IMG/VR virus record: IMGVR_UViG_3300009011_000002
Span: 124,001 to 188,000 of that record
DNA length: 64,000 bases
Source: a virus
Reading direction: 5' to 3' (one strand)
Shown here: positions 1 through 64,000 of the stretch, one piece after another
Numbering within the stretch: position 1 is the first letter of the stretch
How the letters are laid out: the number at the start of each line of letters is the position of its first letter
Translations under genes and position numbers: made by a program
Notes under the pieces: model-generated
The model's database searches: none
Seen by the model: the letters and a program-made list of their open reading frames with translations, nothing else
Told to the model about the DNA's origin: nothing

Positions 1-21
1 TACGGCATTCCGAAAGATAGA

Positions 22-261
22 CTACCTGGCCCATGGTGAGACATTCCTCGAAAGGCAGTTGGGATACTTCTGGTAGTAAGCCTCTGCCAAGGCGTCAGCG
101 TGCTGCTTGACCTGCATTGATGCCTGTTGCAAATCAGCAGCTTGGTGTTCATCAGTGGTGCACGCGCTGAGAGCAAGAAGACCCACTGCCCGGTCTTGAG
201 TCTGCTGAACGATATGAAGCTGTTGCATGCGAGCGCGCACTTCGGTTACGTTATTAGTCAC
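22..261 (-). CDS. Hypothetical protein, 79 aa
   Basis: I do not recognise this protein. It starts at a GTG (complement of 259-261) preceded by AAGGAG seven bases upstream, a strong ribosome site. The sequence is polar and helical, rich in Gln and Ala (residues 10-60), with no signal peptide, membrane segment or motif I can name. An internal 'LSACTT' recalls a lipobox, but it is central and lacks a hydrophobic leader, so it is not one. It is the last gene visible of the small operon read from 1640 downward. Function unknown; the gene itself is likely real because of the ribosome site and tight packing. Confidence 0.7.
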   Translation of the reverse strand: MTNNVTEVRARMQQLHIVQQTQDRAVGLLALSACTTDEHQAADLQQASMQVKQHADALAEAYYQKYPNCLSRNVSPWAR

Positions 262-294
262 TTACTGACTCCTTGTAAATGAAAGAGAGGTGGG

Positions 295-474
295 CTAATT
301 GTTTTGCCCGTAATAAACCGCATAGACAAGATACGACAGTATTAAACCAACGATGCTTGCCAATGCGTAAGTTGTAAATCCATTAACGAAATCACTGTAC
401 TCCTTGTGGGCCTTTCTGCGGTGTTCTCGAATCTCTTCGATACGCCGCTTCCGTTCCTCCGCGGAGTCTTGCAT
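295..474 (-). CDS. Small single-span membrane protein, 59 aa
   Basis: The start chosen is the ATG at 474, which overlaps the stop of the upstream gene as ATGA; a longer frame upstream has no support. The N-terminal half is a very charged helix (residues 1-30, many Arg, Glu and Lys). The C-terminal half is one hydrophobic segment (about 32-54) followed by a short polar tail. This is the usual look of a small phage inner-membrane protein with a cytoplasmic charged domain. Translational coupling to the gene at 474-785 is implied by the overlap. No function can be assigned. Confidence 0.75.
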   Translation of the reverse strand: MQDSAEERKRRIEEIREHRRKAHKEYSDFVNGFTTYALASIVGLILSYLVYAVYYGQNN

Positions 475-785
475 CAAACCACCCTGCACCCAATGTGGGC
501 TTTCAATTCCTCGTAGCTTTCCCACCCCCAAGGGGCGTCTTCAGGCTTACGAGGCGTGTAGTTAGGATCGGTCAGGAAGTTAAAGTAGCTACGACTACCC
601 GACCGGGTTAAGAAGAAACGATCCAGCTTGTGGTCATCGCTCACAGTGATCACGTAGACGCGACGCGAAAACTCAGAGTCATTAACCAACCCGAAGACCA
701 CCGAACCACCCAACTTCTGGTTGTCCTTGATCTCAAGCATGTCCACCAGGATCGGTTTCTTTTGGAGTTCTACCGGTGGGTACAT
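474..785 (-). CDS. Hypothetical protein, 103 aa
   Basis: Unrecognised soluble protein. The N-terminal 60 residues look like alternating strands ('VVFGLVND', 'RVYVITVSDD'); the C-terminal part contains an acidic-aromatic stretch 'PWGWESYEELKAHIG'. The start codon overlaps the stop of the upstream gene at 785 and its own stop overlaps the start of the downstream membrane protein, so three consecutive genes are translationally coupled. Nothing shows signal peptides, metal sites or nucleotide binding. Function unknown. Confidence 0.72.
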   Translation of the reverse strand: MYPPVELQKKPILVDMLEIKDNQKLGGSVVFGLVNDSEFSRRVYVITVSDDHKLDRFFLTRSGSRSYFNFLTDPNYTPRKPEDAPWGWESYEELKAHIGCRVV

Positions 786-1075
786 CAGTCTTTCTTCCTT
801 TCTCTGATGACAAGGTTGTAGCCATTGAGCGCGTCACCATCAGTGATGATTTCGTAACCAATAGCCGCAGCTTCCTTATGCGCTTGTTCCGCCAACTCAG
901 TGGCTTTGATAACAGCCTTCTCACGCATGTACACAGTCCCTAACCCCGGCATGTCACGCATGGTGATGATACTCTGCCGCATCAGTTCCCCGATGTGACG
1001 AACAGCCGCTTCTGTTGCCACCGGGTTTTCCACCTTCTTGCGAGGGCGGTCGAACATGTTAATCACTTCACCCAT
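785..1075 (-). CDS. Hypothetical helical protein, 96 aa
   Basis: Unrecognised. A mostly alpha-helical protein: residues 15-75 form long amphipathic helices rich in Ala, Glu and Met, ending in 'DGDALNGYNLVIRERKKD'. The start at 1075 lies four bases from the stop of the preceding gene at 1079, with an AGGxG-like purine stretch in that gene's end. It sits in the operon transcribed from the promoter at 1695. No catalytic motif is visible. Confidence 0.72.
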   Translation of the reverse strand: MGEVINMFDRPRKKVENPVATEAAVRHIGELMRQSIITMRDMPGLGTVYMREKAVIKATELAEQAHKEAAAIGYEIITDGDALNGYNLVIRERKKD

Positions 1076-1078
1076 ACA

Positions 1079-1432
1079 TCACCCCGTAATTAACTCGTTA
1101 GAATGCGAGTCGCTAATACGATCAAACAAAGGACGCATGAATTCCTCCGTTGACCGCATGGTGCATTCTTCGAATTCTTCCATCTCCCACAGCACTGTCG
1201 GTAGATCGTCTTGATCCACTACGAAGAAAGGATACGTCTTCCCTTGGTGTTGGAGGAACATACAGAAACCCTTTACGTACTCGGTGGGTTTTGTGTTAGT
1301 CACCTTGTAGACGTCGAACAAGATATCCACTACCCAGGCAATGCCGATGAGTTTGACACCATCCACTTCAAACTCGATCATGTTTCCATCATCGGCTGGC
1401 GAAGGGAAGTGGTGGTTTTTGCCGATCGACAT
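1079..1432 (-). CDS. Hypothetical protein, 117 aa
   Basis: The start is set at the ATG at 1432, preceded by AAGGAG with six bases spacing; a longer in-frame extension to 1588 has no ribosome site and merely overlaps the upstream gene. The protein (begins MSIGKNHHFPSP) looks like a small alpha/beta fold, with strands around 'IEFEVDGVKLIGIAWVVDI' and 'KTYPFFVVDQDD' and a helical acidic C terminus. The upstream gene runs 44 bases into it in another frame. Function unknown. Confidence 0.75.
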   Translation of the reverse strand: MSIGKNHHFPSPADDGNMIEFEVDGVKLIGIAWVVDILFDVYKVTNTKPTEYVKGFCMFLQHQGKTYPFFVVDQDDLPTVLWEMEEFEECTMRSTEEFMRPLFDRISDSHSNELITG

Positions 1433-1640
1433 GGTTAACTCCTTGTTGATTGAAAAGCTTGTCATAGCGAGCTTTGATAATGTTCGCCTGCCGCAACAGC
1501 GCTTTGCTCTCCATTCGGAGGTCACGACGCTCATGGATGTTGTGAGAAGCACATGCCATGCGTGACAACCGACGAGCTTGTTTTTCAAGCTGGGTAATGC
1601 GGTGAGTCATCATATCTTTCAAGTGCTTCAAATGGTCCAT
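1389..1640 (-). CDS. Hypothetical coiled-coil protein, 83 aa
   Basis: First gene of the leftmost minus-strand operon. The ATG at 1640 follows GGAG seven bases upstream, about 55 bases after the promoter motif at 1695-1702. Residues 5-65 are a basic, heptad-like helix ('RITQLEKQARRL', 'MESKALLRQANIIKARYDKL'). Its 3' end overlaps the next gene by 44 bases in a different frame, more than is usual, so the last ~15 residues are constrained by both genes. Function unknown; being first behind an early promoter suggests expression early in infection. Confidence 0.7.
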   Translation of the reverse strand: MDHLKHLKDMMTHRITQLEKQARRLSRMACASHNIHERRDLRMESKALLRQANIIKARYDKLFNQQGVNHVDRQKPPLPFASR

Positions 1641-1694
1641 GGTCGTTCTCCGATTAGTAGATAATAAGCGCCTTAATTTGTGGCATTCCTACAG

Positions 1695-1727
1695 GTAATA
1701 TAGGTTTCAAATCTACTGCAAATTAAA
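1695..1727 (-). promoter_or_regulatory. Early-type phage promoter (TATATTAC)
   Basis: On the minus strand the site reads TATATTAC at 1702-1695, with an upstream box TTTAATTTGCAGTAGAT (1727 down to 1711). The same two-part arrangement at the same spacing recurs at 29897, 34586, 40888 and 46516. TATATTAC is the known core of early promoters of phiKZ-like phages, read by the virion RNA polymerase. It lies 55 bases before the start codon at 1640. Confidence 0.75.
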
Positions 1728-1751
1728 CGTCAATCGGCTCTAACAAATAGG

Positions 1752-1792
1752 ACCCGCGGTAAATAAATAAGCGGAGCGGGTTATTTTATTTC
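1752..1792. terminator. Possible hairpin in the divergent gap
   Basis: ACCCGC (1752-1757) pairs with GCGGGT (1776-1781) around an 18-base AT-rich loop and is followed on the plus strand by a T-rich run (ttattttattt). It looks like a weak plus-strand terminator or an mRNA leader structure ahead of the late gene at 1837. No plus-strand gene precedes it in the window, so its role is unclear. The rest of 1641-1836 contains only the promoter described separately. Confidence 0.35.
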
Positions 1793-1836
1793 GATTTTAT
1801 GTTGCACTCCCTTAAGCCACCCGGAACCTTAAAAAT

Positions 1837-2433
1837 ATGGCCCTTCCAAATGAAAAACTCTTTTTGGATCGGTTTGTCCTTTACAACAATGAACGCTACA
1901 AGGATGAACCCCGAATCGTAAACGCGCTCAACGCCTTGACCGTTGGCAACGTTGTGTTCTCCAACTACCGTAAGGTTCCGCTCGAAGATGGTTCCAGTGA
2001 GATGACTCACTTGGTGGACCTCGACCAGCCAGGGATCTTGATTGCACACGACCAGCAATATCTCCCGGCAGACTATGTCGAGAACGGCGCTTCCCAGGTA
2101 GCGGAAGTGGATCCTTTGGCGTTGGAAGAACTCCAAACCCGTAAGTTCGATGGTATCTACCGTCTCCAAGAGAGCGTAGAGCCACCGGCTCACATCGGGG
2201 CGGTTCTGGTGCTGAAAGGGGAGAAGACAGCTGAGAACATTCGGCTGGTAGTGAAGGAGAACTGCTTCTTCATGCTGGACGACGAGGAGATTGTCATTGA
2301 CGACGAACTCACTCTCGTGACCATTGATTCCCACACCGTTGTGGGTGTCTTGCAGATCGTCGAAGGTATTTACGCTCGTGGTGAGCCGATCTACGACGGT
2401 ACCTACAACTACGACGGTACGATCACGTACTAA
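1837..2433 (+). CDS. Fibre-block protein with a paralogue at 20549, 198 aa
   Basis: First gene of the plus-strand late block, 26 bases before the collagen-like fibre gene. The first 45 residues ('LFLDRFVLYNNERYKDEP', then 'LTVGNVV') align with the start of the 202-residue protein encoded at 20549-19941 ('LFHERFVKFNLDRYKDDP', 'LTLGMV'), and both end in a beta-rich region with a Tyr-rich tail, so they are paralogues. The rest is beta-rich and acidic. Its context suggests a virion component, perhaps attaching the fibre to the baseplate, but that is inference. The ribosome site (GGAACC, about ten bases upstream) is weak. Confidence 0.82.
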   Translation: MALPNEKLFLDRFVLYNNERYKDEPRIVNALNALTVGNVVFSNYRKVPLEDGSSEMTHLVDLDQPGILIAHDQQYLPADYVENGASQVAEVDPLALEELQTRKFDGIYRLQESVEPPAHIGAVLVLKGEKTAENIRLVVKENCFFMLDDEEIVIDDELTLVTIDSHTVVGVLQIVEGIYARGEPIYDGTYNYDGTITY

Positions 2434-2459
2434 AACTCGCTTATCAAGGTAAAGAGATC

Positions 2460-5400
2460 ATGGCGAATATTGAAGAAGAAAGTGTCTTCCCCGAAGAAAT
2501 CCCGCTTATCGAGCGGGGTGAGAAAGTCGAAGGTGGTGTGGCTGGTGCTTCCAACCGCGCACTGATCCTGTTTGCCATGCGTACTCGCTGGCTGAAAGAC
2601 CAGCTGGAAGCCCTGGCTATCAACGGTCTGGACATGAAGGGTACTCTTCCCGATGAAGAAGCTCTGCTGGCCATCGATACCGAAGACCTTGCCCGCGGTA
2701 CCGCCTACGTCGTTGATTTCGCAATGCGCGTCTGGAACGGCACTGAATGGGCGAGCTCGGGTTCGCTGCGCGGTGCGCGTGGTCTGAACATCCTGGGTCG
2801 TTGGCCAACCAATAGCGATCTGCCTGTTGCGGAAGATCAAGAACTGGGTGACGCCTTCCTGTGGCGCAACGACGTTTGGGTGCTGACCCCCGATGGTTGG
2901 GAAGCTCTCAACATTCGTGGTGCTGACGGCAAAAGCGCTTTCGACGTCTGGTTGGAAATCCCAGGCAACGAAGGTAAGACCGAGGAAGAATTCGTCGAAG
3001 CCATCAAAGGCCCCGTCGGTGACTCCTTCCTGGATTCCTGGTTGGCACTTCCCGGTAACGAGGGTAAAGACCTCGATGACCTGATGGAAGCGCTGAAAGG
3101 TCCTCAGGGTGACGTGCGTCCTGCCTTCGCAGTGAAAGGCACCAAGCCAACCGCTGAAGATCTGCCACAACCTGGTGTTCAAGGCGACGCCTGGTACGTA
3201 GGCCTCGACCTGTACTTCTGGGTCGAAGAAGACGCCAGCTACTCGATGATCCCAGGTATCGGCGGTAAATCCGCCTTCGAGATCTGGAAAGAGAACGGCC
3301 ATCCAGACGGCACCATGGAAGAGTTCCTCGAATCCATGATGGGTGGCGAAGGCATCCTGATGAAGGGGCGTCTGGCTGACGAGGAAGCACTCGCAGCTAT
3401 CGATACCACCAACCTGAAACTGGGTACTTCCTACTTCGTCGATTTCGCGATGCGTGTATGGAACGGTACCGAGTGGAGTAGCTCGGGTTCCCTGCGTGGT
3501 GAGCGTGGTATCAACCTGCTGGGTAGCTGGCCAACTGGTAGCGACCTGCCGGTCCGTGACGACTACATCGTAGGTGACGCGTTCCTGTGGCGCAACGATA
3601 TCTGGATCCTCCTGCCTGAACCTGAGGGTTGGGAGTCCATGAACATCCGTGGTGCGGATGGTCGTTCGGCGTTGGAAGTATGGCAAGCCATCGAAGGCAA
3701 CGAGGGTAAAGACGAAGAAGACTTCTTCGAAGCCCTGCGTGGCCCTGCTGGTCTGTCGGCTTTCGCTGAGTGGCAGACCTTCCCGGGCAACAAGGACAAG
3801 CCGTACTCCGAGTTCCAAGAGACCATTCGTGGTCCTCAAGGTAACCCACGTGCTCCGTTCGAAGTAGCTGGTAGCGTTCCCAACGTTGGCGCTCTGCCAA
3901 CCCCTGGCGATGCAGCCAAAGCCTACTACATCGACCGTGACCTGCATGTGTGGGTGGAAGACACCCAGAGCTACTTCGTCATTCCTGGTCTGGCCGGTAA
4001 ATCGGCGTTTGAAGTATACACTTCGATCCCAGGTAACGAAGACAAGACCCTGGGCGAATTCTGGGAGTCGCTGCGTGGCCCTCAAGGTGAGAACGTCAAG
4101 GGCGATCCTGGTAAAGACGGTGCCAACCTGAACGTGCTGGGTCAAGTTGCAAATCGTGATGCACTGGACGATCTGCAAGACGTCAAAGACCAAGACGCCT
4201 ACAGCCTGGCTGACACCGGCCACCTGTGGATCTACTCCACTGAGAAAGGCGGGTGGGTTGACGCCGGTCCTTACCGTGGCGTGGATGGTAAATCCGCCTT
4301 CGAGATCTGGAAAGAACAGCCAGGTAACGAAGACGGTACTGTTGCTCAGTTCTTGGCTGCACTGAAAGGTAAAGACGGTACCAGCGTCAAGATCCTGGAT
4401 GTGTTCGACGAGCTGTCGGAACTTCCTACCGGTGCTGCTGAACAAGACACCTACGCTGTCCGTGAAACCCGGTCGATCTACACTTGGTTGAACGGTGCCT
4501 GGGCTAGCCTCGGTACGTTCGGTAAAGATGGTGCGGACGGTAAAGACGGTAAGTCGCTGGATATCATCAAAATCCTCACCGAGGACGACGATGCCATCCC
4601 AGCAGCTGACAATACCAGTCTCGGTAAGGCTTACGTCGACTTGGACAAAAACGTCTTCGTCAACATCGCCAACAGCTGGGTAAACGCCGGTAAGTTCACC
4701 GGTGAGCAAGGTGAGATCGGTCTGCCAGGTCATAACCTGCGCCCGAAAGGCACCATCGAATCGGTAAACCAACTGCCTAACCCTGCACTGGAAGGTGTGG
4801 AAGAAGGCGACGCCTACGTCATTGCCAGCACCAAGCTGATGTACGTGCTGGTGGACGGTCTGTGGAATGGTCCGTTCGACTTCATCGGCCCAGAAGGTAA
4901 GGACGGCCCTCAGGGTGCTCCTGGTGCGTTGATGCCTATTAAAGGTACCTTCGTATCCATGACTGCATTGCAGGCCGCACACCCTACTGGTGAGCTCGGT
5001 GACGCGTACATGCTCATCGACCCATCCGCTCAACCAGAACCACTGCGTAACCTGGCTATCTGGTCTCCAGAACAAGCCACGTGGGTCGACACCGGTCCTG
5101 CCGGTATCCGTGGTGAGAAAGGTGAACCTGGTAAGGATTCTACTGTACCGGGTGTCAAAGGTGACAAGGGCAGCCAGTGGCTGATTCTCGATGAAGTTGA
5201 TGAGCCGTCCAACACCTTCAACGGTCGCGTAGGCGACTGGTGTGTTACCCGTGGCATGAAGGTGTACTACAAGTCGCCTACCGGTTGGCAGTACTGGGGT
5301 ATGTTGATGGCGGGTGATGTCAACTCGCCGCTGCGTAGCCTGGGTAAGGTCGTGCGTTGGGGTACCGAGTGGGTCGCTCTCCCGGTTGATGAAGTTGAAG

Positions 5401-6050
5401 CACCAGAAGCTGGCATGTTCTACGCCCGTATTCTGAAAGAGGGTTCTCTGGATGAAACCGAGTGGGGCGTGGTCGAATTCCCGAAAGGGATCGAAGATCT
5501 ACTCACCGATGATGGCAAACAATACGTTCGCGTATTCGCTGCTGACGGGGAAACCCCAATCTGGGCAGAGCTCGATATCAGCGACCAGCTGGAAGGCTTC
5601 ATCAAAGACCCAGAAGGTGCTGCGGCTAACACCCTGTGGCTGCGTGCCGCCGGTGAGAAAACCTGGATCGAGTACAAGAAGGCGCCTACCACTACTGGCC
5701 TGCAGTTCCTCCAAATCGGCGGTGAGTGGAAGTCCTTCGACCGTTACGACTTGCTGATCAAAACGGCTAACGCCACTCTCACTATCAACCCTAGCGTCGA
5801 ACAATTCGTGAAACTGGATAACTCCGGTGCCACGGCCAAGGTCGTTAGCATCAACAACCACGGCGCCACTCGTGGCATGTGCGTGGTGTTGGAAGTGGTG
5901 GGTGTGGTTGGTGCGATCAGCTACGGCGGTACCAACATCAGGTGGGATCAGAACACCATCCCTAGCTTGACTGGTACCAAGAACCTCATCCTGTTCACCT
6001 GGGATGGCGATGTCTGGATCGGTTCCAAAGGTCCTGGTCTGCTCAACTAA
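2460..6050 (+). CDS. Large collagen-like tail fibre with SAFEVW repeats, 1196 aa
   Basis: Probable long tail fibre. After a ~55-residue N-terminal region comes a 242-residue unit repeated in tandem (units start near residues 59 and 301). Each unit has a strand-rich module ('VDFAMRVWNGTEW'), a module 'GDAFLWRNDIW' and copies of the motif G-x-S-A-F-E-x-W...G-N-E...E-F-x-E-A-x-x-G. I count seven such motifs, near residues 157, 187, 268, 400, 430, 512 and 609. Collagen-like G-x-y runs follow (for example 'GKDGADGKDGKS', 'GEKGEPGKDS'). The last ~100 residues lack repeats and look like a compact beta-rich tip. SAFEVW-type repeats are a known feature of phage fibres, where they are thought to make trimeric stems. 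Receptor binding would be by the C-terminal part. Confidence 0.92.
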   Translation: MANIEEESVFPEEIPLIERGEKVEGGVAGASNRALILFAMRTRWLKDQLEALAINGLDMKGTLPDEEALLAIDTEDLARGTAYVVDFAMRVWNGTEWASSGSLRGARGLNILGRWPTNSDLPVAEDQELGDAFLWRNDVWVLTPDGWEALNIRGADGKSAFDVWLEIPGNEGKTEEEFVEAIKGPVGDSFLDSWLALPGNEGKDLDDLMEALKGPQGDVRPAFAVKGTKPTAEDLPQPGVQGDAWYVGLDLYFWVEEDASYSMIPGIGGKSAFEIWKENGHPDGTMEEFLESMMGGEGILMKGRLADEEALAAIDTTNLKLGTSYFVDFAMRVWNGTEWSSSGSLRGERGINLLGSWPTGSDLPVRDDYIVGDAFLWRNDIWILLPEPEGWESMNIRGADGRSALEVWQAIEGNEGKDEEDFFEALRGPAGLSAFAEWQTFPGNKDKPYSEFQETIRGPQGNPRAPFEVAGSVPNVGALPTPGDAAKAYYIDRDLHVWVEDTQSYFVIPGLAGKSAFEVYTSIPGNEDKTLGEFWESLRGPQGENVKGDPGKDGANLNVLGQVANRDALDDLQDVKDQDAYSLADTGHLWIYSTEKGGWVDAGPYRGVDGKSAFEIWKEQPGNEDGTVAQFLAALKGKDGTSVKILDVFDELSELPTGAAEQDTYAVRETRSIYTWLNGAWASLGTFGKDGADGKDGKSLDIIKILTEDDDAIPAADNTSLGKAYVDLDKNVFVNIANSWVNAGKFTGEQGEIGLPGHNLRPKGTIESVNQLPNPALEGVEEGDAYVIASTKLMYVLVDGLWNGPFDFIGPEGKDGPQGAPGALMPIKGTFVSMTALQAAHPTGELGDAYMLIDPSAQPEPLRNLAIWSPEQATWVDTGPAGIRGEKGEPGKDSTVPGVKGDKGSQWLILDEVDEPSNTFNGRVGDWCVTRGMKVYYKSPTGWQYWGMLMAGDVNSPLRSLGKVVRWGTEWVALPVDEVEAPEAGMFYARILKEGSLDETEWGVVEFPKGIEDLLTDDGKQYVRVFAADGETPIWAELDISDQLEGFIKDPEGAAANTLWLRAAGEKTWIEYKKAPTTTGLQFLQIGGEWKSFDRYDLLIKTANATLTINPSVEQFVKLDNSGATAKVVSINNHGATRGMCVVLEVVGVVGAISYGGTNIRWDQNTIPSLTGTKNLILFTWDGDVWIGSKGPGLLN

Positions 6051-6057
6051 GTAGGTT

Positions 6058-6078
6058 GGGGGTAGTAACCCTACCCCC
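6058..6078. terminator. Hairpin between fibre and fibre-assembly genes
   Basis: GGGGGTAG (6058-6065) pairs with CTACCCCC (6071-6078) around five bases. There is no T-run after it, so it may be an mRNA stabiliser or partial terminator that reduces expression of the next gene relative to the fibre. Confidence 0.5.
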
Positions 6079-6099
6079 GCCTTAACACAAGAGGTTTCT

Positions 6100-6756
6100 A
6101 TGACCATTGTAACTGCAAACACCCGCTTGATCTATGCGGAAACGGGCGAATACCCAGTGTTCCTCAGCCAAATGGGTTCCCGTTTGGTTGGTTCGTTCGG
6201 TGAACAAACCGAATCGGATCTGTTGGAAGAGTTCGGCTACCATGTGGTGGTTGACACTCCTGTTCCAACAGGTGATGTTGTCATCGAGGGTGCTCCTGAG
6301 CTGGTAGATGACGAATGGCGTCGTACCTACATCGTGCGTGCCTTCGACGAGATGGAAGTAAGTGCCCAGCTGTCCAGCGAGCGTGCTCAACATCTGTCCA
6401 ACATTGAACAGTTCCGGATCACCAATTTCGAAAAAGGTTTTCCTTGTCTGTTCAACGGCGGTACTGATCTTTACTACGTTCAAATCCGTAATAAGGATCT
6501 GACCTTCATCACCGCACTGCGTGTACTGGCCAAGGAAGCACTCGAAGAAGCTACTCCATTCAGTGTGGACTTCCGCGTATACGAAGACGTAGGGGTAACC
6601 CTGGATGCAGAAGAAGTAGTGCGCGTGTCGAACCTGGCTAACTTGCACGTTCAAGAAGGCATGCGTAAGTACTGGGACCTGAAAGACGCTACCAAGGTAG
6701 CGACCAGTAAGGAAGCATTCCCGGAGATCCCTGCCGAGATGTTTGAACTGAAATAG
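6100..6756 (+). CDS. Probable tail-fibre assembly/accessory protein, 218 aa
   Basis: Starts 22 bases after the hairpin that follows the fibre, with AAGAGGT in front of the ATG. The central part 'VIEGAPELVDDEWRRTYIVR' resembles the segment 'P-x-x-x-D-G-x-W-x-x-T-(W/Y)-x-V-R' seen in many phage fibre and fibre-assembly proteins, and the position directly after the fibre gene is typical of fibre chaperones. The C-terminal half is helical (residues 100-215). It could instead be a structural fibre subunit. It is followed by a strong terminator, closing the fibre transcription unit. Confidence 0.75.
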   Translation: MTIVTANTRLIYAETGEYPVFLSQMGSRLVGSFGEQTESDLLEEFGYHVVVDTPVPTGDVVIEGAPELVDDEWRRTYIVRAFDEMEVSAQLSSERAQHLSNIEQFRITNFEKGFPCLFNGGTDLYYVQIRNKDLTFITALRVLAKEALEEATPFSVDFRVYEDVGVTLDAEEVVRVSNLANLHVQEGMRKYWDLKDATKVATSKEAFPEIPAEMFELK

Positions 6757-6776
6757 CCCATCACTCCGTACCAAAA

Positions 6777-6820
6777 TAAGGAGCTAGGTGGGCACCCACC
6801 TAGCTCCTTAGAGGGTTTTT
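6777..6820 (+). terminator. Rho-independent terminator
   Basis: A 16-base-pair stem (TAAGGAGCTAGGTGGG, 6777-6792, with its complement at 6795-6810) is followed by GAGGGTTTTTG on the plus strand. The next gene starts only a few bases later at 6823, so its mRNA may depend on readthrough or on a promoter hidden in this segment. Confidence 0.85.
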
Positions 6821-6822
6821 GT

Positions 6823-8847
6823 ATGATTGAAGCATTATTACCACGGAAAAGTGATATTTACCCTTGGCCGGGTGATCAGTACTTAGGCGAAGTTACCAGC
6901 GCTAATTTCATTGATGGTGTCGCTTTGGCATCATTGTTGGGATTAACCAGTGGCCTGGTCTCTAACAGTGACGCAGGCTGGTTGAAGTTTAAAAAGCAAG
7001 AAGGCGAAACCCTCCTTGTTGCTAAGAAAACTTTACGCTACCGTTTGTCGTGGAACCAGCTAGAAGCAGCGCTGATCATGTACGGCGAACGTTTGATTAG
7101 CATTCAGGGTAATACCTACAAGGTACGGTTGTTGCGAGGGGCTGAGAAAGACCCTAGTGATTGGCGTACGTCGATGTCACAGGACAACCCTCCAGAAGCG
7201 GCACCGTCTGAGTGGAACCGTTTGATCCACCGGGTGGCTGTGGGTAACCCCGGATTGGCACCGAACTTTGCCACATTTCCTTTGACGGACTTGAGCATTG
7301 CAGTGTCTGCTACAGGGCGTATGACCCTGTGCCAAGAAGCCCTCTCCGAGAACACTGGTAACGCAGTTGCTCGGGGTAACACCAGCCTGTCAATATTCAA
7401 CTACGTGCTCAAATCTGATGGTGCTGCATCGTCTGCGCAGGATCATTACGGTTGGCGGCCCGTGTTGGAACTCGTAGGTCCTACCAAGTACTACCCAGGC
7501 TCTGGACCTGGTAGCAAGACGTTAGCGTTTGGTAATGAGCAGCTCGGTTTCTTCGGTGAAGTGGCTGCTTCAGAGATGGTAACCAACACCCAGTTGAAAA
7601 CACACTTGGGTCATGCGGCAGGTACTGCTCGTGCTGATCAAGGGTGGTTAAAGTTCTTCTATAAAGGCAAGGTTATCTTCATCGGGAAAAACACCTATTG
7701 CTCTGGGTTGACGTGGAACAACCTGTATGCAGCTGGTGGTATTTACGGAACCAACGACAATGGCAAGTACCCAGCAGCTACTCCAGTAAATCAGTACAAA
7801 CCACTGACCTGGAATAGCGAGAACAAAGTATTCAGGTTAATTCCTCGCGCCACGACCATGTCGGCTGACCCGTTTGAAAACGGTGACCCGGTTACTTCGG
7901 ATAACGAGTACTCTGACCTGCTGGGTCGGTTGATGGTAAACGTCGCGTTCCCGGGGAGTGGTCAGTGGGGGCGGTACACCGCAGCACAGCTCAACATGCA
8001 CATTGTTCATATGGGTCCTGGTACTCGCGGCTCTGCTCCTACCTATGCGGCAATCCGTGGTTATACTGGTGGTACTAACTACACCAGTTTGCTGAGCCTT
8101 ACTAAGGCAGATGCCAGCGGGTACAACCAACACTTCCGGATGACCTTAGTGGTTGAAGGTGACCCTAACGTTGAACCTATCTCAAGTAACTGGAGCGACT
8201 CCTTTACTTTTGATCCAGGTAGCAGCGGAGTTTCTCTTAGCGGGAAAACCAACGTTACTTCTGGTGTCATTCGAGAAGAGCCACCGTCCATCGGCGACGT
8301 AACAGTGTCCTTGCCGCTTGGTAACTTGGACAACATTACCTGGGAGTTTGATCAACCGCTTGATTTGTCGGCGCGTGACTGGACCCTTGAATGGTCTTCT
8401 CGTAACGAGGCTAGCGTACTGGCAGGTTACGTAGCGGATACCGCCTTGTTGTCTACGGCTGGTTTAGAAGCTGTTTGCGCACGCTATGGTAACTCTGGGT
8501 ATGGCGATCGTTTCCAGTTAGGTGGCAACATGGCTACGTCGGCAGTGGTCTGGAACAGTCGGTTTACTAAATCAGCTGTTAACGGGGTACTGAAAAACTA
8601 CGCGTTGGTTTCGGTTGCTGGGCAGATCTCTCTGTACGTCGATGGCGTGAAAGAGATGTTGGCCAACGGAACAAGTTCGAACTACACTGCAGCCTCGTTT
8701 GCTTCTAACGCTTCCCTGACCGCAGTTAAGTATATCAGATTGGGTGGTTACGGTGCAAACGCCATTACCATGCCAGCGAAACGTGGTAAAGCACGGTTCA
8801 GTCTGTTTGCTCGTTATAGCGACAACTACACACCAACCCCTTTCTAG
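6823..8847 (+). CDS. Adhesin-like virion protein with two family repeats and a LamG-like end, 674 aa
   Basis: Longest member of an array of related proteins. Two copies of the family domain are present: a divergent one (about 12-220) and a canonical one (about 228-430), recognised by 'GPGSKTLAFGNEQLGFFGE', then 'W-L-K-F-F-Y-K-G-K-V-I-F', 'LTWNNLYAAGGIYG', 'PVNQ' and a 'FRLIPRA' strand. Residues 450-674 look like a concanavalin/LamG-type beta sandwich ('ITWEFDQPLDLSARDWTLEW', 'NYALVSVAGQISLYVDGVKE'), a fold often used for glycan binding. The N terminus (MIEALL) is shared with genes 9336 and 10268. Probably a receptor-binding or virion-decoration protein. Confidence 0.85.
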   Translation: MIEALLPRKSDIYPWPGDQYLGEVTSANFIDGVALASLLGLTSGLVSNSDAGWLKFKKQEGETLLVAKKTLRYRLSWNQLEAALIMYGERLISIQGNTYKVRLLRGAEKDPSDWRTSMSQDNPPEAAPSEWNRLIHRVAVGNPGLAPNFATFPLTDLSIAVSATGRMTLCQEALSENTGNAVARGNTSLSIFNYVLKSDGAASSAQDHYGWRPVLELVGPTKYYPGSGPGSKTLAFGNEQLGFFGEVAASEMVTNTQLKTHLGHAAGTARADQGWLKFFYKGKVIFIGKNTYCSGLTWNNLYAAGGIYGTNDNGKYPAATPVNQYKPLTWNSENKVFRLIPRATTMSADPFENGDPVTSDNEYSDLLGRLMVNVAFPGSGQWGRYTAAQLNMHIVHMGPGTRGSAPTYAAIRGYTGGTNYTSLLSLTKADASGYNQHFRMTLVVEGDPNVEPISSNWSDSFTFDPGSSGVSLSGKTNVTSGVIREEPPSIGDVTVSLPLGNLDNITWEFDQPLDLSARDWTLEWSSRNEASVLAGYVADTALLSTAGLEAVCARYGNSGYGDRFQLGGNMATSAVVWNSRFTKSAVNGVLKNYALVSVAGQISLYVDGVKEMLANGTSSNYTAASFASNASLTAVKYIRLGGYGANAITMPAKRGKARFSLFARYSDNYTPTPF

Positions 8848-8858
8848 GATAAATGAGT

Positions 8859-9320
8859 ATGAGCACATTCACGCGTTTCAGTGCAGAAGAACAGTTGGTT
8901 TACCAGCGGAGTCTTAGCCACGTAGTAGGGAAAGCGTTGTATGCTGCTCTACCTGGTTATCGCTACTACATTGGATCGGAGGACTCTAACCGCTGGGTAG
9001 ACGTGGAGACCGGGTTTATTACTGACGGTGCAACCATCCCACGGATATTCTGGTGGTTACTCCCGCCAATCGAAGAGTATACCCAGTGTACTACTTTGCA
9101 TGACAAGCTGTGCACCACGTACTACATCATTGAAATGCGCGATGGTGTGGAATACCAGGTACCAGTTACCCGTGCAGAGATCGACGAGATTCTGAAAGAG
9201 TCCATGGACGTGTTGGAAGTGACCCCATGGAAGAAGAAGTTTATTATGTTCGGGGTTAACTTAAACCGACTGATCAAGAAACCAACTAAGCCAAAACCAG
9301 TCTACTCTTTGGCTGCATAA
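8859..9320 (+). CDS. DUF1353-family protein, 153 aa
   Basis: The central segment 'V-E-T-G-F-I-T-D-G-A-T-I-P-R' followed by 'W-W-L-L-P-P' and 'CTTLHDKLC' matches the signature of DUF1353, a family common in phage tail regions, where it lies near baseplate and fibre genes; its biochemical role is not established. The start at 8859 is preferred because AGGAT lies nine bases before it; the in-frame ATG at 8853 would put the same site only two bases away. A C-terminal basic helix and Lys/Pro tail follow. It interrupts the adhesin array. Confidence 0.85.
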   Translation: MSTFTRFSAEEQLVYQRSLSHVVGKALYAALPGYRYYIGSEDSNRWVDVETGFITDGATIPRIFWWLLPPIEEYTQCTTLHDKLCTTYYIIEMRDGVEYQVPVTRAEIDEILKESMDVLEVTPWKKKFIMFGVNLNRLIKKPTKPKPVYSLAA

Positions 9321-9335
9321 GGCTGGAGTGAAGAC

Positions 9336-10262
9336 ATGATTGAATTATTGAATCACCGCAATAAAGTAAGGGGCGGTCCCCAAGAAAGTGGCGAACAGTT
9401 GGTCTGGACATCGGCCCCAACGGAACCGGAACGCATCGGCCACAGTTTATTAGTTGTGGGGGATGAAATGTTTATGGCGGGCGGTCTCAACGGCAGCGGG
9501 GCCTATCCAACCACTTTCCAAAAATATAATTTCCTTACCAAACAATGGGCCGTGCTGGCGCCGTTACCTACTACTGGGTTGCGTTATTCTGCTTTGATTG
9601 CGGTTAATGGTGACATTCGACCAGTTGGGTTGAGTAACCGTAAAGAAGCATATGCGTTAACAGGAAACGCTTGGCGCTCTTTAGGAACAGCCCCTGAATG
9701 GGTTTGCTACGGATATATTTCTGGTTGGTACAACGGTAAATTTTATCAGATTGGCGGAGATGGAACAACTGTAAACGGTGTCACGAGGACTAGACAAACT
9801 TTCGCTGAATGGGATCCTGCCACAGATAAATGGACAACATTACCAAATATACCTTTCCCCTCGATGTATGCAGTTGGCGGCGTTGTTGGTAATAAATTCT
9901 GGGTTTATGGGGGTAACGGAACATTGGCCGGGACCCCGTATATGTGGACTTACGACTTCATTACCAAAGTCTGGTCACGAGGACCTATGCATCCAAGTGG
10001 GCAGAGTCGCGCACAAGCGTTCAGCGGTAGTCTAGGTAATCGAATAATTGTTGGTGGTGGAACTGATGCAGTAAATGGCCGGTCCAAAGAAGTTTATGTT
10101 TTCGACTTAGACACAATGGGTTGGGAACGCCTCAAGGATTTAGAATCTGGTATTAGCGCGACATGTGCTGTTGTGTACGATGACAAGATTTGGGTGCACG
10201 GAGGACAGGCTACTGCTGGTATCCTCAGTAAGTTTTTCTCCTACGATATCAAAAGGAGTTAA
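9336..10262 (+). CDS. Kelch-type beta-propeller protein, 308 aa
   Basis: Several Kelch-like blades are visible, each with a Gly-Gly pair, a hydrophobic strand and a conserved Trp/Tyr: 'MFMAGGLNGSG..YNFLTKQW', 'FYQIGGDGT..EWDPATDKW', 'FWVYGGNGT..YDFITKVW', 'RIIVGGGTD..FDLDTMGW' and 'IWVHGGQAT'. That gives a five- or six-bladed propeller. It begins MIELL like its neighbours 6823 and 10268, suggesting a shared attachment peptide. Codon use is visibly more AT-rich than the neighbouring fibre genes (for example 9470-9900), so recent acquisition is possible. Likely role: carbohydrate or protein binding on the virion. Confidence 0.85.
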   Translation: MIELLNHRNKVRGGPQESGEQLVWTSAPTEPERIGHSLLVVGDEMFMAGGLNGSGAYPTTFQKYNFLTKQWAVLAPLPTTGLRYSALIAVNGDIRPVGLSNRKEAYALTGNAWRSLGTAPEWVCYGYISGWYNGKFYQIGGDGTTVNGVTRTRQTFAEWDPATDKWTTLPNIPFPSMYAVGGVVGNKFWVYGGNGTLAGTPYMWTYDFITKVWSRGPMHPSGQSRAQAFSGSLGNRIIVGGGTDAVNGRSKEVYVFDLDTMGWERLKDLESGISATCAVVYDDKIWVHGGQATAGILSKFFSYDIKRS

Positions 10263-10267
10263 CAAAC

Positions 10268-11173
10268 GTGATTGAACTATTAGCAGGAGGCGGGGCAAAA
10301 GGCAAAAACTACTTCCCCGACTCCGGTCCCGGAGAGAAGACCCTCGTTTATGGTAACGAGGAACTGGGGTACTTCGGTACCCTTACTGTCGACGAGTTCA
10401 TGGATTATAGTGAACTCCGACGACAATTGAAGTTCTTTTTAGGAAGTGCGCAGAACTCGATTAATAACGAATGGGTTAAAGCCATCTACAACAAAAAAGT
10501 CATCTTCTTCCCCCGGAAATATATCGCCAGCAGTATCGGGTGGAACATGTTGTATGACAACGGCTTGATCCATGGTGTTGATAACAACGGTGCGTTCCAA
10601 TCAGTTAATGGTCCCGTTAACCAACAGCGGTTGGTGAGTGCTAAAGGCAGTACTTTCAGGGTCCGTGTGTTTGCATCAGATAAATCAGATCCTACTGCCT
10701 TATCGGGAAGCTTCAACTGGGGGAACCCCACCACCCAACCTCAAATTGATGTTAACCTGTCTGAATTGGGGAGCATGGTAAACTCTCTAAAATCCGGGGC
10801 TCCAATAAGTTACCCTGGCCCTAAATGGGCGGTGCTCGCTACAGACTCCCTATTTAACGGAGCCAACGGCATAACCAAGCAAACTGTGAGTAGTAATAAC
10901 CTCAACTTCTTGGGGGCGATCGCGGCAGTAGGTGTTGGTCCGTATGCCAAAGTCAATAACTCCTATGCATGGCTTCCTGTATTGGAACTGGTACCTTCTA
11001 ACGAAGTGATCATTCAACCGGTGGCGGACGTCGAATCGCGTAACGCACTCATACTGGAACCTGTGGTAATAACTGAGGTAATCCAGAACGTTGGTCTACG
11101 GGCTATTCGTAACCCAAGTGTTGTTAGTGTTGGGCCGGAGCCTGTTCATTCGGTCTCGGTTACGTACAGTTAA
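10268..11173 (+). CDS. Adhesin-family protein (one repeat), 301 aa
   Basis: Starts six bases after the Kelch gene, whose last codons contain AAAAGGAGTT, an ideal ribosome site. After MIELL and a Gly-rich linker comes a single copy of the family domain: 'GPGEKTLVYGNEELGYFG', 'WVKAIYNKKVIFFPRKY', 'IGWNMLYDNGLIHGVDNNG', 'PVNQQR' and 'FRVRVFAS', then a ~100-residue variable part and 'WLPVLELVP'. The C-terminal 50 residues are a beta-strand tail unlike the other members. Presumed virion surface protein. Confidence 0.85.
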   Translation: MIELLAGGGAKGKNYFPDSGPGEKTLVYGNEELGYFGTLTVDEFMDYSELRRQLKFFLGSAQNSINNEWVKAIYNKKVIFFPRKYIASSIGWNMLYDNGLIHGVDNNGAFQSVNGPVNQQRLVSAKGSTFRVRVFASDKSDPTALSGSFNWGNPTTQPQIDVNLSELGSMVNSLKSGAPISYPGPKWAVLATDSLFNGANGITKQTVSSNNLNFLGAIAAVGVGPYAKVNNSYAWLPVLELVPSNEVIIQPVADVESRNALILEPVVITEVIQNVGLRAIRNPSVVSVGPEPVHSVSVTYS

Positions 11174-11182
11174 GGAATCCTC

Positions 11183-12145
11183 ATGGACATTAAACTTAAG
11201 TGGGTTAACCGGAACACTACTCCGGTGACCATCAAGATCTACCGCAACGAAACCCAAGTCCCTAACGAGCAGTTGGGTGACCCCATAGCGACGTTGGTTG
11301 GGACAGCGACTGAATGGACTGACACCACAGCAGTTCGTCGAAAGACGTATTACTACACCATCGAGACCACTGATGGTAACGTGCGCAGTTATTCCTTGCC
11401 CCGGAAGGTCTTTGCTGATTTCAACAACGGCCCTGGGCCGCGTGAGTTAATCTGGGGTAACAGTGATTACGGTTACTTTGGTATCGTGGAGTCTCCTGAT
11501 TTCTTCAGTGCTACCGAAGTGGCCGCACTGTCACAGGCTACCTTAAACTCCCCTCCTTCCAACCCTACCCCAATCTGGCATAAATGGATACGCCGCGGCA
11601 AGATCTGTTTTGTACCAGCCCAACCACTCGCTAATACTGTTACTGTGATACAGCTTTATCAGGCTGGCTTGGTACACGGCATGGACAACCCCGGCCCCTG
11701 GAATCCCGGTTTGGGTACTGCTGGTAACGTTAACCAGCTGCGCACCATCGAACGCGGCTATGATAAATTCATTGTCCGACTCCCGACCGCTTCTGATGAC
11801 CGTAACAACCCCAGCCGTGCTATCTCAATATCAGGGCAAACCCCAGCAGTTCGTCGTTACAGTGAGGTTTCAGACCTTATCTATCCAGGCGTGCGTGGTT
11901 TTGTGCCTTCATCCCAACGAACGCCTAACACCGAGTATTATGTAGTGCCTGGCCAGCAGAACGCTGGTCGCCAAACAGCGACTTGCACCATGTTCGGCAC
12001 TACAGGCACACTACAAGGTACCCCAAGTACCGCGGCAACAACTGGGGTGGAATTGGAGGCCATTGGTGGCGTTGCCACTTGGGCCACTGCCTTGTCTTGG
12101 TCCCCCATCTTGGAAATGGTGCCACAGTTGACAGTGGAGATTTAA
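11183..12145 (+). CDS. Adhesin-family protein with N-terminal FnIII-like domain, 320 aa
   Basis: Residues 1-85 look like a fibronectin-III-type domain ('KLKWVNRNTTPVTIKIYRNE', 'TEWTDTTAVRRKTYYYTIE'), followed by the family domain starting 'GPGPRELIWGNSDYGYFG' and continuing with 'WHKWIRRGKICFVPAQPL', 'LYQAGLVHGMDN', 'NVNQLR' and 'FIVRLPTAS', ending 'WSPILEMVP'. The FnIII-like part replaces the MIELL leader of the other members, so these proteins combine different N-terminal modules with one receptor-facing domain. AGGAATCC lies ahead of the ATG. Confidence 0.85.
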   Translation: MDIKLKWVNRNTTPVTIKIYRNETQVPNEQLGDPIATLVGTATEWTDTTAVRRKTYYYTIETTDGNVRSYSLPRKVFADFNNGPGPRELIWGNSDYGYFGIVESPDFFSATEVAALSQATLNSPPSNPTPIWHKWIRRGKICFVPAQPLANTVTVIQLYQAGLVHGMDNPGPWNPGLGTAGNVNQLRTIERGYDKFIVRLPTASDDRNNPSRAISISGQTPAVRRYSEVSDLIYPGVRGFVPSSQRTPNTEYYVVPGQQNAGRQTATCTMFGTTGTLQGTPSTAATTGVELEAIGGVATWATALSWSPILEMVPQLTVEI

Positions 12146-12148
12146 AAC

Positions 12149-13024
12149 ATGAGCAACACTTTAAAGTGGACCAACCCAAACATATCGTTCGACGAGATCC
12201 AGATCTATCGGTCGGAAGTTAAACCCACTCCCAACGAAATTCCTACCAACAAAGTAGACACCATCACCGACGGCGCTACCACGTGGACGGATGACACAGC
12301 AGCGCTCAACAAGTACTATTGGTACTGGATTGCCGTAAAGATGGGTACGGAAATCGTTTACGGTTACCCGATCATGGCAATCAACATGCCCTATACTGGT
12401 CCTGGCCCTCAGGAACTGCTGACGGGTGACTGGAGCCGTGGTTACTTTGGGTCTGTAACCAGTGCGGATTTCTTTACTAACCAAGAGCTGGTCAACTGGT
12501 TAGGTGCCGGGTCTTTGTACAACATTGCACATGCCTGGCACAAATTCATATTTAACGGCAAGATCCTGTTTTACCCTGAACGGTACGTGGCATCTGGCCT
12601 GAGTTGGAACACGTTGTACTCGGCAGGTGTTATGTATGGAGTGGACGGTAACGGCCCTGCTACTGGTCACGGACTTACCCCAGTCAACCAGAAACGTGTC
12701 ATTACCAAGGGTGAACACAGTTTCATTGTTCGCTTGCCACGCTGCCAGAATACCCCAGATTACTCGTTTGTTACGCGACAGGTGTTCGACAGTGAGTGGT
12801 ACTTGACCCTGGGTTCCGCATTCGGTGCGTATAACCCTGCCCCTGCGCTTGACTTGGCAGAGATCAGTTACGCGCCATTCCCCACAGGGTTTGCCCCATT
12901 TGTTGAGTTCAATGCTGTGGGTCCTGCTTACCTTTCCGCTACCACACCAGCGACACCCAGCAGCGGTAGCACACGAGCAACTAACGGCCTATGGCGACCG
13001 GTGTTGGAGTTAGTCCTTCTGTAA
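12149..13024 (+). CDS. Adhesin-family protein with N-terminal FnIII-like domain, 291 aa
   Basis: Tandem paralogue of the preceding gene, three bases after its stop. The N-terminal module ('TLKWTNPNISFDEIQIYRSE', 'TTWTDDTAALNKYYWYWI') and the family domain ('GPGPQELLTGDWSRGYFG', 'WHKFIFNGKILFYPERY', 'LSWNTLYSAGVMYGVDGNG', 'VNQKR', 'FIVRLPR', 'WRPVLELVL') are both conserved. The variable region between the last two motifs differs completely from its neighbour, as expected if that part faces the receptor. It is the last gene of the late block. Confidence 0.85.
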   Translation: MSNTLKWTNPNISFDEIQIYRSEVKPTPNEIPTNKVDTITDGATTWTDDTAALNKYYWYWIAVKMGTEIVYGYPIMAINMPYTGPGPQELLTGDWSRGYFGSVTSADFFTNQELVNWLGAGSLYNIAHAWHKFIFNGKILFYPERYVASGLSWNTLYSAGVMYGVDGNGPATGHGLTPVNQKRVITKGEHSFIVRLPRCQNTPDYSFVTRQVFDSEWYLTLGSAFGAYNPAPALDLAEISYAPFPTGFAPFVEFNAVGPAYLSATTPATPSSGSTRATNGLWRPVLELVLL

Positions 13025-13025
13025 A

Positions 13026-13076
13026 GCAAAAAAGAAAAGGCACTACTACCTCCTACCCGTAAGGGTAGGAGGTAGT
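13026..13076. terminator. Bidirectional terminator between convergent operons
   Basis: ACTACCTCCTACCC (13045-13058), loop GTAA, and the exact complement at 13063-13076. On the minus strand the hairpin is followed by the T-rich tail CCTTTTCTTTTTTGC (13040-13026); the same 15-base tail recurs at 47595-47609. It ends both the plus-strand late block and the minus-strand operon stopping at 13088. Confidence 0.9.
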
Positions 13077-13087
13077 ACACCGTCACG

Positions 13088-13480
13088 TTACTCGGCTGGA
13101 GATTTGTTTAGCAACATCACTTTCAACCGTTTGATTTCGGTATCCAGAGCTATTCGCCAGCCACCAGGAGACTTCAGATACATGTTCAGCAACAGGTGAA
13201 TAACAAACGCCTGTTCTTCTGCTGTGTCATGCGGGATATCCGGGTGGGTTGTTTGTCGGAAGACTGCTGCAATGTGAGTGCAACGATCTGCCGACATCCC
13301 CATGATGATCCGCAGGTCGTAGGTCAACGGAGGCAGCTGACCAACCAGATGGGGTGGTTCTTCTGGTGTAAGAATACGGCTCGACAACACCTCCTTACCC
13401 AAAGTCTCCAATTCACCCAATACCTTGTCATCAGGTTCAGGTGCAATGAAAGACTTGTCTTCACCAACTGTATCAGACAT
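13088..13480 (-). CDS. Hypothetical protein, 130 aa
   Basis: Last gene of a long minus-strand operon. Unrecognised; an acidic N-terminal third with a Pro-rich stretch ('LTPEEPPHLVGQLPPL') is followed by an all-helical region (residues 60-125) with a His/Asp-containing loop ('HPDIPHDTAEEQAF'). The Pro-Pro-Leu followed by a helix weakly recalls the tryptophan module found in the 31-49 kb region, but the Trp pair is missing. Stop-to-start spacing from the upstream gene is eleven bases. Function unknown. Confidence 0.72.
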   Translation of the reverse strand: MSDTVGEDKSFIAPEPDDKVLGELETLGKEVLSSRILTPEEPPHLVGQLPPLTYDLRIIMGMSADRCTHIAAVFRQTTHPDIPHDTAEEQAFVIHLLLNMYLKSPGGWRIALDTEIKRLKVMLLNKSPAE

Positions 13481-13490
13481 GATAACCTCG

Positions 13491-14291
13491 TTAAGCTGGA
13501 GATCGGCTGAAGTGGGCCATCAATGCATGGAGTTTTTCACGGCTCGCTTCTTGCCCTTGTTTGCTTTGTGGGGCCTTGAAGACGAGGCCGTTACCCACTT
13601 TGCCTTTCTTGACGGCCCTGTCAGTCTTCGAGCACAACTCGGAGCAATACTTCATGACTCCGTCATTGATCTGCTTGGAAGGGTAGTTGTTCAGGTCGAA
13701 GTCGTAGCACCACCCACCAATGCTGATAATTGTAGCAGCACGGTTTTCAGGATCGAAGTACAGACGGCAAGGTACTGGCTTACCCTTTGCAGTGGTCAGC
13801 GTGAAGGGAATAACCGTGCTATCAAAGAACACTGCCTCCAGGACCTTGTACCAGTAGTCTGGGAGGTTTTTAGAGGCACTGGTATACAGACGTTCCCCTC
13901 GGTCGATGTTCGTCTCAAACAGCCGCTTAACGGCCTCCTGAGCATCCCCTGCATTCCCCCGTGTACGCCACACGAAATCGAAGTGGCCTTTCTTGAAGGA
14001 GAAGTACGTCTGCTTGACTGTACGGAGAATCCCGATAACAAAGTGATCCCCGCATTCACTCTTGATGACGGAGTGGCCAATGATCGGACTGTCGATCATG
14101 AGCTCGATAACCTTCTCCGGCACATCTTTCCACACCGGCAGGCCAGTTACCAACGACAGCTTCACCACACGCTCTTCGTGAGAGCGGATAAAGTCCTGGG
14201 TGAACCCCAAGTCAAAAAGCAACACCGGTTCTGCAAAGGTATCCTTCACCAGATCCAGTGGTTGGTTTTTACCCGTGTATTGCTCCGACAT
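13491..14291 (-). CDS. Hypothetical protein, 266 aa
   Basis: Start set at the ATG at 14291 (MSEQYTGKNQ), preceded by AAGGAT nine bases upstream; an upstream in-frame ATG would overlap the previous gene without a ribosome site. Mixed alpha/beta protein with a Cys/Trp-containing strand pair near the middle-to-end ('IISIGGWCYDFDL') and a basic, Gln-rich C terminus. Its central part follows the same order of strand, helix, helix and strand as genes 16644 and 18397 and could be a very distant relative, but I cannot show this by identity. Function unknown. Confidence 0.78.
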   Translation of the reverse strand: MSEQYTGKNQPLDLVKDTFAEPVLLFDLGFTQDFIRSHEERVVKLSLVTGLPVWKDVPEKVIELMIDSPIIGHSVIKSECGDHFVIGILRTVKQTYFSFKKGHFDFVWRTRGNAGDAQEAVKRLFETNIDRGERLYTSASKNLPDYWYKVLEAVFFDSTVIPFTLTTAKGKPVPCRLYFDPENRAATIISIGGWCYDFDLNNYPSKQINDGVMKYCSELCSKTDRAVKKGKVGNGLVFKAPQSKQGQEASREKLHALMAHFSRSPA

Positions 14292-14302
14292 AACTGCTAT
14301 CC

Positions 14303-14851
14303 TTAAAAGTGTTTGGTCCAACGGACCGAAATACGCTGAGGACCAATGCTGGCCTTCGGCTCTTTTTTGTCGTTGAAAGGGTGGGTGTAGCCGGTTGGGA
14401 TTTTGTTGGTGTTTGCAATCTGTACTTCGCCAACCAGCTTCATTTCTACTTCGTCCAGGATGAGGTATTCACCCGTGACGTGTGCATCCCATACGAGACG
14501 GTCTGCAGTTAATATACCTGGAGTCACTACCCGCTCATCTCCCTTGAACACGGGAGAGTAAACAAAGAAATTCATGTTGGGGTATTTGTTGACTTCGAAG
14601 TACTTCGAGACATTGGGGTAAACCCCGGTGAAACAGCCCTGGATATCTTCAGCGACCGAGATACGACCGATGTTAGGTTCAGGGTACCACGCTTCCTTAT
14701 TGGGATCCGGTACTTCAGGGTGGTTCTCATCAGGCTTCTGGTTAAACTCGGGATCCCATAGTCCTTCGAGCTTACCGTTGAAGCTGATGTGGTACAGTTC
14801 TTTTACTCCCAGGTTCTTCAACCGGGAACTGGGTATTGACTTGATGTCCAT
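14303..14851 (-). CDS. Hypothetical phage protein with 'LYH...RISVAxDIxGC' motif, 182 aa
   Basis: The N-terminal 'K-E-L-Y-H-I-S' strand and 'G-R-I-S-V-A-E-D-I-Q-G-C-F' about 50 residues later form a pair of motifs I recall from uncharacterised proteins of other large phages, followed by a strand 'NFFVYSPVF' and 'TGEYLILDEVEM'. The order (strand with Tyr-His, then Ser, then acidic strand) is reminiscent of ADP-ribosyltransferase-like folds, but I cannot confirm catalytic residues. ATG at 14851 has AAGGATAC upstream. Function unknown. Confidence 0.78.
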   Translation of the reverse strand: MDIKSIPSSRLKNLGVKELYHISFNGKLEGLWDPEFNQKPDENHPEVPDPNKEAWYPEPNIGRISVAEDIQGCFTGVYPNVSKYFEVNKYPNMNFFVYSPVFKGDERVVTPGILTADRLVWDAHVTGEYLILDEVEMKLVGEVQIANTNKIPTGYTHPFNDKKEPKASIGPQRISVRWTKHF

Positions 14852-14867
14852 ATGTATCCTTAGTTAA

Positions 14868-14900
14868 GTTGTGGTCTCCCATCTGATGGGAGACCACAAC
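14868..14900 (-). terminator. Terminator-like hairpin
   Basis: GTTGTGGTCTCCCAT (14868-14882) and its perfect complement at 14886-14900 around a three-base loop. It lies just after the minus-strand stop at 14912; the following tail (TTAACTAAGG) is only weakly T-rich, so termination may be partial. Confidence 0.7.
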
Positions 14901-14911
14901 CTACCCCTTAC

Positions 14912-15148
14912 TTATACGTCAGTGAATTCTTCCACCGTATACATGGTCACACTTTGCTGGATGTACGCCGCGAATTTCACCCCTGCGTCAAACCCTTGAC
15001 CCTCTTCGGTGATGACGATGTATTTACGCGGCCCGCCACGATGAGGGGCTACTTTCACCTTGCAACCCATTCCAACCATCGCCTTGACGAATTCTTCCTG
15101 GGTTGGAGCGTTGGTTGCGAATTCAGTAACGAGAAATACATGAGACAT
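14912..15148 (-). CDS. Hypothetical protein, 78 aa
   Basis: Small alpha/beta protein starting 'MSHVFLVTEFATNAPTQEEF'; helix 'FVKAMVGMGCKVKV', strand 'KYIVITEEG', and an acidic end. The pattern strand-helix-strand-strand-helix could be a ferredoxin-like fold. AGGATAC-type ribosome site (TAGGTATCC on the plus strand) precedes the ATG. Unrecognised; followed by the hairpin at 14868-14900. Confidence 0.72.
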   Translation of the reverse strand: MSHVFLVTEFATNAPTQEEFVKAMVGMGCKVKVAPHRGGPRKYIVITEEGQGFDAGVKFAAYIQQSVTMYTVEEFTDV

Positions 15149-15178
15149 TTGAGGATACCTAACAAAAGTTTGAATGGG

Positions 15179-15664
15179 TTACTTGCGGATCATACCAAAG
15201 CCGGTATAGACGAAGTTGTCGCCCAGGCCGGACATCAGCTCTTTCCGCGACTGTTCTACACGCTCGCGGTAGGTCATCTTCGGAAGAACCCCCATGCCGC
15301 CGATTCGGTCAGTGAACCTGAAACCACCAGGTACTTGACTACGATCTTGGCTGGTCTTCGCCGAAACGACCCCATGGTACCCACGACGGAAGCCACCACT
15401 GATCATGAAGTCCCTCATGCGTTGTAGGATGCGCTGACAAGCTTGCTTGTTGTCATCCTCCAAGCAGAACTGCAGTTTCGGTGGGTAGTCGATACACAGC
15501 TGGGTGAGGGAGCGGTGACCACCGATCACCGGCTCTGCGCGCATACGTTCACGGAACGCCAGAGAGTCGCCGGCGAAGTCAGGGAACAGCGGTTGTTCTA
15601 CACGGGCTACCATCGCGCCAGCCACACAGATTGCATTGCCTTGCATTTGGATAAGTGCTTTCAT
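15179..15664 (-). CDS. Hypothetical protein, 161 aa
   Basis: Unrecognised. N-terminal 25 residues are moderately hydrophobic but lack a clear signal peptide; the body is helical with Arg-rich segments ('AFRERMRAEPV', 'RILQRMRDFMIS') and a Gly-rich region ('GGFRRGYHG'). It starts ten bases after the stop of the upstream gene and ends 30 bases before the next start. Predicted basic, so nucleic-acid binding is possible but not shown. Confidence 0.75.
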   Translation of the reverse strand: MKALIQMQGNAICVAGAMVARVEQPLFPDFAGDSLAFRERMRAEPVIGGHRSLTQLCIDYPPKLQFCLEDDNKQACQRILQRMRDFMISGGFRRGYHGVVSAKTSQDRSQVPGGFRFTDRIGGMGVLPKMTYRERVEQSRKELMSGLGDNFVYTGFGMIRK

Positions 15665-15673
15665 GTTACACCC

Positions 15674-16336
15674 TCACACATTGAAGTTAGGTTTGGTTAC
15701 TGCGTAGAAACCGTGGTCACCAATCAGTTTTCCGATCACCCGGGATCTTTCGTCCGGCGTGTTAGCCTGAGCTAACCGGACATAGGTAGAGATGAGCGCC
15801 TCGTTGCCGAAGTCAATGTGGCCAACAGTCCCTACATTAACCGGGTGAGTAAATACAGCCTTGGGGCGATGGCATTCCGCGTACCGTGGAAATACCTGCG
15901 CGACGGCATCCCACACCCACTCCTGATAAAGGCTAGGGCCTTTAAGGATTTCCGTGGCATGCGGATACATCAGTTCCAATGGGTCGGGTTCCCTATCGGC
16001 AAAATGCTCCCGGTAAAAATCCTCCATTGGTTTTGCATACGCACGACCGGGATGGAACTCGTACCGCAACATATCCCCAATCACAGAAATGGCTGGGTAC
16101 GAGTGGACACGTTTACCGGCTACGCGAAGGTGCCATTCGTCTGTGTCTATCACTGGACAGTTTTGCCCAGTTACAACATCATCAGGCTCCCACAGGGGAT
16201 CTGGAACCACATGAGTGGAAATTACCGTATCGATGTACGGACCATGAGGACCCATCGTAACAAACTCGTTACGATGGTCGTAGAACAAGTAGCCTTCGGG
16301 AGACCATGCTAGACCAACCCCACGATAATTATCCAT
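15674..16336 (-). CDS. Hypothetical protein, 220 aa
   Basis: The ATG at 16336 overlaps the stop of the upstream gene as TAATG, so the two are translationally coupled; a TTG six bases upstream is less likely. Rich in His, Tyr, Trp and Pro ('MGPHGPYIDTVISTHVVPDP', 'SLYQEWVWDAVAQVFPRYAE'). No nucleotide-binding, metal-binding or membrane segment is evident. Function unknown. Confidence 0.75.
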   Translation of the reverse strand: MDNYRGVGLAWSPEGYLFYDHRNEFVTMGPHGPYIDTVISTHVVPDPLWEPDDVVTGQNCPVIDTDEWHLRVAGKRVHSYPAISVIGDMLRYEFHPGRAYAKPMEDFYREHFADREPDPLELMYPHATEILKGPSLYQEWVWDAVAQVFPRYAECHRPKAVFTHPVNVGTVGHIDFGNEALISTYVRLAQANTPDERSRVIGKLIGDHGFYAVTKPNFNV

Positions 16337-16632
16337 TACCAACCCTCCCCGAACTCTTTGTTGACAGTTGGGCGGTTGGGATCACGCGGGCGACGACCGG
16401 GTGGCATGTACTCACCGTCGATAGGACCCGAGAGGAGCTTCTCGATGCTGCTGGAGTACATGGTCAGCGACGGTGTTTGGATACCCGGCAGTTCGATGGC
16501 GAGGGTAGGGCTACCGTCGACAACAGGACCCACTTGGGTTTCCAGCAGGCGCCCCACCGGGAACCGTGGGTGAGCGGCCGCGTGAATACGGGACATGGCC
16601 ATACGTTTAAAAGAATCAGGTTGCAGGGGCAT
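16336..16632 (-). CDS. Hypothetical protein, 98 aa
   Basis: Short basic, Pro-rich protein ('PPGRRPRDPNRPTVNKEF' near the C terminus) with a central strand-like part ('PTLAIELPGIQTPSLTMYSS'). The ATG at 16632 is preceded by AAGGAAAAAGAT. Its stop overlaps the start of the gene downstream. No recognised domain. Confidence 0.72.
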   Translation of the reverse strand: MPLQPDSFKRMAMSRIHAAAHPRFPVGRLLETQVGPVVDGSPTLAIELPGIQTPSLTMYSSSIEKLLSGPIDGEYMPPGRRPRDPNRPTVNKEFGEGW

Positions 16633-16643
16633 AATCTTTTTCC

Positions 16644-17261
16644 TTAACCGAGAATTTCGACGAGTGGGTGGGTGTAGAGCGAAACAAGGTTGCTCTTGCC
16701 GTTAACGTCCATCAGCACAGAAGAGGGCGATTGCAAAGGCATGCGCTCAATGTCCAAGTTAACAAGCAACCCTTTCCATTTACCGGTGATAGTGACGTTG
16801 AAGTCATCTTCCTCTTTAATGGTCCGGAAGTACTCGATGAAGAAGTGCTTCATCAATTCATACAGCTGGATGGTGCGAGGACGGTCATCCAGCATCACCG
16901 ATTTGAACAGGTTGATCCAAGCATCCTCAAAGGAACGGCTTGGCATGTGCGCTACGTAAGTAGCCCGGGTGGTTTTCGAGAACCAGTAGTAACGGGTATC
17001 TCGTCCATCACTGATAGCTACCACACGCAGTTCGGAATGTTCTTGCCACGACTTAGGCTCTTCCTTGCCTTTAACGTGAGTGACACAGTAGTAGTTGATC
17101 GGATACTTCAGGCCAGGGCGCACGATGTCTACCAGTTTAGCCTTCTTGGCCAGGTCGGTGCACATGTGAGAGGGAGTACGGTCTGCTTTGAGGATAGCCA
17201 AACGGTTGTCTACCAAAGCGAAAGGGAAAGGGCCTTTGTGTTCGAATTCTTTATGCAGCAT
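16644..17261 (-). CDS. Hypothetical protein, 205 aa
   Basis: Unrecognised alpha/beta protein: strands in the N-terminal half ('LRVVAISDG', 'RYYWFSKTT'), a long helix 'SFEDAWINLFKSVMLDD', another helix 'LYELMKHFFIEYF', then strands ending in 'MDVNGKSNLVSLYTHPL'. The order of helix, 'F-x-V-T-I-T-G-K' and final strands parallels the paralogue pair at 18397 and 19237, hinting at one divergent family, but sequence identity is too low for certainty. Good ribosome site (GGAGAT) before 17261. Confidence 0.78.
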   Translation of the reverse strand: MLHKEFEHKGPFPFALVDNRLAILKADRTPSHMCTDLAKKAKLVDIVRPGLKYPINYYCVTHVKGKEEPKSWQEHSELRVVAISDGRDTRYYWFSKTTRATYVAHMPSRSFEDAWINLFKSVMLDDRPRTIQLYELMKHFFIEYFRTIKEEDDFNVTITGKWKGLLVNLDIERMPLQSPSSVLMDVNGKSNLVSLYTHPLVEILG

Positions 17262-17309
17262 GATAAGATCTCCGTGATCTATCTGAGAGGGTTTAGCTCT
17301 TTGGGTGGA

Positions 17310-17936
17310 TTACTTGCAGAAGCTGTTGCGGGTGAGGAGGGTGGTTTTGTCTTTCTCGCCTACCAGCCAAAGCTGGTCTGCGTACTTCAGCTTACGGGAA
17401 CCAAACTCGCCTTTCGAGAAGTTCATCCGCCAGAACTTGCCTTTGGGATGTTTCTCGGTAATACGATTGTCAGCCCCCAGAATGGTGAGGGTATCACCGG
17501 GGAGTTTGATCTCGTCGATGATCTTTGGATGAGACCGATCCAACAATTGGTAACCGAACAGACTCTTACTCGGGTACTCGTAATGCCGGACAACATCGAG
17601 CTTGCCAGTACCCCAAGGCACGGTGCATTCGTTAGTGGTCACATGAACCGATTCCACAACGTTCTCGGCCAGGAAAGCTTTACCGGCAAAGAACAACGTC
17701 AACATCAGGGTAACGAACACAATCCAGAACCCGACCCGTTTGTACTTCCGTTTACGGATGTCCTCTTGGGCGCGTTTTATTCTTGTCAAGGCCTGGAGAC
17801 CCTTATCGCTGGCATCCTGTTCCAAGATGCGGATGGCATCGTCCACAGACATGTGGGGATCGATCGCTGGAGTAGGCGGAACAAGAAGCTGACCCATTGG
17901 ATGATAGTTAGGGTTTGGGTTCATCGAAGGTTGCAT
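17310..17936 (-). CDS. Single-span membrane protein, 208 aa
   Basis: Start chosen at 17936 (MQPSMNPN), with AGGAG seven bases upstream. A Pro/Asn-rich N-terminal tail (1-28), an amphipathic helix rich in basic residues (30-66), one transmembrane helix (about 69-88) and a ~120-residue beta-rich C-terminal domain follow. By the positive-inside rule the basic N-terminal part is cytoplasmic and the C-terminal domain periplasmic. Such topology fits a phage protein acting at the inner membrane. Two Cys (near 97 and at the end) could form a disulfide. Function unknown. Confidence 0.8.
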   Translation of the reverse strand: MQPSMNPNPNYHPMGQLLVPPTPAIDPHMSVDDAIRILEQDASDKGLQALTRIKRAQEDIRKRKYKRVGFWIVFVTLMLTLFFAGKAFLAENVVESVHVTTNECTVPWGTGKLDVVRHYEYPSKSLFGYQLLDRSHPKIIDEIKLPGDTLTILGADNRITEKHPKGKFWRMNFSKGEFGSRKLKYADQLWLVGEKDKTTLLTRNSFCK

Positions 17937-17971
17937 CAGGTGACTCCTAGTCAAAATAAGGTCTAGCGAGA

Positions 17972-18304
17972 TTACGAACGTGGGGTGTGGTACAACGCGT
18001 ATTCTTCACTATAGGTGATGTCCCACGCACCGACGATAGGGAGGTTATGCACGTCACGCAACCGTTTAGCCCACAGGACTTGGGTAATCCGACAGAACGT
18101 AAACAACCCCGTCACGTTGACGATAGCCTTTACAGCAGGGAACACCACCGCCCCACTGTGACCGTCGTACTCCGGTTGGATGGCCATCTGCTGAACCCGA
18201 CCGTAACCTGCAGTATTCGCCAACATCTCGATCATCCAGGTGTGGGGGTCCTTCACGGCTTCGGCATAATCGCTGTCGATGTCGCCTTCGTAGTAGAGTG
18301 GCAT
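17972..18304 (-). CDS. Hypothetical protein, 110 aa
   Basis: Unrecognised; starts 'MPLYYEGDIDSDYAEAV', with AGGAGGC immediately upstream. The middle contains a hydrophobic stretch ('VVFPAVKAIVNVTGLFTF') that is too interrupted by Lys to be a sure membrane span, followed by a basic helix. Ends 36 bases before the membrane-protein gene downstream. It is separated from the upstream gene by a terminator hairpin, so it may need its own promoter or readthrough. Confidence 0.7.
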   Translation of the reverse strand: MPLYYEGDIDSDYAEAVKDPHTWMIEMLANTAGYGRVQQMAIQPEYDGHSGAVVFPAVKAIVNVTGLFTFCRITQVLWAKRLRDVHNLPIVGAWDITYSEEYALYHTPRS

Positions 18305-18356
18305 AAAGCCTCCTAGTCAAAAACAAATGCCCCTAGTGGGGCGGAAAAACCAAGCC

Positions 18357-18382
18357 CTTCCTAGTCGGTTAGGACTAGGAAG
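18357..18382. terminator. Terminator-like hairpin
   Basis: CTTCCTAGTC (18357-18366) pairs with GACTAGGAAG (18373-18382) around six bases, right after the stop at 18397. On the minus strand it is followed by GGGCTTGGTTTTTCC, giving a T-run. A second small hairpin (GCCCC...GGGGC, 18329-18342) lies just beyond. Confidence 0.75.
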
Positions 18383-18396
18383 AGTTGGGCATTGCC

Positions 18397-18963
18397 TTAG
18401 GCTGACAAACGGTCAGTCAAGAATGGAATGAAGATTTCTTTTTCCGTCTTCGTATCCTTCAACAGGATCGTCGAGTAGAAAGGCACGGCCATGTAGGTAC
18501 GTGTCAGAATAAGTTCGTAGGGTGTCCCGTCCAAGGTGAACGCGCCGTAGGGCATTCCGAACGCTGTGAAGAATTCATTGAAGATCTTCAGATACCCTTG
18601 AGTGAAAAAGTCCGAAATCAGTTCTTCTACCCGAGATCCAACTTGCACGCCCTGGAGGCTTTGGATCTTGGTGAGCTTTGCAGCATTCGTGAACATGATT
18701 GCGCCCCGGTGTGGTTTGGTGTACACATCCGGGTTGTTGAGCAGTCGCCCGCTCGGGAAGCCTTCGAAATCACCAATCTCAGCCATTGCATCAATTGCGT
18801 AAACAAATTCCCGGAGTTTGTGAGTGTCCTTGATTTTCTCCATCCACGCGTCCACGAATTCCGGGTTCATGATCTTGCGGTAGTAGCCGACGTGGTTGGA
18901 TTTCACTTCGGCCAAAACAGGTTTCACTCCATTGATCCCCTCCAATGCTAGAGCTTGATTCAT
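18397..18963 (-). CDS. Paralogue A of the 'FTLDGxPYE' family, 188 aa
   Basis: Start at 18963 (MNQALALEG) with AAAGGA seven bases upstream; a longer frame overlaps the next gene. Clearly related to gene 19237: both have an N-terminal helical region with 'F-V-x-A-[MW/F]', the segment 'F-T-L-D-G-[TL]-P-Y-E-[LI]' about 50 residues before the end, and a C terminus 'P-F-L-x-D-R-L'. No known domain recognised. The two copies are separated only by a 62-residue membrane protein, implying local duplication with insertion. Confidence 0.82.
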   Translation of the reverse strand: MNQALALEGINGVKPVLAEVKSNHVGYYRKIMNPEFVDAWMEKIKDTHKLREFVYAIDAMAEIGDFEGFPSGRLLNNPDVYTKPHRGAIMFTNAAKLTKIQSLQGVQVGSRVEELISDFFTQGYLKIFNEFFTAFGMPYGAFTLDGTPYELILTRTYMAVPFYSTILLKDTKTEKEIFIPFLTDRLSA

Positions 18964-19036
18964 ACCTTTTTCCTTTCGATTAAACAACGTCAGTGTCATT
19001 ACACGAGAATGATGTAGGTCTGAACGCTTCCTCAAC

Positions 19037-19225
19037 TTAATTTGCAAAGTAGGCATGCAGGCTCCACCCTGCCAGGAGCGACACAACTCCCAGCGCAAAC
19101 ATCAATACCTTAAACCGACGCATTCGCCGGCGTTGTTGCTTCTTCAGCTTTGCTACAATGTCATCAGGATCCCATTCAGAATCCGATGGGGTGTTGATAG
19201 GTCCGCCTGTTGGATCCAAAGCCAT
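19037..19225 (-). CDS. Small C-terminally anchored membrane protein, 62 aa
   Basis: N-terminal Pro/Asp-rich tail (1-25), very basic helix ('KLKKQQRRRMRRFKV', about 27-40), then one hydrophobic segment (40-58) ending in 'HAYFAN'. The basic stretch beside the span predicts a cytoplasmic N terminus. AAGGAGAAAC precedes the ATG at 19225. It lies between two paralogous genes. Unknown function. Confidence 0.75.
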   Translation of the reverse strand: MALDPTGGPINTPSDSEWDPDDIVAKLKKQQRRRMRRFKVLMFALGVVSLLAGWSLHAYFAN

Positions 19226-19236
19226 AATGTTTCTCC

Positions 19237-19806
19237 TTAGCTAACCATAGGGAGGTCAGCGCGGTACAGTGCCAAGCGCAGCCGATCTTTGAGGAAGGGC
19301 AAACGGACTACCATTTGGCGTTCGAAGTCTCGGTACTCCAACACGGAGTAACGGAGGTGAGGGGAGTCAATGTTGATAGTGATCTCGTACGGCAGACCAT
19401 CCAACGTAAACGGCATCTCTGCGTAACCCATGCGCAACATGATCAGGTAGATCGAACTGATATAGTCCTCGTCAAAGAATTCTTGAATGCATTTACTGGC
19501 TTGCTGGTTCAGCGGGACTACTCGCCAGTATTTGTTACCCGATACCTTAGCGAACCGGTTGTACGTGTCGATGGCATTACGGCAGTGCTGTGCATCGATG
19601 TTCAAGTCAGAGCTGTGAAGCATGCGTCCATTCTTGAAGTCACGTGTCTTGGTAAGTTCGTCCAGGTGGTCCATGGCGTCTACGAAGAACTGGACGTTCT
19701 CGTAGGGGATGTTACTATCCTTGAAAGCCGCCACAAACTCAGCATTGAGTACCGCAAATGCGCGCGAATACTTGAACTCTTCAGCAAAAATGTCAAACGG
19801 GGACAT
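19237..19806 (-). CDS. Paralogue B of the 'FTLDGxPYE' family, 189 aa
   Basis: First gene of this operon; AAGGAATTTGC precedes the ATG at 19806. Relationship to 18397 is shown by matching blocks: 'F-V-A-A-F' near the start, 'D-A-M-D-H-L' vs 'D-A-M-A-E-I', 'K-N-G-R-M-L' vs 'P-S-G-R-L-L', 'P-F-T-L-D-G-L-P-Y-E-I', and 'L-P-F-L-K-D-R-L'. Compared with copy A it carries an extra 15-residue C-terminal tail. The conserved blocks suggest one common fold with a shared function, but nothing identifies it. Confidence 0.82.
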   Translation of the reverse strand: MSPFDIFAEEFKYSRAFAVLNAEFVAAFKDSNIPYENVQFFVDAMDHLDELTKTRDFKNGRMLHSSDLNIDAQHCRNAIDTYNRFAKVSGNKYWRVVPLNQQASKCIQEFFDEDYISSIYLIMLRMGYAEMPFTLDGLPYEITINIDSPHLRYSVLEYRDFERQMVVRLPFLKDRLRLALYRADLPMVS

Positions 19807-19858
19807 GCAAATTCCTTATTAAAGACACGGCTAAGTTCGTGTAGAGAATAGCCGGGGA

Positions 19859-19883
19859 GTGATATTAAATTGCAATTTACCGA
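19859..19883 (-). promoter_or_regulatory. Possible degenerate early promoter
   Basis: Minus strand reads AATATCAC (19866-19859), three mismatches from TATATTAC, followed upstream by an AT-rich TTGCAATTT stretch. Position (53 bases before the ATG at 19806) matches that of the clear promoters, but the core is poor. Confidence 0.25.
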
Positions 19884-19895
19884 GTGGCGTAATAG

Positions 19896-19928
19896 ACCCT
19901 TACGAGCAGCTTTCGCTACCCGTAAGGT
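19896..19928 (-). terminator. Terminator-like hairpin after the chaperonin operon
   Basis: ACCCTTACG (19896-19904) pairs with CGTAAGGT (19921-19928) with one bulged base; the 16-base loop can pair further (AGC...GCT). It follows the stop at 19941. Confidence 0.55.
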
Positions 19929-19940
19929 ATCAGGAGTGCC

Positions 19941-20549
19941 TTAAGGCAGCGGAGCTTCTTCTTCGACATCCAGCTGACCGTAGTAGGTCGGCGGGATGAC
20001 AATGATCTCAGCAGCACCTTGCACCCATTCCAGGGTACCCAGGAAGGTATCACCGATCAGTTCGATGGTGGTACCACCTTCCGGAACGTTCACTTCCGGA
20101 ATGTCGTATTTCAGCGCAGCTTTCAGGGCGGTTTCAACAGCAGCCGCAAAGCCCGCTTCTTCCACTTCGGCGGAGATCACCACAGCAGCCTTAACGGTTT
20201 CGCCGTCGAGGTAGCTGTACACGCCAACAGCGGTTTGTTCCTTCAGGGTTTCGAGGTCCGCGATAGGTACCAGCGGATCTTCGTTGCCCAGGGTGTAGAG
20301 CTTGACGTTGGTCGCAGCGTCTGCTGGGGTCCAGTCTTGCTCGATACCTTTGAAATTCCGTGCTACCGAAGTAACAGTGGAACGACGGCTACCCTCCACC
20401 GGCTCCGAAATATCGGTGATGTCAGTGATGGAAACCATACCCAAGGTCAGACCTTGGAACAGCGGCAACATCTTCGGATCGTCTTTGTAACGATCCAAGT
20501 TGAATTTCACGAAACGTTCGTGAAACAACTCCAAGTGGGCCTTAGCCAT
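19941..20549 (-). CDS. Paralogue of the late fibre-block protein at 1837, 202 aa
   Basis: Begins 'MAKAHLELFHERFVKFNLDR' and aligns with the start of the 198-residue product at 1837-2433 ('ALPNEKLFLDRFVLYNNERY'), continuing through 'L-T-[LV]-G-[MN]-V'. The remainder is beta-strand and Ala/Glu rich and ends in an acidic Tyr-containing tail like its paralogue. It is the last gene of the unit that starts with the chaperonin, so a virion or fibre-related client of the chaperonin is a natural guess, but only a guess. AGGAGAAGCC precedes the ATG. Confidence 0.82.
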   Translation of the reverse strand: MAKAHLELFHERFVKFNLDRYKDDPKMLPLFQGLTLGMVSITDITDISEPVEGSRRSTVTSVARNFKGIEQDWTPADAATNVKLYTLGNEDPLVPIADLETLKEQTAVGVYSYLDGETVKAAVVISAEVEEAGFAAAVETALKAALKYDIPEVNVPEGGTTIELIGDTFLGTLEWVQGAAEIIVIPPTYYGQLDVEEEAPLP

Positions 20550-20603
20550 GAGGCTTCTCCTAAGTGATGTTCAACAAGCGGGTTACTCACCCACTGCATA
20601 ACA

Positions 20604-20846
20604 TCAGAAGAAGATAAGGTCTACGGCAACAAGAATGGGCAGCATAAACGCACAGAGTCCAAGATTATTGCCAACACAGTAGTGTGGTTCTTCTTGCTTG
20701 ATTAGCACTTGATAACCCAACCGCGCTGAACAGTAAAAGAACGCTACCCAATAACCCGCCAAGAATGGAACTTGACTCAACCCTACCATCAACAATATAA
20801 AGATAATTGGGATGGGTTGGAGCAACAAACGCATTTGTAACGTCAT
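20604..20846 (-). CDS. Small polytopic membrane protein, 80 aa
   Basis: Start at 20846 (MTLQMRLLLQP), with TGAGGT five bases upstream. Three hydrophobic segments are visible (about 9-25, 28-45 and 60-79), with a short polar loop 'KQEEPHYCVGNN' between the second and third. A holin-like shape is possible but these segments could equally belong to any small inner-membrane protein. Located between the chaperonin and the virion-like paralogue. Confidence 0.72.
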   Translation of the reverse strand: MTLQMRLLLQPIPIIFILLMVGLSQVPFLAGYWVAFFYCSARLGYQVLIKQEEPHYCVGNNLGLCAFMLPILVAVDLIFF

Positions 20847-20892
20847 GTTTACCTCAAATAGGAATGGGGTGGTGTTACCCACCCCGCTTTAG

Positions 20893-22548
20893 TTAACTGA
20901 TCTTCACAGCGCCGTGGCGTTCGTTGACCAGGATGCTGCTCAGCGTTGCCAGCAGTCGAGCCGTTTGAACACCGCCCTTCAGCGCAGTAATCGACGCATA
21001 AGCTGTGTCGTAAATACCCAGTGCTTCCGGAGTGCCAGTTTCACCCGTGGCCAAGTTGACCACCTCAATCTGGTCCAGCTCAGATGGCTTCGGTACCGCA
21101 GCCTCTTCGCCGACCAGGATCTTGTAACCCACTTTGGAAATTTCACGGATAGCCCCGATGATGTCGATCTGCCGAGGGGTGATCTCCTGACTCTTCTCAA
21201 TGTACTCTTCGTACAGCTGACGCTCAGCCGCCGCTGTAGCGCGAATCAGGGCGGTGTGTACCCCAGGCAGGATACCGTTCTCCAAAGCGCTCTGTACCGC
21301 ACGAGAGACATCCTCGAAGCGGTCTTTACGCTCACGGATCTCCGACAGGGTTTCACCACCCACCAGCACGGTCACCAGCTCACCGTTCAGAGCACGCAGA
21401 CGGGCTTCGTTGAAGCGAGCACGAGGGCTGAACTTCTCGGAGAGTTCGAAGGTTTCCAGCTGCTTCTTGATCTCACCGACCCGGGCTTCTACACGTTGCT
21501 TGGCAGCATCGCTGAGACCGGTGACCAAGGAACGACCCGAACCCAAGGTAACGTTCTCCATCACCAAGGGAATAACCTGGCTGGTAACATCTTCGCGGCT
21601 GGTGAACATCGGTACACCGAAGACAGTGGCAATGTCCTGCATCAGCGACGTACCCACCGAACCACCGAAGTTGGTCTGGAGACCGATGACTTTCGCGCCG
21701 TTATAGTAACTGCCCTTCACGGCGTTCTGCGCATTGATAGCCGCCAACACCGAGTTGTAATCGTTGTCGATGCTGCGAGTAATCAACAGGACGTGCGTGA
21801 TGATGCTGTTCTTGTACAGGTGTTCCATCAGGTCGGCCACGAACTTGACCATGCTGCGTGGGTCGTTGCCGCGGATGGAATCGTCCAGCACCACTGGATA
21901 GAACGTATCCAAGGACCAGTCTTCGCCGGTGCCGTTTGGCGAGAACAGCGGGTTGCTGTACACCATGCGCAGTGGGAGACCGTTGGCACGCTGGACGGTG
22001 TCTTTGCTGCTATTGGCTTCCTTGAACTCGATCTGCGGGTACGTACCCTTGCTGGCGTGGAAGATGTCGCAGATGATCTTGCTGAGCTCTTCGTCGTTGT
22101 TCGACGAGGTCAGCGCCAGCTTGTACAATTCTTCGCTGTCGGTGTTGACCGAGATGGTCGCCTTGGTCAGGTTGGCGATGATCATCTTGGTGTACTTGTC
22201 GATGAACTTGTGGTCCACGAACTTCGGGAACTTCCGGTAGAGGGTATAGAACTCTGCCGTCAGCATGGTGGTAGTGGTGGTACCGTCACCACATTCCACG
22301 TCAGTCTTGATTGCTGGTTCGATCATGACACGAGCAACGGCGTCTTCGATCGGGTCCTGGAACGAGATCGAACGGGCCACGGTGACACCGTCCTTGGTAA
22401 CGGACACTGAAGTCCCGGTACGAATAGCCGACAGCTGGCCATCCGGACCCATGGTAGCGACCACAGCACGACGAATCCGATCGACCACGCGTTCTACTAC
22501 AGCTTGGGTGTTTTCAATGGTCACGAGTTTGTCATTGTTGTACTGCAT
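20893..22548 (-). CDS. groEL: GroEL-like (HSP60) chaperonin, 551 aa
   Basis: Phage chaperonin. Length matches bacterial GroEL (548). ATP-site motifs are in place: 'TMGPDG' (32-37), 'TKDGVTVA' (51-58) and 'GDGTTTTT' (87-94); near residue 400 comes 'RKDRFEDVSRAVQSALENG', matching the GroEL segment with the catalytic Asp (E. coli D398), then 'GVHTALIRA'. The usual C-terminal Gly-Gly-Met tail is absent. No co-chaperonin (GroES/gp31-like) gene is visible in the window, consistent with the known phage EL chaperonin, which works without one. GGAG precedes the ATG by seven bases, 37 bases downstream of a perfect early promoter. It probably folds phage-specific clients in the cytoplasm. Confidence 0.96.
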   Translation of the reverse strand: MQYNNDKLVTIENTQAVVERVVDRIRRAVVATMGPDGQLSAIRTGTSVSVTKDGVTVARSISFQDPIEDAVARVMIEPAIKTDVECGDGTTTTTMLTAEFYTLYRKFPKFVDHKFIDKYTKMIIANLTKATISVNTDSEELYKLALTSSNNDEELSKIICDIFHASKGTYPQIEFKEANSSKDTVQRANGLPLRMVYSNPLFSPNGTGEDWSLDTFYPVVLDDSIRGNDPRSMVKFVADLMEHLYKNSIITHVLLITRSIDNDYNSVLAAINAQNAVKGSYYNGAKVIGLQTNFGGSVGTSLMQDIATVFGVPMFTSREDVTSQVIPLVMENVTLGSGRSLVTGLSDAAKQRVEARVGEIKKQLETFELSEKFSPRARFNEARLRALNGELVTVLVGGETLSEIRERKDRFEDVSRAVQSALENGILPGVHTALIRATAAAERQLYEEYIEKSQEITPRQIDIIGAIREISKVGYKILVGEEAAVPKPSELDQIEVVNLATGETGTPEALGIYDTAYASITALKGGVQTARLLATLSSILVNERHGAVKIS

Positions 22549-22584
22549 TATGTTTCTCCAATTATCAGGGGTGTTACTACCTAA

Positions 22585-22592
22585 GTAATATA
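22585..22592 (-). promoter_or_regulatory. Early-type phage promoter for the chaperonin operon
   Basis: TATATTAC on the minus strand (22592-22585), preceded by AGTCAAACC. It lies 37 bases before the chaperonin ATG. It lacks the TTAAGTTGCAGT upstream box found at 1695, 29897, 34586, 40888 and 46516, so it belongs to a second subclass with 42657 and 55825. Confidence 0.75.
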
Positions 22593-22612
22593 GGTTTGAC
22601 TTATTTTCGTTA

Positions 22613-23014
22613 TTAGTGTTCGTGCATGAACAACACTTTGGTTTCCCAATCGAACTCGTTTAACATCTGCTCAAACTTGTTATATTCTTCTAGCAGATAT
22701 TGCCAGGTATCCGAGTGGTTGAACTCGTCTTTCTGACGCACTGCTTGTTTACGGCAGGTTGCCAGAAAAGCCAAGAACTGTTCCTTGGTAACCATGTACG
22801 AATCAGGAGTCTTCCACACCAACGGCAGGTCATCACGTAGCCCGTCCAAGATTTTACCGCTGGTCGGCGAAATCCAGAAGAGGGAGAACCCTTCCGCTTC
22901 ACCGAGAGTAACATCCAAGTCGCTGATTCCCTTACCCTCTAGACCTGGTTTAATATAAGGGTACTTCTCGGCATTCTCTTTGGTGATCTGGTACACGTAA
23001 GCTTCAGAACTCAT
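22613..23014 (-). CDS. Hypothetical protein, 133 aa
   Basis: Unrecognised acidic protein with a mixed N-terminal half ('FSLFWISPTSGKILDGL') and a helical C-terminal half (residues 75-133) rich in Gln, Glu and aromatic residues. Upstream of the ATG is GGAGGTAAAAGCCC. It is the last gene before the chaperonin promoter and has no recognisable terminator of its own. Function unknown. Confidence 0.73.
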   Translation of the reverse strand: MSSEAYVYQITKENAEKYPYIKPGLEGKGISDLDVTLGEAEGFSLFWISPTSGKILDGLRDDLPLVWKTPDSYMVTKEQFLAFLATCRKQAVRQKDEFNHSDTWQYLLEEYNKFEQMLNEFDWETKVLFMHEH

Positions 23015-23081
23015 GGGCTTTTACCTCCGAAGAAACCAATAAAAAGGCAAACAGCCAGTAGGACCCCCAGTGCTTTAAGGA

Positions 23082-23095
23082 GGTCCCGAAGGACC
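23082..23095 (-). terminator. UUCG-tetraloop hairpin
   Basis: On the minus strand GGTCC-TTCG-GGACC, a very stable short hairpin, 28 bases after the stop at 23123. A T-run is not adjacent, so it may be a processing or stability element rather than a full terminator. Confidence 0.55.
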
Positions 23096-23122
23096 CGGCG
23101 AGGGGCCCTTTTCTTGTGGGGT

Positions 23123-23761
23123 TTAATCATCGAGTTCCCTGTCGAAGAATTTGCGCAGTTGGTCAATTGCCTTCAACGCTTTACCAAGCCCTTTAGAAAG
23201 GTCTTCCAGTTGTTTAATAAGCTTATCCCGAGACGTGTCTTTGACGATCTTGTCTTTATCGTCCAACCACACGTACACCCACCAGTGGATGGCTTTGTGG
23301 CAATCCGCAATAACGAACACACCATCGCCGTTCTCATCCAGCTTGCTGCTGGTGTAGCCTGTGAAGTGGGTATTGCCTTCATTGAGCCAAGTGCGCTCTA
23401 CCAAATGTTTCTTGGCGGGGGTCTTAATGCGCTTCTTGTACTCGGCTACGAAATGATCGAGTTTCTCTTTAAGCAGAATCAACTTCTTCTCTTGCTTAAC
23501 CAGCCCATAATCGTGCTCGGGGCTGTGCAGGTGAATACGCGCCGAGCCTACACAGATGTTGATGTGACCAGTCCAAACGTAGTTCACCACTTCGGCTTTG
23601 GGTTTACCCTTCTTAGGAGGATCCGCCCAGTCCGTGTAGGCTTCGACACTAAACGCGTAGTCGTAAAACCCTGTGTCGGTCTTGTAAGCCCCTTCTAGGA
23701 AATCCCGCCCCATTACCAAAAGGTTATCGAACTTTACAGTACCTTTGGTATACTTGTCCAT
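23123..23761 (-). CDS. Hypothetical protein, 212 aa
   Basis: Start at the ATG at 23761 (MDKYTKGTVKF), after GGGGGAAG; an in-frame TTG twelve bases earlier is less likely. The middle part is a beta-rich domain ('VNYVWTGHINICVGSARIHLH'), then a lysine-rich helical stretch (95-130), another beta part ('GDGVFVIADCHKAIHWWVYV'), and a coiled-coil C-terminal end (165-212). No known family recognised. High Lys and Trp content; cytoplasmic. Confidence 0.77.
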   Translation of the reverse strand: MDKYTKGTVKFDNLLVMGRDFLEGAYKTDTGFYDYAFSVEAYTDWADPPKKGKPKAEVVNYVWTGHINICVGSARIHLHSPEHDYGLVKQEKKLILLKEKLDHFVAEYKKRIKTPAKKHLVERTWLNEGNTHFTGYTSSKLDENGDGVFVIADCHKAIHWWVYVWLDDKDKIVKDTSRDKLIKQLEDLSKGLGKALKAIDQLRKFFDRELDD

Positions 23762-23790
23762 TACTTCCCCCAAACAAATAAAACAGCGTA

Positions 23791-23818
23791 CCTCTGCCTA
23801 GGCGAACCTAGGCAGGGG
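23791..23818 (-). terminator. UUCG-tetraloop terminator
   Basis: Minus strand: CCCCTGCCTAGG-TTCG-CCTAGGCAGAGG, a 12-bp stem with one mismatch, just after the stop at 23830; downstream the strand reads TACGCTGTTTTATTTG, T-rich. Confidence 0.85.
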
Positions 23819-23829
23819 TTACCACCGTA

Positions 23830-24099
23830 TCAAGGATCCTGACGTACCAGGACGAAATGGGTCTTGAGTTGGGTGAAGTGATACAGAGCACCATCAACAT
23901 GCCCGGTGAGCTCCACTTCCAACTTACGACCCAGGTTAAATACCGAGGAAACCTTCCCGATATAATCCTCAGGGGCGATAAATTTGATGTGGGGGTTACA
24001 GCCGATGACACTGACGCCTTCGGTTTTGACTTGGTCGCTCAGACGCTTGAATGCTTCCAAGCCGAGCTTCTGGTGAATCTTAACTTTGGTTGTTGCCAT
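23830..24099 (-). CDS. Hypothetical protein, 89 aa
   Basis: Small alpha/beta protein: helix 'KLGLEAFKRLSDQVKTEG', strands 'VSVIGCNPHIKFIAP', 'YIGKVSSVFNL', 'KLEVELTG', 'HFVLVRQ'. The strand-rich second half could be a small barrel (SH3/Tudor-like), again without a family match. AAGGAGCTGTC precedes the ATG; directly followed by the UUCG terminator. Confidence 0.75.
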   Translation of the reverse strand: MATTKVKIHQKLGLEAFKRLSDQVKTEGVSVIGCNPHIKFIAPEDYIGKVSSVFNLGRKLEVELTGHVDGALYHFTQLKTHFVLVRQDP

Positions 24100-24114
24100 G
24101 ACAGCTCCTTACGA

Positions 24115-24696
24115 CTACAGGCCTACAACGGGAACGAGGATGATGGAGACCAGCATGACAATGACCATCACGATAGTCCAGCCCACCAGGGTTTCTGAAG
24201 CTTCCTTGTAGCTGACAAAACGACGCGGTTGAACAGTGCGCGAGCTCCAGTTGAAGAAGGACCACCCACGAAGCACAACCGGTGCTTCTTCTTCAATCTT
24301 GAGTGGTTCCGACCACATGTACTTGATGATCTTGATCAGGATCACACAGATGGCCAAAGACGCAATCATCATACCGATCAGCTTACCGAAGATCTTCAGC
24401 AAAATGATCGCTATCGTGAGCATGCCCGCTGGAGTGGTGATGAAGTTGTTTACTTCCACGCCAAGTTTATTGGCGGCAATACCAATAGCTTCAGCCACTT
24501 CCTTTGCCACACCCGCATACTCAGACACCTTCTTGGCATTTACCGGAGACGCCACCTCAGCAGCTTGAGCTTTCAGGCAGTCCAGCTCTAATTGCTTCTT
24601 GCTTACATCAGTAAGACCGGAAGCAGTGATGGTGCAATCAGCCAGTGCCAACGGGCTGAACAACGCCAGCAATACAACGAAGATCCAATGTTTCAT
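24115..24696 (-). CDS. Exported/membrane protein with signal peptide, 193 aa
   Basis: A classical signal peptide at residues 1-19 (MKHW, hydrophobic core, cleavage after 'PLALA') is followed by a periplasmic Ala/Lys helix region with two Cys (21 and 40), then hydrophobic spans at about 88-130 (long enough for two) and 168-192. Between them is a basic loop with aromatic residues ('GWSFFNWSSRTVQPRRF'). Together with the two genes that follow it makes a cluster of three membrane proteins with tight spacing, suggesting a membrane complex. Function unknown. Confidence 0.8.
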   Translation of the reverse strand: MKHWIFVVLLALFSPLALADCTITASGLTDVSKKQLELDCLKAQAAEVASPVNAKKVSEYAGVAKEVAEAIGIAANKLGVEVNNFITTPAGMLTIAIILLKIFGKLIGMMIASLAICVILIKIIKYMWSEPLKIEEEAPVVLRGWSFFNWSSRTVQPRRFVSYKEASETLVGWTIVMVIVMLVSIILVPVVGL

Positions 24697-24705
24697 TACA
24701 ACTCC

Positions 24706-24936
24706 TTAGATGAGGTGAACTGTTTTCCAGACAAGGGTAATACCGAGGACCACTACCATGTATACGAAACATACGATCGTGCACCCAATGAACTTACCGT
24801 CCAGGTCTACGAAAACCCTTTCATTTTCCGTAGACCTGATATGACGGAAATCATTCCACGCTTTGTAACGCGCGAGATACAACCGAGCCCAGAACCACAC
24901 CAGCAAAAGCAGAACACCGAAAACAACTAATCCCAT
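24706..24936 (-). CDS. Two-span membrane protein, 76 aa
   Basis: Hydrophobic segments at 1-20 and about 51-72, with a charged cytoplasmic-looking loop ('RYKAWNDFRHIRSTENERVF') between. Followed after nine bases by the signal-peptide protein. Ribosome site AGGGAGTTGTC in front of the ATG. Part of the membrane-protein trio 24115-25203. Unknown function. Confidence 0.77.
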   Translation of the reverse strand: MGLVVFGVLLLLVWFWARLYLARYKAWNDFRHIRSTENERVFVDLDGKFIGCTIVCFVYMVVVLGITLVWKTVHLI

Positions 24937-24945
24937 GACAACTCC

Positions 24946-25203
24946 CTAGTAAGTGATGTATTTACACAATGCTGGTTGTCCATACGACAGTGCACAGACA
25001 AACCCGTCGAAGATCACGTACAGTAGCACCAGCACCAGGAGTACGATGACCACGCCAATTATGCGGGCTTCCCAACGGCAGAAGCGTCGAGCTGCCTCAA
25101 CGCTGTACTTCGTTAGCATCACTTCTGCCATGGCAGGACCCAACCAGGCCATCCACAGCATACAGAATGCCAAAAACCCAATAAAGATTCCTACAAGCAT
25201 CAT
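24946..25203 (-). CDS. Two-span membrane protein, 85 aa
   Basis: Start at 25203, six bases after AAGGGG; a GTG six bases further up is possible but less well placed. Two hydrophobic spans (about 1-25 and 47-70) flank a basic amphipathic helix ('YSVEAARRFCRWEARI'); the C-terminal tail has two Cys. First of three consecutive membrane-protein genes. Topology resembles small phage inner-membrane proteins; no family recognised. Confidence 0.77.
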   Translation of the reverse strand: MMLVGIFIGFLAFCMLWMAWLGPAMAEVMLTKYSVEAARRFCRWEARIIGVVIVLLVLVLLYVIFDGFVCALSYGQPALCKYITY

Positions 25204-25212
25204 AGTCACCCC

Positions 25213-25866
25213 TTAGATTTTGAAACCGCCGTTACGGTCGAGTGCATCGTTGCGTAGACGACCCAGGTGTTGAGGCTGGGTACGGCAATCGACGCACAAG
25301 AGCAGTTTGAGGTCTTCGATGTTACCCTCACCGCGGTCGAAAGGAACGTACTGCTGCAGCTGAGCCACATGGAACTCCCCGCCGCAATCCGAACACTCGC
25401 GGAAGTCTTCCGCCACGACAACGGTTTCGTTGCACTCAGGGCCGATGCCCGGATCCCACAGGTTCTCATCACCCTCGGTGAGTTCCAGTTGGATATCCTG
25501 GTTGGTCTTGAGCAGTGCTTGGTGTTCGTCGGATTCCCAGCACAGTGTGCACACCGCCAGTTCCGTTTCCTCGACCGACAGACCTTCACGGTCATACGGT
25601 GTCCACATACGGATCTCTTCGCGGAGGAACTCGGTGGCGCAGTAGTTGCAGCACACCAGATCCTTCGCACGCTTGACGGTGTAAGCGTCGAAGCAGTGCT
25701 TGCACATCAGGTTCATGTGGACGTCTTCACCCACCTTGAACGACGAGTAACCATGTGCTTGCTGGTTACGATTGAGGTGGTCACACTTGCTGTGTTCCAC
25801 CAACAGGCCCTGACGATTAAAACCTACAGACAAACCAGTCAGTCCGTGCCCGTGCCATTCAGCCAT
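25213..25866 (-). CDS. Tandem zinc-ribbon protein A, 217 aa
   Basis: Five C-x-x-C pairs: C55/C58, C73/C76, C106/C109, C158/C161 and C191/C194. The last four form two repeats of one module, C-x-x-C-x-x-E-F, about 12 residues to 'Y-x-P-[YF]-D-R-[EG]-G', and a closing C-x-x-C about 30 residues after the first pair: a zinc ribbon. An N-terminal 'CDHLNRN...CKHC' may bind another metal ion. The neighbour 25859 carries one copy of the same module, so the genes are paralogues. Zinc ribbons often bind nucleic acid or RNA polymerase, which would suit a phage regulator, but that is inference. Confidence 0.83.
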   Translation of the reverse strand: MAEWHGHGLTGLSVGFNRQGLLVEHSKCDHLNRNQQAHGYSSFKVGEDVHMNLMCKHCFDAYTVKRAKDLVCCNYCATEFLREEIRMWTPYDREGLSVEETELAVCTLCWESDEHQALLKTNQDIQLELTEGDENLWDPGIGPECNETVVVAEDFRECSDCGGEFHVAQLQQYVPFDRGEGNIEDLKLLLCVDCRTQPQHLGRLRNDALDRNGGFKI

Positions 25867-26476
25867 TTGTACGTACTCCTACAACAATTTTGTTAACACA
25901 CTTAGAATAACGCCCAGCGTGGCACGTTATTCCGATCGTTTTACGATGGAAGACAATCTCGTCCCAATAACCTTGACCGAAGATCTCTTCACAACCCTTA
26001 CACCACCGACCAGTACATTGATGATCCGTGGGATCTTCTGGATCAGGCTCACAGTCATCCCAATCCTCGTCAGGGATCAGGAAATCTTCCTCATCGTCAT
26101 CCTGCTGGCGGAGGAATGCATCATTCTCCAGACGTTGGATGTGACGATCCTTGGTTTGACAATCCTTACAGACCCACCGCTTGGAGTCCTCGTTCTCGCT
26201 CGGCGATCCGTCCATGATGTATGGGACGTACCGATAAAGCGTGTTACGCGGGAACTCCTGACCACAATCGTCACACTCTGTGGGCTCTGTTTTACGTACC
26301 TGGAGGAAAGCCTCGTAGCAGGGCTGGCACTTGAGGTAACGCTCTTCACCAAAGCTGTCTGCTTCCCCGGAATAACCGAAAGCAACATCTCCGTCTTTCA
26401 GGTGCCTGCAACGACCACCCTCATCAGGTTCAGCGCCAACGATCTGTTGTGTCCTGCCATGTACGTACCAGTTCAT
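25859..26476 (-). CDS. Zinc-ribbon protein B, 205 aa
   Basis: Paralogue of the next gene, which it overlaps by eight bases. The N-terminal layout is the same ('GGRCRHLKDGD..YLKCQPC', C23, C50/C53), followed by one zinc-ribbon module C68/C71 'ECDDCGQEF' ... 'YRYVPY' ... C103/C106. A strongly acidic linker follows ('QQDDDEEDFLIPDEDWDD', 125-142), then a distinct Cys/His cluster (C154, C159, C162, C185, C193) that may form a second site. The acidic linker is not in copy A. Function unknown; metal binding is well supported. Confidence 0.83.
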   Translation of the reverse strand: MNWYVHGRTQQIVGAEPDEGGRCRHLKDGDVAFGYSGEADSFGEERYLKCQPCYEAFLQVRKTEPTECDDCGQEFPRNTLYRYVPYIMDGSPSENEDSKRWVCKDCQTKDRHIQRLENDAFLRQQDDDEEDFLIPDEDWDDCEPDPEDPTDHQCTGRWCKGCEEIFGQGYWDEIVFHRKTIGITCHAGRYSKCVNKIVVGVRTNG

Positions 26477-27108
26477 CGGTATCCGTCCTCGTCGTGAGCA
26501 TCATGGTCGTAGGTGTCGATGAACTCACGTACCTCTTTGGCGCGCTGAGTATCACGATCACCGTTCTTCAACATGAGCTGGAAATAGTCCTCCAGCCACT
26601 TCTCCGGGATCCCGTCGAGGATCCGTTCGCCGTTAATCAACTTCATTAACGGCTCAATGGCGTGGAAGTTCCGTGGATCCTTCTTGTCGTACCAGCGCTG
26701 GATCTGATCCGGGAAGTCCAACGGGTTATCGATTGCCAACACGAACGTCAGAACCCCTACGCCTGGTTCATTGAACAACCAGTCGAGGGATTCGTCTTTG
26801 AGGTAGACCTCGTCGTCTTGGACAATCTTCCAAGTCTCTTTAGGCATCTGGGTTTCTATCACCAGGTGCTCGCCCAAGGTCATGGAATGAGCCCGCAGGT
26901 TAGGATCACTCAGCGGCAACGCATAGACCAAGAAGCACTGGAGCTTCTCCCAGTACTTAGGGAGTTGCTTCTTGGCGGCGGGTACCACAGTGATGAAAGC
27001 GCCCATGCGACGGAAGTGACCTTCCTGTTCCATCTTGACGTCTTTCTCACCCACCTTGACCATGACGTTGCCTTCGTCACCGTAGGTGTAAATCCGAACT
27101 TCTGGCAT
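26473..27108 (-). CDS. Hypothetical protein, 211 aa
   Basis: Unrecognised alpha/beta protein. N-terminal strands ('VRIYTYGDEGNVMVKVGE', 'MGAFITVVPA'), a central 'LGEHLVIETQMPKETWKIV' strand pair, and a helical C-terminal half with acidic tail ('DTYDHDAHDEDGYR'). The stop overlaps the start of the zinc-ribbon gene by four bases, implying coupled translation with it. AAGGAACC precedes the ATG. Confidence 0.77.
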   Translation of the reverse strand: MPEVRIYTYGDEGNVMVKVGEKDVKMEQEGHFRRMGAFITVVPAAKKQLPKYWEKLQCFLVYALPLSDPNLRAHSMTLGEHLVIETQMPKETWKIVQDDEVYLKDESLDWLFNEPGVGVLTFVLAIDNPLDFPDQIQRWYDKKDPRNFHAIEPLMKLINGERILDGIPEKWLEDYFQLMLKNGDRDTQRAKEVREFIDTYDHDAHDEDGYR

Positions 27109-27117
27109 AGCGGTTCC

Positions 27118-27618
27118 TTAGAAAGTAAAGACAGGGAATTTAGTTCCCGAAGTGTTATTGGTACGCACTACAGTTCCAGCGATTTGTTGCTTACGGGGTT
27201 CTTCGAAAGCACAGTTGGTGAAAACCGACTTGTCTCCGAACACCGTATCAGAATCCTTCTCGACATGAGAGATCCCCACTTCCCGCTGACCTTCGTCGTT
27301 GGTGTAGAAGTAAAGAATCTTTTCCTCAGTGTCGAGATAGTAGGTGATGGCAAGGCCTTCTAGCCCTACCATCTCCGGGTTTACCGACTTGAACACATCA
27401 TCACCGAAAACAACATCACTCCCTTCCAGCTTGAACGTACTCACCAAAGGGAGCGTCTTGATGGAATGGAAGTCTTCGGCTTTGTCGGTGTACCCGTAAT
27501 TCTGGCACACCAACTGTTGCTCGGCCGCTTGCGCAGGCCGAGTAGTAAACATCAGGATGATGATCAATGCAGTCAGACCACCCATCATACCAAAGAACCA
27601 CTTGCTGTGCTCATTCAT
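27118..27618 (-). CDS. Exported protein (signal peptide or N-terminal anchor), 166 aa
   Basis: N terminus 'MNEHSKWF' followed by a hydrophobic stretch (9-31) ending 'RPAQAA-EQQ', a good signal-peptidase site. The exported part is a beta-rich domain with two Cys (38 and about 140) that could be bridged in the periplasm. It resembles in size, composition and the pattern 'C-x-x-Y-x-x...K' gene 30544, which also has a signal peptide, though I cannot prove homology. Probably acts in the periplasm during infection. Confidence 0.78.
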   Translation of the reverse strand: MNEHSKWFFGMMGGLTALIIILMFTTRPAQAAEQQLVCQNYGYTDKAEDFHSIKTLPLVSTFKLEGSDVVFGDDVFKSVNPEMVGLEGLAITYYLDTEEKILYFYTNDEGQREVGISHVEKDSDTVFGDKSVFTNCAFEEPRKQQIAGTVVRTNNTSGTKFPVFTF

Positions 27619-28181
27619 TACTTTTCAGCTCCGTCCATGGTCTCGAAGAACGATACATTTTTGACATCCTGAATATGGTCTTCCAGTGTTTTGACCATAT
27701 CCAGAATTTTAGCGTAGAAGCTGCGATCAGACGCAGCATTGTTGTAGTCTTGGGTGATCTCGAGGCCATTGATGCCTTCCCCGAACATCTGGAAGACCAT
27801 GCGGTTACGACGACGTACCGCGTGGAACATCAGAGGGCGGTTGTTCTCGAGAATCATCTTGGTAAACGCTGGCCGAGGGCCATTGTCCAAGTGCTCCAAC
27901 AAACGAGCCGGTGCGCTGGCCCAACCGTAGAACTCGTGCAGGGCGTCAACGATTTCTTTCAGCTCCGCCTGGTACGCCTTTACGTGCTCCATCACCTTGT
28001 GGATGCGAACACCCTTAGGCGAGAAGGTAGCACGACGCTCCAGACGACCTTGAGCACCGAAGTCGATGGTGACCTTGAAGACCACTTGGTCATCGACAGT
28101 GCGAATACCTGTCGACTGGTTAACGATGTTGCGGTTAACAAAAGCAGACGACAGTTCACGCGAATGGAAAAGACTAGCCAT
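27618..28181 (-). CDS. Hypothetical protein, 187 aa
   Basis: Unrecognised. N-terminal beta hairpins ('DQVVFKVTIDFGAQGRLER'), then mainly helical: 'HKVMEHVKAYQAELKEIVDAL', and a C-terminal coiled-coil-like helix ('AKILDMVKTLEDHIQDVKN'). The stop codon overlaps the next ATG, coupling it to the exported protein. Upstream, between 28182 and 28240, a short inverted repeat AACCAC...GTGGTT (28204-28220) lies in the leader. Confidence 0.76.
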   Translation of the reverse strand: MASLFHSRELSSAFVNRNIVNQSTGIRTVDDQVVFKVTIDFGAQGRLERRATFSPKGVRIHKVMEHVKAYQAELKEIVDALHEFYGWASAPARLLEHLDNGPRPAFTKMILENNRPLMFHAVRRRNRMVFQMFGEGINGLEITQDYNNAASDRSFYAKILDMVKTLEDHIQDVKNVSFFETMDGAEK

Positions 28182-28236
28182 TTTTAATACTCCAATAATT
28201 TCGAACCACGCAGAGTGGTTTCGTTAATAGGAAAAG

Positions 28237-28266
28237 CAAAAATCCGCCAACCCTATTGATTGGCGG
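28237..28266 (-). terminator. Rho-independent terminator
   Basis: CCGCCAA (28244-28250) pairs with TTGGCGG (28260-28266); on the minus strand the stem is followed by ATTTTTGCTTTTCC. It sits twelve bases after the stop at 28279. Confidence 0.85.
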
Positions 28267-28278
28267 TGAGGTTACAAC

Positions 28279-29652
28279 TTACTTGTCTTGGTCTTTGGGA
28301 ATGCGGTTCTCTGGGACCTTGGTCAACGGCTTAGCGTCTTCGAAGCCCAGGTCACCGAATTGATCACGGACCTTTTGTTGCGATTCAGCAATCGCCTTGT
28401 CGACTGCCTTGCGCACCTTACGGAGAGCAATCAGACGGTCGATATACTTCGCGCCAGCACCCAGCGCATCCTGGACAAGGTGGAAGTCAACATCCTTCGC
28501 TAGGCGACGAATACGACTTTCCGCTTGACGATGGTCAACCATGATGGGATTGAGTCCCAGCTTGGTGTGTAACTCGCTGATTTCCTTGAACCAGTACGAA
28601 TGAGGATTCTTTTTCTCATCGTCAGTCAGTTCAGAGTCGTCGCGGGTTTTCTTGGTCCCTGGGAACACGACACCGGCTTCATGGGAAAGGTAACCGTGTT
28701 CCTTGAGGTGTGAGTGGATAGCAAGGCTGGCGCCACCCCCAACGACGACGACATCGTTAAAGAGCTGCGGTTCCCGCCCACGTACTCGGACACCCTTGAC
28801 ATCTACACCGAAAGGAGGTTCTTCACAAATAGCTTCACCTACGGTACCGGTAGGGCCACCCACAGACCGACCAGGCGCATGGAAGCGGGATCGGACCAAT
28901 ACCCCTTCAGCGTTGATCACGTCTTCGGTGAACGGAACGTACTTGTTACCTTCTTCAAACAGCCGGTGGACCAAAGCAACATACGCGTCCCAACGAACTA
29001 CTGAGTCAGGATCGGTCAGCGCTTTGGTCACTTCAGTTATTGTGACACCAGGAAGCACATCTCGCACCACTGTTGTGACCTTGGGCATGTTTAACGTCCA
29101 GTGGGCCAACCCAAACGCCTTGTAGAAGTGTCCGGCGTTCTGCTGCCAGTACAAGCCAGCTTTCCGGTAACGGAAACCAAAGCGGTCTTTCCCTAGCGCC
29201 TCACTCAAGGTGTCGGCACCACCGTCCGTTATCAGAGCCTTCTTGGCTGATCGGCTTTCACCCAAGCTATCAGCCAGGTCAATGATACCGTCAGCGTAGT
29301 GATCCATGATTGGACCCTTCAACAGCTCTGGATCCAGGGTGACCTTTGGCTGCACCGGGTAAGTACCCTGAGCAATTGCCAACTGACGCGACAGCCAACG
29401 AATACGCTCCTTGACTGCCGTCATGAAGGCGATCTTCGGGACATGACCGTCTTTTCCCATGGCCAGCATGACACGGATTTCGGCGTCCTGGCTGCGGTCG
29501 TAGTTCATGAATGCGTAGTTAGCCAACTCGTCGTCCGAGAAATCCGCCATTGGGAGGTCCTCACGAGGACGATCCAAGTAGTTGGCAAATGGATCTTCCT
29601 TCCCTTCTACAGCCCAACGGAACTGCACCACATCTTTCTTTTCACGAGCCAT
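28279..29652 (-). CDS. Hypothetical protein with Gly-rich loop, 457 aa
   Basis: Not recognised. N-terminal 110 residues are acidic and helical; the centre has 'ALITDGGADTLSEALGKD' and a tryptophan-rich helix; residues about 300-345 contain a buried strand followed by a glycine loop, 'F-N-D-V-V-V-V-G-G-G-A-S-L', as found in several nucleotide-binding folds (actin-like ATPases, Rossmann folds). I could not find the matching second phosphate motif, so no ATPase claim is made. The last 60 residues are a Lys/Arg-rich helix. AGGAGACTTTAC precedes the ATG. As the second gene after a promoter and with its own terminator it is probably well expressed. Confidence 0.8.
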   Translation of the reverse strand: MAREKKDVVQFRWAVEGKEDPFANYLDRPREDLPMADFSDDELANYAFMNYDRSQDAEIRVMLAMGKDGHVPKIAFMTAVKERIRWLSRQLAIAQGTYPVQPKVTLDPELLKGPIMDHYADGIIDLADSLGESRSAKKALITDGGADTLSEALGKDRFGFRYRKAGLYWQQNAGHFYKAFGLAHWTLNMPKVTTVVRDVLPGVTITEVTKALTDPDSVVRWDAYVALVHRLFEEGNKYVPFTEDVINAEGVLVRSRFHAPGRSVGGPTGTVGEAICEEPPFGVDVKGVRVRGREPQLFNDVVVVGGGASLAIHSHLKEHGYLSHEAGVVFPGTKKTRDDSELTDDEKKNPHSYWFKEISELHTKLGLNPIMVDHRQAESRIRRLAKDVDFHLVQDALGAGAKYIDRLIALRKVRKAVDKAIAESQQKVRDQFGDLGFEDAKPLTKVPENRIPKDQDK

Positions 29653-29667
29653 TGTAAAGTCTCCTAA

Positions 29668-29862
29668 TTAAAGGGGGTAATAGATATACATCCAGGTGTA
29701 GGCCAACATCTGGAGGATGAACATAGTCAGGAAGAAGCAACCTTCCATGTAAGCGGTATGGGCGATGAAAGGATTCTCGGTTCTGTCCATACGACGTACC
29801 GAATATCCAACACCGACCAAAGTAAATACCAGCGGCGCAATAACAGCCAGTAAGTAGTGCAT
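29668..29862 (-). CDS. Two-span membrane protein, 64 aa
   Basis: Hydrophobic spans at about 2-20 and 41-62 joined by a charged loop ('YSVRRMDRTENPFIAHTA'). The first gene after the promoter at 29897; spacing to the next start is 15 bases. AGGGAATCGTC precedes the ATG. Unknown function. Confidence 0.75.
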   Translation of the reverse strand: MHYLLAVIAPLVFTLVGVGYSVRRMDRTENPFIAHTAYMEGCFFLTMFILQMLAYTWMYIYYPL

Positions 29863-29896
29863 GACGATTCCCTAAAGAAAGTCAAGTTACAAATAG

Positions 29897-29929
29897 ATAA
29901 TGTAGATGTGAAACTTACTGCAAGTTAAT
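29897..29929 (-). promoter_or_regulatory. Early-type promoter, divergent core
   Basis: Core TACATTAT (29904-29897) differs at two positions from TATATTAC, but the upstream box ATTAACTTGCAGTAAGTTT (29929 down) is the best copy of that element and the spacing is identical to the clear sites. It lies 35 bases before the ATG at 29862. Confidence 0.55.
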
Positions 29930-30443
29930 TGTACTTTGGTCGTTCCATCAGGGGTTGTTTGATCCCGTGTTGGACCGGGTGGTCTTTGCACTGCGGACGG
30001 AAGGTGAATCCGTTCTTGCGGTAGAACGACAACGCAATCTGGTTCAGGTCGAAACAGTTAACCTTGATCTGTTCGTACGGATGTTCCGCAGCAAAGCGAG
30101 CGATGATCACCGACCCGTAGCCCATGTTCCGGTATTTCTCCTTGATGAACATGGCGTTGATTTCGTAAGGCTCACCGTGGTTGATTCCAACGAAGCCGAT
30201 GATCTCGGTATCAGTTCCCGGGGTTATCACGAGGTAGAAACCTTTCACCGCCATCAGGAGTTCGTCCAGGGTCATCTCCAGGTTTGCTTCGATGTAGTCT
30301 TCCGCATTTGGGGTAAACGGCATCTCGAATTGCAGCAGGTCCCGGTACATCCCCCGGATCTCTTCTTGGCGCTCCCGGGAAAGTTCCTGCATGGTAGTGA
30401 AATAGCCAATGCTGCCAATAGGGAAGTCGCGTAGTTTGTTCAT
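29925..30443 (-). CDS. GNAT-family N-acetyltransferase, 172 aa
   Basis: The acetyl-CoA-binding loop is visible as 'K-Y-R-N-M-G-Y-G-S' (about 103-111), fitting the GNAT R/Q-x-x-G-x-G/A pattern, preceded by the strand 'YEINAMFIKE' and followed by 'N-Q-I-A-L-S-F-Y-R-K-N-G-F' (134-146), the usual last motif with its Tyr general acid. Length is typical. Substrate is unknown; phage GNATs have been linked to modification of host proteins or antitoxin-like roles, which cannot be decided here. The stop lies inside the promoter element for the next operon. Confidence 0.88.
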   Translation of the reverse strand: MNKLRDFPIGSIGYFTTMQELSRERQEEIRGMYRDLLQFEMPFTPNAEDYIEANLEMTLDELLMAVKGFYLVITPGTDTEIIGFVGINHGEPYEINAMFIKEKYRNMGYGSVIIARFAAEHPYEQIKVNCFDLNQIALSFYRKNGFTFRPQCKDHPVQHGIKQPLMERPKYN

Positions 30444-30488
30444 TGTAATCGCCCAAAAGAAACAGTCTGAATGGAGAGAGGCGGCTAA

Positions 30489-30522
30489 AGCGGAGCGGTA
30501 GGCTTTACGCCTCCGCTCCGCT
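30489..30522 (-). terminator. Strong terminator hairpin
   Basis: AGCGGAGCGG (30489-30498) with perfect complement at 30513-30522 and an inner AGGC/GCCT pairing. It follows the minus-strand stop at 30544 by 21 bases. Downstream sequence is not strongly T-rich. Confidence 0.75.
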
Positions 30523-30543
30523 AATTAATAGGCCGTACAGTGG

Positions 30544-30951
30544 TTATTTAGTGGTGCACTGACCGAGTACAACTACCCGGTTAGCTTGGTTGGCGTCGAA
30601 GAAGTACACCATGAAGTACGGGTTACCCGATTCATTGTGCTTCTTGAAGAACAGGTTCTTGGTATTGCTACCCACACCACCCCGGGTATTTTCCGAGGTG
30701 CTGTTCAGGACGGTCTCTTTGTCCCAGATCTTGTTCTTGTCGATGGTGAACGAGGTTTCACTTTGGTGGATCACAGTGATCTCGTTGATAGCAGGGTTGT
30801 CAGTTTTGAAGCCTTCTTTCTTGCTGTACTCGTTGTCGGTGTACTGCGCGCACTCGTAAGTCTTTTCAGTGAAGGGGGTAGGGTCACCCTTCTGGACGCT
30901 AGCAAAGGCCAGGGACGAGAAGAGGAGAATCAACAGACCGAAAGATTTCAT
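30544..30951 (-). CDS. Exported protein with signal peptide, 135 aa
   Basis: Signal peptide 1-17 (MKSFGLLILLFSSLAFA, cleavage after 'AFA'). The mature part is polar and beta-rich with two Cys (near 34 and 132) likely bridged, and strands such as 'SFTIDKNKI' and 'YFMVYFFD'. Similar in size and layout to the exported product of 27118. It would act in the periplasm, perhaps against superinfection, but nothing shows this. Last gene before a strong terminator. Confidence 0.8.
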   Translation of the reverse strand: MKSFGLLILLFSSLAFASVQKGDPTPFTEKTYECAQYTDNEYSKKEGFKTDNPAINEITVIHQSETSFTIDKNKIWDKETVLNSTSENTRGGVGSNTKNLFFKKHNESGNPYFMVYFFDANQANRVVVLGQCTTK

Positions 30952-30976
30952 GCAGTACTACTCCTGTAGTTAATTA

Positions 30977-31354
30977 TTAACGCTTTACTGGTAGACGCGG
31001 GAAACGGGATTTGGTTTGCACCAGTTTGTTCAGCACAGCGCCGGTAGTGGCAAAGTAATCCGCCATCCGGTTGATGCCGAGTACCTTGAGTCCTTCATCG
31101 ACCTCGAAGGGCTGCAGTGTGAGCAGATTGATCGAAGGACCCCGATCGCCTTCGAAGTCGAACAGCTCATACGCCCGGTTCAAAGCAATGGCCCGGGCGC
31201 AGCCGGTTTGACGCATGTACCACAACACCCAATCGTTAGATGGGTGAGTACCGGCCTCGTTTGCCAGCTTGGGTTCTTGATCCAGCTGTTTTGCCAAACG
31301 GCAAAACACTTTGATCATGTTGCTGCCCATTTTGTTCAGAGGGGTAGTGTTCAT
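30977..31354 (-). CDS. Tryptophan-module protein, 125 aa
   Basis: Carries the short module described under findings: 'E-P-K-L' (27-30), then 'S-N-D-W-V-L-W-Y' (W42, W45), followed by a helix beginning 'CARAIALNRAYE'. The rest is a helical C-terminal part with basic end ('KSRFPRLPVKR'). No known domain. Its ATG overlaps the stop of the upstream gene (ATGA). The module occurs in about a dozen proteins of this region, so it is likely to be a shared docking or nucleic-acid-binding element. Confidence 0.78.
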   Translation of the reverse strand: MNTTPLNKMGSNMIKVFCRLAKQLDQEPKLANEAGTHPSNDWVLWYMRQTGCARAIALNRAYELFDFEGDRGPSINLLTLQPFEVDEGLKVLGINRMADYFATTGAVLNKLVQTKSRFPRLPVKR

Positions 31355-31686
31355 ACTTCTTCCAGTTTCTTGTACTTAGGGTAATGACGACGGCGCTCTA
31401 CAAAAGGTGTTCTAGCATCAGGTAATACACTCTTACCTACTGCCCTGACCACTTCCATCCGCTGGTAAACCACAATAGCCGCAAAATGAGGCCGACGCTT
31501 CATAATGCGTTCGATGATGGTCACGTCCTGAAAGTAGCGAGTGGGTCCGCCTGACATAGACAACTGGCTACCGTGGGCACCATGTGGATAGCGAACAGCG
31601 CCGATGATAAAGTTACGATCAGGCCCACCGGCAGTCTTGATACCGTCGAGGGCTTCGCGGTGGTCGGTATACGGTAAGGTAGCCAT
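31351..31686 (-). CDS. Hypothetical protein, 111 aa
   Basis: Unrecognised basic protein; a Gly/His-rich central part ('RYPHGAHGSQLSMSGGPTRYF'-like composition) and a helix-strand segment 'ERIMKRRPHFAAIVVYQRMEVV', then a very basic tail ('VERRRHYPKYKKLEEV'). It overlaps the next gene by four bases. The start codon (31686) overlaps the stop of a possible 27-codon frame, arguing for a chain of coupled translation. Possibly RNA- or DNA-binding from charge alone. Confidence 0.73.
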   Translation of the reverse strand: MATLPYTDHREALDGIKTAGGPDRNFIIGAVRYPHGAHGSQLSMSGGPTRYFQDVTIIERIMKRRPHFAAIVVYQRMEVVRAVGKSVLPDARTPFVERRRHYPKYKKLEEV

Positions 31687-31769
31687 TAAAACAACTCCGG
31701 GTTTTCAAGATAGTTCTGGCTGTCCATCAGGTCGTCACGAGCGTTAATTAGAGACGGTTCTGCGCCCAT
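31686..31769 (-). CDS. Possible micro-ORF, 27 aa
   Basis: ATG at 31769 with AAGGG seven bases upstream opens a 27-codon frame whose TAA overlaps the ATG of the next gene (TAATG at 31688-31684). Its product begins 'MGAEPSLINAR', echoing the E-P-x-L start of the tryptophan module of the neighbouring proteins, but has no Trp. It overlaps the end of gene 31744 by 26 bases and otherwise fills the only gap in this operon. Could be a leader/coupling peptide or a decayed module gene. Confidence 0.4.
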   Translation of the reverse strand: MGAEPSLINARDDLMDSQNYLENPELF

Positions 31770-32049
31770 TATCGGCCCTTGTCGGTGTGAAGTTGAGAAT
31801 GGCGTTGTCCAGGATCTCTATTAGCTGGAAGTCCTGTACATCGCCGTCGAAAGCAAACATCGATTTCTCGAGAGCCATGCCCTCGGCTTCGTCGTAGCTA
31901 ACGGCATGGGCCTGCATGCACCATTGGAGCCATGCAGGGTTGAACTGAATTTGGTTGACGATGTACAGCGGAGGCTGTACAAGGACATTTTGAGATTGCC
32001 CCAAGTGGGGTAGAAGATTAACCGGGTTACATGGGTAAAGGATCTTCAT
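31744..32049 (-). CDS. Tryptophan-module protein, 101 aa
   Basis: N-terminal hydrophobic/Pro segment, then the module: 'P-P-L' (26-28), 'F-N-P-A-W-L-Q-W-C' (W40, W43) and second helix 'VSYDEAEGMALE'. After it an acidic strand-helix part ('DGDVQDFQLIEILDNAIL'). The ATG overlaps the stop of the upstream module gene as ATGA. AAGGAAG lies in front. Adjacent to two other module proteins, consistent with local duplication of the module. Confidence 0.76.
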   Translation of the reverse strand: MKILYPCNPVNLLPHLGQSQNVLVQPPLYIVNQIQFNPAWLQWCMQAHAVSYDEAEGMALEKSMFAFDGDVQDFQLIEILDNAILNFTPTRADNGRRTVSN

Positions 32050-32237
32050 GGTTTGAACTTCCTTTTCGGTTTTGGTCTTCCGATGCGAAGCTCTCCCCGA
32101 CGGATCGCTTCTGCTCGGGTGCAGTTGTTAGTCAACATGCACCAATCGATCCAATCGGAGTTGAGCTCAGGAGGGTTGCCAACAGTAAGCGGTGGTTCTT
32201 CTGAGGTAATGCTGGTAAGTTTGATACAGTGTTTCAT
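32046..32237 (-). CDS. Minimal tryptophan-module protein, 63 aa
   Basis: Start at 32237 (MKHCIKLTS), with AGGAG four bases upstream. The protein consists of little more than the module: 'E-P-P-L' (14-17), 'L-N-S-D-W-I-D-W-C' (W29, W32), second helix 'CTRAEAIRRGE', and a basic tail ('RPKPKRKFKP'). It therefore shows that the module can stand alone as a folded or partner-bound unit. The longer reading frame upstream overlaps the previous gene and lacks a ribosome site. Confidence 0.76.
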   Translation of the reverse strand: MKHCIKLTSITSEEPPLTVGNPPELNSDWIDWCMLTNNCTRAEAIRRGELRIGRPKPKRKFKP

Positions 32238-32253
32238 AGATCTCCTATATGGT

Positions 32254-33363
32254 TTATTGTTTAATTGTTTTGCCAAGTTTCTTGGCTTTCTTCCGATACT
32301 TCCGCATCGCTTCCTTACAGGATTCGTCTGCGTTGATATAGAACTTGATACCCTCGACGATATCGTCCCAGGTAGGATAGAGCTTGCAGTTATCCATGAT
32401 GAACTTGACGAGCTTGCGATTGGTCAGGTCTTTACCCAACTTCTCGAGCTCTTGGTTCAACCGGCGGAGCCAGCTGTTGCTGAACCCGGAGTTGCTGTGG
32501 ATCTGACGGTGGCGTTTCGCAACGGCGCGCTTGCGGGCTTCCTCTTCTTCAGGCGTAGGGCCGTAGACGAAGTTGAAGTCTTCCAGGTTCACGGTCATGA
32601 TGTCGATCTCGCCGTCACCGAGAACTTCCATGGCCTTTTTGACCTGAGAAGGTGTCAGCCCCTTGCTCTTGAGGAACTCGCGGATCTGCCCCGTCTTAAC
32701 GATCTTGGCGGTGGCCTTACCGAAAAGATTTCCGTCGAACATTTCCTGACGTGCCTTGGAGGCAATCTGGATACCTGGCTCGCATAGAAGGTCGGTATCA
32801 CCAAGACTACCCGAGGGACGCTGGTGGCCGAGACGAACACCCAGCTTCAGATCGTGCAGCTCGGACAGCGCAGCATAAGAAACGTTGGTCAGGGTTACGG
32901 TACGCCCAGAAGGCAGCTTGAAGATACGAGGACCGATGTCACCCTCATTAATCTTTATGACCTCCCCCAACGTCGGAACTTTCAACCCGAGTTTAAGCCC
33001 ACTGAGAGGCAATTCCGTGTTATAAGCCTGTTGGTTTTTGGAGATTTCTTCCTCAGCTTTAGGTGGAGGAAGGACTACACCCAGAAACTCCAACCCGGTC
33101 ACATCACGTTTGCTTGTACGTCCTGCTTCGAGCAGCTTACTCCAGCCGGAGTTGAAAATACTGTTCTCGGCGTGGCTCTGGACGATCGCGTGGCTGAGGG
33201 CTTGCGTGAAGAACGAATCGTCACCGGTGAAGATTTTCTTAAGCTCTTCAACCGTGCTGTTCTCTACCAGTTTACGAAGTTCTTCCTTACGGTCGCCGGC
33301 AAATTGATCGAGCTTACCGGCTTCAAACATTGCCAGCAGTGCTTCTTTAAGATTGTTAGCCAT
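32254..33363 (-). CDS. Hypothetical protein, 369 aa
   Basis: Large unrecognised protein. N-terminal 70 residues helical and acidic; centre beta-rich with 'LPSGRTVTLTNVSYAALSEL'; then 'FLKSKGLTPSQVKKAMEVLG' (a helix-turn-helix-like pair, about 230-250); C-terminal third very basic ('MRKYRKKAKKLGKTIKQ'). Basic tail and helix pair hint at nucleic-acid binding. It overlaps the upstream module gene by eight bases. Not similar to any protein I can name. Confidence 0.78.
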   Translation of the reverse strand: MANNLKEALLAMFEAGKLDQFAGDRKEELRKLVENSTVEELKKIFTGDDSFFTQALSHAIVQSHAENSIFNSGWSKLLEAGRTSKRDVTGLEFLGVVLPPPKAEEEISKNQQAYNTELPLSGLKLGLKVPTLGEVIKINEGDIGPRIFKLPSGRTVTLTNVSYAALSELHDLKLGVRLGHQRPSGSLGDTDLLCEPGIQIASKARQEMFDGNLFGKATAKIVKTGQIREFLKSKGLTPSQVKKAMEVLGDGEIDIMTVNLEDFNFVYGPTPEEEEARKRAVAKRHRQIHSNSGFSNSWLRRLNQELEKLGKDLTNRKLVKFIMDNCKLYPTWDDIVEGIKFYINADESCKEAMRKYRKKAKKLGKTIKQ

Positions 33364-33634
33364 TCTTCTGTTCCTTCAATTCTTCAATTCGGAGTTTGCA
33401 AGCAGCGAGGCTTGCCTTAGGGGAATAACGACGACGCAAACGGAACCACGTCACCCAAACCGGGTTAGGTTTACCGTTAGCCAGAGCGGGAGGAGGCTCT
33501 GGCATTTCTTTCAAACTGTCGTTGAAAGCATGGTGTGCTTCTTTGTAAGACACTCCCTTTTGTTGCATGTACGCTTGGACCCAGGTGTGATTAATCTCAC
33601 CTTTCTTGGAAATCAAAGGTGGTAGTGTGTTCAT
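33356..33634 (-). CDS. Double tryptophan-module protein, 92 aa
   Basis: Two copies of the module in tandem: copy 1 'P-P-L-I-S' then 'I-N-H-T-W-V-Q-A' (W18; the second Trp is Ala21) with helix 'VSYKEAHHAF'; copy 2 'P-P-A-L-A-N-G-K-P-N-P-V-W-V-T-W-F' (W60, W63) with helix 'YSPKASLAACK'. Linked by 'KEMPEP'. Its closest relative is 34262, which has the same two-copy arrangement and the same linker ('KAMPEP'). The two genes flank the HD-domain gene, so this is a duplication around it. Confidence 0.8.
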   Translation of the reverse strand: MNTLPPLISKKGEINHTWVQAYMQQKGVSYKEAHHAFNDSLKEMPEPPPALANGKPNPVWVTWFRLRRRYSPKASLAACKLRIEELKEQKNG

Positions 33635-33650
33635 AGGGTCACCGTAAAAG

Positions 33651-34265
33651 TTATACCGTCAGCGCATCGATTTCTTTACGCTGTTCTTCCAGTTCCGCAC
33701 CAAAAGCTTTGATGTACAAATCCGGATAACGAGCATAACCACCAGTGCCGAACTTTTCCTTCAGATGCTTGAGAGCACCTTCACGACGCTCAGCAAGGGT
33801 CATCTCAGGGTTGTGCTTTTCTCGGTACATCACAGCACGATAGCGCATCTGAGTAACCCGACCTGGCAACCCACGATCCGCCGAGTTGATCAGTTCAGCA
33901 AATCGATTACTGAACTCCCCCTTGAATGAAGCACGATGTTGCTGACAGCCCAGGTATACATTCCTGAGTTCTTCACCTTGAAGGTTGTTAACAATCAGCG
34001 GGTGGTCAGTGGTAACCAGCCACTCGTAGCTGAGGGTGTGGTGATTATTACGGCTCCACGCGAACATGTCGTGGAAGTAAGCGGCGAACAACATCCACTT
34101 AGGGTCGTAACCCAACCCTAGGCGTTGATCGATCACCATAGCGGTTTGGAACACTTCTTCGAAATGTTCTTTGCGATGAGCTTTGTCATTCAGTTCCCAA
34201 AGCTCAGAGAACGACTCGATAATTTGTTTACGCAGTTCGCCAATCTGTTCTGGGGTGGTCATCAT
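33651..34265 (-). CDS. HD-domain phosphohydrolase-like protein, 204 aa
   Basis: HD-superfamily metal site: H34 in 'HRKEHF', 'A-A-Y-F-H-D-M' (H65-D66) and a later Asp in 'NSADRG' (near 129); additional His at 75/76 and 'QQHR' fit an extended site. Members hydrolyse phosphate bonds of nucleotides or signalling molecules; phage HD proteins can act on dNTPs, ppGpp or cyclic nucleotides, but the substrate cannot be read from sequence. ATGATG start overlaps the stop of 34262. Flanked by two paralogous double-module proteins, suggesting a functional unit. Confidence 0.82.
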   Translation of the reverse strand: MMTTPEQIGELRKQIIESFSELWELNDKAHRKEHFEEVFQTAMVIDQRLGLGYDPKWMLFAAYFHDMFAWSRNNHHTLSYEWLVTTDHPLIVNNLQGEELRNVYLGCQQHRASFKGEFSNRFAELINSADRGLPGRVTQMRYRAVMYREKHNPEMTLAERREGALKHLKEKFGTGGYARYPDLYIKAFGAELEEQRKEIDALTV

Positions 34266-34549
34266 GCGTTTCCTTCTTGTAAGAGTTTGAGTTTAGCCAA
34301 CCCGCATTTCTTTGCGATGTTGGTTGTTACGTTGTTGTGGATCCGATACCAGTGGACCCACCGCACACTGAGGAACTGACCGGTCTTCGAAAGCTTAGGC
34401 TCCGGCATAGCCTTGATCCGTTCGATATGTTGGAACCGAGCAGTTACAGGGGTACACCCATGTTTCTGTTGATACCACAGCTGCCACGCTGGATTGAACC
34501 CACCATTCCCATCAATGAGACTGGGTTCTTTTAATAGGACCTTCGGCAT
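34262..34549 (-). CDS. Double tryptophan-module protein, 95 aa
   Basis: First gene of this operon, 37 bases after a perfect TATATTAC. Copy 1: 'E-P-S-L-I-D' then 'F-N-P-A-W-Q-L-W-Y' (W22, W25), helix 'CTPVTARFQHIE'. Copy 2: 'P-K-L-S-K-T-G-Q' then 'L-S-V-R-W-V-H-W-Y' (W64, W67), helix 'VTTNIAKKCGLA'. Paralogue of 33356. No other domain is present, so binding of a partner through the modules must be its whole function. Confidence 0.82.
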   Translation of the reverse strand: MPKVLLKEPSLIDGNGGFNPAWQLWYQQKHGCTPVTARFQHIERIKAMPEPKLSKTGQFLSVRWVHWYRIHNNVTTNIAKKCGLAKLKLLQEGNA

Positions 34550-34585
34550 AATAATCCCTGAATATGTTAGCTATCTAACACCTTA

Positions 34586-34618
34586 GTAATATAGATGGGA
34601 GATCGGCTAAAACTTAAT
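34586..34618 (-). promoter_or_regulatory. Early-type phage promoter
   Basis: TATATTAC at 34593-34586 on the minus strand with upstream box ATTAAGTTTTAGCCGATC ending at the same distance as in the other two-part sites. Drives the operon beginning with the ATG at 34549. Confidence 0.75.
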
Positions 34619-34655
34619 ACCGATGTATCGGGTTAATAGGTCGTATCAAAAAGAA

Positions 34656-34698
34656 ATATAACCCCCTACTGCCTTTGTGGGGCAGTAGGGGGTTATAT
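34656..34698 (-). terminator. Very strong terminator hairpin
   Basis: ATATAACCCCCTACTGCC (34656-34673) pairs over 18 bases with 34681-34698. Followed on the minus strand by TTCTTTTTGATACG. It ends the operon at 34710, just upstream of the next promoter. Confidence 0.9.
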
Positions 34699-34709
34699 TC
34701 GGTTACTCG

Positions 34710-35117
34710 TTAGCCGAACAATACGGACAGGTCAGGTTTAACCAAGTTGAGTAGCGTTCTCAATTCTTGATTGGCCGGATTCATGACCATTTCGTAGTGA
34801 GGGTACTGAGGTGTCCACTGCCGAGTGTCTTTCAACGGTGGTGGTTTCAGCCCACAGAATTCATCGATGATGTGGTCTTCTTGCTCCAACATCATGTTGA
34901 ACCGGACGGAACTGAGTTGTTGGTGACGCATGAGTTCCCCAACGTTCCATTGGGTATTATGGGCCATTACATCCATCCCAAGGAAATCCATCCAGGCCCT
35001 TTCGTTGACACGACCGTCTACCTTACGCAGGGGTTTAGGTCGGACTACTGTTGGGCGAAGACCTTTACCACGACCAAAGGCAGCAATCAGATCGAGAGTA
35101 GAATTATTAGAACGCAT
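34710..35117 (-). CDS. Protein with degenerate tryptophan module, 135 aa
   Basis: Module remnant: 'K-P-L-R-K-V-D-G-R-V-N-E-R-A-W-M-D-F' (W42, with Phe45 in place of the second Trp), followed by helices 'NTQWNVGELMRHQ'. The N terminus is basic ('AFGRGKGLRPTVVRPKP'); the C-terminal half has Pro-rich and helical parts ('QWTPQYPHYEMVMN'). Overlaps the upstream gene by eleven bases. Last gene before the strong terminator. Function unknown. Confidence 0.75.
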   Translation of the reverse strand: MRSNNSTLDLIAAFGRGKGLRPTVVRPKPLRKVDGRVNERAWMDFLGMDVMAHNTQWNVGELMRHQQLSSVRFNMMLEQEDHIIDEFCGLKPPPLKDTRQWTPQYPHYEMVMNPANQELRTLLNLVKPDLSVLFG

Positions 35118-35604
35118 AACGGTTCACCTCGGCTGGTTCGGTAGGGAGCCACAACAGAACGGCACCGGCACCATGGTCATCGGGCAATGCTTCACGAACG
35201 GTAGCCCGCTGGTAATTGTCGAACAACCCTACCTCGCCGTTGAACTTCTGCTTGAACGGCAGTTCGAGTCCAACAGGTTTGGTATAACGGATAAAGCCCA
35301 GTACCCACTGCTCGGACTTACCGCCCCTTTCATAGTGACACACCACGATGAGCCCGTCACCGTACTCGTTGACCTCCAACTCGAAAGTCCGGGAGTTGAA
35401 GACCGTGTGGTTATGGAACATGATGAAAGCCAAGAAGGCTTCTTTCGTTGCCGGGACCAACACCTGCGGGAAACCGCTGTCGTTGAACATGTCACGCTGA
35501 ACGAACAGACAGTACTCGCCCGGGAAGGACTGGTCTTTACCACGAACCATATCCCAGTATTGTTCGGAAGTTTGGTTCTTGATGATGTCGATATAAGGAT
35601 GCAT
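35107..35604 (-). CDS. Hypothetical protein, 165 aa
   Basis: Unrecognised beta-rich protein: 'GEYCLFVQRDMF', 'PQVLVPATKEAFLAFIMFHN', 'RTFELEVNEYGDGLIVVCHY', 'GAVLLWLPTEP'. Without signal peptide or membrane span. ATG at 35604 follows AAAGGTACAGAAC. It overlaps the module gene downstream by eleven bases, so both are likely co-translated. No motif suggests an enzyme. Confidence 0.75.
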   Translation of the reverse strand: MHPYIDIIKNQTSEQYWDMVRGKDQSFPGEYCLFVQRDMFNDSGFPQVLVPATKEAFLAFIMFHNHTVFNSRTFELEVNEYGDGLIVVCHYERGGKSEQWVLGFIRYTKPVGLELPFKQKFNGEVGLFDNYQRATVREALPDDHGAGAVLLWLPTEPAEVNRYAF

Positions 35605-35619
35605 GTTCTGTACCTTTAG

Positions 35620-36210
35620 TTATTCAGATGGCCCGCTGTTGTCACTGCCGCTACTACCGCCGTAGTCGTTGTCAGACCCACGAGGAGAACACCGGGGCGC
35701 GCTCAGAGGCTCTCCGGTGCCTAAATCAGGGCCGTATTGGTGATGGTGGTGGATATGGGTGACGTTGCCGCCATGACGTTTAGGAGGAGCTGGCGGAGGC
35801 CCTTTTGGAGGGATCTTCGGTAGGGGGTTGCGACGGCCAGGTTCTAATGGTGGAGCTGAAGCTCGTGGATACCCGCCAGCTTTACGAGTCTTCTCACCCA
35901 ACGGTGGTTGACTGATGCTGTCAATCGTTAAAACGATATCATCAACACTATAGGCTTCGATGAAATCTTTTTCACTCTTACCTGCATTACCTTCGAGTGC
36001 TTGCCATACTTCAAATGCCGAACGACCCAGTCTTTTACTACGCTCGAGCTTACGGATTTCTTTCTCGGCATCACGGAACTTCTTTTCGAACTCGTTAGCC
36101 CGACGAGTCTCACGACACCACATAACGAACGAACTGATTACTGCGATCCAGAACAACAGGAACAGAATAACAGCCGGCAACATAGCGGCGGGGTTTAAGT
36201 GGAACGTCAT
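35620..36210 (-). CDS. Membrane protein with a fibre-type SAFEVW motif, 196 aa
   Basis: Start at 36210 (MTFHLNPAAM), with AGGAG six bases upstream. One transmembrane helix (10-31), then a charged coiled coil (36-60), then 'G-R-S-A-F-E-V-W-Q-A-L-E-G-N-A-G-K' with '..D-F-I-E-A' (62-86), which is the same motif found seven times in the late fibre at 2460. The C-terminal half is Pro/Gly-rich with a His cluster ('HIHHHHQYG') and a Ser/Gly/Asp tail, presumably disordered. A fibre-stem motif attached to a membrane anchor in an early operon is unusual; it might oligomerise the protein. Confidence 0.82.
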   Translation of the reverse strand: MTFHLNPAAMLPAVILFLLFWIAVISSFVMWCRETRRANEFEKKFRDAEKEIRKLERSKRLGRSAFEVWQALEGNAGKSEKDFIEAYSVDDIVLTIDSISQPPLGEKTRKAGGYPRASAPPLEPGRRNPLPKIPPKGPPPAPPKRHGGNVTHIHHHHQYGPDLGTGEPLSAPRCSPRGSDNDYGGSSGSDNSGPSE

Positions 36211-36212
36211 CA

Positions 36213-36500
36213 CTAGCTCCTGTATTGAAGGTACAAGAGAGCCCACGCAACAATGTGGCCTCCCAATGCAATCGAAACCCCCAAGACCTGCCACCGATTC
36301 TGTAATGGCCAGTGGCGGCGCATCCGTTGCCAGCGTGTGGCATTCGGTTGTACCGGGGGACGGTTATCAAGCATCATCAGGATATTGAACGAGTCAGTTT
36401 TGAAGTGCTCGTCCACCATCCGTTTAGCTTCCTCGAGGTTGCCAGGAACCGGATGGCTTTCGATGTTAGGTTCGCGGAACTTGAGAATCTTGGCTGTCAT
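36213..36500 (-). CDS. C-terminally anchored membrane protein, 95 aa
   Basis: Hydrophilic N-terminal 65 residues containing a helix ('LEEAKRMVDEHFKTDSF') and a basic aromatic stretch ('RWQRMRRHWPLQNRW'), then a single hydrophobic segment (about 70-90) and a 'QYRS' end. The basic region next to the span predicts a cytoplasmic N terminus. Two bases separate it from the next membrane protein at 36210, suggesting the two work together. Overlaps the upstream gene by 35 bases. Confidence 0.75.
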   Translation of the reverse strand: MTAKILKFREPNIESHPVPGNLEEAKRMVDEHFKTDSFNILMMLDNRPPVQPNATRWQRMRRHWPLQNRWQVLGVSIALGGHIVAWALLYLQYRS

Positions 36501-36702
36501 TTCGTTTACTCAGCTCTTCTTGTATCAGCCAATGGTGTTCTTCGGTAATCACCAACGTGGGTGGGCCAAAGCGGTAGTATTTGAACGTGAAGCCACCGGG
36601 GAGCATCTGGTTCATGCCCCTCAGTGCAGGGAGGTCGAGAGTCTCAACGCACCGTTTGATGCGTTGTTCTTCTCGAGTAAGAAAGCGAAGCACCTTGCTC
36701 AT
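36466..36702 (-). CDS. Hypothetical protein, 78 aa
   Basis: Start at 36702 (MSKVLRFLTREEQ), where the ATG overlaps the stop of the upstream gene as TAATG. Basic helix at the start, then strands 'FTFKYYRFGPPTLVITEE' and a final amphipathic helix. It overlaps the following gene by 35 bases. No known domain. Confidence 0.68.
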   Translation of the reverse strand: MSKVLRFLTREEQRIKRCVETLDLPALRGMNQMLPGGFTFKYYRFGPPTLVITEEHHWLIQEELSKRNDSQDSQVPRT

Positions 36703-37091
36703 TACCGGATTCCTTGATCGTACTGAACTTGTTGCCTGTTCAATGCATAGGCCAGAGAGCACACCTCTTCTGGGGTCATGCCGTCCCGCCTAGCAATGTC
36801 CATCACCCAACGTTGAGACAACTGCCCGTTGGGTGTCCACATGGACGGTGGTTCGTCTGGCAGTTCGGCTGTCAAGAAGTGCAGCTCATTACGAAGGCCT
36901 TGTTTCAACATGTTGGCCATCATCAGAACTGTTTCTTTGTCTTCGGGGTGGACGCTTACCACACGTCCAGCCTTAGCCAACTTCTCGGACATCCAGTTGG
37001 TCCATTCGAATGCCACACGGTCTTTGTGGGAAGTAAAGACCGTGGGTTCATCTTCGCCTGCTTGGTAACCCTTGTAGCCTGGTGGAAACAT
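36702..37091 (-). CDS. Tryptophan-module protein, 129 aa
   Basis: C-terminal module 'P-P-S-M-W-T-P-N-G-Q-L-S-Q-R-W-V-M-D' (W95; Asp98 replaces the second Trp) with second helix 'MTPEEVCSLAYALN'. A second W-x-x-W pair occurs earlier in 'V-A-F-E-W-T-N-W-M' (W30, W33), possibly another copy. Between them is a helical region. AGGAGGATTT precedes the ATG. Member of the family described in the findings. Confidence 0.76.
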   Translation of the reverse strand: MFPPGYKGYQAGEDEPTVFTSHKDRVAFEWTNWMSEKLAKAGRVVSVHPEDKETVLMMANMLKQGLRNELHFLTAELPDEPPSMWTPNGQLSQRWVMDIARRDGMTPEEVCSLAYALNRQQVQYDQGIR

Positions 37092-37109
37092 AAATCCTCC
37101 TTTGTGCTA

Positions 37110-37295
37110 TTAAATGTCCTTCACGTCCTCCACCAACGTCAGGGTCAGCACAGGGGAGTAGGTGAGTTGTTCTTTGACAGGTGGTGGTAACTGGGCGATG
37201 AGTTCGGGGGTGAAGTGTAAACGGCCCAGCAAGGCAACGGGTATATCTTGGTCCAGTTCCTTGAGTCTAGCTAAAAGTTCTTTTTGACGATCCAT
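37110..37295 (-). CDS. Small hypothetical protein, 61 aa
   Basis: Leu/Pro-rich short protein beginning with a charged helix 'MDRQKELLARLKELDQD'; the rest is 'F-T-P-E-L-I-A-Q-L-P-P-P-V-K' and a strand-like end. Ribosome site AGGAGATATACCTC precedes the ATG at 37295. No module Trp. Unknown function; existence supported by the ribosome site and close packing. Confidence 0.68.
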   Translation of the reverse strand: MDRQKELLARLKELDQDIPVALLGRLHFTPELIAQLPPPVKEQLTYSPVLTLTLVEDVKDI

Positions 37296-37312
37296 GAGGT
37301 ATATCTCCTAGG

Positions 37313-37798
37313 TCACATACCGAGTCGCTTAATGGCTTCTTGCAACAACTGGGTGTCAAAGGTCTTGCCAGCGATCTTGCCATCGCGTGTCAAGGAAGCC
37401 GCCAGGATCTCGAGGTGCTGGGAGATGTCCTTGTTGGTCATGTCGGATGGCGCTGGGATAAATGTCTTAGCCAGTGGGTTGTCCAGCATGGCCCGGAGTT
37501 TATCCAGTTCCTTGGTGGCCATCTTCATGCCTTCACTGAGAGCACCAATTGCTTGGATGCCTTTGAGCATGCCTTCGAAATTAGCGGCGAAGTTGCTTCT
37601 AAGGTCCGCAGGTTTGATGGAGTCGGCGTGGACTTTTTCGAGCTTACGCATCCCTGCCCCAAGACGCAGGCACATGTTCAGCTGTTCGATTGCAGCAGTG
37701 CGGTATTCCCGACTGGTACCGTCGGTCACAGGCAGTGCCAACACCATACGTTTCAGTGCACCCACTTGCCGTGCGTAATCATCGAGATCTTTGATCAT
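37313..37798 (-). CDS. Helical protein, 161 aa
   Basis: Almost entirely alpha-helical: helices around 3-20, 29-62, 68-108 and 122-160, with Ala/Leu/Met-rich faces suggesting a helical bundle or coiled-coil dimer. No family recognised. It overlaps the end of the preceding module protein by 20 bases in a different frame; AGGAGGCGTAG lies before the ATG at 37798. Unknown function. Confidence 0.76.
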   Translation of the reverse strand: MIKDLDDYARQVGALKRMVLALPVTDGTSREYRTAAIEQLNMCLRLGAGMRKLEKVHADSIKPADLRSNFAANFEGMLKGIQAIGALSEGMKMATKELDKLRAMLDNPLAKTFIPAPSDMTNKDISQHLEILAASLTRDGKIAGKTFDTQLLQEAIKRLGM

Positions 37799-38426
37799 CG
37801 GGTTCTACGCCTCCTTTTTCAATGAAGTCCTTGCCTATATGGATGGCAGCGACCAGTGAGATGTCATAGTGGTCACGCGCCCACTTAACCCACTCGTAGT
37901 TAAGGCCGCATTGCATGGAACCACTGAGTTTAGGTTCGCCGGGACGGCGGGCCAGATAAGTCCCTTTGGCATTCCAACGTTTGAGGAATGTGTGGATAGG
38001 AGAACCAGGGTTTTCCCTGATGCTGATTTCCAACGGAGTTTTATCGACAAGGCGACGACCGCTCTTGAAAATCCCCATCAAATCCAGACTGCCGTCTTCA
38101 AGGAAGAACTGACTGATGTCTTTGAAGTTGCCCCTGCCACTGACCGAATCAAAACTGGCTTCCGCATCTTCGATGCAGCTGAAGTACTGGCCGTTAGGAG
38201 GCAATTGGATCCAGCACTCTTGAGGAATGGCTTTGATCACATCCTCCGCCGACAGGTACTTAGGGATCCCACCAAACACCGTGCTGAAGGTACCAGGGCG
38301 AAGTCCGCCGTTCAGCAACTTATCCAACGTTGGAAAACCAACACTGAGTTTTTCCAGATGTTCCTTGGGGACCGGCTCAAATTCCGGCATTTTCAATTTG
38401 AGCCGATCAAACAAATCTTTATCCAT
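37779..38426 (-). CDS. Protein with C-terminal tryptophan module, 215 aa
   Basis: A ~160-residue N-terminal domain of unknown type ('LSVGFPTLDKLLNGGLRPGTFSTVFGG' region is Gly-rich) is followed by 'G-E-P-K-L-S-G-S' and 'L-N-Y-E-W-V-K-W-A' (W179, W182) with helix 'ISLVAAIHIGKDF'. This shows the module attached as a C-terminal tag to a larger domain. The segment resembles the start of RecA-like proteins ('FPTLDKLLNGGL') but lacks a Walker A Gly-Lys-Ser/Thr, so no ATPase claim is made. Confidence 0.78.
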   Translation of the reverse strand: MDKDLFDRLKLKMPEFEPVPKEHLEKLSVGFPTLDKLLNGGLRPGTFSTVFGGIPKYLSAEDVIKAIPQECWIQLPPNGQYFSCIEDAEASFDSVSGRGNFKDISQFFLEDGSLDLMGIFKSGRRLVDKTPLEISIRENPGSPIHTFLKRWNAKGTYLARRPGEPKLSGSMQCGLNYEWVKWARDHYDISLVAAIHIGKDFIEKGGVEPDDQRSR

Positions 38427-39165
38427 GTTCCATCACTCCAAAGGCTTCTTCACGTTGTGCCTTGCTCATCTTGCGCATTGCACGCTTTTTCTTGCGTTCT
38501 TCTTCCTCGCGTCTCTTTTCCTCTTTCTCCTTTTCGGACACGTCAATGGCGACGTACTTGGCGAGGTCTTCCTTGAGTTTCTTCTCATCCTCTTTACGCC
38601 AGATTTCCTTCAGTTCTTCGATGTGCTTTTTCGGCCAAATCTGCTCGATGTAGAACGAAATGCCCGAGAAGCCAAAGTCACGGAACAACACAATCCGGCC
38701 CTTGAACTCCGTACGACGGTTCTTCACCATCCAGGTCGCCAGTACTTCATCGACAATTTTGGCTTCTTGATCCTGGGCCCACAACTCGTTCTTGTTCCTG
38801 AGCCAGTTCTTGTTGGTGTCCAACGTCACTGGGTACAAGGTAGGACCGTCCATGATCATGCCGTGGTGACCGGCGTCCATGAACTCTTTCATGATGATCG
38901 GATAAGCTTCCATTTCCCGGAAGCAACGTTTCATCCACTTCACCGGATCACGGGTGTTTTCCAGTGTGTCGAACAGGCTGAGTTGGATGAACTCCGGATG
39001 CAGGTGGCGGATCTTGCGGGCCATCTGCAACAGCTTCTTCGGGTTGTCCGTCATGTTGTCACGGAACCAGGTCAGGATGTGGATCTCCTGATCAAACGGT
39101 TCCAGGTTCGGGTTGAACTCGTACGGGGTTGGGGCGCCTTTCTTTTTGCTGTGTGCTGCTTGCAT
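38419..39165 (-). CDS. Hypothetical protein with charged coiled-coil end, 248 aa
   Basis: Unrecognised. N-terminal and central parts alpha/beta ('IHILTWFRDNMTDNPKKLLQ', 'GRIVLFRDFGFSGISFYIEQ'), then a long, highly charged helix from about 175 to 240 dominated by Glu, Lys and Arg ('SEKEKEEKRREEEERKKKR'). Such helices act as spacers or oligomerise. Overlaps the next gene by eight bases. No module present. Confidence 0.77.
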   Translation of the reverse strand: MQAAHSKKKGAPTPYEFNPNLEPFDQEIHILTWFRDNMTDNPKKLLQMARKIRHLHPEFIQLSLFDTLENTRDPVKWMKRCFREMEAYPIIMKEFMDAGHHGMIMDGPTLYPVTLDTNKNWLRNKNELWAQDQEAKIVDEVLATWMVKNRRTEFKGRIVLFRDFGFSGISFYIEQIWPKKHIEELKEIWRKEDEKKLKEDLAKYVAIDVSEKEKEEKRREEEERKKKRAMRKMSKAQREEAFGVMEHG

Positions 39166-39169
39166 TGCT

Positions 39170-39538
39170 TTACTGTCCTTGGTAGGGGATAGTGCCGTGA
39201 ATGAGGAAGTTGAGGATGGCGTCGTTAGCGCCAGTGATGAACGGATACTGCATTTTTACAGCCGCCGCGATTTCGTCGCCAGGCAGGTTGTAAAACACAT
39301 CGATCCAGCCGTCTTCTTTTGCGGTTACGACCACGGTACGAGAGATAGGGCAAGTCTCACCAGGTTTGCCAGTACCGGGTTCGGTCTTGTGGTAAGTCAG
39401 TGAATGCCCTTCGATGGTCGACACCACCACACCGTTGGTTTCTTTGGCGTACTTGGCTTGTTTGGCCAGATGACCAAGCTCGATTTCAAAAGCAATCAGG
39501 GACTTGAGGATAGTCCCCTGCAGAATGGTAAAGGCCAT
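39170..39538 (-). CDS. Hypothetical protein, 122 aa
   Basis: N-terminal helix ('SLIAFEIELGHLAKQAKYAK') followed by strands ('GVVVSTIEGHSLTYHK', 'RTVVVTAKEDGWIDVFYNLP') and a final helix. Compact soluble protein with no motif I recognise. Start at 39538, three bases from the stop of the upstream gene, so probably translationally coupled. Unknown function. Confidence 0.74.
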   Translation of the reverse strand: MAFTILQGTILKSLIAFEIELGHLAKQAKYAKETNGVVVSTIEGHSLTYHKTEPGTGKPGETCPISRTVVVTAKEDGWIDVFYNLPGDEIAAAVKMQYPFITGANDAILNFLIHGTIPYQGQ

Positions 39539-39541
39539 GAC

Positions 39542-40114
39542 CTAGTCCTTAGGTTGTGGGTGGAAGATAAGGTCGTCGAGTTCTTCAACCGACAGGGGGC
39601 CGGGATCAGAGGAGAAGCCAGCTTCTTTGAGGGCTTCTGCCAGTGGTGGGGCCCCCAGGATACGAGGTCTATGTTTATCAAGGCTCGAAAAGGACAGACT
39701 GGTAGGTCTGCTTCGGCCATACGAACCCGTACGGATGAACAGGTGTTCCGCTGGGTTGTAGTACCGATCCGGTTTGGGGATATACCTGGCTTGGTTTACG
39801 GTGAGTTGATCAACGTAGATATCCCTGTTCTGCCGGAAGTCATGCAGGAACAGGTTAACCCGAGTGGCATGTTGCGCCATCAAGGAGATACCCACGTTGA
39901 TGATTTGTTCCAGAGACTTGTCCGACTGGGCCACCGCCTCGTTGACCCACAGATGGTTCAACCTACCGTCGTCGGTGATCAGCGTGATGGACATCTTGGC
40001 GTCACGCGAATGACGGTAGGTGTCTTGGACCATCAGGTCTGGAACATTGGCCAGTTTGCATTTGGCCAAGGCGCTTTCCAGCAATTCGAGTGCTTCTTGT
40101 TGCTCATCGTTCAT
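39542..40114 (-). CDS. Hypothetical protein, possible degenerate module, 190 aa
   Basis: Start at 40114 (MNDEQQEALELL), with AAGGA eight bases upstream; a longer upstream frame merely overlaps another gene. The segment 'D-D-G-R-L-N-H-L-W-V-N-E' (W56) with 'SDKSLEQIINV' following fits the first half of the tryptophan module without its second Trp. The rest contains a beta part ('RVNLFLHDFRQNRDIYVDQ') and a Ser/Pro-rich acidic tail. Overlaps the upstream gene by eleven bases. Confidence 0.74.
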   Translation of the reverse strand: MNDEQQEALELLESALAKCKLANVPDLMVQDTYRHSRDAKMSITLITDDGRLNHLWVNEAVAQSDKSLEQIINVGISLMAQHATRVNLFLHDFRQNRDIYVDQLTVNQARYIPKPDRYYNPAEHLFIRTGSYGRSRPTSLSFSSLDKHRPRILGAPPLAEALKEAGFSSDPGPLSVEELDDLIFHPQPKD

Positions 40115-40466
40115 TTTCGCGTTCCTTGTCAAAGTCTTCCCGGGTCTTTTCATCGAGCACAATGAATGCACGACCACACTTGCATTCAGATTGGCTCTTG
40201 ATCTTGAACCCGTACGAAGACAACAAAATAGCCCGGCCGTTAGCCAGCGGTTGGAGACAGAAAGTCTGTCCCTTAGAGGCAAACTTCAAGCGACGAAGTT
40301 CGTTGACGATCGAGACGTTGTAATGCGACTGGCAGTAATCATCGATCAGTTCTTCGAATACGTTGCGTATTTCCTTTTCATCGAGACCCTCAAAGAGCTT
40401 AGTCAAACGCTCCCCAAGTTTCTCCCCGGTCTCTTGGGAGTAGAAATGAGAGTCGTGTTCGGACAT
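40104..40466 (-). CDS. Hypothetical protein, 120 aa
   Basis: Acidic helical N-terminal half ('RLTKLFEGLDEKEIRNVFEE') and beta-rich C-terminal half ending in charged helix. A C-x-C pair ('SECKCGRAF') may bind metal but no partner Cys pair is seen. Its ATG overlaps the stop of the upstream gene. No recognised family. Confidence 0.74.
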   Translation of the reverse strand: MSEHDSHFYSQETGEKLGERLTKLFEGLDEKEIRNVFEELIDDYCQSHYNVSIVNELRRLKFASKGQTFCLQPLANGRAILLSSYGFKIKSQSECKCGRAFIVLDEKTREDFDKERENER

Positions 40467-40840
40467 TACAACCCCGTGGCTTTCTTCATGGATTGGCGAA
40501 CTTCCACCAGGCGCATGATCAGCCCATCGACGTCGTCCTGCTCGAAGATCAGGAAACGAACTTCGTCGCCTTCATATGACCCATCACGACCAGTGCCGTC
40601 GTATTCAGTCGGCAGAGACAAGTTGGGATCCTTGCGAAGAGATTCCACTTTATCCCACAGATCGTCGCTGCCTGTGTTTGCAATTAGAGATTCAGGTGCC
40701 AGTGAAATAGAAACAAAGTCATTGTCACCACAGGCACCAGTTCCGATGTACAAGGTATCGTCAGTGCGATTTTCCCAGATCTTGGTGAACAGCACTTCGT
40801 GTTCGAGTGCTCTGAATTCAGCGCGGTTTACAATACGCAT
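40466..40840 (-). CDS. Hypothetical phage protein, 124 aa
   Basis: First gene after the promoter at 40888. Begins 'MRIVNRAEFRALEHEVLFTK', a form reminiscent of small phage proteins that start with 'V-x-x-x-E-F-x-x-L-P-x-G-T-x-F', with 'GDNDFVSISL' later. The C-terminal third is helical and acidic. No function known to me for such proteins. AGTAACG-type weak ribosome site; ATG at 40840 chosen as the only candidate. Confidence 0.74.
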   Translation of the reverse strand: MRIVNRAEFRALEHEVLFTKIWENRTDDTLYIGTGACGDNDFVSISLAPESLIANTGSDDLWDKVESLRKDPNLSLPTEYDGTGRDGSYEGDEVRFLIFEQDDVDGLIMRLVEVRQSMKKATGL

Positions 40841-40887
40841 TTACGTTACTCCAAATATAAGTAATTACCAGCCCAAACTACAGGCTG

Positions 40888-40920
40888 GTAATATAGAGAC
40901 AAGACTTACTACAACTTAAG
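40888..40920 (-). promoter_or_regulatory. Early-type phage promoter with overlapping inverted repeat
   Basis: TATATTAC (40895-40888) plus the upstream box CTTAAGTTGTAGTAAGTC. Immediately downstream, ACCAGCC (40867-40873) pairs with GGCTGGT (40883-40889), so the hairpin overlaps the core and would form the 5' end of the new mRNA or terminate transcription arriving from 40916. Confidence 0.75.
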
Positions 40921-41182
40921 GGTAGACCTTAACGCGGAACAGCCCGTTGGTCGAGGGAACAGCTTGTAACTCCCACGTGAACGCTCCAACCGGTTTATCA
41001 GCAAGCTTCTGCGCAATCATGAGGCCGCCTATACGAGCAGCTTCCATGAAGCGGTGATCACCTACCATGGCTGGTGTTCTCCCATCCGCCGACATCGTGG
41101 ATGCACGCCAATGGACCCATTCTGGATTCAACAACTCCGGGTGTTGGTCGGCATCAACTTGAAGCTCGGGAATGAATTGCAT
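40916..41182 (-). CDS. Tryptophan-module protein, 88 aa
   Basis: N-terminal module 'H-P-E-L-L-N-P-E-W-V-H-W-R' (W22, W25) with a spaced second helix ('RTPAMVGDHRFMEAARIGG'). The second half is strand-rich ('GAFTWELQAVPSTNGLFRV'). The linker between P-x-L and N is absent here, so the two parts of the module fuse. Stop codon lies within the promoter element of the next operon. Ribosome site AGGAGCAATCCC. Confidence 0.78.
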   Translation of the reverse strand: MQFIPELQVDADQHPELLNPEWVHWRASTMSADGRTPAMVGDHRFMEAARIGGLMIAQKLADKPVGAFTWELQAVPSTNGLFRVKVYP

Positions 41183-41196
41183 GGGATTGCTCCTGG

Positions 41197-42042
41197 TTAC
41201 AGGCGAGCTTTCTGCTCGATGATTATTTCTGGGTCACGTTGGGAGTTATCAATGGTGATCTCAACGCTAGCTGGACGACCGGTCGGGAACACCATCTTTA
41301 CTACACGTGCGATAGCCTCGGTCCCGGCTTTTTCAGGGGTGTTGCTAGGATGTTGCGCCAAGAACCATTCGATCCAGTCGAAGGAGATGAAACGGCGAAC
41401 GTAGGGGTGGTTACCCGTAGGCTGTTTGGTGATAAACAGATCAGGTTCGGGTACGGCCGCTTGCGCTGCTCTGCCAGCCGCTTCCTTAAGTTCTTCACCG
41501 GTGAGCACGTGAACAGACTGACCTTTCTTCAACGCATTGGCCAGCTTGTAGAAATGGCTAGCCGTCGAAGCGAGCAATGCCAGTTCCTTTTCGTCGATCC
41601 GGCTATCAAAGCCGAATGCATTTTCGAAGAAGCCCAAACGGCGCAGGACCACGCGGAGTTCTTCAGACTGCCGTTCTTCACCCAGCTTCTTGGCCGCATC
41701 AACGTTAGAGTCTCGCAGCAAACCAGTGAGCGCCGGAGAAATGTCCTTGAACATACGGACGAGGTCATAACCGTCGAGGCCGTGGGACTTGAACGCATCG
41801 TCGAAAGCGTACAGGCGGTTCTGCAACCAATCGATACGGTCGAGGACGTTGTTGAAGAAGATCTGGGCTTGTTCTTTCTTGGCACCGGAGCATTGCTCGA
41901 TGATTTCTTTGGTGCCAGCCTCGAAGTAACCCTTGAAACCGAAATCGTTCTTGTCGGCCAATGGGCGTTGTTCGTAGTTGCACATGGTAAGGTTGGTAGC
42001 TTCTGATAAGCGCATAGTGGATTCCGTTCGAAGTACTGGCAT
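41197..42042 (-). CDS. Large protein with C-terminal tryptophan module, 281 aa
   Basis: A ~195-residue helical N-terminal domain (no recognised family) is followed by an Ala-rich linker and 'E-P-D-L-F-I-T' then 'I-S-F-D-W-I-E-W-F' (W223, W226) with 'TPEKAGTEAIARVV', and a beta-strand tail. An alternative start at 42015 (MRLSEATNL) has GGAAT six bases upstream; the ATG at 42042 has AAAGG ten bases away. The module again behaves like an add-on to an unrelated domain. Confidence 0.8.
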   Translation of the reverse strand: MPVLRTESTMRLSEATNLTMCNYEQRPLADKNDFGFKGYFEAGTKEIIEQCSGAKKEQAQIFFNNVLDRIDWLQNRLYAFDDAFKSHGLDGYDLVRMFKDISPALTGLLRDSNVDAAKKLGEERQSEELRVVLRRLGFFENAFGFDSRIDEKELALLASTASHFYKLANALKKGQSVHVLTGEELKEAAGRAAQAAVPEPDLFITKQPTGNHPYVRRFISFDWIEWFLAQHPSNTPEKAGTEAIARVVKMVFPTGRPASVEITIDNSQRDPEIIIEQKARL

Positions 42043-42045
42043 GAG

Positions 42046-42618
42046 TTAACGACCTTTAGGTGGGTTACGTGGACAAGCTTTGCCGTTGGCATCATAGGGC
42101 GCGCTTGGATCAGGCAGTGGCTGGTAACCATTCCCTGGCAAACAACCGTCTGTACGGTCTAGGTGTTTGGTGCGTAACAGCAGTTGTTTCATTTCCGGCG
42201 ACGGCACGAGGACAGGAATGTGCACAGACCGAGGGTTTACAATCACGCCATTCTCTAACATGACGTGCGGTTGGTCTTGTTCTACTTTCACTTCACTACG
42301 TTTACGCAACCGCAGGTTCTTGCTACGCAGGTTACGGTTGGTGCGCTTCAACGAACCGATCTCGTTGGACATGTACACAACGCGCTGTACGAGGCCCGCT
42401 ACGTCCCATTCGGTTAATGGGGTACCATTCTGCTTGTAGGCGGCAAACGCCACCAGGAAGCGCTCTGCAGCGTCCAGGTTGGTGTCTTCCGGCAGGTAGA
42501 AGTCATCTCGGCGGATGGGTTCTTCCAGTTTGTGCTTGCCAATGAAACCGGACAAATACAGTTTCAACTTCTCGGTAACTTTGGCGAGGGGGAAACGCTT
42601 CTTGCTTTCGATGGCCAT
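42046..42618 (-). CDS. Hypothetical protein, 190 aa
   Basis: First gene of this operon, 39 bases after a TATATTAC core. Basic N-terminal part, helical centre with an Arg/Lys/Asn-rich coiled stretch ('GSLKRTNRNLRSKNLRLRKR', about 97-118), then a Pro-rich C terminus with 'PPKGR'. High positive charge in the middle suggests nucleic-acid binding. No domain recognised. AGGAAGATG precedes the ATG. Confidence 0.76.
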   Translation of the reverse strand: MAIESKKRFPLAKVTEKLKLYLSGFIGKHKLEEPIRRDDFYLPEDTNLDAAERFLVAFAAYKQNGTPLTEWDVAGLVQRVVYMSNEIGSLKRTNRNLRSKNLRLRKRSEVKVEQDQPHVMLENGVIVNPRSVHIPVLVPSPEMKQLLLRTKHLDRTDGCLPGNGYQPLPDPSAPYDANGKACPRNPPKGR

Positions 42619-42656
42619 AATTCATCTTCCTGATAAGGTTGAGGGGTTACGTAATA

Positions 42657-42664
42657 GTAATATA
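42657..42664 (-). promoter_or_regulatory. Early-type phage promoter
   Basis: Perfect TATATTAC on the minus strand, preceded by TATTAAACC. Belongs to the subclass without the TTAAGTTGCAGT box. 39 bases ahead of the ATG at 42618. Confidence 0.72.
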
Positions 42665-42700
42665 GGTTTAATAAAAACTAACACGGTATCAAAAATAAAG

Positions 42701-42726
42701 CCTTAGGCGGAGCAATCCGCCTAAGG
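42701..42726 (-). terminator. Rho-independent terminator
   Basis: CCTTAGGCGGA (42701-42711), four-base loop, TCCGCCTAAGG (42716-42726); minus-strand tail CTTTATTTTTGATACC. It follows the stop at 42735 by eight bases. Confidence 0.9.
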
Positions 42727-42734
42727 TATAACAC

Positions 42735-44201
42735 TTACTGGATGAGTTCCAGCTTACGGCTCAGTTCGATCTTCAGCGGGTTGCCGTTGTTCGGGATCAG
42801 GTTGTAGCGTTCCAGCTCTTCCGGCTTCTTCTCGCTGGACATGACGCGGTAAGCACCCTTGGTCCACGCCAGTGCGAAACTGCACGAGTGGACGTTACGG
42901 TACCAGTCGATCCATTCCTGGGACAGGGTGTGGACTGAGGTGGTGAGGTTGGGTTCTTTCGGGCCCTTGTCGATGAACTCTTCCAGGCTCTGCGTGAAGG
43001 TCTTCAGCGCGGTCATTGGATTGACTGGACGTTGTTTACCCAGCTGGACAATGACCATGTCTTCGGTGATCCGCTTGGCGTCGAGCCGCTTGGCTACCAG
43101 TTCGCCAAACAGCTGGTAGTATTCCGGACCGAAGTTAACCCAGTTACTACCACCGCCACCGAAGGTGTTTTGCAACGAGAAGTAATTCATTCCCATGGTG
43201 AGGTGGAACGAACGGAAGAGTGCGGCCAGGCGTTCGTCGTTGTAAGAACCGACAATCCGACGAAGGAGGTCTTCTTTCTCAAGAACCGGTTCGTTCTCGG
43301 CGCGGTTGTCGAGCACACGCTCGAAGGCTGCCAGGACCAGTTGTCGAGCAATAGGGAGTACTTCGTTCGGGTACTCCCAACTGCGCCCTTGTTCGCCGAT
43401 GATGACGAAGGTTTCATCCGAACGTTCCGCCCAGGTCTGCTGGATCCAGAACAGCATTTGCTTGAAGTTCATGCCAGCAACAATGCCCTTGAGCTTGGCG
43501 GTGACTTCCTTGCGTTTTTCTTCGGTGAGTTCAGTCACTTCTGGTTCCTTTTCGTTAATAGTTTGCTTCTTGGCCATTTCAAGAATGCGTTGCATGATAC
43601 CAGCCGCCACAGAGAGACTCGCGGGACCTTCGTAGCGGTACAATGCGCCGGTGACAACATCGAACTCGAAAGTGAAATCTTGTTTCGACTCGGTGGTCTC
43701 TAACCGGTAATTGAAAATGGTGCCTGGAGTGTCTCGGCTTTCGGTCACGTCCAACCGCCACCCAGCCTGGAGACCCTGAGAATCACCGTCGAGGTAAGCC
43801 CAGTTATGACGAATAAACAGCTTCGCCAGTTCCAAAGAGTGTTCCATTAACCTGCCTTGAGCTGCCGCCGAGTTGTTCAGCTTGTCAAGGATGTAGTTAT
43901 AAACCTCCGAGAAGACTTCGTACACATCACCAGGGCTGGTGCCGAAATCCAATGCAGTCAGACGGTCCCCTGCAAGGTTAGCCGATACTTCAAAGTCGCG
44001 GATAGGGACCCCTTCACCACGGCCGGAGCTGTACTTGAACCCGTAACCAGGCGTACCGGCGAAGTATTGCAACCGCCATTCACCGATGGTCAGCCCAGGG
44101 GAGTAACTGGACCAGTTCATGACCGCGAACACACCGGCCAGTTCTTTAATTTTGTGGGCCAAGTCGGCAGCTTGTTTCAGTTCCATGTCCTTACTCGTCA
44201 T
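42735..44201 (-). CDS. Large protein with C-terminal tryptophan module, 488 aa
   Basis: Start at 44201 (MTSKDMELKQAAD), with GGAG nine bases upstream; overlaps the preceding gene by eleven bases. N-terminal ~200 residues contain two similar halves: 'LAHKIKELAGVFAVMNWSSY' with 'W-R-L-Q-Y-F-A-G-T' versus 'LAKLFIRHNWAYLDGDSQGL' with 'W-R-L-D-V-T-E-S', suggesting an internal duplication. A central acidic linker ('EKEPEVTELTEEKRKEV') leads to a helical domain, and at the end 'E-P-N-L-T-T' and 'L-S-Q-E-W-I-D-W-Y' (W430, W433) with 'CSFALAWTKGAY'. Function unknown; its size makes it the most elaborate module carrier. Confidence 0.82.
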   Translation of the reverse strand: MTSKDMELKQAADLAHKIKELAGVFAVMNWSSYSPGLTIGEWRLQYFAGTPGYGFKYSSGRGEGVPIRDFEVSANLAGDRLTALDFGTSPGDVYEVFSEVYNYILDKLNNSAAAQGRLMEHSLELAKLFIRHNWAYLDGDSQGLQAGWRLDVTESRDTPGTIFNYRLETTESKQDFTFEFDVVTGALYRYEGPASLSVAAGIMQRILEMAKKQTINEKEPEVTELTEEKRKEVTAKLKGIVAGMNFKQMLFWIQQTWAERSDETFVIIGEQGRSWEYPNEVLPIARQLVLAAFERVLDNRAENEPVLEKEDLLRRIVGSYNDERLAALFRSFHLTMGMNYFSLQNTFGGGGSNWVNFGPEYYQLFGELVAKRLDAKRITEDMVIVQLGKQRPVNPMTALKTFTQSLEEFIDKGPKEPNLTTSVHTLSQEWIDWYRNVHSCSFALAWTKGAYRVMSSEKKPEELERYNLIPNNGNPLKIELSRKLELIQ

Positions 44202-44604
44202 CACGAACAACTCCATATTGATATTTCGCGTCTACCTTGTAACCAAGAGACACCCTTTCTTGCATGGTGACCTTAGCACGGAAGCGTGCTTTGTTCGTCC
44301 CGGTCTCGCGAACAGTGAAGGTTACTTCCGCCTTACGTTGCCCAACGCACACCGACGACTTGATCAGGGCTTCTACAAAGTTGTTGAAGTACCCTCCCTG
44401 ACGCAAGTCTTCAGTCATACGCCCCACGAAGATACCGGTTGCAGCTACAGCGTTGGTATACTCGAAGGGCTTGCCATTAGGGTCCAGTTCCTTCGGCAAC
44501 TTGTCCGGTGCTTGGTAGGCGTCTTCGAGGAACAGCTTTTGAGTAAAGCTATCCGCCTCTACCTGCACTTCGATGTAGCAGTTATCCAGTTCTGCTTCAG
44601 ACAT
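44191..44604 (-). CDS. Hypothetical protein, 137 aa
   Basis: Beta-rich protein: 'CYIEVQVEADSFTQKLFLED', 'AEVTFTVRETGTNKARFRAKVTM'; helical insertion in the middle ('GGYFNNFVEALIKSSV'). Unrecognised. ATG overlaps the stop of the upstream exported protein. Its end overlaps the large module protein. Cytoplasmic by composition. Confidence 0.75.
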   Translation of the reverse strand: MSEAELDNCYIEVQVEADSFTQKLFLEDAYQAPDKLPKELDPNGKPFEYTNAVAATGIFVGRMTEDLRQGGYFNNFVEALIKSSVCVGQRKAEVTFTVRETGTNKARFRAKVTMQERVSLGYKVDAKYQYGVVRDDE

Positions 44605-44840
44605 TACTTACTTCCCCTGATTGGTTTGCAAGAAACTTCGATGTTGCTGCTCGTCCCGTTACGAGCCTTCATGTACTGCGTCGACGACGAGTAGACGTGG
44701 TTACGAAGCCCCACATGCTCTACCACGGCCATCATGGCAGAACGACACTCGTTGGAGTCTACGATCTGGGAAATGTTCCCATGGACCGGCTGACCGTTAA
44801 CACTTGCCATGAAGTAGGTAGCAATTAGCAGGGCTTTCAT
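44604..44840 (-). CDS. Small exported protein, 78 aa
   Basis: The first ~17 residues (MKALLIATYFMASVNGQ) look like a short signal peptide with cleavage near 'VNG'; two Cys (32 and 71) in the mature part could be bridged. Following the pattern of 27118 and 30544 it would be periplasmic. The TAA stop overlaps the next ATG. Located after the terminator for 44922, so expression may rely on readthrough. Confidence 0.7.
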   Translation of the reverse strand: MKALLIATYFMASVNGQPVHGNISQIVDSNECRSAMMAVVEHVGLRNHVYSSSTQYMKARNGTSSNIEVSCKPIRGSK

Positions 44841-44865
44841 AAACGATAGGCCTCTCAGTTAAACG

Positions 44866-44893
44866 AAAAATAAAAGTGGACCCGAAGGTCCAC
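44866..44893 (-). terminator. UUCG-tetraloop terminator with T-run
   Basis: Minus strand: GTGGACC-TTCG-GGTCCAC followed directly by TTTTATTTTTCG (44875-44864). The best canonical terminator in the window; ends the gene at 44922. Confidence 0.93.
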
Positions 44894-44921
44894 CTTTACC
44901 ACATTGCCTGTAAGCAGTTGC

Positions 44922-46442
44922 TTACATGGCGCCGATCATGCCCGAGACAACGGAAGGATCCACATCCAGGGCGGATGGTTCAGCGGCATTACCCAGCAGG
45001 TTGTTGCCTGGCAGCAGCGAACGACCCACTGCCGAACCCACAGCACCCAGGGCCAGGCCCGCGGTACCAGCAGCGACGTAACGACCGAACTGGCTTTCGA
45101 TGTTGCTGTCGATCAGCTCACCGGCGAAGAAGCTGCCGATGGCGCCCGCGACGGTACCCAGTGCCGAACCCACGGTCAGGCCACCGCGTGCTGCCATTTC
45201 CATGCCACCGCCCACGACTGCTGCGCCGACGCCGATCCAGGAGGAGCGGACGCCTTCGTCGCGTTCGTTCATCAGGCTGAAGCGGGACTTGGCTGCGGCG
45301 GCGCCCTCGGTCAGGTCTTCGATCTTGAACTGGGTCAGCAGGTAGCCCATGTAGGACTTGGTGAACTCCTGCTCGCTTTCCAGGAAGTTGTAGATGCGGT
45401 GGTCGCTGTCCATGTCAGCAGGTGCCGACGCGGAGAAGGTCGCCCAGCGCGCCATCACTTCTGGTTGGCCTTCCATGAAGTTCAGGAAGACTTGGGTGCG
45501 CAGGCCGCCGTCGATCATGCCCTTGGAGCTCAGGAACATGATGAAGCCGTCGAAGTCTTTGGCAGCGTTGTTGTTGTTGGCGGTGGTGTGAGCGTTGGCG
45601 TTGGTCATGGTGTCTTCCTCGGTATTCGCAGATTGGGTTTGGTTGGTTTGTTGTGCGGTGTTTTGAGCTAGCTGGTCGCGACGCTCTTGGGAGATGTTAC
45701 GTTTCGAGATCAGTTCGTGTTGGGCATTCATCACGATCTCGATGATGTCTGCCTCGGCGGTAAAGCCGGTGTATTCGATGGTGGTGTCATTGACCCTGTA
45801 GCCAGTAAGGTTCACCACCTCGGGGCACAGTTCTTTGATCCGTTCTTGCTGGTGTGCCACGATCTTTTCTTCCAGCGTCAACCAGCTGAAGTGGTGACCG
45901 GTCGGTGGGAAGATAGGTTCCGAGGATCCGTTTTCACGGCTCAGTTCGGTATCCGCATCACGGCGTCCGCCCACGACAATGTCGGCATTCACCGGGGTAT
46001 CGTCTTTGAGGGTCTCGTGGTCCTCGATGACTTTAACCACCACGCCTTTATCGCCAGGAAGATCAGTCATCTTGAACTTCGGTTCAGGATGTTCTTGGGA
46101 GGCAGCCATATCAACAGTCGCTGAGCCGTGAAGCTCAGCGACTGGGATAGGGTTAGCTGGGATCGAGGCGGGTGCTGCAGCAGCTGGGGCTACCGGCTCT
46201 TCGAGCACGATGGTCTTGGCTGCTTTGATCTGGGACATCGAATACTTCGTGCCCAGTTTGTGGTTCACGTTCGTCAGGACTTCAGTGCGAGACTGTTGCC
46301 GTACGAACTTGGGGTCGAGGAGCTTGGCCTTGATGGCGCTCTTCTGCTCTTCGACGGTGCCGCCCTTTTCACGCATTCCTTTAACAATGCCAACGATCGT
46401 CTCGATGGCAAACTCAGGAGTGGGGAATTGATCGTCAGCCAT
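44922..46442 (-). CDS. Acidic multi-domain protein with hydrophobic Gly-rich end, 506 aa
   Basis: N-terminal helical domain (1-80), Ala/Pro linker (83-104), an acidic central part, and a region 'EEKIVAHQQERIKELCPEVV'. From residue 279 a second part begins: a Met preceded on the mRNA by GAGGA seven bases upstream, so a 228-residue shorter product from 45608 is plausible. The C terminus (about 400-490) has long Gly/Ala-rich hydrophobic stretches ('GAAVVGGGMEMAARGGLTVG', 'ALGTVAGAIGSFFAGELI', 'AAGTAGLALGAVGSAVG') that could insert in a membrane. GC content is visibly higher than in its neighbours (44930-45600). Strong promoter and terminator suggest high expression. Function unknown. Confidence 0.83.
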   Translation of the reverse strand: MADDQFPTPEFAIETIVGIVKGMREKGGTVEEQKSAIKAKLLDPKFVRQQSRTEVLTNVNHKLGTKYSMSQIKAAKTIVLEEPVAPAAAAPASIPANPIPVAELHGSATVDMAASQEHPEPKFKMTDLPGDKGVVVKVIEDHETLKDDTPVNADIVVGGRRDADTELSRENGSSEPIFPPTGHHFSWLTLEEKIVAHQQERIKELCPEVVNLTGYRVNDTTIEYTGFTAEADIIEIVMNAQHELISKRNISQERRDQLAQNTAQQTNQTQSANTEEDTMTNANAHTTANNNNAAKDFDGFIMFLSSKGMIDGGLRTQVFLNFMEGQPEVMARWATFSASAPADMDSDHRIYNFLESEQEFTKSYMGYLLTQFKIEDLTEGAAAAKSRFSLMNERDEGVRSSWIGVGAAVVGGGMEMAARGGLTVGSALGTVAGAIGSFFAGELIDSNIESQFGRYVAAGTAGLALGAVGSAVGRSLLPGNNLLGNAAEPSALDVDPSVVSGMIGAM

Positions 46443-46515
46443 GTTTACAAACTCCTTTATCAGTTAGGTGGATTATCCAATCGAAGTCGAATAATCTTGT
46501 TATCTTATCACCCAA

Positions 46516-46548
46516 GTAATACAGGTTTGAAAACAACTGTAACTTAAA
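46516..46548 (-). promoter_or_regulatory. Early-type promoter, one mismatch in core
   Basis: Core TGTATTAC (46523-46516) and upstream box TTTAAGTTACAGTTGTTT at the standard distance. 74 bases before the ATG at 46442. Confidence 0.68.
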
Positions 46549-46549
46549 T

Positions 46550-46888
46550 TTATCCGCACTGGATAACAGGTTTTGGTGGAGGGTTGGTAGGTGGAGGGAA
46601 CTTACGGACCAGTTTTAAGTGCGAACATTTGACCAATGCAAGTTCACCGAAGTCAGTCTCACCTGTCGACGTCACGTACTCCAGTTCGCATGGAGGTGTA
46701 GCATGGGCCACTATCCATGCTGCATCGTCCGCGTTATTGTCGAAGACGTAGAACGACGTCTCATGCTTCGAGTTACCATCCCGCATGCAGGGAATGAATC
46801 GGATCAAGTGAACGTGGGTGCCGATGTTGACCTTCGTGATGTCAGCATCAGTGATGATACAAAGATCACCTTTCTCGAGCTTGTCCAT
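46550..46888 (-). CDS. Hypothetical protein, 112 aa
   Basis: N-terminal 'L-E-K-G-D-L-C-I-I-T-D' and 'NIGTHVHLIRFI' look like a small beta barrel; ends in a Pro-rich tail ('KFPPPTNPPPKPVIQCG') that could bind SH3-like partners or simply be disordered. No family recognised. Two bases from the stop of the 2H-phosphoesterase gene, so the two form a coupled pair. Last gene of its operon, right before the next promoter. Confidence 0.76.
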   Translation of the reverse strand: MDKLEKGDLCIITDADITKVNIGTHVHLIRFIPCMRDGNSKHETSFYVFDNNADDAAWIVAHATPPCELEYVTSTGETDFGELALVKCSHLKLVRKFPPPTNPPPKPVIQCG

Positions 46889-46890
46889 AG

Positions 46891-47331
46891 TTACCCCTTA
46901 GGCTTCTTCCAGCCGTAGTCAGCTTTCCAGAACACCAGTTCTTTACCTGGCCAATCAGAGAACACACTGTTCAACGCCATGATGTCGTATTCATCGAAAT
47001 CATAGGCAATCGAAATATGGGGGAGTGGGGTCTCGTAGGCATGCTGGTAACCGGCATCCCGCAAGCGGCGGAACTCTTCGTTGAGGTCCGGGCTGGTGAG
47101 GTGGAAGACTACACCATCACCGAGGGGTTCCAGCTTGGTGACGAATGCACGGAACTCACGCTCCGGGTGCAGTTCAGCCAGTGGGCGGTCGATACCACGG
47201 TCGTCGAAGATTATGGTGGAGTGCAGGTCATGCTTGGGGATCTGTACCCCACATTCGCCCAGGAGCTTGTAGATCTCCATGATGAACTCGGGTTTCAGTT
47301 CTGCGGCTACGTAGCTGTAGTCACGTTCCAT
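46891..47331 (-). CDS. 2H phosphoesterase, resembles anti-CBASS Acb1, 146 aa
   Basis: The two catalytic motifs of the 2H family are clear: 'H-S-T-I' (H37-T39) and 'H-I-S-I' (H105-S107), 68 residues apart. Between them 'KLEPLGDGVVFHLTSPDL', 'F-R-R-L-R-D-A-G' and then 'T-P-L-P-H-I-S-I-A-Y' follow the layout I recall for T4 gp57B (Acb1, about 150 residues), which cleaves cyclic oligonucleotides and so blocks CBASS defence. Other 2H enzymes (LigT-type RNA ligase or cyclic phosphodiesterase) share only the motifs. Acb1-like is my preferred reading; substrate is inference. Confidence 0.8.
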   Translation of the reverse strand: MERDYSYVAAELKPEFIMEIYKLLGECGVQIPKHDLHSTIIFDDRGIDRPLAELHPEREFRAFVTKLEPLGDGVVFHLTSPDLNEEFRRLRDAGYQHAYETPLPHISIAYDFDEYDIMALNSVFSDWPGKELVFWKADYGWKKPKG

Positions 47332-47582
47332 TATTTCTTTTTCCTTGTAACGAAGATAGCGTGGATATTAGGTCTACTGCCAATGCGTTGGTTCAAGCGG
47401 CGACCCACCAAAGCTTGTTTAGAACTCGGGTGTGGGCAATCGTAAGCGAAGTAGGAAGAACCGTTGGTAAAATAAACAAGGTCAGGAAGTTCCGGGTAAG
47501 GAGTAAAACTCATCCCCCCAAAAGATAACACGCCCAGGTCTGAGTGATCACAAGTGCCCGTCATCACTATTCTTGGAAACAT
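47331..47582 (-). CDS. Hypothetical protein, 83 aa
   Basis: Start at 47582 (MFPRIVMTGTC), with TGGGG seven bases upstream; a GTG six bases earlier is possible. Mixed strands with Cys, His and Asp scattered ('GTCDHSDLG', 'YDCPHPSSK'), which might bind a metal, and a basic end ('IFVTRKKK'). Stop overlaps the ATG of the 2H-phosphoesterase gene. Unknown function. Confidence 0.72.
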   Translation of the reverse strand: MFPRIVMTGTCDHSDLGVLSFGGMSFTPYPELPDLVYFTNGSSYFAYDCPHPSSKQALVGRRLNQRIGSRPNIHAIFVTRKKK

Positions 47583-47594
47583 AATCACCCCAAA

Positions 47595-47638
47595 GCAAAA
47601 AAGAAAAGGTTAAGTACCGTCCGGGTAACCGGACGGTA
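47595..47638 (-). terminator. Strong terminator
   Basis: TACCGTCCGG (47615-47624), loop GTAA, CCGGACGGTA (47629-47638); minus-strand tail CTTAACCTTTTCTTTTTTGC. The last 15 bases of this tail are identical to the tail of the terminator at 13026. Confidence 0.9.
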
Positions 47639-47641
47639 TTG

Positions 47642-47851
47642 TTACTGAATAATGCTTACAGTAACTTGGATCAACGGGCCATCTTTACTCAGCTTATTGG
47701 AGAGCCGGGTAATAGCCTGGCGCTGTTCGTCAGAGAACGCACGGAGACTGCTGAACACGTTCGTGGTGAGCACGTGATTTCCGAGTGTAAATAACACATG
47801 TTTCTTGGCGTCATAGCCGGCTTTACGAGCAAGACCGAGAAGACCGCTCAT
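47642..47851 (-). CDS. Small hypothetical protein, 69 aa
   Basis: Basic N-terminal helix ('LLGLARKAGYDAKKHV'), strands, a central helix ('SDEQRQAITRLSNKLSKDG') and final strand. Its ATG overlaps the stop of the upstream gene. It resembles no family I know. Last gene before the terminator. Confidence 0.7.
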   Translation of the reverse strand: MSGLLGLARKAGYDAKKHVLFTLGNHVLTTNVFSSLRAFSDEQRQAITRLSNKLSKDGPLIQVTVSIIQ

Positions 47852-48018
47852 TAGTCGATCGTCCAGCGGGGGTTCTTGATGTAGACCGACTGGATGGTGC
47901 CTTTCTTTAGGCGTTGTTGCAGACGTTCAGCAGCGGCTTTGGATTCCTCCACCATGGCGAGAGGACCGCTGTGGGAGAGACGGTGTGCATCCACGAACAT
48001 CAAGTACTTGCTTTCCAT
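47851..48018 (-). CDS. Small hypothetical protein, 55 aa
   Basis: Start at 48018 (MESKYLMFVDAHR), with AAGGAAG seven to eight bases upstream; the longer frame in phase overlaps the previous gene entirely. Helical middle ('VEESKAAAERLQQRLKKG') and strand end. Five bases from the stop of the module protein. Function unknown. Confidence 0.66.
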   Translation of the reverse strand: MESKYLMFVDAHRLSHSGPLAMVEESKAAAERLQQRLKKGTIQSVYIKNPRWTID

Positions 48019-48022
48019 GGTG

Positions 48023-48358
48023 TTACTTCCTTTTGATTTTGACGATGTAAGGTGAAGACGGCGACGAAGAGAGTGGGACAGTTTCAAATTCCCGACCTTC
48101 GAAAACAGCTGCATTACGTTCAACAACGCTTCGCGTAGCTTCGGTGACAGCCTGAGCGAAGGCAGCTTTGGTATAGGTTGCACGAGGACCTCCGTTGTCA
48201 ATCCAGTGGGGTGGAAGATCGACATGAGGGGCAAGGGCCTCTACAAACTTTTTGGCGTCGGCTTTGTCGATCTCTTGTGCCCGCCATTGCAACCAGTCCA
48301 GGTTGATTACGTATGGACTGACGTCAACTGCGTGGAGCAGGGGTGGTGGTATTTGCAT
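48023..48358 (-). CDS. Tryptophan-module protein, 111 aa
   Basis: N-terminal module 'P-P-P-L-L-H-A' then 'V-I-N-L-D-W-L-Q-W-R' (W22, W25), second helix 'DKADAKKFVEAL'. The rest is a helical Ala-rich part ('TKAAFAQAVTEATRSVVE') with a basic tail. It is distant from the 31-44 kb cluster, showing that the module is spread over several operons. AGGAGGTCTT precedes the ATG. Confidence 0.78.
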   Translation of the reverse strand: MQIPPPLLHAVDVSPYVINLDWLQWRAQEIDKADAKKFVEALAPHVDLPPHWIDNGGPRATYTKAAFAQAVTEATRSVVERNAAVFEGREFETVPLSSSPSSPYIVKIKRK

Positions 48359-48366
48359 AAGACCTC

Positions 48367-48639
48367 CTAGATCTCGTTGACCGTAAACTCCAAGGTCTCC
48401 GAGAAGCTCATACCGTTCATGAAATCTTCCCCGATCTCGGCTTTGGTGATAAAGCCGTTCTCGACAGTAATATGGTACTCGTGGTCGGAGATAGTTGGGT
48501 GCTTACGGATGACCACCACCTTAGGCCCGCCCACAACACCCAAGACCTTTTCCAAGGCATAGGTGTCAATCGGTTTACCGACGGCAGCGGCTTTAGGACG
48601 ATACATCCAGTCGTTCTTGTAACGGTAGAAGTGAATCAT
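48367..48639 (-). CDS. Hypothetical protein, 90 aa
   Basis: Start at 48639 (MIHFYRYKNDWMY), with AAGGAT six bases upstream. Strand-rich: 'VVGGPKVVVIRKHP', 'EYHITVENGFITKAEIG', 'ETLEFTVNEI', with helix 'IDTYALEKVLG'. Small soluble fold without known motif. Overlap-free, two bases after the upstream stop. Confidence 0.72.
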   Translation of the reverse strand: MIHFYRYKNDWMYRPKAAAVGKPIDTYALEKVLGVVGGPKVVVIRKHPTISDHEYHITVENGFITKAEIGEDFMNGMSFSETLEFTVNEI

Positions 48640-48641
48640 GG

Positions 48642-48998
48642 TCAATCCTTGGGGTAAGCGTTGGGATACTTGCTGTCGTCCTCGTCTTCGATTTCAACCG
48701 CCCAACGATGGGTAACCATTTCCAGTGCCAAAGGATCTACAACACCACCCATCTCTTTGGCCACTTCCGTAAGCAAGGTGGGGTGGTAGTTGTGGTCACC
48801 CATTAAGCAACCGCCGACCCTTTTCTCTACTTTCCTTAGTACATCGTCGGGATCGATGTTTTCTACCCGACCGTCGGGATGGAGGGCATACACGCTGTAC
48901 CACTTGCAGTAGTTCTCCATGGTCACAATAGGTCGACCTTCCGGGTCAATCTCTTGAGCCAGCAATGGAATACCGCGGTGACTTACGTACTTGGCCAT
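48642..48998 (-). CDS. Hypothetical protein, 118 aa
   Basis: Mixed protein with 'GRPIVTMENYCKWYSVYALH' (Cys/Trp-containing strand), an acidic loop 'IDPDDVLRKVEKRVGGC' and a helical C-terminal half ending 'EIEDEDDSKYPNAYPKD'. No recognised domain. It overlaps the upstream gene by 16 bases. AAGGTATGGCC ribosome-like sequence includes the start itself, so the site is weak. Confidence 0.72.
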   Translation of the reverse strand: MAKYVSHRGIPLLAQEIDPEGRPIVTMENYCKWYSVYALHPDGRVENIDPDDVLRKVEKRVGGCLMGDHNYHPTLLTEVAKEMGGVVDPLALEMVTHRWAVEIEDEDDSKYPNAYPKD

Positions 48999-49390
48999 AC
49001 CTTGCCCTTTAGTCGGTTGTTGTCCGTAATGGAAAGAACTTCAATTTTCAAGTCATTCATCAGGGTGCAATGATCGTTGTCGATTTTCGTGGCAACATAC
49101 ACATAGGTCTGACCGTGTAGAATGCCCTTTAAATCACCATCCACCCAACGCTTGTTAATGACATGAACAACCTCACCTACATACTTGCCTTCACTGTAAG
49201 AGAATCGACAGTGGATGTCTACGGTGTGGTCTTTATAGGGAAGATCATACACGACACATAGCGCCTGGCAGGTACGCCAGAAACCAAAAGTGAGTGCTTC
49301 TTCGTAAGAAATCTGGCGATTGCGTCTAAGGTACAGCGTGGCTATCCTTACCGACATCGCCGGATGAGGGTTAAAGTGGGCTGGGTCCAT
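48983..49390 (-). CDS. Hypothetical protein with possible module remnant, 135 aa
   Basis: N-terminal 'H-F-N-P-H-P-A-M-S-V-R-I-A-T-L-Y-L' and helix 'ISYEEALTFGFWR' match the spacing and the second half ([ST]-Y-x-E-A) of the tryptophan module but lack both Trp. The remainder is beta-rich ('HTVDIHCRFSYSEGKYVGEV', 'QTYVYVATKIDNDHCTL'). ATG overlaps the stop of the RNase H gene. Unknown function. Confidence 0.73.
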   Translation of the reverse strand: MDPAHFNPHPAMSVRIATLYLRRNRQISYEEALTFGFWRTCQALCVVYDLPYKDHTVDIHCRFSYSEGKYVGEVVHVINKRWVDGDLKGILHGQTYVYVATKIDNDHCTLMNDLKIEVLSITDNNRLKGKVWPST

Positions 49391-49890
49391 TAAGCAACCT
49401 TCTTGTATTCTTCGTCATGGACGGTAGGGTTACCGGCCGCTTCCTTGGCAAGCTTATCGGCTAGCTCGTTATCGGGAATACCCGCGTGGGCTTTAACCTT
49501 GATAAACGTCACCTTGTTCACCGCCAGCAGTTCGTGCATGATCCGCCACAGATCTTGGTTCTTGATCGGCTGTTGGGTCTTCCACGAAATGTAACCACTT
49601 CGGTTCCAACCCTTCAACCATTTGGTCGAACAGTCAATTGTGTACTGCGAGTCTGTGTAGATCTCGAAATGTTTACCCGGGCCGAATTCTTCCAGTGTCG
49701 CAATAACCCCCATGATTTCCATACGGTTATTGGTCGTCAAGTAGTAGCCCTTAGAGAGTGTGACCATCAGGTCTCCGCATCTCACTACCGACGCATAGCC
49801 CCCAGGACCGGGGTTGTTCAAGGCGCTACCATCCGTGTGCGCCTTGATTACGACTGGAGGCGTTTTACTCTTCGCCGCCTTTTTGGCCAT
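49390..49890 (-). CDS. rnhA: Ribonuclease HI, 166 aa
   Basis: Cuts RNA in RNA-DNA hybrids, for primer removal in phage replication. Catalytic residues are visible: D20 in 'T-D-G-S-A-L-N-N-P-G-P-G-G', E58 in 'NNRMEI', D80 in 'YTDSQY', D145 in 'DNELADKLA', with H135 in 'HAG'. Length and order match E. coli RNase HI. Start set at 49890 (MAKKAAKSK) after GAGGAG with seven bases spacing; a longer start at 49911 would add seven residues without benefit. Overlaps the preceding gene by 26 bases. Confidence 0.95.
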   Translation of the reverse strand: MAKKAAKSKTPPVVIKAHTDGSALNNPGPGGYASVVRCGDLMVTLSKGYYLTTNNRMEIMGVIATLEEFGPGKHFEIYTDSQYTIDCSTKWLKGWNRSGYISWKTQQPIKNQDLWRIMHELLAVNKVTFIKVKAHAGIPDNELADKLAKEAAGNPTVHDEEYKKVA

Positions 49891-50899
49891 CAGTTTCTCC
49901 TCGCGGGTCAAAGTGCCCCATACGTTCCATCGCCTCGATAACTTTCATACGAGACTGAATGGAGTCAATAACGAACTGCGCTTGACTTCGGGTGAAGTCA
50001 CAGATCGGACAGCCATCCGCAACCATGTTGAGAATTTCATTTTGGAAAGTCTCATCAAACTTACGGTCAACTTCGACGCTGATATAACTCTTGTGCGAAT
50101 CGACACAATAAATACCGTCGCCAGTGTGGTAAAAGTAGTAGAAGGTGTCTGGGGTATCAATCCGACAAAATTGGAACTGGTCCCATACTTGGAACTGGAT
50201 CGGCTTGAAGCGCATGTCATTCCAGTGGCCCTTCAGCAACAGGATGCCAGTTTGACAGTCAACACTGATGCCATTCAGAAATGCACGCAACAGGATCAAC
50301 TTCCCACCTTGTGCGACGAGGTGAGAGTTCTTCAACTCACTCGTCTGAATGTCAATGCCGTACACGGAGTACAGGGAGGAGTCGTAGATCGAACTGCTGC
50401 GAATGTAAACATCCGCGACACTGTCCGTCTCCGTCCCATCCATATTGCGATCGGACTCAGCTGGCAGCCGGGTGTTTTCCAGGTGGGTAGATTCCAAGTG
50501 GGCACTCTCCACATCCCGGGAGAAGATATTGGACCACTCCTTGTTGAACCCGATGTAGGAATCCCGCATGTAGCAGTTGGTCACATTGGCGTGGACGATG
50601 GTGTTGTTCTCTCGCAGCTTGATACCGTCCACTGTGCTGTCGACGACAGTTAGGGTAGCGAGGTGGCGGTTAGCTTCAAAGTCCTTTGCATAGAGCCTGA
50701 CAGAGCTCTTCCCATCGACAGTGAGCATCAGGGCCGTGTCGTTCACCGGAATACGGTAAATGTCGTCCCCGTTGACCGACGCATTACCCATGTGCTCTGT
50801 AAGCACTCCCTGGGCATTTGGAGCTACGTTGATCTGTTGAGGGATCAGGCGAACGCCGTCCATGTACACTTCGCTGTTGAATTCGAATTTCTCAGTCAT
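49865..50899 (-). CDS. Beta-helix-like protein B, 344 aa
   Basis: Start at 50899 (MTEKFEFNSEVY). The middle (about 75-190) has irregular repeats of strand and turn with many Asn, Ser, Asp and hydrophobic residues ('STVDGIKLRENNTIVHANVT', 'SAHLESTHLENTRLP'), typical of a right-handed beta-helix or pentapeptide-like solenoid. Past it, 'F-Q-F-C-R-I-D-T-P-D-T' and 'D-S-I-Q-S-R-M-K-V-I-E-A' align with the paralogue at 50963. C-x-x-C ('CPIC') near 305 is extra. Possibly a virion or nucleoid-associated protein; function unknown. Gene order next to RNase H and LigA suggests early expression. Confidence 0.82.
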   Translation of the reverse strand: MTEKFEFNSEVYMDGVRLIPQQINVAPNAQGVLTEHMGNASVNGDDIYRIPVNDTALMLTVDGKSSVRLYAKDFEANRHLATLTVVDSTVDGIKLRENNTIVHANVTNCYMRDSYIGFNKEWSNIFSRDVESAHLESTHLENTRLPAESDRNMDGTETDSVADVYIRSSSIYDSSLYSVYGIDIQTSELKNSHLVAQGGKLILLRAFLNGISVDCQTGILLLKGHWNDMRFKPIQFQVWDQFQFCRIDTPDTFYYFYHTGDGIYCVDSHKSYISVEVDRKFDETFQNEILNMVADGCPICDFTRSQAQFVIDSIQSRMKVIEAMERMGHFDPRGETDGQKGGEE

Positions 50900-50919
50900 G
50901 GCAAATCTCATATAAGTTA

Positions 50920-50951
50920 AATACCCCAGCGGATAGCTCCGCCGGGGTATT
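50920..50951 (-). terminator. Terminator hairpin
   Basis: AATACCCC-A-GCGGA (50920-50933) pairs with TCCGC-C-GGGGTATT (50938-50951), an interrupted 13-bp stem. It follows the stop at 50963; tail TAACTTATAT is AT-rich. Confidence 0.8.
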
Positions 50952-50962
50952 AATGGGGTTGG

Positions 50963-52450
50963 TTAATTGTCGAGCACGTCGTCCCAACGATCGAAACGAC
51001 CTTCCACGGTACGTACGATCTCGGTAGCCGAGTCCAGGATGCGGATCATTTCCAGACGCGACATTACCGCATCTACCGCATACTTGATGATGCTTTGTGC
51101 CAGCGGGTTGTTGTCAGGTGCTGGGGCGATTTCTTCCCAGCGGTAAGCGCGGCCGGAGATCACTTCGGTGACCACCTTCTCGATCGCTTCACGATCGTCG
51201 GTGAGCAGGATGCGCTTCGGTGTGCCGGTGAAGATATAGATATCCGCTTCGGTAGCCGAGGTACGACCCATGTGCAGTGTATCGGTCGGCAGGTCAACCT
51301 TGAGGAAGTTGAACTTGTTCTGCATGTTCAGCGCACGCTGGGAGATGTGCTCGCCGTTCAGGGAGAGGTTACGCAGGGTAACATGCCCTTCGCAATGCAC
51401 CGACGCTTCGACTGCATTCACGCGTTCCAGGAAGACTGTGGAACCTTTGATCTCCGCATGATCGAGGTAACCCTCGACAACACGCAGGTAACGATCCGAT
51501 ACCAGCGTGGAGCCTGTCACCGTAACCTTCGAGTAGAACCCTTCCGGTACCTGAGAGTCGGCGATCTGCGAACGGCGCAGACGCAGACGTTCGTGACGGT
51601 GACGTTTGAACTTGAATTCCTTGTCGGTAGTACCCCATGGCTTGAGCGACTGACGGCTTCCATACCGGTAACCCTGGTATTCACGCTGGGCACGAATGAC
51701 GGACACATTCATCACCGAGTTCTTCACGTCAACGTTGTGCAGCTGGTTCTCACCCAGGAACAGGTTGTTCTCGCTGCTCGAGTTGATGAGCACCACTTCC
51801 GCTGGCATGGACGAACGACGGGAGACGTAGCAGTCGTAATCATCGCCATGACCCAGCTTGTTCAGTTCCATGACCACGCTGGACTTGTCGTCGAGGTAGT
51901 AGGTCAGGGTAATGCCGTCAACAACGACGTAGTATTCGCTGATGGCGGTGTCGTCCAGGCCGTACAGGCTGAATTCCATGCGCGGCTGTTGGATACCGGC
52001 ATTGTCCTTCGCAGGGTCAACGATTCGGCCACGGTGGATCTTCAAACCAGTACGACTCGGCGCAATCTGCATGCTGTTGACCACCACGTAAGGCGGTTCC
52101 AGCATGGCGATGTCACGCTCGGTCAGAGCGACCTTGTCCGGGTAGATCTGCATGTACGGCTTGCCGTCACCGTTGAAGAGGTTTACTGCCTTCACGGGTT
52201 CAGCAGTCGTGTCATACGACCACGGTAAGCCAGTAAAGGCGGGATCGGTGCTGGTGACCAGGGTCTTTCCCTCGTGGTCCTTACCGACCTCTTTGATGGC
52301 AGGTTTAGCGGCACCTGCCTGGCTGGCGTTCTTGATCTTCTTGGCGACCATGGCTTCCACGGCTACCGGAACATCGGCCTTGGCGATCAAGTCTTTGGTA
52401 ACGTCCTTGACCACTTGATCTTTGTCTTTTACTGCAGTTTCTTTAGCCAC
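50963..52450 (-). CDS. Beta-helix-like protein A, 495 aa
   Basis: GTG start (complement 52448-52450) directly after the ligase stop, with AAGGAG eight bases upstream. Lys/Ala-rich N-terminal extension (1-70), then a domain with 'Y-V-V-V-D-G-I-T-L-T-Y-Y-L-D-D-K-S-S-V' that matches 'A-L-M-L-T-V-D-G-K-S-S-V' in 49865, a solenoid of strands ('LFLGENQLHNVDVKNSVMNV', 'YLDHAEIKGSTVFLERV'), 'F-N-F-L-K-V-D-L-P-T-D-T' and C-terminal helix 'AVDAVMSRLEMIRILDSA'. The two genes are tandem paralogues. The solenoid could be structural; function unknown. Confidence 0.83.
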   Translation of the reverse strand: MAKETAVKDKDQVVKDVTKDLIAKADVPVAVEAMVAKKIKNASQAGAAKPAIKEVGKDHEGKTLVTSTDPAFTGLPWSYDTTAEPVKAVNLFNGDGKPYMQIYPDKVALTERDIAMLEPPYVVVNSMQIAPSRTGLKIHRGRIVDPAKDNAGIQQPRMEFSLYGLDDTAISEYYVVVDGITLTYYLDDKSSVVMELNKLGHGDDYDCYVSRRSSMPAEVVLINSSSENNLFLGENQLHNVDVKNSVMNVSVIRAQREYQGYRYGSRQSLKPWGTTDKEFKFKRHRHERLRLRRSQIADSQVPEGFYSKVTVTGSTLVSDRYLRVVEGYLDHAEIKGSTVFLERVNAVEASVHCEGHVTLRNLSLNGEHISQRALNMQNKFNFLKVDLPTDTLHMGRTSATEADIYIFTGTPKRILLTDDREAIEKVVTEVISGRAYRWEEIAPAPDNNPLAQSIIKYAVDAVMSRLEMIRILDSATEIVRTVEGRFDRWDDVLDN

Positions 52451-54427
52451 TTATGCCGCTCCTTGTTTGATGTGCTTGATGAGAGTGTCGATAGAATCGA
52501 CTTGGGTTCCGCTCACTATACGGATACCCAGCTCAGCTGCTTTTAACAGTTTACTGTTACTAGGCTTCTCCCCCACGATGAGGAAGTCGCAGTCCTTACT
52601 AACGGTGTTTACCAGTTCAACCCCGTGGTGTTCGAAATACCGTGTCAACAGATCACGAGGTTGACCCAATTCACCGGTAACGCAACCTTTGAGACCACTG
52701 CCCAGGAAAGCCATTGGAACCTCCTTGAGGGTGCTCAGTAACAAAAGGGCATTATCCCTCCAGTCGGGGTCTTTGGCTGTCTCGGCGATCGGAAGTGCTA
52801 AGCCCGCTGAGAACCCGGAGATCTTTACGATGTTGTCCACATCACCGAACCAATCCAGCAAGGCCGGTGAAGAACCGGAACCCCACGCCACCGCCAGCTT
52901 ACGCGCGCGGGTCAAACTGATGTTAGGTAAACCCAACGCACAGATGATTCGATCCAGTGGTTGTTCTTTGGCGCACTTAACCGAATCAAGGTTGCCATTG
53001 TTCAGCCACGGGTACTCGACAGCAAAGATATCCGCTGGGCGGTTGACATGACCCTGGTCGATCAAACGACCCATGACAATTGGACCGATACCACGGATAT
53101 CCAGACACCGTTTACCCACCATTGCCAAACACCGCATCAGAAGCTGTCCAGGACAGCCAGAGACGTTGTTACAGAAGAGGTCGGCGCTGGTCTTGGTAAC
53201 GCGCAGTTCCAACACGGAACCGCAGTCAGGACACTCCGTAGGAGCTTCCAGCATCTTGCCTGTACCGTGATCAGCCACCACTGACACCTGAGGGATCACA
53301 TCACCGTTACGGGTGATCACTACCTTGGAGTCTTCCCGTAGCCCTAACTCCATGAAGTTGCGGTAGTTGTGGATCAAAGCCCGAGAACACCAAACCCCAC
53401 CCAGCTTAATCGCTTGGTAGATACCGGTCGGTACCACACGCCCCACTTTGCTGGTCGCCCAGTCGATGCTCTCGAATGGCGTGGTCGCTTCGGCAAACGG
53501 GAACTTGTACGCTCGAGCTGAATGACTAAAGCGGTTGTTGTGACCCAGTTCAGCAACCACGTTCAGGTCGTTGTGCTTGATCACGATACCGTCGGATGGC
53601 CAGTGAATGTCTTCACGGTTCTCTTTGATATCTTCAATGTCGCAAGGTGGTGCGGGACGGAACCCTGCTTCTGACCATTCCCCCAACAAGTGGCTGTACT
53701 CGGTTTGACCCAAGTTATTATCGCTCCAATAAATCCGGAACGACAACATCCCCAGTACAGCTTCGTCCTGGTTCTTCAACAACGCTCGTACCCAACCACT
53801 GACCGCATTACGTGGGTTAGCTTTCTCCTTGGTGGAAATCTCGTTGTACTGCCGGTAGTTCTCGTACGAGATAACCCCCTCGCCACGAATCTCCATGTCA
53901 GCCGGCCAATGACTCGGGATATATTCTGGAATGGAGTCGTCAAACAACCGGATGGAATGAGTAACATCCTCGCCGTCCAACCCACTGCCCCGGGTAAACA
54001 TCCCCACCCGTCGCCAGTTCTCATAACGAACGGATAAGGCTATGCCGTCCAACTTGACTTCGTACCAGTAGAAGGTATCGGGTGGAAACTTCTTCTGGAA
54101 CTCTTCCACTTCTTCCATCGAGTAGACTTTCTTCAAGCTGATCATGGGTTGATCGAACTTGATAATCTTCAAGCCTTCGTTGGTAGGGGTGTGAATTGGC
54201 ACAGGGCGCTGGTGAATGGCAAACAGTTCTGCCAAATCAGGACGGTGTTCCGCCAGCACATCCCAACGCTTCACCAGATCGTCGTAAACGTGGTTAGGGA
54301 TCTCTTGCCTGTCCTTATTAAAGAACAGATCCGCGTGGTAGGTGATCTGACGAGACAGGTTTTCCATCTCCTCGAAGATGACGTCCTGCTCGTCACTTTC
54401 GGTAGCGGGAGCAACTTGAAAGGCCAT
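52451..54427 (-). CDS. ligA: NAD-dependent DNA ligase, 658 aa
   Basis: Seals nicks using NAD. Domain order is complete: Ia/NAD-binding region (1-75), adenylation domain with K125 in 'E-V-K-L-D-G' and 'D-G-I-V-I-K' (279-284), OB fold with 'G-R-V-V-P-T-G' (329-335), zinc finger with C399, C402, C419 and C425, helix-hairpin-helix region (435-560), and a BRCT domain (573-650). Length is close to E. coli LigA (671). NAD-type ligases are rare in phages but are known in some giant Pseudomonas phages. The product would act on nascent phage DNA with the RNase H and SbcC-like proteins nearby. Confidence 0.97.
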   Translation of the reverse strand: MAFQVAPATESDEQDVIFEEMENLSRQITYHADLFFNKDRQEIPNHVYDDLVKRWDVLAEHRPDLAELFAIHQRPVPIHTPTNEGLKIIKFDQPMISLKKVYSMEEVEEFQKKFPPDTFYWYEVKLDGIALSVRYENWRRVGMFTRGSGLDGEDVTHSIRLFDDSIPEYIPSHWPADMEIRGEGVISYENYRQYNEISTKEKANPRNAVSGWVRALLKNQDEAVLGMLSFRIYWSDNNLGQTEYSHLLGEWSEAGFRPAPPCDIEDIKENREDIHWPSDGIVIKHNDLNVVAELGHNNRFSHSARAYKFPFAEATTPFESIDWATSKVGRVVPTGIYQAIKLGGVWCSRALIHNYRNFMELGLREDSKVVITRNGDVIPQVSVVADHGTGKMLEAPTECPDCGSVLELRVTKTSADLFCNNVSGCPGQLLMRCLAMVGKRCLDIRGIGPIVMGRLIDQGHVNRPADIFAVEYPWLNNGNLDSVKCAKEQPLDRIICALGLPNISLTRARKLAVAWGSGSSPALLDWFGDVDNIVKISGFSAGLALPIAETAKDPDWRDNALLLLSTLKEVPMAFLGSGLKGCVTGELGQPRDLLTRYFEHHGVELVNTVSKDCDFLIVGEKPSNSKLLKAAELGIRIVSGTQVDSIDTLIKHIKQGAA

Positions 54428-54467
54428 AAGGTGCCTCTTTGAAATTTGAACTATCAGCTATAAGGCA

Positions 54468-54496
54468 AGCACTAGGGGGTTGCCCGCCCTAGTGCT
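54468..54496 (-). terminator. Terminator-like hairpin
   Basis: AGCACTAGGG (54468-54477) with complement CCCTAGTGCT (54487-54496) after the stop at 54503; nine-base loop, no strong T-run. Confidence 0.65.
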
Positions 54497-54502
54497 CGAA
54501 GA

Positions 54503-54970
54503 TCATGCACAGACTTTGTTCTTTTCTGCCTGGAGGTCGTTCAGCAAACGGATGTCAATCAGGTCTTGATCTCGTTTGGCTTTTGGACGTTCAGGCTGGG
54601 CGTAACCACCCCGCTTCTGGATCATGAGGGTCAGCGGGTCGAAGATCTGAATACCTTCGACGTTGTGAATGCCGAAGTAGGTGTTACGCTTACGGATCCA
54701 GATCGGGGCTTCCTTGTCGTAATCCTCGCCGTGACCACTTTTGTACTGGAACGCTACGTCGACCATGGGGTGGACAATGACATTCTGATGGGCGGCGATC
54801 TTGAGGAACGATTCCTCATTCAACCACAGGTTAATGTCCTGGGTATTTTCACGCAACTCCATTGCAACTAACGCACCCCCACCGCCGACGACCATGTGGT
54901 CGAAAGGAACCGCATGATCTTCGAAAAGAGTACGCAGTCTCAAAGCGATTTCATAAGAGCTTCTGATCAT
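54503..54970 (-). CDS. Nucleotidyltransferase-fold protein B, 155 aa
   Basis: Has the layout of minimal nucleotidyltransferases of the AbiEii/MNT type: 'G-G-G-G-A-L-V-A-M-E-L-R' then 'T-Q-D-I-N-L-W-L' (first Asp present, second is Asn47), later 'I-F-D-P-L-T-L-M-I-Q-K-R' and 'K-R-D-Q-D-L-I-D-I-R-L-L'. The last two are the characteristic C-terminal motifs of this family (substrate residue K..R and D-D). The missing second Asp could make it inactive or altered. Paralogous to 54983. Role could be tRNA or protein modification or counter-defence; unknown. Confidence 0.8.
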   Translation of the reverse strand: MIRSSYEIALRLRTLFEDHAVPFDHMVVGGGGALVAMELRENTQDINLWLNEESFLKIAAHQNVIVHPMVDVAFQYKSGHGEDYDKEAPIWIRKRNTYFGIHNVEGIQIFDPLTLMIQKRGGYAQPERPKAKRDQDLIDIRLLNDLQAEKNKVCA

Positions 54971-54982
54971 TTCAAACCTTAC

Positions 54983-55423
54983 TCACGCCACGATCCGGGC
55001 GGTAAATCTGGATTGTTTAAGGATGTGTTCGAGTACCGCCACTTCGGCAAGATCGACCACACGTTTTTCTTCTTTACGGTTGGGGTGAGTTGCCAGGTAA
55101 CGCTTTTGCGTTAACATGGACTGAGGGCTGTAAATCCAGACACCGTCCACGCAGACAATGCCTGTATCCTCGTCCAAGATGTGCAGGTCGATGTCTTCGG
55201 CGTATTCGATACGCTCTGCGAAGCCTTCTTCCAGCAATACCGTTCTGCTACCTGAAACCCAACGGAAGACTGGAGCCAATACATCAGCATCCAGATCTTC
55301 CGCTTCATCACGGACACCCATCATTACCAGCGCTGCTCCCGCACTCAGTACTACGTTGTGCGGGTCCTCCTTCAGCTCCTGAACAAGCGCATTGTAACGT
55401 GCAATCACTTGATCCTTTTTCAT
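54983..55423 (-). CDS. Nucleotidyltransferase-fold protein A, 146 aa
   Basis: Same architecture as 54503: 'S-A-G-A-A-L-V-M-M-G-V-R' then 'E-D-L-D-A-D-V' (full D-x-D), 'D-G-V-W-I-Y-S-P-Q-S-M-L-T-Q-K-R' and 'K-R-V-V-D-L-A-E-V'. Here the metal-binding Asp pair is intact, so this copy may be active while its neighbour is not. Tandem arrangement with 12 bases between stop and start. No toxin- or antitoxin-like partner gene is seen. Confidence 0.8.
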   Translation of the reverse strand: MKKDQVIARYNALVQELKEDPHNVVLSAGAALVMMGVRDEAEDLDADVLAPVFRWVSGSRTVLLEEGFAERIEYAEDIDLHILDEDTGIVCVDGVWIYSPQSMLTQKRYLATHPNRKEEKRVVDLAEVAVLEHILKQSRFTARIVA

Positions 55424-55457
55424 GATGAAATCCTGTTGTGTTAAGTGTTTTTTCTAG

Positions 55458-55721
55458 TTAATGCACCAACTGAGGCAAGTGGTAGACCATGTTCTCGATG
55501 CTGCGAGGGTCCGCCATTTGGTTCAGTACGGTGTACCCAACGGGCTGTGTGCCCGTAGCATCAAAATACACCAGTACTTGGTTCATGCCAGCGAAGTTCA
55601 CGATGGCGGTTTGACCGTTAACAGGGTCAGCACTCCAGGTTACAGTAGCAGTACCTGGACCTTGTGCATCCGGGAAGAGGACGCCTTCTGCGTTTTGGTT
55701 CACTTGAAATTGAGTGTTCAT
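55458..55721 (-). CDS. Small beta-rich protein, 87 aa
   Basis: Start at 55721 (MNTQFQVNQNAEG), GAGAAC about six bases upstream; a longer frame up to 55820 covers the leader and promoter and is not used. Sequence 'GTATVTWSADPVNGQTAIVN' and 'NQVLVYFDATGTQPVGYTV' looks like a small immunoglobulin-like or barrel fold. First gene after the promoter at 55825 with a ~100-base leader, the longest in the window. Unknown function. Confidence 0.76.
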   Translation of the reverse strand: MNTQFQVNQNAEGVLFPDAQGPGTATVTWSADPVNGQTAIVNFAGMNQVLVYFDATGTQPVGYTVLNQMADPRSIENMVYHLPQLVH

Positions 55722-55824
55722 ATATGTTCTCTTCTGGAATGCTTCATAACCATGGGATACACCAGTTCGAATACAACCAAAAGAGTCAGAGAAATGAACA
55801 CTCATCTCTCTGGACTCCACCGTA

Positions 55825-55832
55825 GTAATATA
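55825..55832 (-). promoter_or_regulatory. Early-type phage promoter
   Basis: Perfect TATATTAC on the minus strand (55832-55825), preceded by AATAAACC, only seven bases from the stop codon of the SbcC-like gene. The mRNA leader to the ATG at 55721 is about 95 bases and includes a short AUG-rich part (55745-55752). Belongs to the subclass without the TTAAGTTGCAGT box. Confidence 0.75.
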
Positions 55833-55838
55833 GGTTTA

Positions 55839-58319
55839 TTAAATTACTACGGTGTTCTGGTTAACCTCCCCGGTGAGGGTAAGTCCTTCGTAACGCAAAG
55901 CCACGATGTTCGGCTTGTCGAACACACTGTACTGGCTAACGTAGTGAGAGACCAAGAAAAGTTGTCGGGCATCTGTACGCTGCGTGTATTCGCGGATGAA
56001 GTTAAAGAATCGCGTCCGTTTGATCTCATCCAAATAAGGCCCCACCTCATCCATAATCAGGGGGAACGGGAACGGGTGATACGGTGCCAAAACGAACCGC
56101 CACACCCAGTCAAGGATATCGATCTCACCACCACTGCAATCCGCGATGTCTGGAGAAGGAGAATAGTCGCCGGTCACTACAGGGAACTTGTAGGTCAGGT
56201 CACCGTTCTCTTTACCACAGTGCTTCACGTAGAGCGGGGTGTTCCAAATGTCCTTGATAATCACGTTAGCATTGCCACATACGGTCTTGATGAAGTCCAT
56301 CATCAGTTTGCCCAGCAATCCCTTATTGGGGCACAGACCGTTCATCCACACTTCTACAATCTTCAACCGACGCTTCAAGCGTTCGATATCCGACGAGATT
56401 GAATCGACCACCGCCGACAACGATTTGTTCTTGATAATCGAAGTCAGGATGTGTTCCTTATCCACCGACAACTCGTGGATACGTGTATCAACCGATTGAC
56501 GGAGGGTTACCTTACTCTGGTTCCCCAAGCCCTGGACAACTTCCTTACGCAGTTGTTCTAACCGCAACAGGTCGTCGTTATAAGACGTGATGGTTTTGAG
56601 TTGGCGTTGTAACCCTTCCAGACGTTGCTTGTGCACACGGATCAAACTGTTCTGAGTGATGAGCTCTTTCTCAGTGTGAGCCACATGGTTCGCAATATCC
56701 AAGACCTTGTTCTTGTCTAAGACGTTTAAACGCGCGTGTAGCACGCGTTTCTCACCTTCCAGTAGTCCGAGTTGGTCGTTGAGCTTTTCACGCTCACAGT
56801 AGGCTTGCAGAGCGTTACAGAGCCGCGCATTGGTGACCTTGCCTACTTCAAACTCTTTGATCAACTCTGGCAAGATGCGGACGTGGTTATTCTCCCGAAC
56901 CATGGTAAACAACTGGTTCATGGAGCTATACCATTCTGCGTCATTGTCGATCAGCAGTTTGAGACGACTTTGTTCTTTCTCCAGTTTCTCAATCTGGTTC
57001 AGAACACCCTCGTAACTCTTCTGGATCTTCTCGGCATCACCCGGTTGCACACCCCGCTTGAACTGGTGAGTACAGTCAGGGCATTCGATCAGGTCCATGT
57101 TCTGGATATGCTCCAGGTCATGTTTAAGACCTTGCGAAGTGAGGGTCAAGTTACGAATCTGAACGGTGTTCTGTTCATACGTCGTCAAGTAACCCTTATA
57201 GGTAGTGCCTGTCAGTCCTGCATCACTGGCAACAGTGACACGGTGGAGGTAAGACATAAAGTGATCGGTGATTCCCCGCAGACCTGTCAGATCGGCAGAT
57301 GGGTCTTCGAACACCGGGTAACGTTCCAGCGTCAAATCCCATTCGGCTAACTGATTGACAATCCGGAGTTCTTCCGCCTGTACTGTCTTCGCTTGGTTTT
57401 CGAGCAGTTCGGGGTCCTTGAGGAACTCTTCCATGCCATCCAAGAAGCCAGCGTTGTCGCTGATGATGCCCGACAACACAGCTGCTTGTTCCTGATGGTA
57501 GTCGATAATGTCTTCGGCTGTTTCAATTGCTGAACGAAGTTCAGGCTCTGTCAGGAAGAACCCACTCACCTTGTTCACAGCCAACTGATCCGCTAACCAC
57601 GTAAACCGCTGGATCTTCTCTTGCAGTTCGCCATCAACGGTAATACCTTCCAACTGACCGCGTACCAACAAGGATTGCTTGAGGTCCACATCGATCAGCT
57701 TGATGCGCTGTTCCAGTTGTTCAATGCCGCACTCGTTGATCGCAATCAGCTTACGGTTCTCTTCGGCAAACCGTTGGGCTTGGTTCTTGATCGCCGCGCG
57801 GAGTTCGTTACGTTCCGTCTTAAGCTTGTTATAGCGACTCATGGCGTATTCCGTATCGTTTGGATACAGTTCCATGAGAATGTCTTTACGACGTGCTGGT
57901 GACATGGCAGAGAAGCGGTCGGTGATACGAATACCACCCAAGAACTTCAGGATATTCAAACTGGCCTTGAGGTGGTTCTCGACCAATTCCTTCTGTACGG
58001 TGTACGTACCCCCGGTGTTCAGTTCTTTACCGACTTCATCACCTTGTTCGTACACTTTGAAACTGTGGCCGGTGCCCGTGTGGGTATGCGAATCCAACAC
58101 GTACAGTCTGCCGTCGATAAACCATTCCGTCTTCTTACGGCCATCTTTGTAGTTGGCGTTCTCAGGCGGGAAGGGATGGACTTCTTTCAGAATACTGGTT
58201 TTACCCGAACCGTTAGCAGAGATGAAAAGGTTTACCAGTTCATCTGTATCCAGTTCTACTTTATGGATATTGCTGCTTAACAGAGGGATATAATTCTCTA
58301 ATGTCAGTTTGAGCAACAT
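55839..58319 (-). CDS. SbcC/Rad50/T4 gp46-like SMC-type ATPase, 826 aa
   Basis: DNA repair/recombination ATPase partner of an SbcD/gp47-type nuclease. Walker A 'S-A-N-G-S-G-K-T-S' at 34-42; long coiled coil with the zinc-hook motif 'C-P-D-C' near 412; ABC signature 'C-S-G-G-E' near 730; Walker B 'P-L-I-M-D-E-V' near 755; and H-loop 'L-F-L-V-S-H' near the end. Shorter than E. coli SbcC (1048) because of a short coiled coil, longer than T4 gp46 (560). The nuclease subunit is not in the window. Start ATG at 58319; no promoter motif was found in front of it. Confidence 0.94.
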   Translation of the reverse strand: MLLKLTLENYIPLLSSNIHKVELDTDELVNLFISANGSGKTSILKEVHPFPPENANYKDGRKKTEWFIDGRLYVLDSHTHTGTGHSFKVYEQGDEVGKELNTGGTYTVQKELVENHLKASLNILKFLGGIRITDRFSAMSPARRKDILMELYPNDTEYAMSRYNKLKTERNELRAAIKNQAQRFAEENRKLIAINECGIEQLEQRIKLIDVDLKQSLLVRGQLEGITVDGELQEKIQRFTWLADQLAVNKVSGFFLTEPELRSAIETAEDIIDYHQEQAAVLSGIISDNAGFLDGMEEFLKDPELLENQAKTVQAEELRIVNQLAEWDLTLERYPVFEDPSADLTGLRGITDHFMSYLHRVTVASDAGLTGTTYKGYLTTYEQNTVQIRNLTLTSQGLKHDLEHIQNMDLIECPDCTHQFKRGVQPGDAEKIQKSYEGVLNQIEKLEKEQSRLKLLIDNDAEWYSSMNQLFTMVRENNHVRILPELIKEFEVGKVTNARLCNALQAYCEREKLNDQLGLLEGEKRVLHARLNVLDKNKVLDIANHVAHTEKELITQNSLIRVHKQRLEGLQRQLKTITSYNDDLLRLEQLRKEVVQGLGNQSKVTLRQSVDTRIHELSVDKEHILTSIIKNKSLSAVVDSISSDIERLKRRLKIVEVWMNGLCPNKGLLGKLMMDFIKTVCGNANVIIKDIWNTPLYVKHCGKENGDLTYKFPVVTGDYSPSPDIADCSGGEIDILDWVWRFVLAPYHPFPFPLIMDEVGPYLDEIKRTRFFNFIREYTQRTDARQLFLVSHYVSQYSVFDKPNIVALRYEGLTLTGEVNQNTVVI

Positions 58320-58368
58320 GGCTGGATTCTTTTAAAGGTATAATGGTCTAAAGGATGGGGATGCGAGT

Positions 58369-59367
58369 ATGAGTTTATTGCATTGTCTGGGTGTCGGTAC
58401 CGTTACTCAGACTAAGGAGACAAACACCGACACGGTTATGGTGTACTGCCCGTTCCTGTTCCCTAACGCCGAAGGGCGTACCGTTAACAACGTGGAGCAG
58501 GTTGAACAAACCAGTTTGAACGCCAAAGGCGAAGAAGTCAAAAGTAACAACATGCGCAGCAACTCGGTGCCTGCGAAGTGGATGAACTTGGGGGATAACA
58601 ACCGTATTACCTCCCCAGACGTCCGAGAAGGGTCCCAGGTAGCGATCTACAACGTGGACGGTGGTAACCAACTGTATTGGACCACCCACGGCGTTAACAG
58701 TGAAACCTTCCGGTTGGAATCGGTGATGTACGGCTGGTCGTCTAACCCTAAGCTGTCTGAGAACACACCTTTCGATCCGGACAACTTCTACACCGCCAAG
58801 GTTTCCACCCACGACGGTATCTTTGCTTTACGTACGTCTATGGCGAACGGGGAGAAATCCAAGTTCGACGTGCAAGTAGACGGCATGAACGGTCGGGTCT
58901 CGGTCGGTGGTTTTAATAAGGGGTTGTTTGTCCTCGATGATGTCGAGAGCAGTCTGACCTATAGTAATAAAGAGGGTTCGATTGCTCGGGTAGTGAAGAA
59001 GCAGGCCTTCATTAAAACCGAAGACATGATTGGTTTCTTTGCAGCTGAAACCCTGAACATCAAAACCAAGGTGATCCAGGTCCAGGCCGAGTTAGCCAAG
59101 ATCGACATCAAAAGAACCCAGTGGTTGGGGGACATTGAACAGACGGGCAACACGGAACAGAAAGGTGACTACACCCAAGAAGGTGATTTCACTCAAGTGG
59201 GTGACTTCTTCCAAGAAGGCGATACCGTGCGTAACGGTGACAGTACGTCTACCGGTACGGTTACTGGTCTTACCGATGTCATTGCTCCACCGATCAGTCT
59301 GCGTTTCCACCTCACCAGTGGCGTACGTGGTGGTCCCGATACTTCAGGCCCTCCTACACCTGCGTAA
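58369..59367 (+). CDS. Baseplate/tail spike-like protein with short beta-helix repeats, 332 aa
   Basis: Divergent from the SbcC-like gene. The N-terminal half looks like an OB-type domain ('DTVMVYCPFLFPNAEGRTVN', 'GDNNRITSPDVREGSQVAIY', then 'YWTTHGV'), as in T4 gp5/VgrG-like spikes. Residues about 250-290 are a run of near-regular repeats, 'G-D-I-E-Q-T-G-N-T-E-Q-K-G-D-Y-T-Q-E-G', 'D-F-T-Q-V-G-D-F-F-Q-E-G-D', typical of the intertwined beta-helix of membrane-piercing spikes. The C terminus is short and Pro-rich without a visible His-metal tip. Likely the central spike or a spike-like tail component of the virion. Confidence 0.85.
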   Translation: MSLLHCLGVGTVTQTKETNTDTVMVYCPFLFPNAEGRTVNNVEQVEQTSLNAKGEEVKSNNMRSNSVPAKWMNLGDNNRITSPDVREGSQVAIYNVDGGNQLYWTTHGVNSETFRLESVMYGWSSNPKLSENTPFDPDNFYTAKVSTHDGIFALRTSMANGEKSKFDVQVDGMNGRVSVGGFNKGLFVLDDVESSLTYSNKEGSIARVVKKQAFIKTEDMIGFFAAETLNIKTKVIQVQAELAKIDIKRTQWLGDIEQTGNTEQKGDYTQEGDFTQVGDFFQEGDTVRNGDSTSTGTVTGLTDVIAPPISLRFHLTSGVRGGPDTSGPPTPA

Positions 59368-59373
59368 CCTTAC

Positions 59374-59407
59374 TACTACTCTCCCGGGCAACCGGGAGAG
59401 TAGTAGG
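59374..59407. terminator. Bidirectional terminator between convergent genes
   Basis: ACTACTCTCCCGG and CCGGGAGAGTAGT pair around the GCAA-type loop. It separates the plus-strand spike gene (ends 59367) from the minus-strand virion gene (ends 59416). Confidence 0.88.
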
Positions 59408-59415
59408 GGTTATGT

Positions 59416-62301
59416 TTAGCTGATCTTGTCGCGCTTGGTGAAGAACTTGTTCACCCCATCCGCACCGTTGTCACGGAAGCATGGGATTACACCACCTGCA
59501 CGGACATCGTTAACTACCCGGTTGTCCATGACGATGTATTCACGGTTGACAGTCATTACACCGTCCACAGCAATACCGAACAACAACTCACCGTTGTTAG
59601 GCTCCCGCTTAACCGAAGAGGCCAGCGTCGCCAAGGTGTTACCGTAACGTACCAAGTAGCAGTACGTGGTCCCGGTGGCACTCACCTTAATCGGATAGTC
59701 CCGATCGAGGATGTAGGTCCGACCGTTCATGACCGCACGACCCCCTGCTGGCAATCGAACCCAACCGGCTTCGTTGATCTCAAACGGATCGAACTTACGA
59801 GTACCGCCGATCTCACTCATGTTCGACGTGAACCGGGTGTTGTCACTGTCCATCTGGTACATACCCCGGTTAGGGATCATCACCAGTGGGTACAGTTCCT
59901 CGGTTACGTCAAAGGTCGAACCCTGGACGTACAGCTTGGCAGGGTTGACCACCACAGGTGTGAAGACTGGGTTAGCGCCAGTGATGGCACTCACGGTGAA
60001 AGTGAGGTCACCGTAGACTTCCCCGAACGGACGACAGATACCGATCTGGTAAGCATTGGTACCCGTCTGGAGGGCGAGCATGTCCGAGTAGGCCATCCAT
60101 ACCCCGTCACCCGTTTGCGACTCACGCGTGATCCCAGGAACTGTCAGACCCGTTGCGGTTACCGGCGTCAACTTCAAACCACCGGTGGTGATGTAATCCA
60201 GCACAAAGCTACCACCATCCACCGTGAAGTTACCGATACCGGCTTCTGCATAGCACACACCGTCCGAGATCAAGATCAATGCTTTGTTAGCCGTCAATGC
60301 AAAGACCTGGATCTGCGATACTCGCAAGGTATTGTTCACCGCAGGGTTAGCTGTACGGGCACGACCCATGACCTGAGCTGCAGTCGCCTGCAAGGTCAGC
60401 AAGCTGGCAAACGACAATTCCAAGTCAGCCCCCAAAGTGAGAACCTTGTTGGAATACGCCAGCGAGGCTTTACCCCGGTAGTTGTTCTGCGTGGAGAATG
60501 CCATGGCGTTGACTGACGCACCTGCACCGTTCTTGTTCGCCACAATGGACAAACCGGACGGCAGAGGGCCGAGGTTCTTGTTCTCCTCGATTACCGGGGC
60601 TACCTTCACCCCGATACGGTCAGCGGTCTGAGCACTGATAATACTTGCCTCAGGCCATGCCATTTCCACCCACTTGTACTGACCCACACCTGCGTCCAGT
60701 CCGTAGACCAGATACTGGGTACGGCCGGTGTCGTGGGAGAACGGGATGATCCGCTCTGGGAATGCCGTGAAGCAGTTGTGGCGAGCTGGCATGAACACTT
60801 CAGTTGCCGCCAACCGGGTGTCGATTGCCGGACGTTTGTTGTCCATCAACCAATCGGCCAACGTGGCATAGCCCGAAGTCTGATAGCGCTTGACCCGGAT
60901 ACCATACTTACTGGCAACCGCACGTACCAACTCACCCTCACCGACCATTGCACCCGGAGACTGCAATGCGTTGGCAAAGTCAAGACGGTTGTTGACCCGC
61001 AGCATGGTGGCGTTAGCCCCGATCGTACCGTCTGCATTAATCACATCTTTGGTACGGGAACCCAACGAAGTGATCTTAGCACTGCCGCCCGACGCCAGTG
61101 TACCTGGGATGTAGGCTTCGGTCAGGTTCAACACGAAGTCGTAGTTCACCGAAGCAATTCGCACACGCACAGGAATCTGCATGTTCAGGTAAGCTTCTTG
61201 GTCCTGGACGTTCCAGAACAACGAACACACGATGGTGTGGGTGTTCACCCCCGCAATGCTGACCTGAGACCCGGCAGGGAAGTCCACGTACTTGGTCAAG
61301 TCAATGTCATGGCTCAGGCTGGCCGGGCCACTGTACGGCGTTTGCCCCATCAGGTCATACTGCGCCAAGTAGGTCTGGTCCACGATCTCTTGAACGATCG
61401 GGTTAGTCTGCGCTTGGTCAACGTAGAAGAACCGATGGTGCATGGTGATGATGTTGCCACTGAAGACATAGCCAACCGCCATGCCTTTAAACAGCATCGA
61501 CGCATACCCCCGGTAGAACAGGAAGTTGCGCCCACTGCCTGGCAGAGTCAACCCGTTACGGAACTGATACAGCTTCTTGTCAGCCAAGGCTTTGAAGTAA
61601 GCAATTTGTCCGTTACTGGCCGAACACCCAACCTGGTTCCACCCCCACGAGTTGTAGCGAATGGTCAATGGAGGGGTCTCACCCAACTGAGTCCGTTTAA
61701 CAGGACCCACTGGAGCCGACTCGAACGCCACCTGGTTCTGGTACTGCGCAGTGTCCGATACCGCCGACATAACCAACCGGTCGTTGTTCAGCAGAATCGC
61801 CACCCGCAGGTCAGCACCGAAGTAGCGTGTAGGCTCTACCCTGGTCAGGGTTGCCATCGGATACTTGTCGGGGAAGTAGAACGAACTGAACTGGAACAGG
61901 TCGTTGCGCTGGTAGTTATCCAGCACAAACTGAGCGTTGTTCGTTTCGATCGACTGCTTGGCGCCCTGGGGGGTTACAAACGCATCAACCGGAGTCAACG
62001 CAATCTGTTCCGCCAGCGTAGCCACCCGGAAGTTGTCTTTCTTCGACAAGCCAGCAGTAGCCTTGGTTTCACCGTGTACAGCACCCCGTGCAGCCAAGTG
62101 GGTATTGGTAGGTCCCACCACGCTGTTCACGAAGTCGTTCAGGTTAACGTTCAGCTCTTCCAGCTTCAGTTTGATGTTGTCCCCGAAACTAACGGTCTTC
62201 TGTTCGAAGGTGTACGCCAGTTTGTTGAGTCGCTGGATCACGACCCCCAGTTCGGGTTCTGGGTTTTCAATGTGGGGTGGTTCCCCACCAAGAATAATCA
62301 T
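59416..62301 (-). CDS. Large virion structural protein, 961 aa
   Basis: Start at 62301 (MIILGGEPPHIE), with GGAG seven bases upstream. Beta-rich over its whole length, with Asn, Thr, Gly and aromatic residues as in tail-fibre or decoration proteins; no coiled coil, signal peptide or enzyme motif. The C-terminal ~90 residues ('MNGRTYILDRDYPIKVSATG', 'GELLFGIAVDGVMTVN') have the same layout as those of the next gene upstream ('MINGTNYEMPG', 'MMLVGVVTTAQLQIL'), suggesting homologous tips. Probably a tail-associated structural protein of the phiKZ-like virion; exact location unknown. Confidence 0.85.
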   Translation of the reverse strand: MIILGGEPPHIENPEPELGVVIQRLNKLAYTFEQKTVSFGDNIKLKLEELNVNLNDFVNSVVGPTNTHLAARGAVHGETKATAGLSKKDNFRVATLAEQIALTPVDAFVTPQGAKQSIETNNAQFVLDNYQRNDLFQFSSFYFPDKYPMATLTRVEPTRYFGADLRVAILLNNDRLVMSAVSDTAQYQNQVAFESAPVGPVKRTQLGETPPLTIRYNSWGWNQVGCSASNGQIAYFKALADKKLYQFRNGLTLPGSGRNFLFYRGYASMLFKGMAVGYVFSGNIITMHHRFFYVDQAQTNPIVQEIVDQTYLAQYDLMGQTPYSGPASLSHDIDLTKYVDFPAGSQVSIAGVNTHTIVCSLFWNVQDQEAYLNMQIPVRVRIASVNYDFVLNLTEAYIPGTLASGGSAKITSLGSRTKDVINADGTIGANATMLRVNNRLDFANALQSPGAMVGEGELVRAVASKYGIRVKRYQTSGYATLADWLMDNKRPAIDTRLAATEVFMPARHNCFTAFPERIIPFSHDTGRTQYLVYGLDAGVGQYKWVEMAWPEASIISAQTADRIGVKVAPVIEENKNLGPLPSGLSIVANKNGAGASVNAMAFSTQNNYRGKASLAYSNKVLTLGADLELSFASLLTLQATAAQVMGRARTANPAVNNTLRVSQIQVFALTANKALILISDGVCYAEAGIGNFTVDGGSFVLDYITTGGLKLTPVTATGLTVPGITRESQTGDGVWMAYSDMLALQTGTNAYQIGICRPFGEVYGDLTFTVSAITGANPVFTPVVVNPAKLYVQGSTFDVTEELYPLVMIPNRGMYQMDSDNTRFTSNMSEIGGTRKFDPFEINEAGWVRLPAGGRAVMNGRTYILDRDYPIKVSATGTTYCYLVRYGNTLATLASSVKREPNNGELLFGIAVDGVMTVNREYIVMDNRVVNDVRAGGVIPCFRDNGADGVNKFFTKRDKIS

Positions 62302-62325
62302 AGCGACACTCCATGCTAAAAGAGT

Positions 62326-62345
62326 AGGGGAGGTTACCCTCCCCC
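62326..62345 (-). terminator. Weak terminator or attenuator
   Basis: Minus strand: GGGGGAGGG-TAA-CCTCCCC followed by TACTCTTTT, between two virion genes. The 7-8 bp stem and T-run suggest partial termination, giving less of the downstream protein. Confidence 0.6.
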
Positions 62346-62352
62346 TCAATGG

Positions 62353-64000
62353 TTATGGCAAGAGCTCCGCCTCACGCAGGAACGCGAAGATGCCCTCGTC
62401 TTGTGGGAACCCGGTACTGATCGGAATGATCCCCCCTTCACGGGTGAAGCTGAAGAGGAAGTCACCCACCATGAGCGGCTGCAACCGTTGGATACTGAGG
62501 ATCTGCAACTGAGCGGTTGTGACCACCCCCACCAACATCATCGAACCCGACTTACGGAGTTTGACACCAGAGATGAAATACCCGGGCGTGTCATCCTCGA
62601 TTGTCGCGTAGACGTAAAACGTCTTGTTCGCTGGGGCTGGGTCGATATCCCGCAGGTCTATGGAACCCCCCGGCATCTCGTAGTTGGTTCCGTTGATCAT
62701 CATCCGGATACCATCCTGGAAGAACAGTGTCCAGCCTGTTTGCGGGTACACGGTAGGACCAATATACCAGTCAATAACCCCGGTTGTTTCATCGGTCTTG
62801 TGCAGCAACCGCGCGGCACCGCCGGTGTAGTCGTAGACCGCTGGAGTCACGGTGTTGATACGGCCAGTGTCCACACCCCCCGTCAACCCCACATCACTCA
62901 TACCCACCTTCGGGATTGGTGCACACAAGTCTGGCACCGACCACGACGCTTGGTAGGAGAAAATGTTCTCGAGCTTGTTGGTCGGGATATCCACATCAAA
63001 CCGCGCCGTTTGCCGGGTATAGATGGTTGCTGTGGTGTTGGTGGTGTAGGCATTCATGTTGTATATCTGCAACTTGTTACCGTCGCGGTAGATGTACATC
63101 CCGGCTTTGGAACGAGTACCTACCAATCCCAATAGATTCTGCTCGGCAACCCGGTTGTTGATTGCGCTGCTATAAGCCGCAGACGTATCCAGGACAGTGA
63201 TGTCCTTGATCCAATGCACATCCGGATGGTCGGCATTGGGTGCTTCTACTACGGGGCGGAACAACACAAAGATCTGGCGGGTGAACTGCTTGGCAGGGTC
63301 CTGGAACGCAATGATTGCAATGCCCAAATTCAAGCCTTTGAACATCCCACCCATCTCGTTACCAAGGATGTGGAAACATACCGACCATGGCTTGTGTGCC
63401 GTGTAAACTGCCGGAATCATCGCTTCCATCTTGTCGATGAGTTCTTTCCGTACCCCGTAGAAACTGGTTGGGGTATACGTTGCCCGTTTGGTACCGGCAT
63501 CCAAGACCTTGTTGAACGTCCGTGCGCAGGAGATCAACATGCTGTTGGCTGCTGGGGCCGTGAAACCAGCCGACCTCGGGTAGGAATGCCCCGCCCCCAT
63601 GGAGGAGTACCCCATAGACGCCAATGACGTACTACCGCATTCTACCCCACCTGCTGTCAACTCAGCCGCACTTCCGGTGATACCGATAGGGGCTTCGTAA
63701 TACGCCATGTTGGTTTGGTAGATGTCGTTGGTCAATGGGCGAGACTTGATCCCACTGACTTCCGTGTTGGTCACTTCAGGTCGTACAGCGTAAGGACCCG
63801 AGACTTTACGGAAATACGTCGCACGGGTGTTAGTTACCGGGTTTGTCGCAGAGTACAGTTCACCATCAGCTTCGTACGTCATGGCTGCTGGGAACACACC
63901 ACTCAGCAATGGAGAACCCACCATCTGACTCACCCGGCGCTGTTCCTTGACCGGGGTGTAGATAATGTCCATACGTTGCGACAGAACTTCCGCGGCGGTC
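62353..64000 (-). CDS. Large virion structural protein, 5' end beyond the window
   Basis: The frame is open to the last base (upstream codons give TAAEVLSQR before the first Met at 63972), so the true start is likely outside and the visible ~548 residues are the C-terminal part. Sequence is beta-rich with 'WSVCFHILGNEMGGMFKGLN', 'FTRQIFVLFRP' and the same type of C-terminal segment as the adjacent 961-residue protein. No enzymatic motif. Likely a tail-fibre or baseplate-associated component. Confidence 0.83.
   Translation of the reverse strand, partial: TAAEVLSQRMDIIYTPVKEQRRVSQMVGSPLLSGVFPAAMTYEADGELYSATNPVTNTRATYFRKVSGPYAVRPEVTNTEVSGIKSRPLTNDIYQTNMAYYEAPIGITGSAAELTAGGVECGSTSLASMGYSSMGAGHSYPRSAGFTAPAANSMLISCARTFNKVLDAGTKRATYTPTSFYGVRKELIDKMEAMIPAVYTAHKPWSVCFHILGNEMGGMFKGLNLGIAIIAFQDPAKQFTRQIFVLFRPVVEAPNADHPDVHWIKDITVLDTSAAYSSAINNRVAEQNLLGLVGTRSKAGMYIYRDGNKLQIYNMNAYTTNTTATIYTRQTARFDVDIPTNKLENIFSYQASWSVPDLCAPIPKVGMSDVGLTGGVDTGRINTVTPAVYDYTGGAARLLHKTDETTGVIDWYIGPTVYPQTGWTLFFQDGIRMMINGTNYEMPGGSIDLRDIDPAPANKTFYVYATIEDDTPGYFISGVKLRKSGSMMLVGVVTTAQLQILSIQRLQPLMVGDFLFSFTREGGIIPISTGFPQDEGIFAFLREAELLP

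Follow-up and report, generated by a model that had tools for sequence, protein, structure and literature searches.

The tryptophan module that recurs in the window, a stretch of 64,000 nucleotides of a virus record (positions 124,001 to 188,000 of IMGVR_UViG_3300009011_000002), is, as judged from sequence comparisons, a genuine protein domain family with homologous copies. These comparisons give its homology and its distribution in the records searched, and its fold is a confident prediction.

Copies of the module in the window

The open reading frames (ORFs) on the list of the first-pass annotation were present as given, on the minus strand. The pattern [NS]xxW[VILMQ]xW, which was fitted to the copies on that list, was counted 12 times in minus-strand ORFs 50 aa or longer, as against 0.25 expected from shuffles; 11 of these occurrences are listed modules, the remaining one is in ORF 22690, and plus-strand ORFs contain one. 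In leave-one-out profiles every omitted module ranked directly behind the training set (E 4e-11 to 0.03), although the W columns are common to the modules by construction because the copies were picked by pattern. Another profile, built solely from 42 modules found in other phages, is semi-independent because these came from iteration that started with the window modules. It detected 10 of the 12 listed copies at E<0.01 and the remaining two less strongly (41197 at E 1.4, 48023 at E 0.13); its top 13 rows among 484 window ORFs were the 12 listed modules and 36702. No match at E<0.05 was found in the shuffled (10 x 2,718 ORFs) and reversed (2,718) control sets. The recurring pattern claimed earlier was thus confirmed by pattern counts and by profile similarity beyond chance. 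An artefact of chance or composition in small Trp-rich ORFs is extremely improbable: the motif is short, and weak in 41197 and 48023, but the leave-one-out ranks, the empty controls, the orthologs in other phages and the shared predicted fold argue against it, and it was rejected on the first two grounds. Defined by EP-x-L, [NS]xxW[VIL]xWY, an A and a G in helix 2, and a profile E<0.01, the module comprises 54 domains including all 12 listed window copies; single domains may lack certain of the defining residues.

All features below are on the minus strand. Single modules were located in 30977-31354 (31148..31285, HMM E 5.9e-12), which has an ortholog at L188:1974-2372 (44%), in 31744-32049 (31849..31986, E 9.6e-13), in the small protein 32046-32276 (32070..32207, E 5.3e-15) and in 40916-41182 (41036..41173, E 9.1e-7; other-phage profile 0.0082). 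The module is doubled in 33356-33634, with the first copy at 33500..33634 (E 2.4e-13) and the second, of charge +7, at 33374..33508 (E 3.5e-10), and in 34262-34549, with the first at 34403..34537 (E 2.3e-15) and the second, of charge +5, at 34277..34411 (E 2.3e-11). It is C-terminal in 37779-38426 (37809..37946, E 3.2e-11; other-phage profile 0.0053), in 41197-42042 (41290..41430, weak, E 1.1e-3) and in 42735-44216 (42831..42965, E 1.3e-12), where a predicted beta-hairpin follows, and N-terminal in 48023-48358 (48212..48355, weak, E 2.7e-5). The doubling and the C-terminal positions had been described correctly, and the ten listed ORFs carry 12 copies, those of 41197 and 48023 being weak. Some tryptophan numbers differ from the earlier ones by start codon (W42/W45 in 32046 with a TTG start; W435/W438 in 42735). 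By eye, a possible hairpin was seen at the end of the 40916-41182 protein and in the tail of 41197-42042. A second motif, R[IVM]xWL, was seen 6 times as against 1.6 expected. Searches by tblastn with the large proteins 37779, 41197 and 42735 gave no phage relative at E<=1, and none was found for 32254 at E<=1e-5.

Among four degenerate copies proposed earlier, 36702 stood, and 34710, 39542 and 48983 found no support in HMM and other-phage profile searches. The module of 36702-37091, which scores E 0.66 with the other-phage profile, is backed by orthologs and by profile-profile comparison, and this protein probably holds two copies, as judged from alignments. The second is at 36732..36860 (profile-profile E 1.2e-4, probability 55%; alignment), and a probable first copy (W30/W33), absent from the earlier list, was placed at 36972..37067 by ortholog alignment only.

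Promoters of the TATATTAC type mark early timing in phiKZ. Promoter-like sites were found upstream of 34262-34549 (34586..34598, exact for TATATTAC and differing from the 13-base form at 3 positions), upstream of 42046-42618, 41197 and 40916 (42657..42669, exact AAACCTATATTAC) and upstream of 44922-46442, with 42735 further downstream (46516..46528, AAACCTGTATTAC with 1 mismatch); the reference promoter sequences are those of table 2 of PMC7058600. The description of the carriers as early has indirect, motif-based support, from such sites ahead of some gene runs.

Predicted fold and charge

The module measures ~38-40 residues. In its predicted fold a tight turn links two helices, and a short beta element (E-P-x-L ... 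[LV]-[NS]-P) precedes them; constancy is highest for W, W and Y of helix 1 and for A and G of helix 2. AlphaFold2 modelled the tandem protein 34262 as a small beta-helix-turn-helix unit (mean pLDDT 91, pTM 0.75). For the end of 42735, a 194-residue construct of which two thirds lacks confident prediction, ten-residue blocks had a mean pLDDT of 90-97 over residues 121-190, and the elements followed in the same order as in the tandem. The two models are not mutually independent because the AlphaFold2 alignments contained other family copies. They agree with the two short helices proposed earlier, and the tandem and the tagged end of 42735 show like units rather than differing folds. In BFVD, whose models of EL proteins were made elsewhere, the 34262 model matched Q2Z0U8 (89 aa, by length gp133; E 1.2e-6, TM 0.76/0.80) and Q2Z0Z7 (143 aa, by length gp84; probability 0.72, E 0.91), and the 42735 model matched Q2Z0U8 at rank 1 (E 0.089, probability 0.93) and Q2Z0Z7 at rank 5 (E 0.81, probability 0.63).

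PDB fold searches with both models gave no significant match, and the fold may still be a known one. All rows were weak, those of homeodomains and winged helices among them (Z 2.2-3.4), and for the tandem ribosomal protein S7 (Z 4.0 and 3.8) ranked above any DNA-binding homeodomain. The two predicted helices with their tight turn resemble helix-turn-helix or homeodomain-like DNA-binding units. In contrast to the trihelical core of such units, the model has no third helix per module, its first helix is Trp-rich and it has no significant match to them; no Pfam helix-turn-helix family appeared in the rows at E<=1.

An ortholog that is basic and mostly tandem (the EL gp133 type, 34262 in the window) recurs in the clade. 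In this core group, which was singled out after the charges were seen, the module charge is +3 to +7 and the whole-protein charge +7 to +9 in 9/9 cases, as compared with a mean of about -1 for the remaining 45 modules; over all copies the range is -5 to +7. Some further small single-module proteins are also basic as wholes (32046, +9; L189:3690, L189:3046 and L188:1697, +6 each). In eight records compared, the core gene lies upstream of the 30544-type gene with other genes between, among the matches listed; in G004, modules are present and none of the listed matches is of the basic core type. From the charge, it is plausible that the basic subgroup is a DNA- or RNA-contact unit, as the first-pass annotation had suggested for the module. 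P, W, W, Y, A and G vary least, together with likely helix caps, and the sequence has diverged elsewhere. On our reading the conserved positions look mostly structural; partial exposure of E1 and of the aromatic residues is conceivable, which makes a common contact surface possible.

Distribution among phages and comparison with known families

By profile, 10 EL-related records contain 54 copies, spread over 45 proteins, with 1 to 12 copies per record; the record with 1 (G005) has only 105 kb, and the phage of the window has 12 copies in addition to the degenerate 36702. No copies were found in 10 of 12 jumbo phage records searched, seven of these being named phages. As far as searched, the module appears to be limited to EL-like jumbo phages with phage-nucleus genes. 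Chimallin and PicA genes were present in 9/9 module carriers tested. The window virus has the chimallin shell gene, the criterion for Chimalliviridae (phrog_4795, E 6.3e-123, at G000:C1:45340-47262), and a PicA homolog. RisingSun and OBP have chimallin and PicA, and no module was found in them. In scans of viral contigs, EL was the sole match to the tandem alignment and G010 the sole match to the 42735 C-terminus, and the DNA ligase retrieved only EL and three weak contigs; a DNA-pattern scan reached more records than these alignment-based scans. A bacterial origin was rejected within 71 genome loci chosen by DNA pattern, none of which held a convincing module; the best, L107 (E 4.6e-5), owed its selection to that pattern and has no A/G part.

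In Pseudomonas phage EL, 3 copies were found in 2 genes, compared with the 12 and the degenerate 36702 of the window's phage. EL gp133 carries the module twice and is homologous to 34262 over both modules (41% identity), and gp84 carries it once, near the C-terminus; both are annotated as hypothetical.

The earlier statement that no described family has this pattern holds within Pfam, PHROGs, NCBIfam and PDB sequences. The three family libraries gave no convincing match and none above the library threshold. The best, phrog_23126 to 34262 (E 0.0045), was rejected: EL and 7 other jumbo phages gave it no match, whereas 7/14 control genomes did. A search of PDB sequences returned antibody-like rows only (E 0.12 or worse). 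No paper describing the module was found, although an unnamed motif would escape such literature searches. Within viral lineages, small domains have been copied and reshuffled among proteins in the KilA-N/Bro-type mosaic families of large DNA viruses and in the NUMOD-type modular DNA-binding repeats. The module resembles both in being a small domain copied onto different proteins, but neither appeared in the Pfam rows, and the module was found, as far as searches went, only in one jumbo phage group.

Possible roles of the module

Our leading explanation, which we hold tentatively, is a helix-turn-helix-like mini-domain that would bind nucleic acid in a basic tandem ancestor and whose copies would have been duplicated and diverged toward different partners. 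The ancestral gene may have encoded a basic tandem protein like EL gp133 and 34262, which would most likely bind DNA or RNA via the module. Duplication and fusion would then have spread the module through an accessory gene island, probably one for host takeover and also the site of an Acb1-like anti-CBASS gene, where copies stand alone, doubled, or joined to parts of other proteins. Since the core was kept whereas surfaces and charge diverged, the copies would be small binding units for different partners, not one address label. The charge argument for nucleic-acid binding is indirect.

The proposal that the module recruits many proteins to one partner or compartment found no support, given module charges from -5 to +7, conserved positions that look structural, and the shell and importer genes of RisingSun and OBP, which have no copies. 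A single shared docking partner is possible. If all modules bound one phage partner or compartment (such as the nuclear shell, an importer or a virus-encoded polymerase) and thereby gathered proteins, the terminal position on several otherwise unrelated proteins and the chimallin and PicA genes of all nine carriers tested would be explained, and the invariant W and nearly invariant E-P could form the shared contact. Such a docking tag is unlikely, however: most surface-looking positions and the charge vary, RisingSun and OBP have the same two genes without a detected module, and PMC11087766 describes import in the phages studied as recognition of surface regions of folded cargo rather than of a terminal signal, with no conserved signal found. 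It is more doubtful still that the module is a portable, fold-encoded address label by which many early proteins reach a single partner, or a single sub-compartment of the phage nucleus or early vesicle; if true, it would be the first targeting module of nucleus-forming phages that can be recognised by sequence. Alternatively, the paralogs may be host-takeover or counter-defence proteins on a diversifying scaffold, each directed against a different host factor, with incidental fusion accounting for the attachments. An Acb1-like anti-CBASS gene in the same stretch as the modules (46891-47331), a copy number varying by record and a sequence diverged outside the core positions are consistent with this, but searches of Pfam, PHROGs and NCBIfam placed none of the copies in a family, and the C-terminal module of 42735 is retained in a relative in G010, which suggests a function within that protein. 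We consider this arms-race reading rather improbable.

The module makes up a domain family that the libraries searched do not contain; its fold is testable, and it opens a way to dozens of proteins that lack annotation in phages with nucleus genes. Phage EL, a cultured carrier with two such genes, offers simple experiments, and the module could be used to ask directly whether portable modules serve such phages in targeting or in regulation.

Mutual similarity of the module copies

The twelve segments named as full copies of the tryptophan module (EP-x-L, then [NS]xxW[VIL]xWY) were excised and tested; they include the tandems of ORFs 33356 and 34262 and the C-terminal pieces of ORFs 37779, 41197 and 42735. 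In leave-one-out profiles, with the two copies of one tandem omitted together, every omitted module ranked directly behind the training modules (E 4e-11 to 0.03), part of this signal arising by construction because the copies had been picked by their pattern. The strict pattern occurred 12 times in minus-strand ORFs versus 0.25 times in shuffles, and 11 of the 12 were listed copies. The final profile gave no match at E<0.05 among 27,180 shuffled and 2,718 reversed ORFs. A profile that leans towards independence, trained on only 42 copies from other phages which had themselves been found by iterating from the window copies, recovered 10 of the 12 window modules at E<0.01, with 48023 at E 0.13 and 41197 at E 1.4. 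Over 484 ORFs, its top 13 rows were the 12 modules and 36702 (0.66). The recurring module proposed in the first-pass annotation is thus borne out, its copies resembling one another beyond chance. The annotation had known of no described family with this pattern, and none was present in the libraries searched. We conclude that the module is a real mini-domain family with a lineage-specific spread.

Four degenerate copies had also been proposed, and one of them, 36702, gained support. Its relatives align with module proteins, and a profile of four 36702-type proteins, none of which has a significant module itself, matched the module profile (E 1.2e-4, probability 55%), against E 0.29 and a probability of 0.2% when an unrelated alignment served as control. 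ORF 36702 probably contains two module copies. The candidates 34710, 39542 and 48983 found no support. A second tandem group with degenerate modules comprises window 36702-37091 (-) and L188:14019, L189:10542 and L190:8729 from other records; these proteins begin DEPSIF or DEPTVF.

Distribution among EL-type and nucleus-encoding phages

The parent IMG/VR record has 226,773 bases, of which the window covers 124001-188000, and all 12 profile matches in the entire record lie inside the window. Many window genes share their order with homologs in Pseudomonas phage EL, of which 40 kb were compared, and between 30977 and 49390 five window genes are best matches of EL genes (E<=1e-4). The window encodes a phage GroEL (20893-22548; 42% to EL GroEL) and NAD-dependent DNA ligase and SbcC families. 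Outside the window, the same record encodes chimallin, the nuclear shell protein (phrog_4795, E 6.3e-123), and a protein homologous to PicA, the importer (phrog_3141, E 2.7e-85), the latter match reading through a stop codon, as in 10 of 11 PicA matches. Because both are encoded, the virus belongs, by its gene content, to the nucleus-forming phages. PMC10299810 lists EL as one of the phages that encode chimallin.

When 50,697 phage records were searched by tblastn, 34262 matched nine EL-type Pseudomonas phage records, EL itself being counted twice (E 2e-12 to 5e-12), and one further record at E 1. The nine recurred with ORF 33356 as query (E 1e-8 to 3e-8), together with 20 further records whose E-values were 0.09 or higher, and EL gp84, which carries one module, matched ten EL-type records and four more at E 8. 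One subject, MIZ-Pa99 (PV472050.1), is filed under Straboviridae yet has EL-type genes, including a gp84 98.6% identical to that of EL and a GroEL match beside those of EL.

Of 12 records searched by profile, EL and GXNNE2 carried three copies apiece, and no match at E<=1 appeared in the remaining ten, namely three IMG/VR contigs and seven GroEL-bearing jumbo phages (RisingSun, pTD1, OBP, PDCC-1, YC1, AerS_266 and FishSpeaker). With a DNA pattern for LNPxW[VIM]xWY, 50 loci were retrieved from viral sequences and 71 from genomes. Apart from EL, seven IMG/VR records contain clear modules, and each of these, searched whole, yielded 1 to 10 matches at E<=1. A marker search added the viral records G011 (8 matches) and G012 (0 matches). 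Iteration over the window and the fetched stretches yielded 54 copies (E<0.01) spread over 45 proteins from 10 records: 12 in the window, 3 in EL, 6 in G004, 1 in G005, 9 in G006, 2 each in G007, G008 and G009, 8 in G010 and 9 in G011. Chimallin and PicA were present in all 11 records in which they were sought, namely nine module carriers (G005 not among them), RisingSun and OBP.

Predicted fold, protein contexts and a basic core group

Across the 54 copies, the most constant positions are E-P-x-L followed by [LV]-[NS]-P-x-W-[VIL]-x-W-Y, then a turn with [VC]-[ST] and an A and a G four apart; judged from sequence, we read these as mainly core or cap residues. The two short helices expected from the pattern were predicted in both AlphaFold2 models. 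The 34262 tandem (26 rows; pLDDT 91, pTM 0.75) has helices at 20-30, 34-47, 62-72 and 76-93, each pair preceded by a short strand or bridge residues. The end of 42735 shows the same order, with a strand at 126-128, helices at 134-144 and 148-163 (block pLDDT 90-97) and a beta-hairpin after the module; the remainder of this construct was mostly not confidently predicted (mean pLDDT 65). In BFVD, the 34262 model matched EL Q2Z0U8 (E 1.2e-6, TM 0.76/0.80) and weakly Q2Z0Z7 (probability 0.72, E 0.91), taken by length as gp133 (89 aa) and gp84 (143 aa), respectively. The 42735 model ranked Q2Z0U8 first (E 0.089, probability 0.93) and Q2Z0Z7 fifth (E 0.81). PDB searches with both models returned weak rows only: ribosomal protein S7 (Z 4.0 and 3.8) and, lower, homeodomains (Z 2.5-3.4) for 34262, and LHX4, POU2F3 and a winged-helix domain (Z 2.2-2.3) for 42735.

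Modules occur in small single-module proteins, in tandems, or as N-terminal, C-terminal or middle pieces of larger proteins, and BLAST matches of the window module proteins fall in the module segments. The tails behind the module in 40916, 41197, 42735 and 48023 look hairpin-like. In G010 (L212:8869-10402), the relative of the C-terminal 193 aa of 42735 is a separate 203-aa protein; adjacent to it, a 301-aa protein terminates in a further W..W segment that may have a hairpin tail. Window 22-261 (-) encodes a 79-aa protein like EL gp84 residues 23-81 (27-30% identity) that stops before the module tail, perhaps reflecting gain or loss of a tag; a comparable weak match is present in G006. The N-terminal domain of 28279-29652, at 29329-29652 (-) (about 100 residues, KIAFMTAVKERIRWLSRQLA), is 54-65% identical in five other records, with differing C-terminal parts behind it: the adjoining part contains a tryptophan module in G004 and G009 and none in G011, G005 and the window. 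In G012 it stands nearly alone.

One group recurs, comprising 34262, 33356, EL gp133, L189:4899 and L188:3095, with the single-module relatives L191:9362, L192:6769, L193:8327 and L197:4236. All nine are basic (module +3 to +7, whole protein +7 to +9), the group having been picked out only after the charges were seen, and the other 45 modules have a mean charge of about -1. Some small module proteins outside the group are also basic as wholes (32046, +9). V[ST]xN[IV]A spans the turn and the start of helix 2 in 7 of the 9 basic modules. Among the matches listed for the eight records compared, the group gene is upstream of one of the 30544 type, and the genes that separate the two often bear modules themselves.

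Gene neighbourhood and possible roles

Promoters of the EL WTTTYAAACCTACATTATY and phiKZ TATATTAC kind are early. The window contains six exact TATATTAC sites, all on the minus strand, and four exact occurrences of AAACCTATATTAC; with three mismatches allowed, AAACCTATATTAC occurs 9 times against 9.8 by chance, without excess. Such sites precede the runs starting with 34262, 42046 and 44922, and one also precedes 40466-40840; immediately ahead of 48023 no site was seen. Similar promoters are listed for EL and phiKZ in table 2 of PMC7058600. Among the module genes lies an Acb1-like, anti-CBASS gene (46891-47331 (-); Pfam PF23474, E 3.9e-13), with identities of 43-60% in five other records; in EL the homolog carries the annotation 'RNA ligase'. 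Between the two tandem genes, 33651-34265 (-) matches phrog_3921 (E 9e-48) and has weak HD-domain similarity. Short partial matches of 28279-29652 (-) to phrog_3015 (E 7.5e-5) and of 44922-46442 (-) to phrog_3295 (E 1.7e-5), both phage RNA polymerase beta subunit profiles, may be due to chance.

The first-pass annotation had suggested that the modules dock many proteins to one common partner. This is possible, since the family turned up exclusively in phages that have nucleus genes and the module is often terminal in its protein; however, conservation does not extend beyond the core positions, and PMC11087766, on phages outside this clade, attributes nuclear targeting to the surfaces of folded cargo and identified no conserved signal. 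We favour a different reading, which goes beyond the established homology, distribution in the records searched, predicted fold and charge split: the ancestral tandem protein would bind nucleic acid, and its duplicates would have become binding units with different partners, which may act in host takeover.

Follow-up and report, generated by a model that had tools for sequence, protein, structure and literature searches.

Apparent reuse of a 26-residue fibre-stalk module in an early membrane protein of a giant phage

How does a small early gene come to encode the motif that recurs seven times in the late tail fibre of the same phage, and what could a piece of fibre stalk be doing at a membrane? 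Both questions are raised by the gene at 35620-36210 of the DNA analysed here, a 64,000-nucleotide stretch (the window; positions 124,001 to 188,000 of IMG/VR record IMGVR_UViG_3300009011_000002). An earlier note on the window had described the gene product as an early, single-span protein with a coiled coil and a His/Pro-rich tail, and had read its fibre-like motif either as a trimerisation element or as a transferred piece of a fibre gene, possibly serving to mask a receptor.

The early membrane protein and its operon

The gene and its parts are as follows.

35620-36210, minus strand: early single-span membrane protein of 196 residues with one fibre-stalk module (open reading frame, AGGAG before the ATG, in the operon behind TATATTAC)
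36118-36186, minus strand: transmembrane helix, residues 9-31 (hydropathy peak; helix 7-58 in the model)
36028-36114, minus strand: charged coiled coil, residues 33-61, with +12/-7 over residues 32-61 (heptad core)
35950-36027, minus strand: fibre-stalk module, residues 62-87 (profile of the fibre copies; nucleotide identity with fibre copy F401; helix-loop-helix in the model)
35623-35910, minus strand: Pro/His-rich tail ending in Gly/Ser, residues 101-196, predicted mostly disordered (composition; low pLDDT)

All the parts that the earlier note had named are borne out. The start codon is the ATG at 36210 with AGGAG in front of it, and the only span is that at residues 9-31, where the 19-residue hydropathy peaks at 2.59. 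Coiled-coil heptads extend over residues 33-58 (shuffle p 0.0005) with the core A38, F41, F45, A48, I52 and L55, and their register carries on into the module, reaching F66 and W69; the tail has the His/Pro-rich composition described. The module itself, residues 62-87, reads GRSAFEVWQALEGNAGKSEKDFIEAY. An AlphaFold2 model of the single chain, computed with module relatives in the alignment, gives one helix at residues 7-58 and two more at 65-71 and 80-88, and the module is accordingly predicted to fold as a helix-loop-helix. Local confidence is high for the two module helices and mostly low for the tail; when module relatives are left out of the alignment, the model has one helix, from 7 to 74.

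No charge precedes the span and +12/-7 follows it within 30 residues, so that an N-out/C-in topology is predicted. The charge rule, taken by itself, would thus have the module face the cytoplasm from the inner membrane, although some phage membrane proteins break this rule. Neither a signal peptide nor a lipobox is seen in the protein.

Outside the module the protein has few likenesses. A tblastn search for relatives of the whole protein in 50,697 phage records returned only module matches, and a peptide scan of IMG/VR yielded none. Six phage records gave only module matches and one weak Pro-rich match to the membrane protein, and a Foldseek search against viral models gave nothing at E ≤ 0.001. 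PDB matches to the whole protein were rejected as resemblances to His-tags, and a Pfam MAP17 match (E 0.012) fell below the family cut-off and was ignored. A 1528-residue query that combined most of the proteins encoded nearby in the operon had no match in phages, and the gene at 35107-35604 has no relative in IMG/VR. The protein is best read as a lineage-specific early inner-membrane protein, with no relative of its remainder found in these searches.

The early setting of the gene is defined by three neighbouring features.

40888-40895, minus strand: core of a phiKZ-type early promoter, TATATTAC, at the head of the operon (six in the window against 0.49 expected)
36213-36500, minus strand: tail-anchored protein of 95 residues just upstream, a possible partner (second clear span; junction sequence)
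34654-34700, minus strand: terminator-like hairpin closing the operon (20-pair stem, then a T-rich tail)

The motif TATATTAC is the one listed for the phiKZ promoter (PMC7058600). Its six copies in the window, where 0.49 would be expected by chance, all lie on the minus strand (1695-1702, 22585-22592, 34586-34593, 40888-40895, 42657-42664 and 55825-55832) and mark where further early promoters are likely to lie. Behind the copy at 40888-40895, as in a phiKZ-type early operon, co-directional genes run from 40840 to 34710 and include 35620-36210; the assignment to an early operon with a promoter at 40888 is thus supported. Two bases separate the stop codon of 36213-36500 from the downstream ATG of 35620-36210 and, among the 19 genes scanned, only 36213-36500 encodes another clear span. 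It is by this position and this span that it is considered a possible partner.

The genome also encodes an RNA polymerase subunit of phiKZ type (E 4.1e-45), a GroEL and a DNA ligase that is NAD-dependent, and its fibre has the same build as in the Pseudomonas phage MIZ-Pa99 (210 kb), a combination that we infer to fit an EL-like phage. A chimallin (ChmA) gene was not detected with 201phi2-1 gp105 or its pPa_SNUABM_DT01 homologue as query, a search that a distant homologue could escape, and for this reason none of the readings offered below assumes a phage nucleus or an early vesicle.

Other small elements recur in the window and in a related phage. Proteins encoded at 19941-20549 (minus strand, behind the TATATTAC copy at 22585-22592 and after GroEL) and at 1837-2433 (plus strand, just upstream of the fibre) are paralogues, each matching phrog_18233 as well as a virion-structural family; here again a minus-strand gene has a counterpart at the fibre locus. 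Several short early proteins share a small Trp-rich module: it is common to 33356-33634 and 34262-34549 (minus strand) and is seen more weakly in 37779-38426 and in the relative's gene L007:1891-2361; its spread suggests that small modules are shuffled among early genes. In the related phage, a small protein (L007:7181-7903, minus strand) encoded beside the HD-domain gene matches the C-terminal domain of the window's virion-type protein 6823-8847.

Kinship and spread of the module

The fibre and its module copies are located as follows.

2460-6050, plus strand: tail fibre that carries the module seven times (phrog_3904 tail fiber, E 1.6e-173)
3660-3737, plus strand: fibre copy F401, closest relative of the membrane-protein module (19/26 residues, 60/78 nucleotides)
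2928-3005, 3018-3095, 3264-3338, 3750-3827, 3996-4073 and 4287-4364, plus strand: the other six fibre copies (profile)

The fibre copies start at residues 157, 187, 269, 401, 431, 513 and 610. A profile HMM of these seven, run over the whole 226,773-base virus record, finds, besides these copies themselves, only the membrane protein (E 1.3e-10, 40.3 bits) and no further match up to E 10, confirming that the motif in 35620-36210 is that of the fibre. All the near-invariant positions of the module (G1, S3, A4, W8, G13, N14, K17 and F22) are kept in the membrane protein, which also has in common with F401 two rare states, R2 and E12.

The kinship with F401 extends to the DNA. The two are identical at 60 of 78 bases, compared with 52 of 78 for the best pair within the fibre, and the identity is sharply bounded by these 78 bases, with nothing similar outside. 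Of 79 further distinct copies gathered from many phages, F401 ranks first on residues and on bases alike, with 60/75 bases identical against 52/75 for the runner-up. When both peptides were reverse-translated with the codon usage of the phage, the mean was 53.6 identical bases and 60 were reached in 1.1% of trials (p about 0.011). Because F401 is nearest by both measures, the module most likely came from the phage's own fibre lineage, the sequences pointing to copy F401 or its direct ancestor as the source. Within one genome, a building block of the virion can here be followed, in the DNA itself, from the late fibre to an early gene for a membrane protein.

Nucleotide alignment with the fibre copies was the means that the earlier note had proposed for judging whether the transfer was recent. 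It was not: synonymous divergence between the module and F401 is about 0.55 (pS), which rules out a recent transfer. Non-synonymous divergence is 0.15, and the resulting dN/dS of about 0.17, an estimate from only 26 codons, suggests that the pair has remained under selection.

A module of this kind is widespread. Its 28-residue consensus is matched by 240 records of the phage collection; among the 60 of these 240 matches that were listed, most of those with an annotation are tail fibre, tail spike or collagen-like, and of eight looked at that are named only as hypothetical proteins most are fibre-like. We also fetched 21 module loci from IMG/VR and 49 from bacterial and archaeal genomes. Collagen Gly-X-Y runs lie within about 60 residues of the module in 64 of the 70 open reading frames, and the other six resemble phage fibres, fragments, or a module plus coiled coil (L048, L050). 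Among these 70, then, the module is not common in unrelated membrane proteins, the outcome that the earlier note had said would count against its reading. Gly-X-Y repeats are lacking in the 35620-36210 protein, as they are in the RB43 protein described below, L048 and L050. Actinobacterial membrane-anchored collagen-like proteins (L074, L102) have the module after an N-terminal span. In RB43 and in the Citrobacter phage Xman a short protein joins DUF1737 to the module, present once or several times, and to a Phage_tail_NK knob; one LUZ7 protein has a similar layout, and the three carry between one and five module copies.

L055:2330-3031, opposite to most neighbours: RB43 short module protein (DUF1737 and tail-needle-knob domain)
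L056:2488-3630, opposite to most neighbours: Xman short module protein (DUF1737 and tail-needle-knob domain)
L051:2794-3483, opposite to most neighbours: LUZ7 ORF35, similar layout (module copies)

RB43 and LUZ7 are early non-fibre users of the module. Its presence in fibres, collagen-like proteins and short proteins indicates a stalk element of a general kind, put to new use from time to time. Among the 70 fetched reading frames and the phage matches listed (60 of 240), no other protein was found with one copy placed after a span and a coiled coil and with no collagen. A literature search found no paper that names the module, and by sequence it has no match in the PDB.

Possible roles of the module at the membrane

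What the module does in the membrane protein is most likely to hold a trimer together, rather than to imitate the fibre and so block other phages. In fibres it sits between triple-stranded segments, and elsewhere it adjoins a collagen triple helix, a coiled coil or a tail-needle-knob, which we count in favour of an oligomerising role. The low dN/dS and the retained near-invariant positions count for a role that has been kept, and the heptad register running into F66 and W69 counts for a continuous stalk of coil and module. We give about an even chance to an early inner-membrane oligomer in which the fibre-derived module fixes the coiled coil and displays a cytoplasmic Pro/His-rich tail, probably together with the 36213-36500 protein. 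The transmembrane helix would pass into the coiled coil as an in-register stalk at the inner membrane; one helix-loop-helix module taken from the phage's own fibre stalk would close the coil and most likely lock it into a parallel, probably trimeric, assembly; and the Pro/His-rich stretch of about 100 residues, for the most part disordered, would be shown on the cytoplasmic face early in infection. The adjacent tail-anchored protein would probably act together with it, and the target in the cell may lie in host takeover, an early phage compartment or a host defence. The more specific proposal, that the module trimerises on the cytoplasmic side within a two-protein inner-membrane assembly with 36213-36500 that acts before progeny are made, is put forward tentatively. 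The earlier note's two alternatives, trimerisation and transfer, are thus compatible: the DNA kinship with F401 adds a fibre origin, and an oligomerising role was probably kept. If the oligomerising role is right, the protein illustrates one route by which phages make new early membrane proteins out of what they already encode, and the module is a short, defined and testable element.

The same membrane-anchored oligomer could face the other way, N-in/C-out, forming a periplasmic stalk like that of an i-spanin or TonB that remodels the envelope or excludes later phages. TonB and the spanins have a Pro-rich region after a single span, which the present protein recalls, and L074 and L102 likewise have the module after an N-terminal span. 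We regard this orientation as unlikely, if still worth keeping in mind, as the charges all follow the span, the operon is early rather than late, and no family match was obtained. It is also rather improbable that the module is a mere passenger, a fibre fragment put into an existing early membrane gene by illegitimate recombination and having no role of its own. The sharp edges of the DNA similarity and the absence of collagen neighbours would suit such an event, but the near-invariant positions have been kept, with the low dN/dS, in spite of the synonymous divergence, and the module stands in heptad register with the upstream coil.

The earlier note's own suggestion, a receptor-masking or fibre-mimicking superinfection-exclusion protein, fares worse and is very doubtful. 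Exclusion proteins are typically expressed early and located in membranes, as the present protein would be, and T4 Spackle is an early periplasmic example (PMC7677548). The shared piece, however, is a generic stalk of phages and bacteria and not a receptor-binding tip, no route to the outer surface is seen, and the predicted cytoplasmic placement argues against receptor masking if the charge rule holds. Chance likeness of two short peptides, to which a length of just 26 residues might lend itself, is ruled out by the genome-wide profile match, together with an excess of shared codons (p about 0.01) and the two rare states held in common.

Comparison with known systems

The membrane protein resembles T4-type exclusion proteins such as Spackle in being early and associated with the cell envelope (PMC7677548). 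Spackle, however, is periplasmic and binds the tail lysozyme (PMC7677548), and no sequence relation between the two was found. Nor is the layout of an i-spanin matched: the charge pattern is reversed, there is no family match, and the early operon has no recognised lysis genes.

Closer parallels are found among other carriers of the module. The DUF1737-module-Phage_tail_NK proteins of RB43 and Xman and LUZ7 ORF35 are likewise short, module-bearing and encoded in non-structural gene regions, and the RB43 protein has, like ours, a single copy without collagen repeats. These proteins differ in having no membrane span, in the trimeric tail-needle-knob or collagen domain that borders their module, and in the orientation of their genes opposite to their neighbours. 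The actinobacterial proteins L074 and L102 share the order of N-terminal span followed by module, but they have long collagen repeats and are products of cellular genes, presumably exported, whereas the membrane protein has no collagen and its module is predicted on the cytoplasmic side.

The same 25-26 residue module forms part of the fibre stalks of jumbo Pseudomonas phages, among them Viktualia, RVTF4, Phabio and 201phi2-1, where it matches phrog_26303 (consensus about GKSAYEVWLxxPGNAGKTExxFIASLKG). Those fibres are long, late virion proteins, in contrast to the small early protein with one copy and no Gly-X-Y repeats. The module is a widespread component of fibre and collagen stalks, and among the carriers examined only the 35620-36210 protein puts it to early, membrane-anchored use without collagen.
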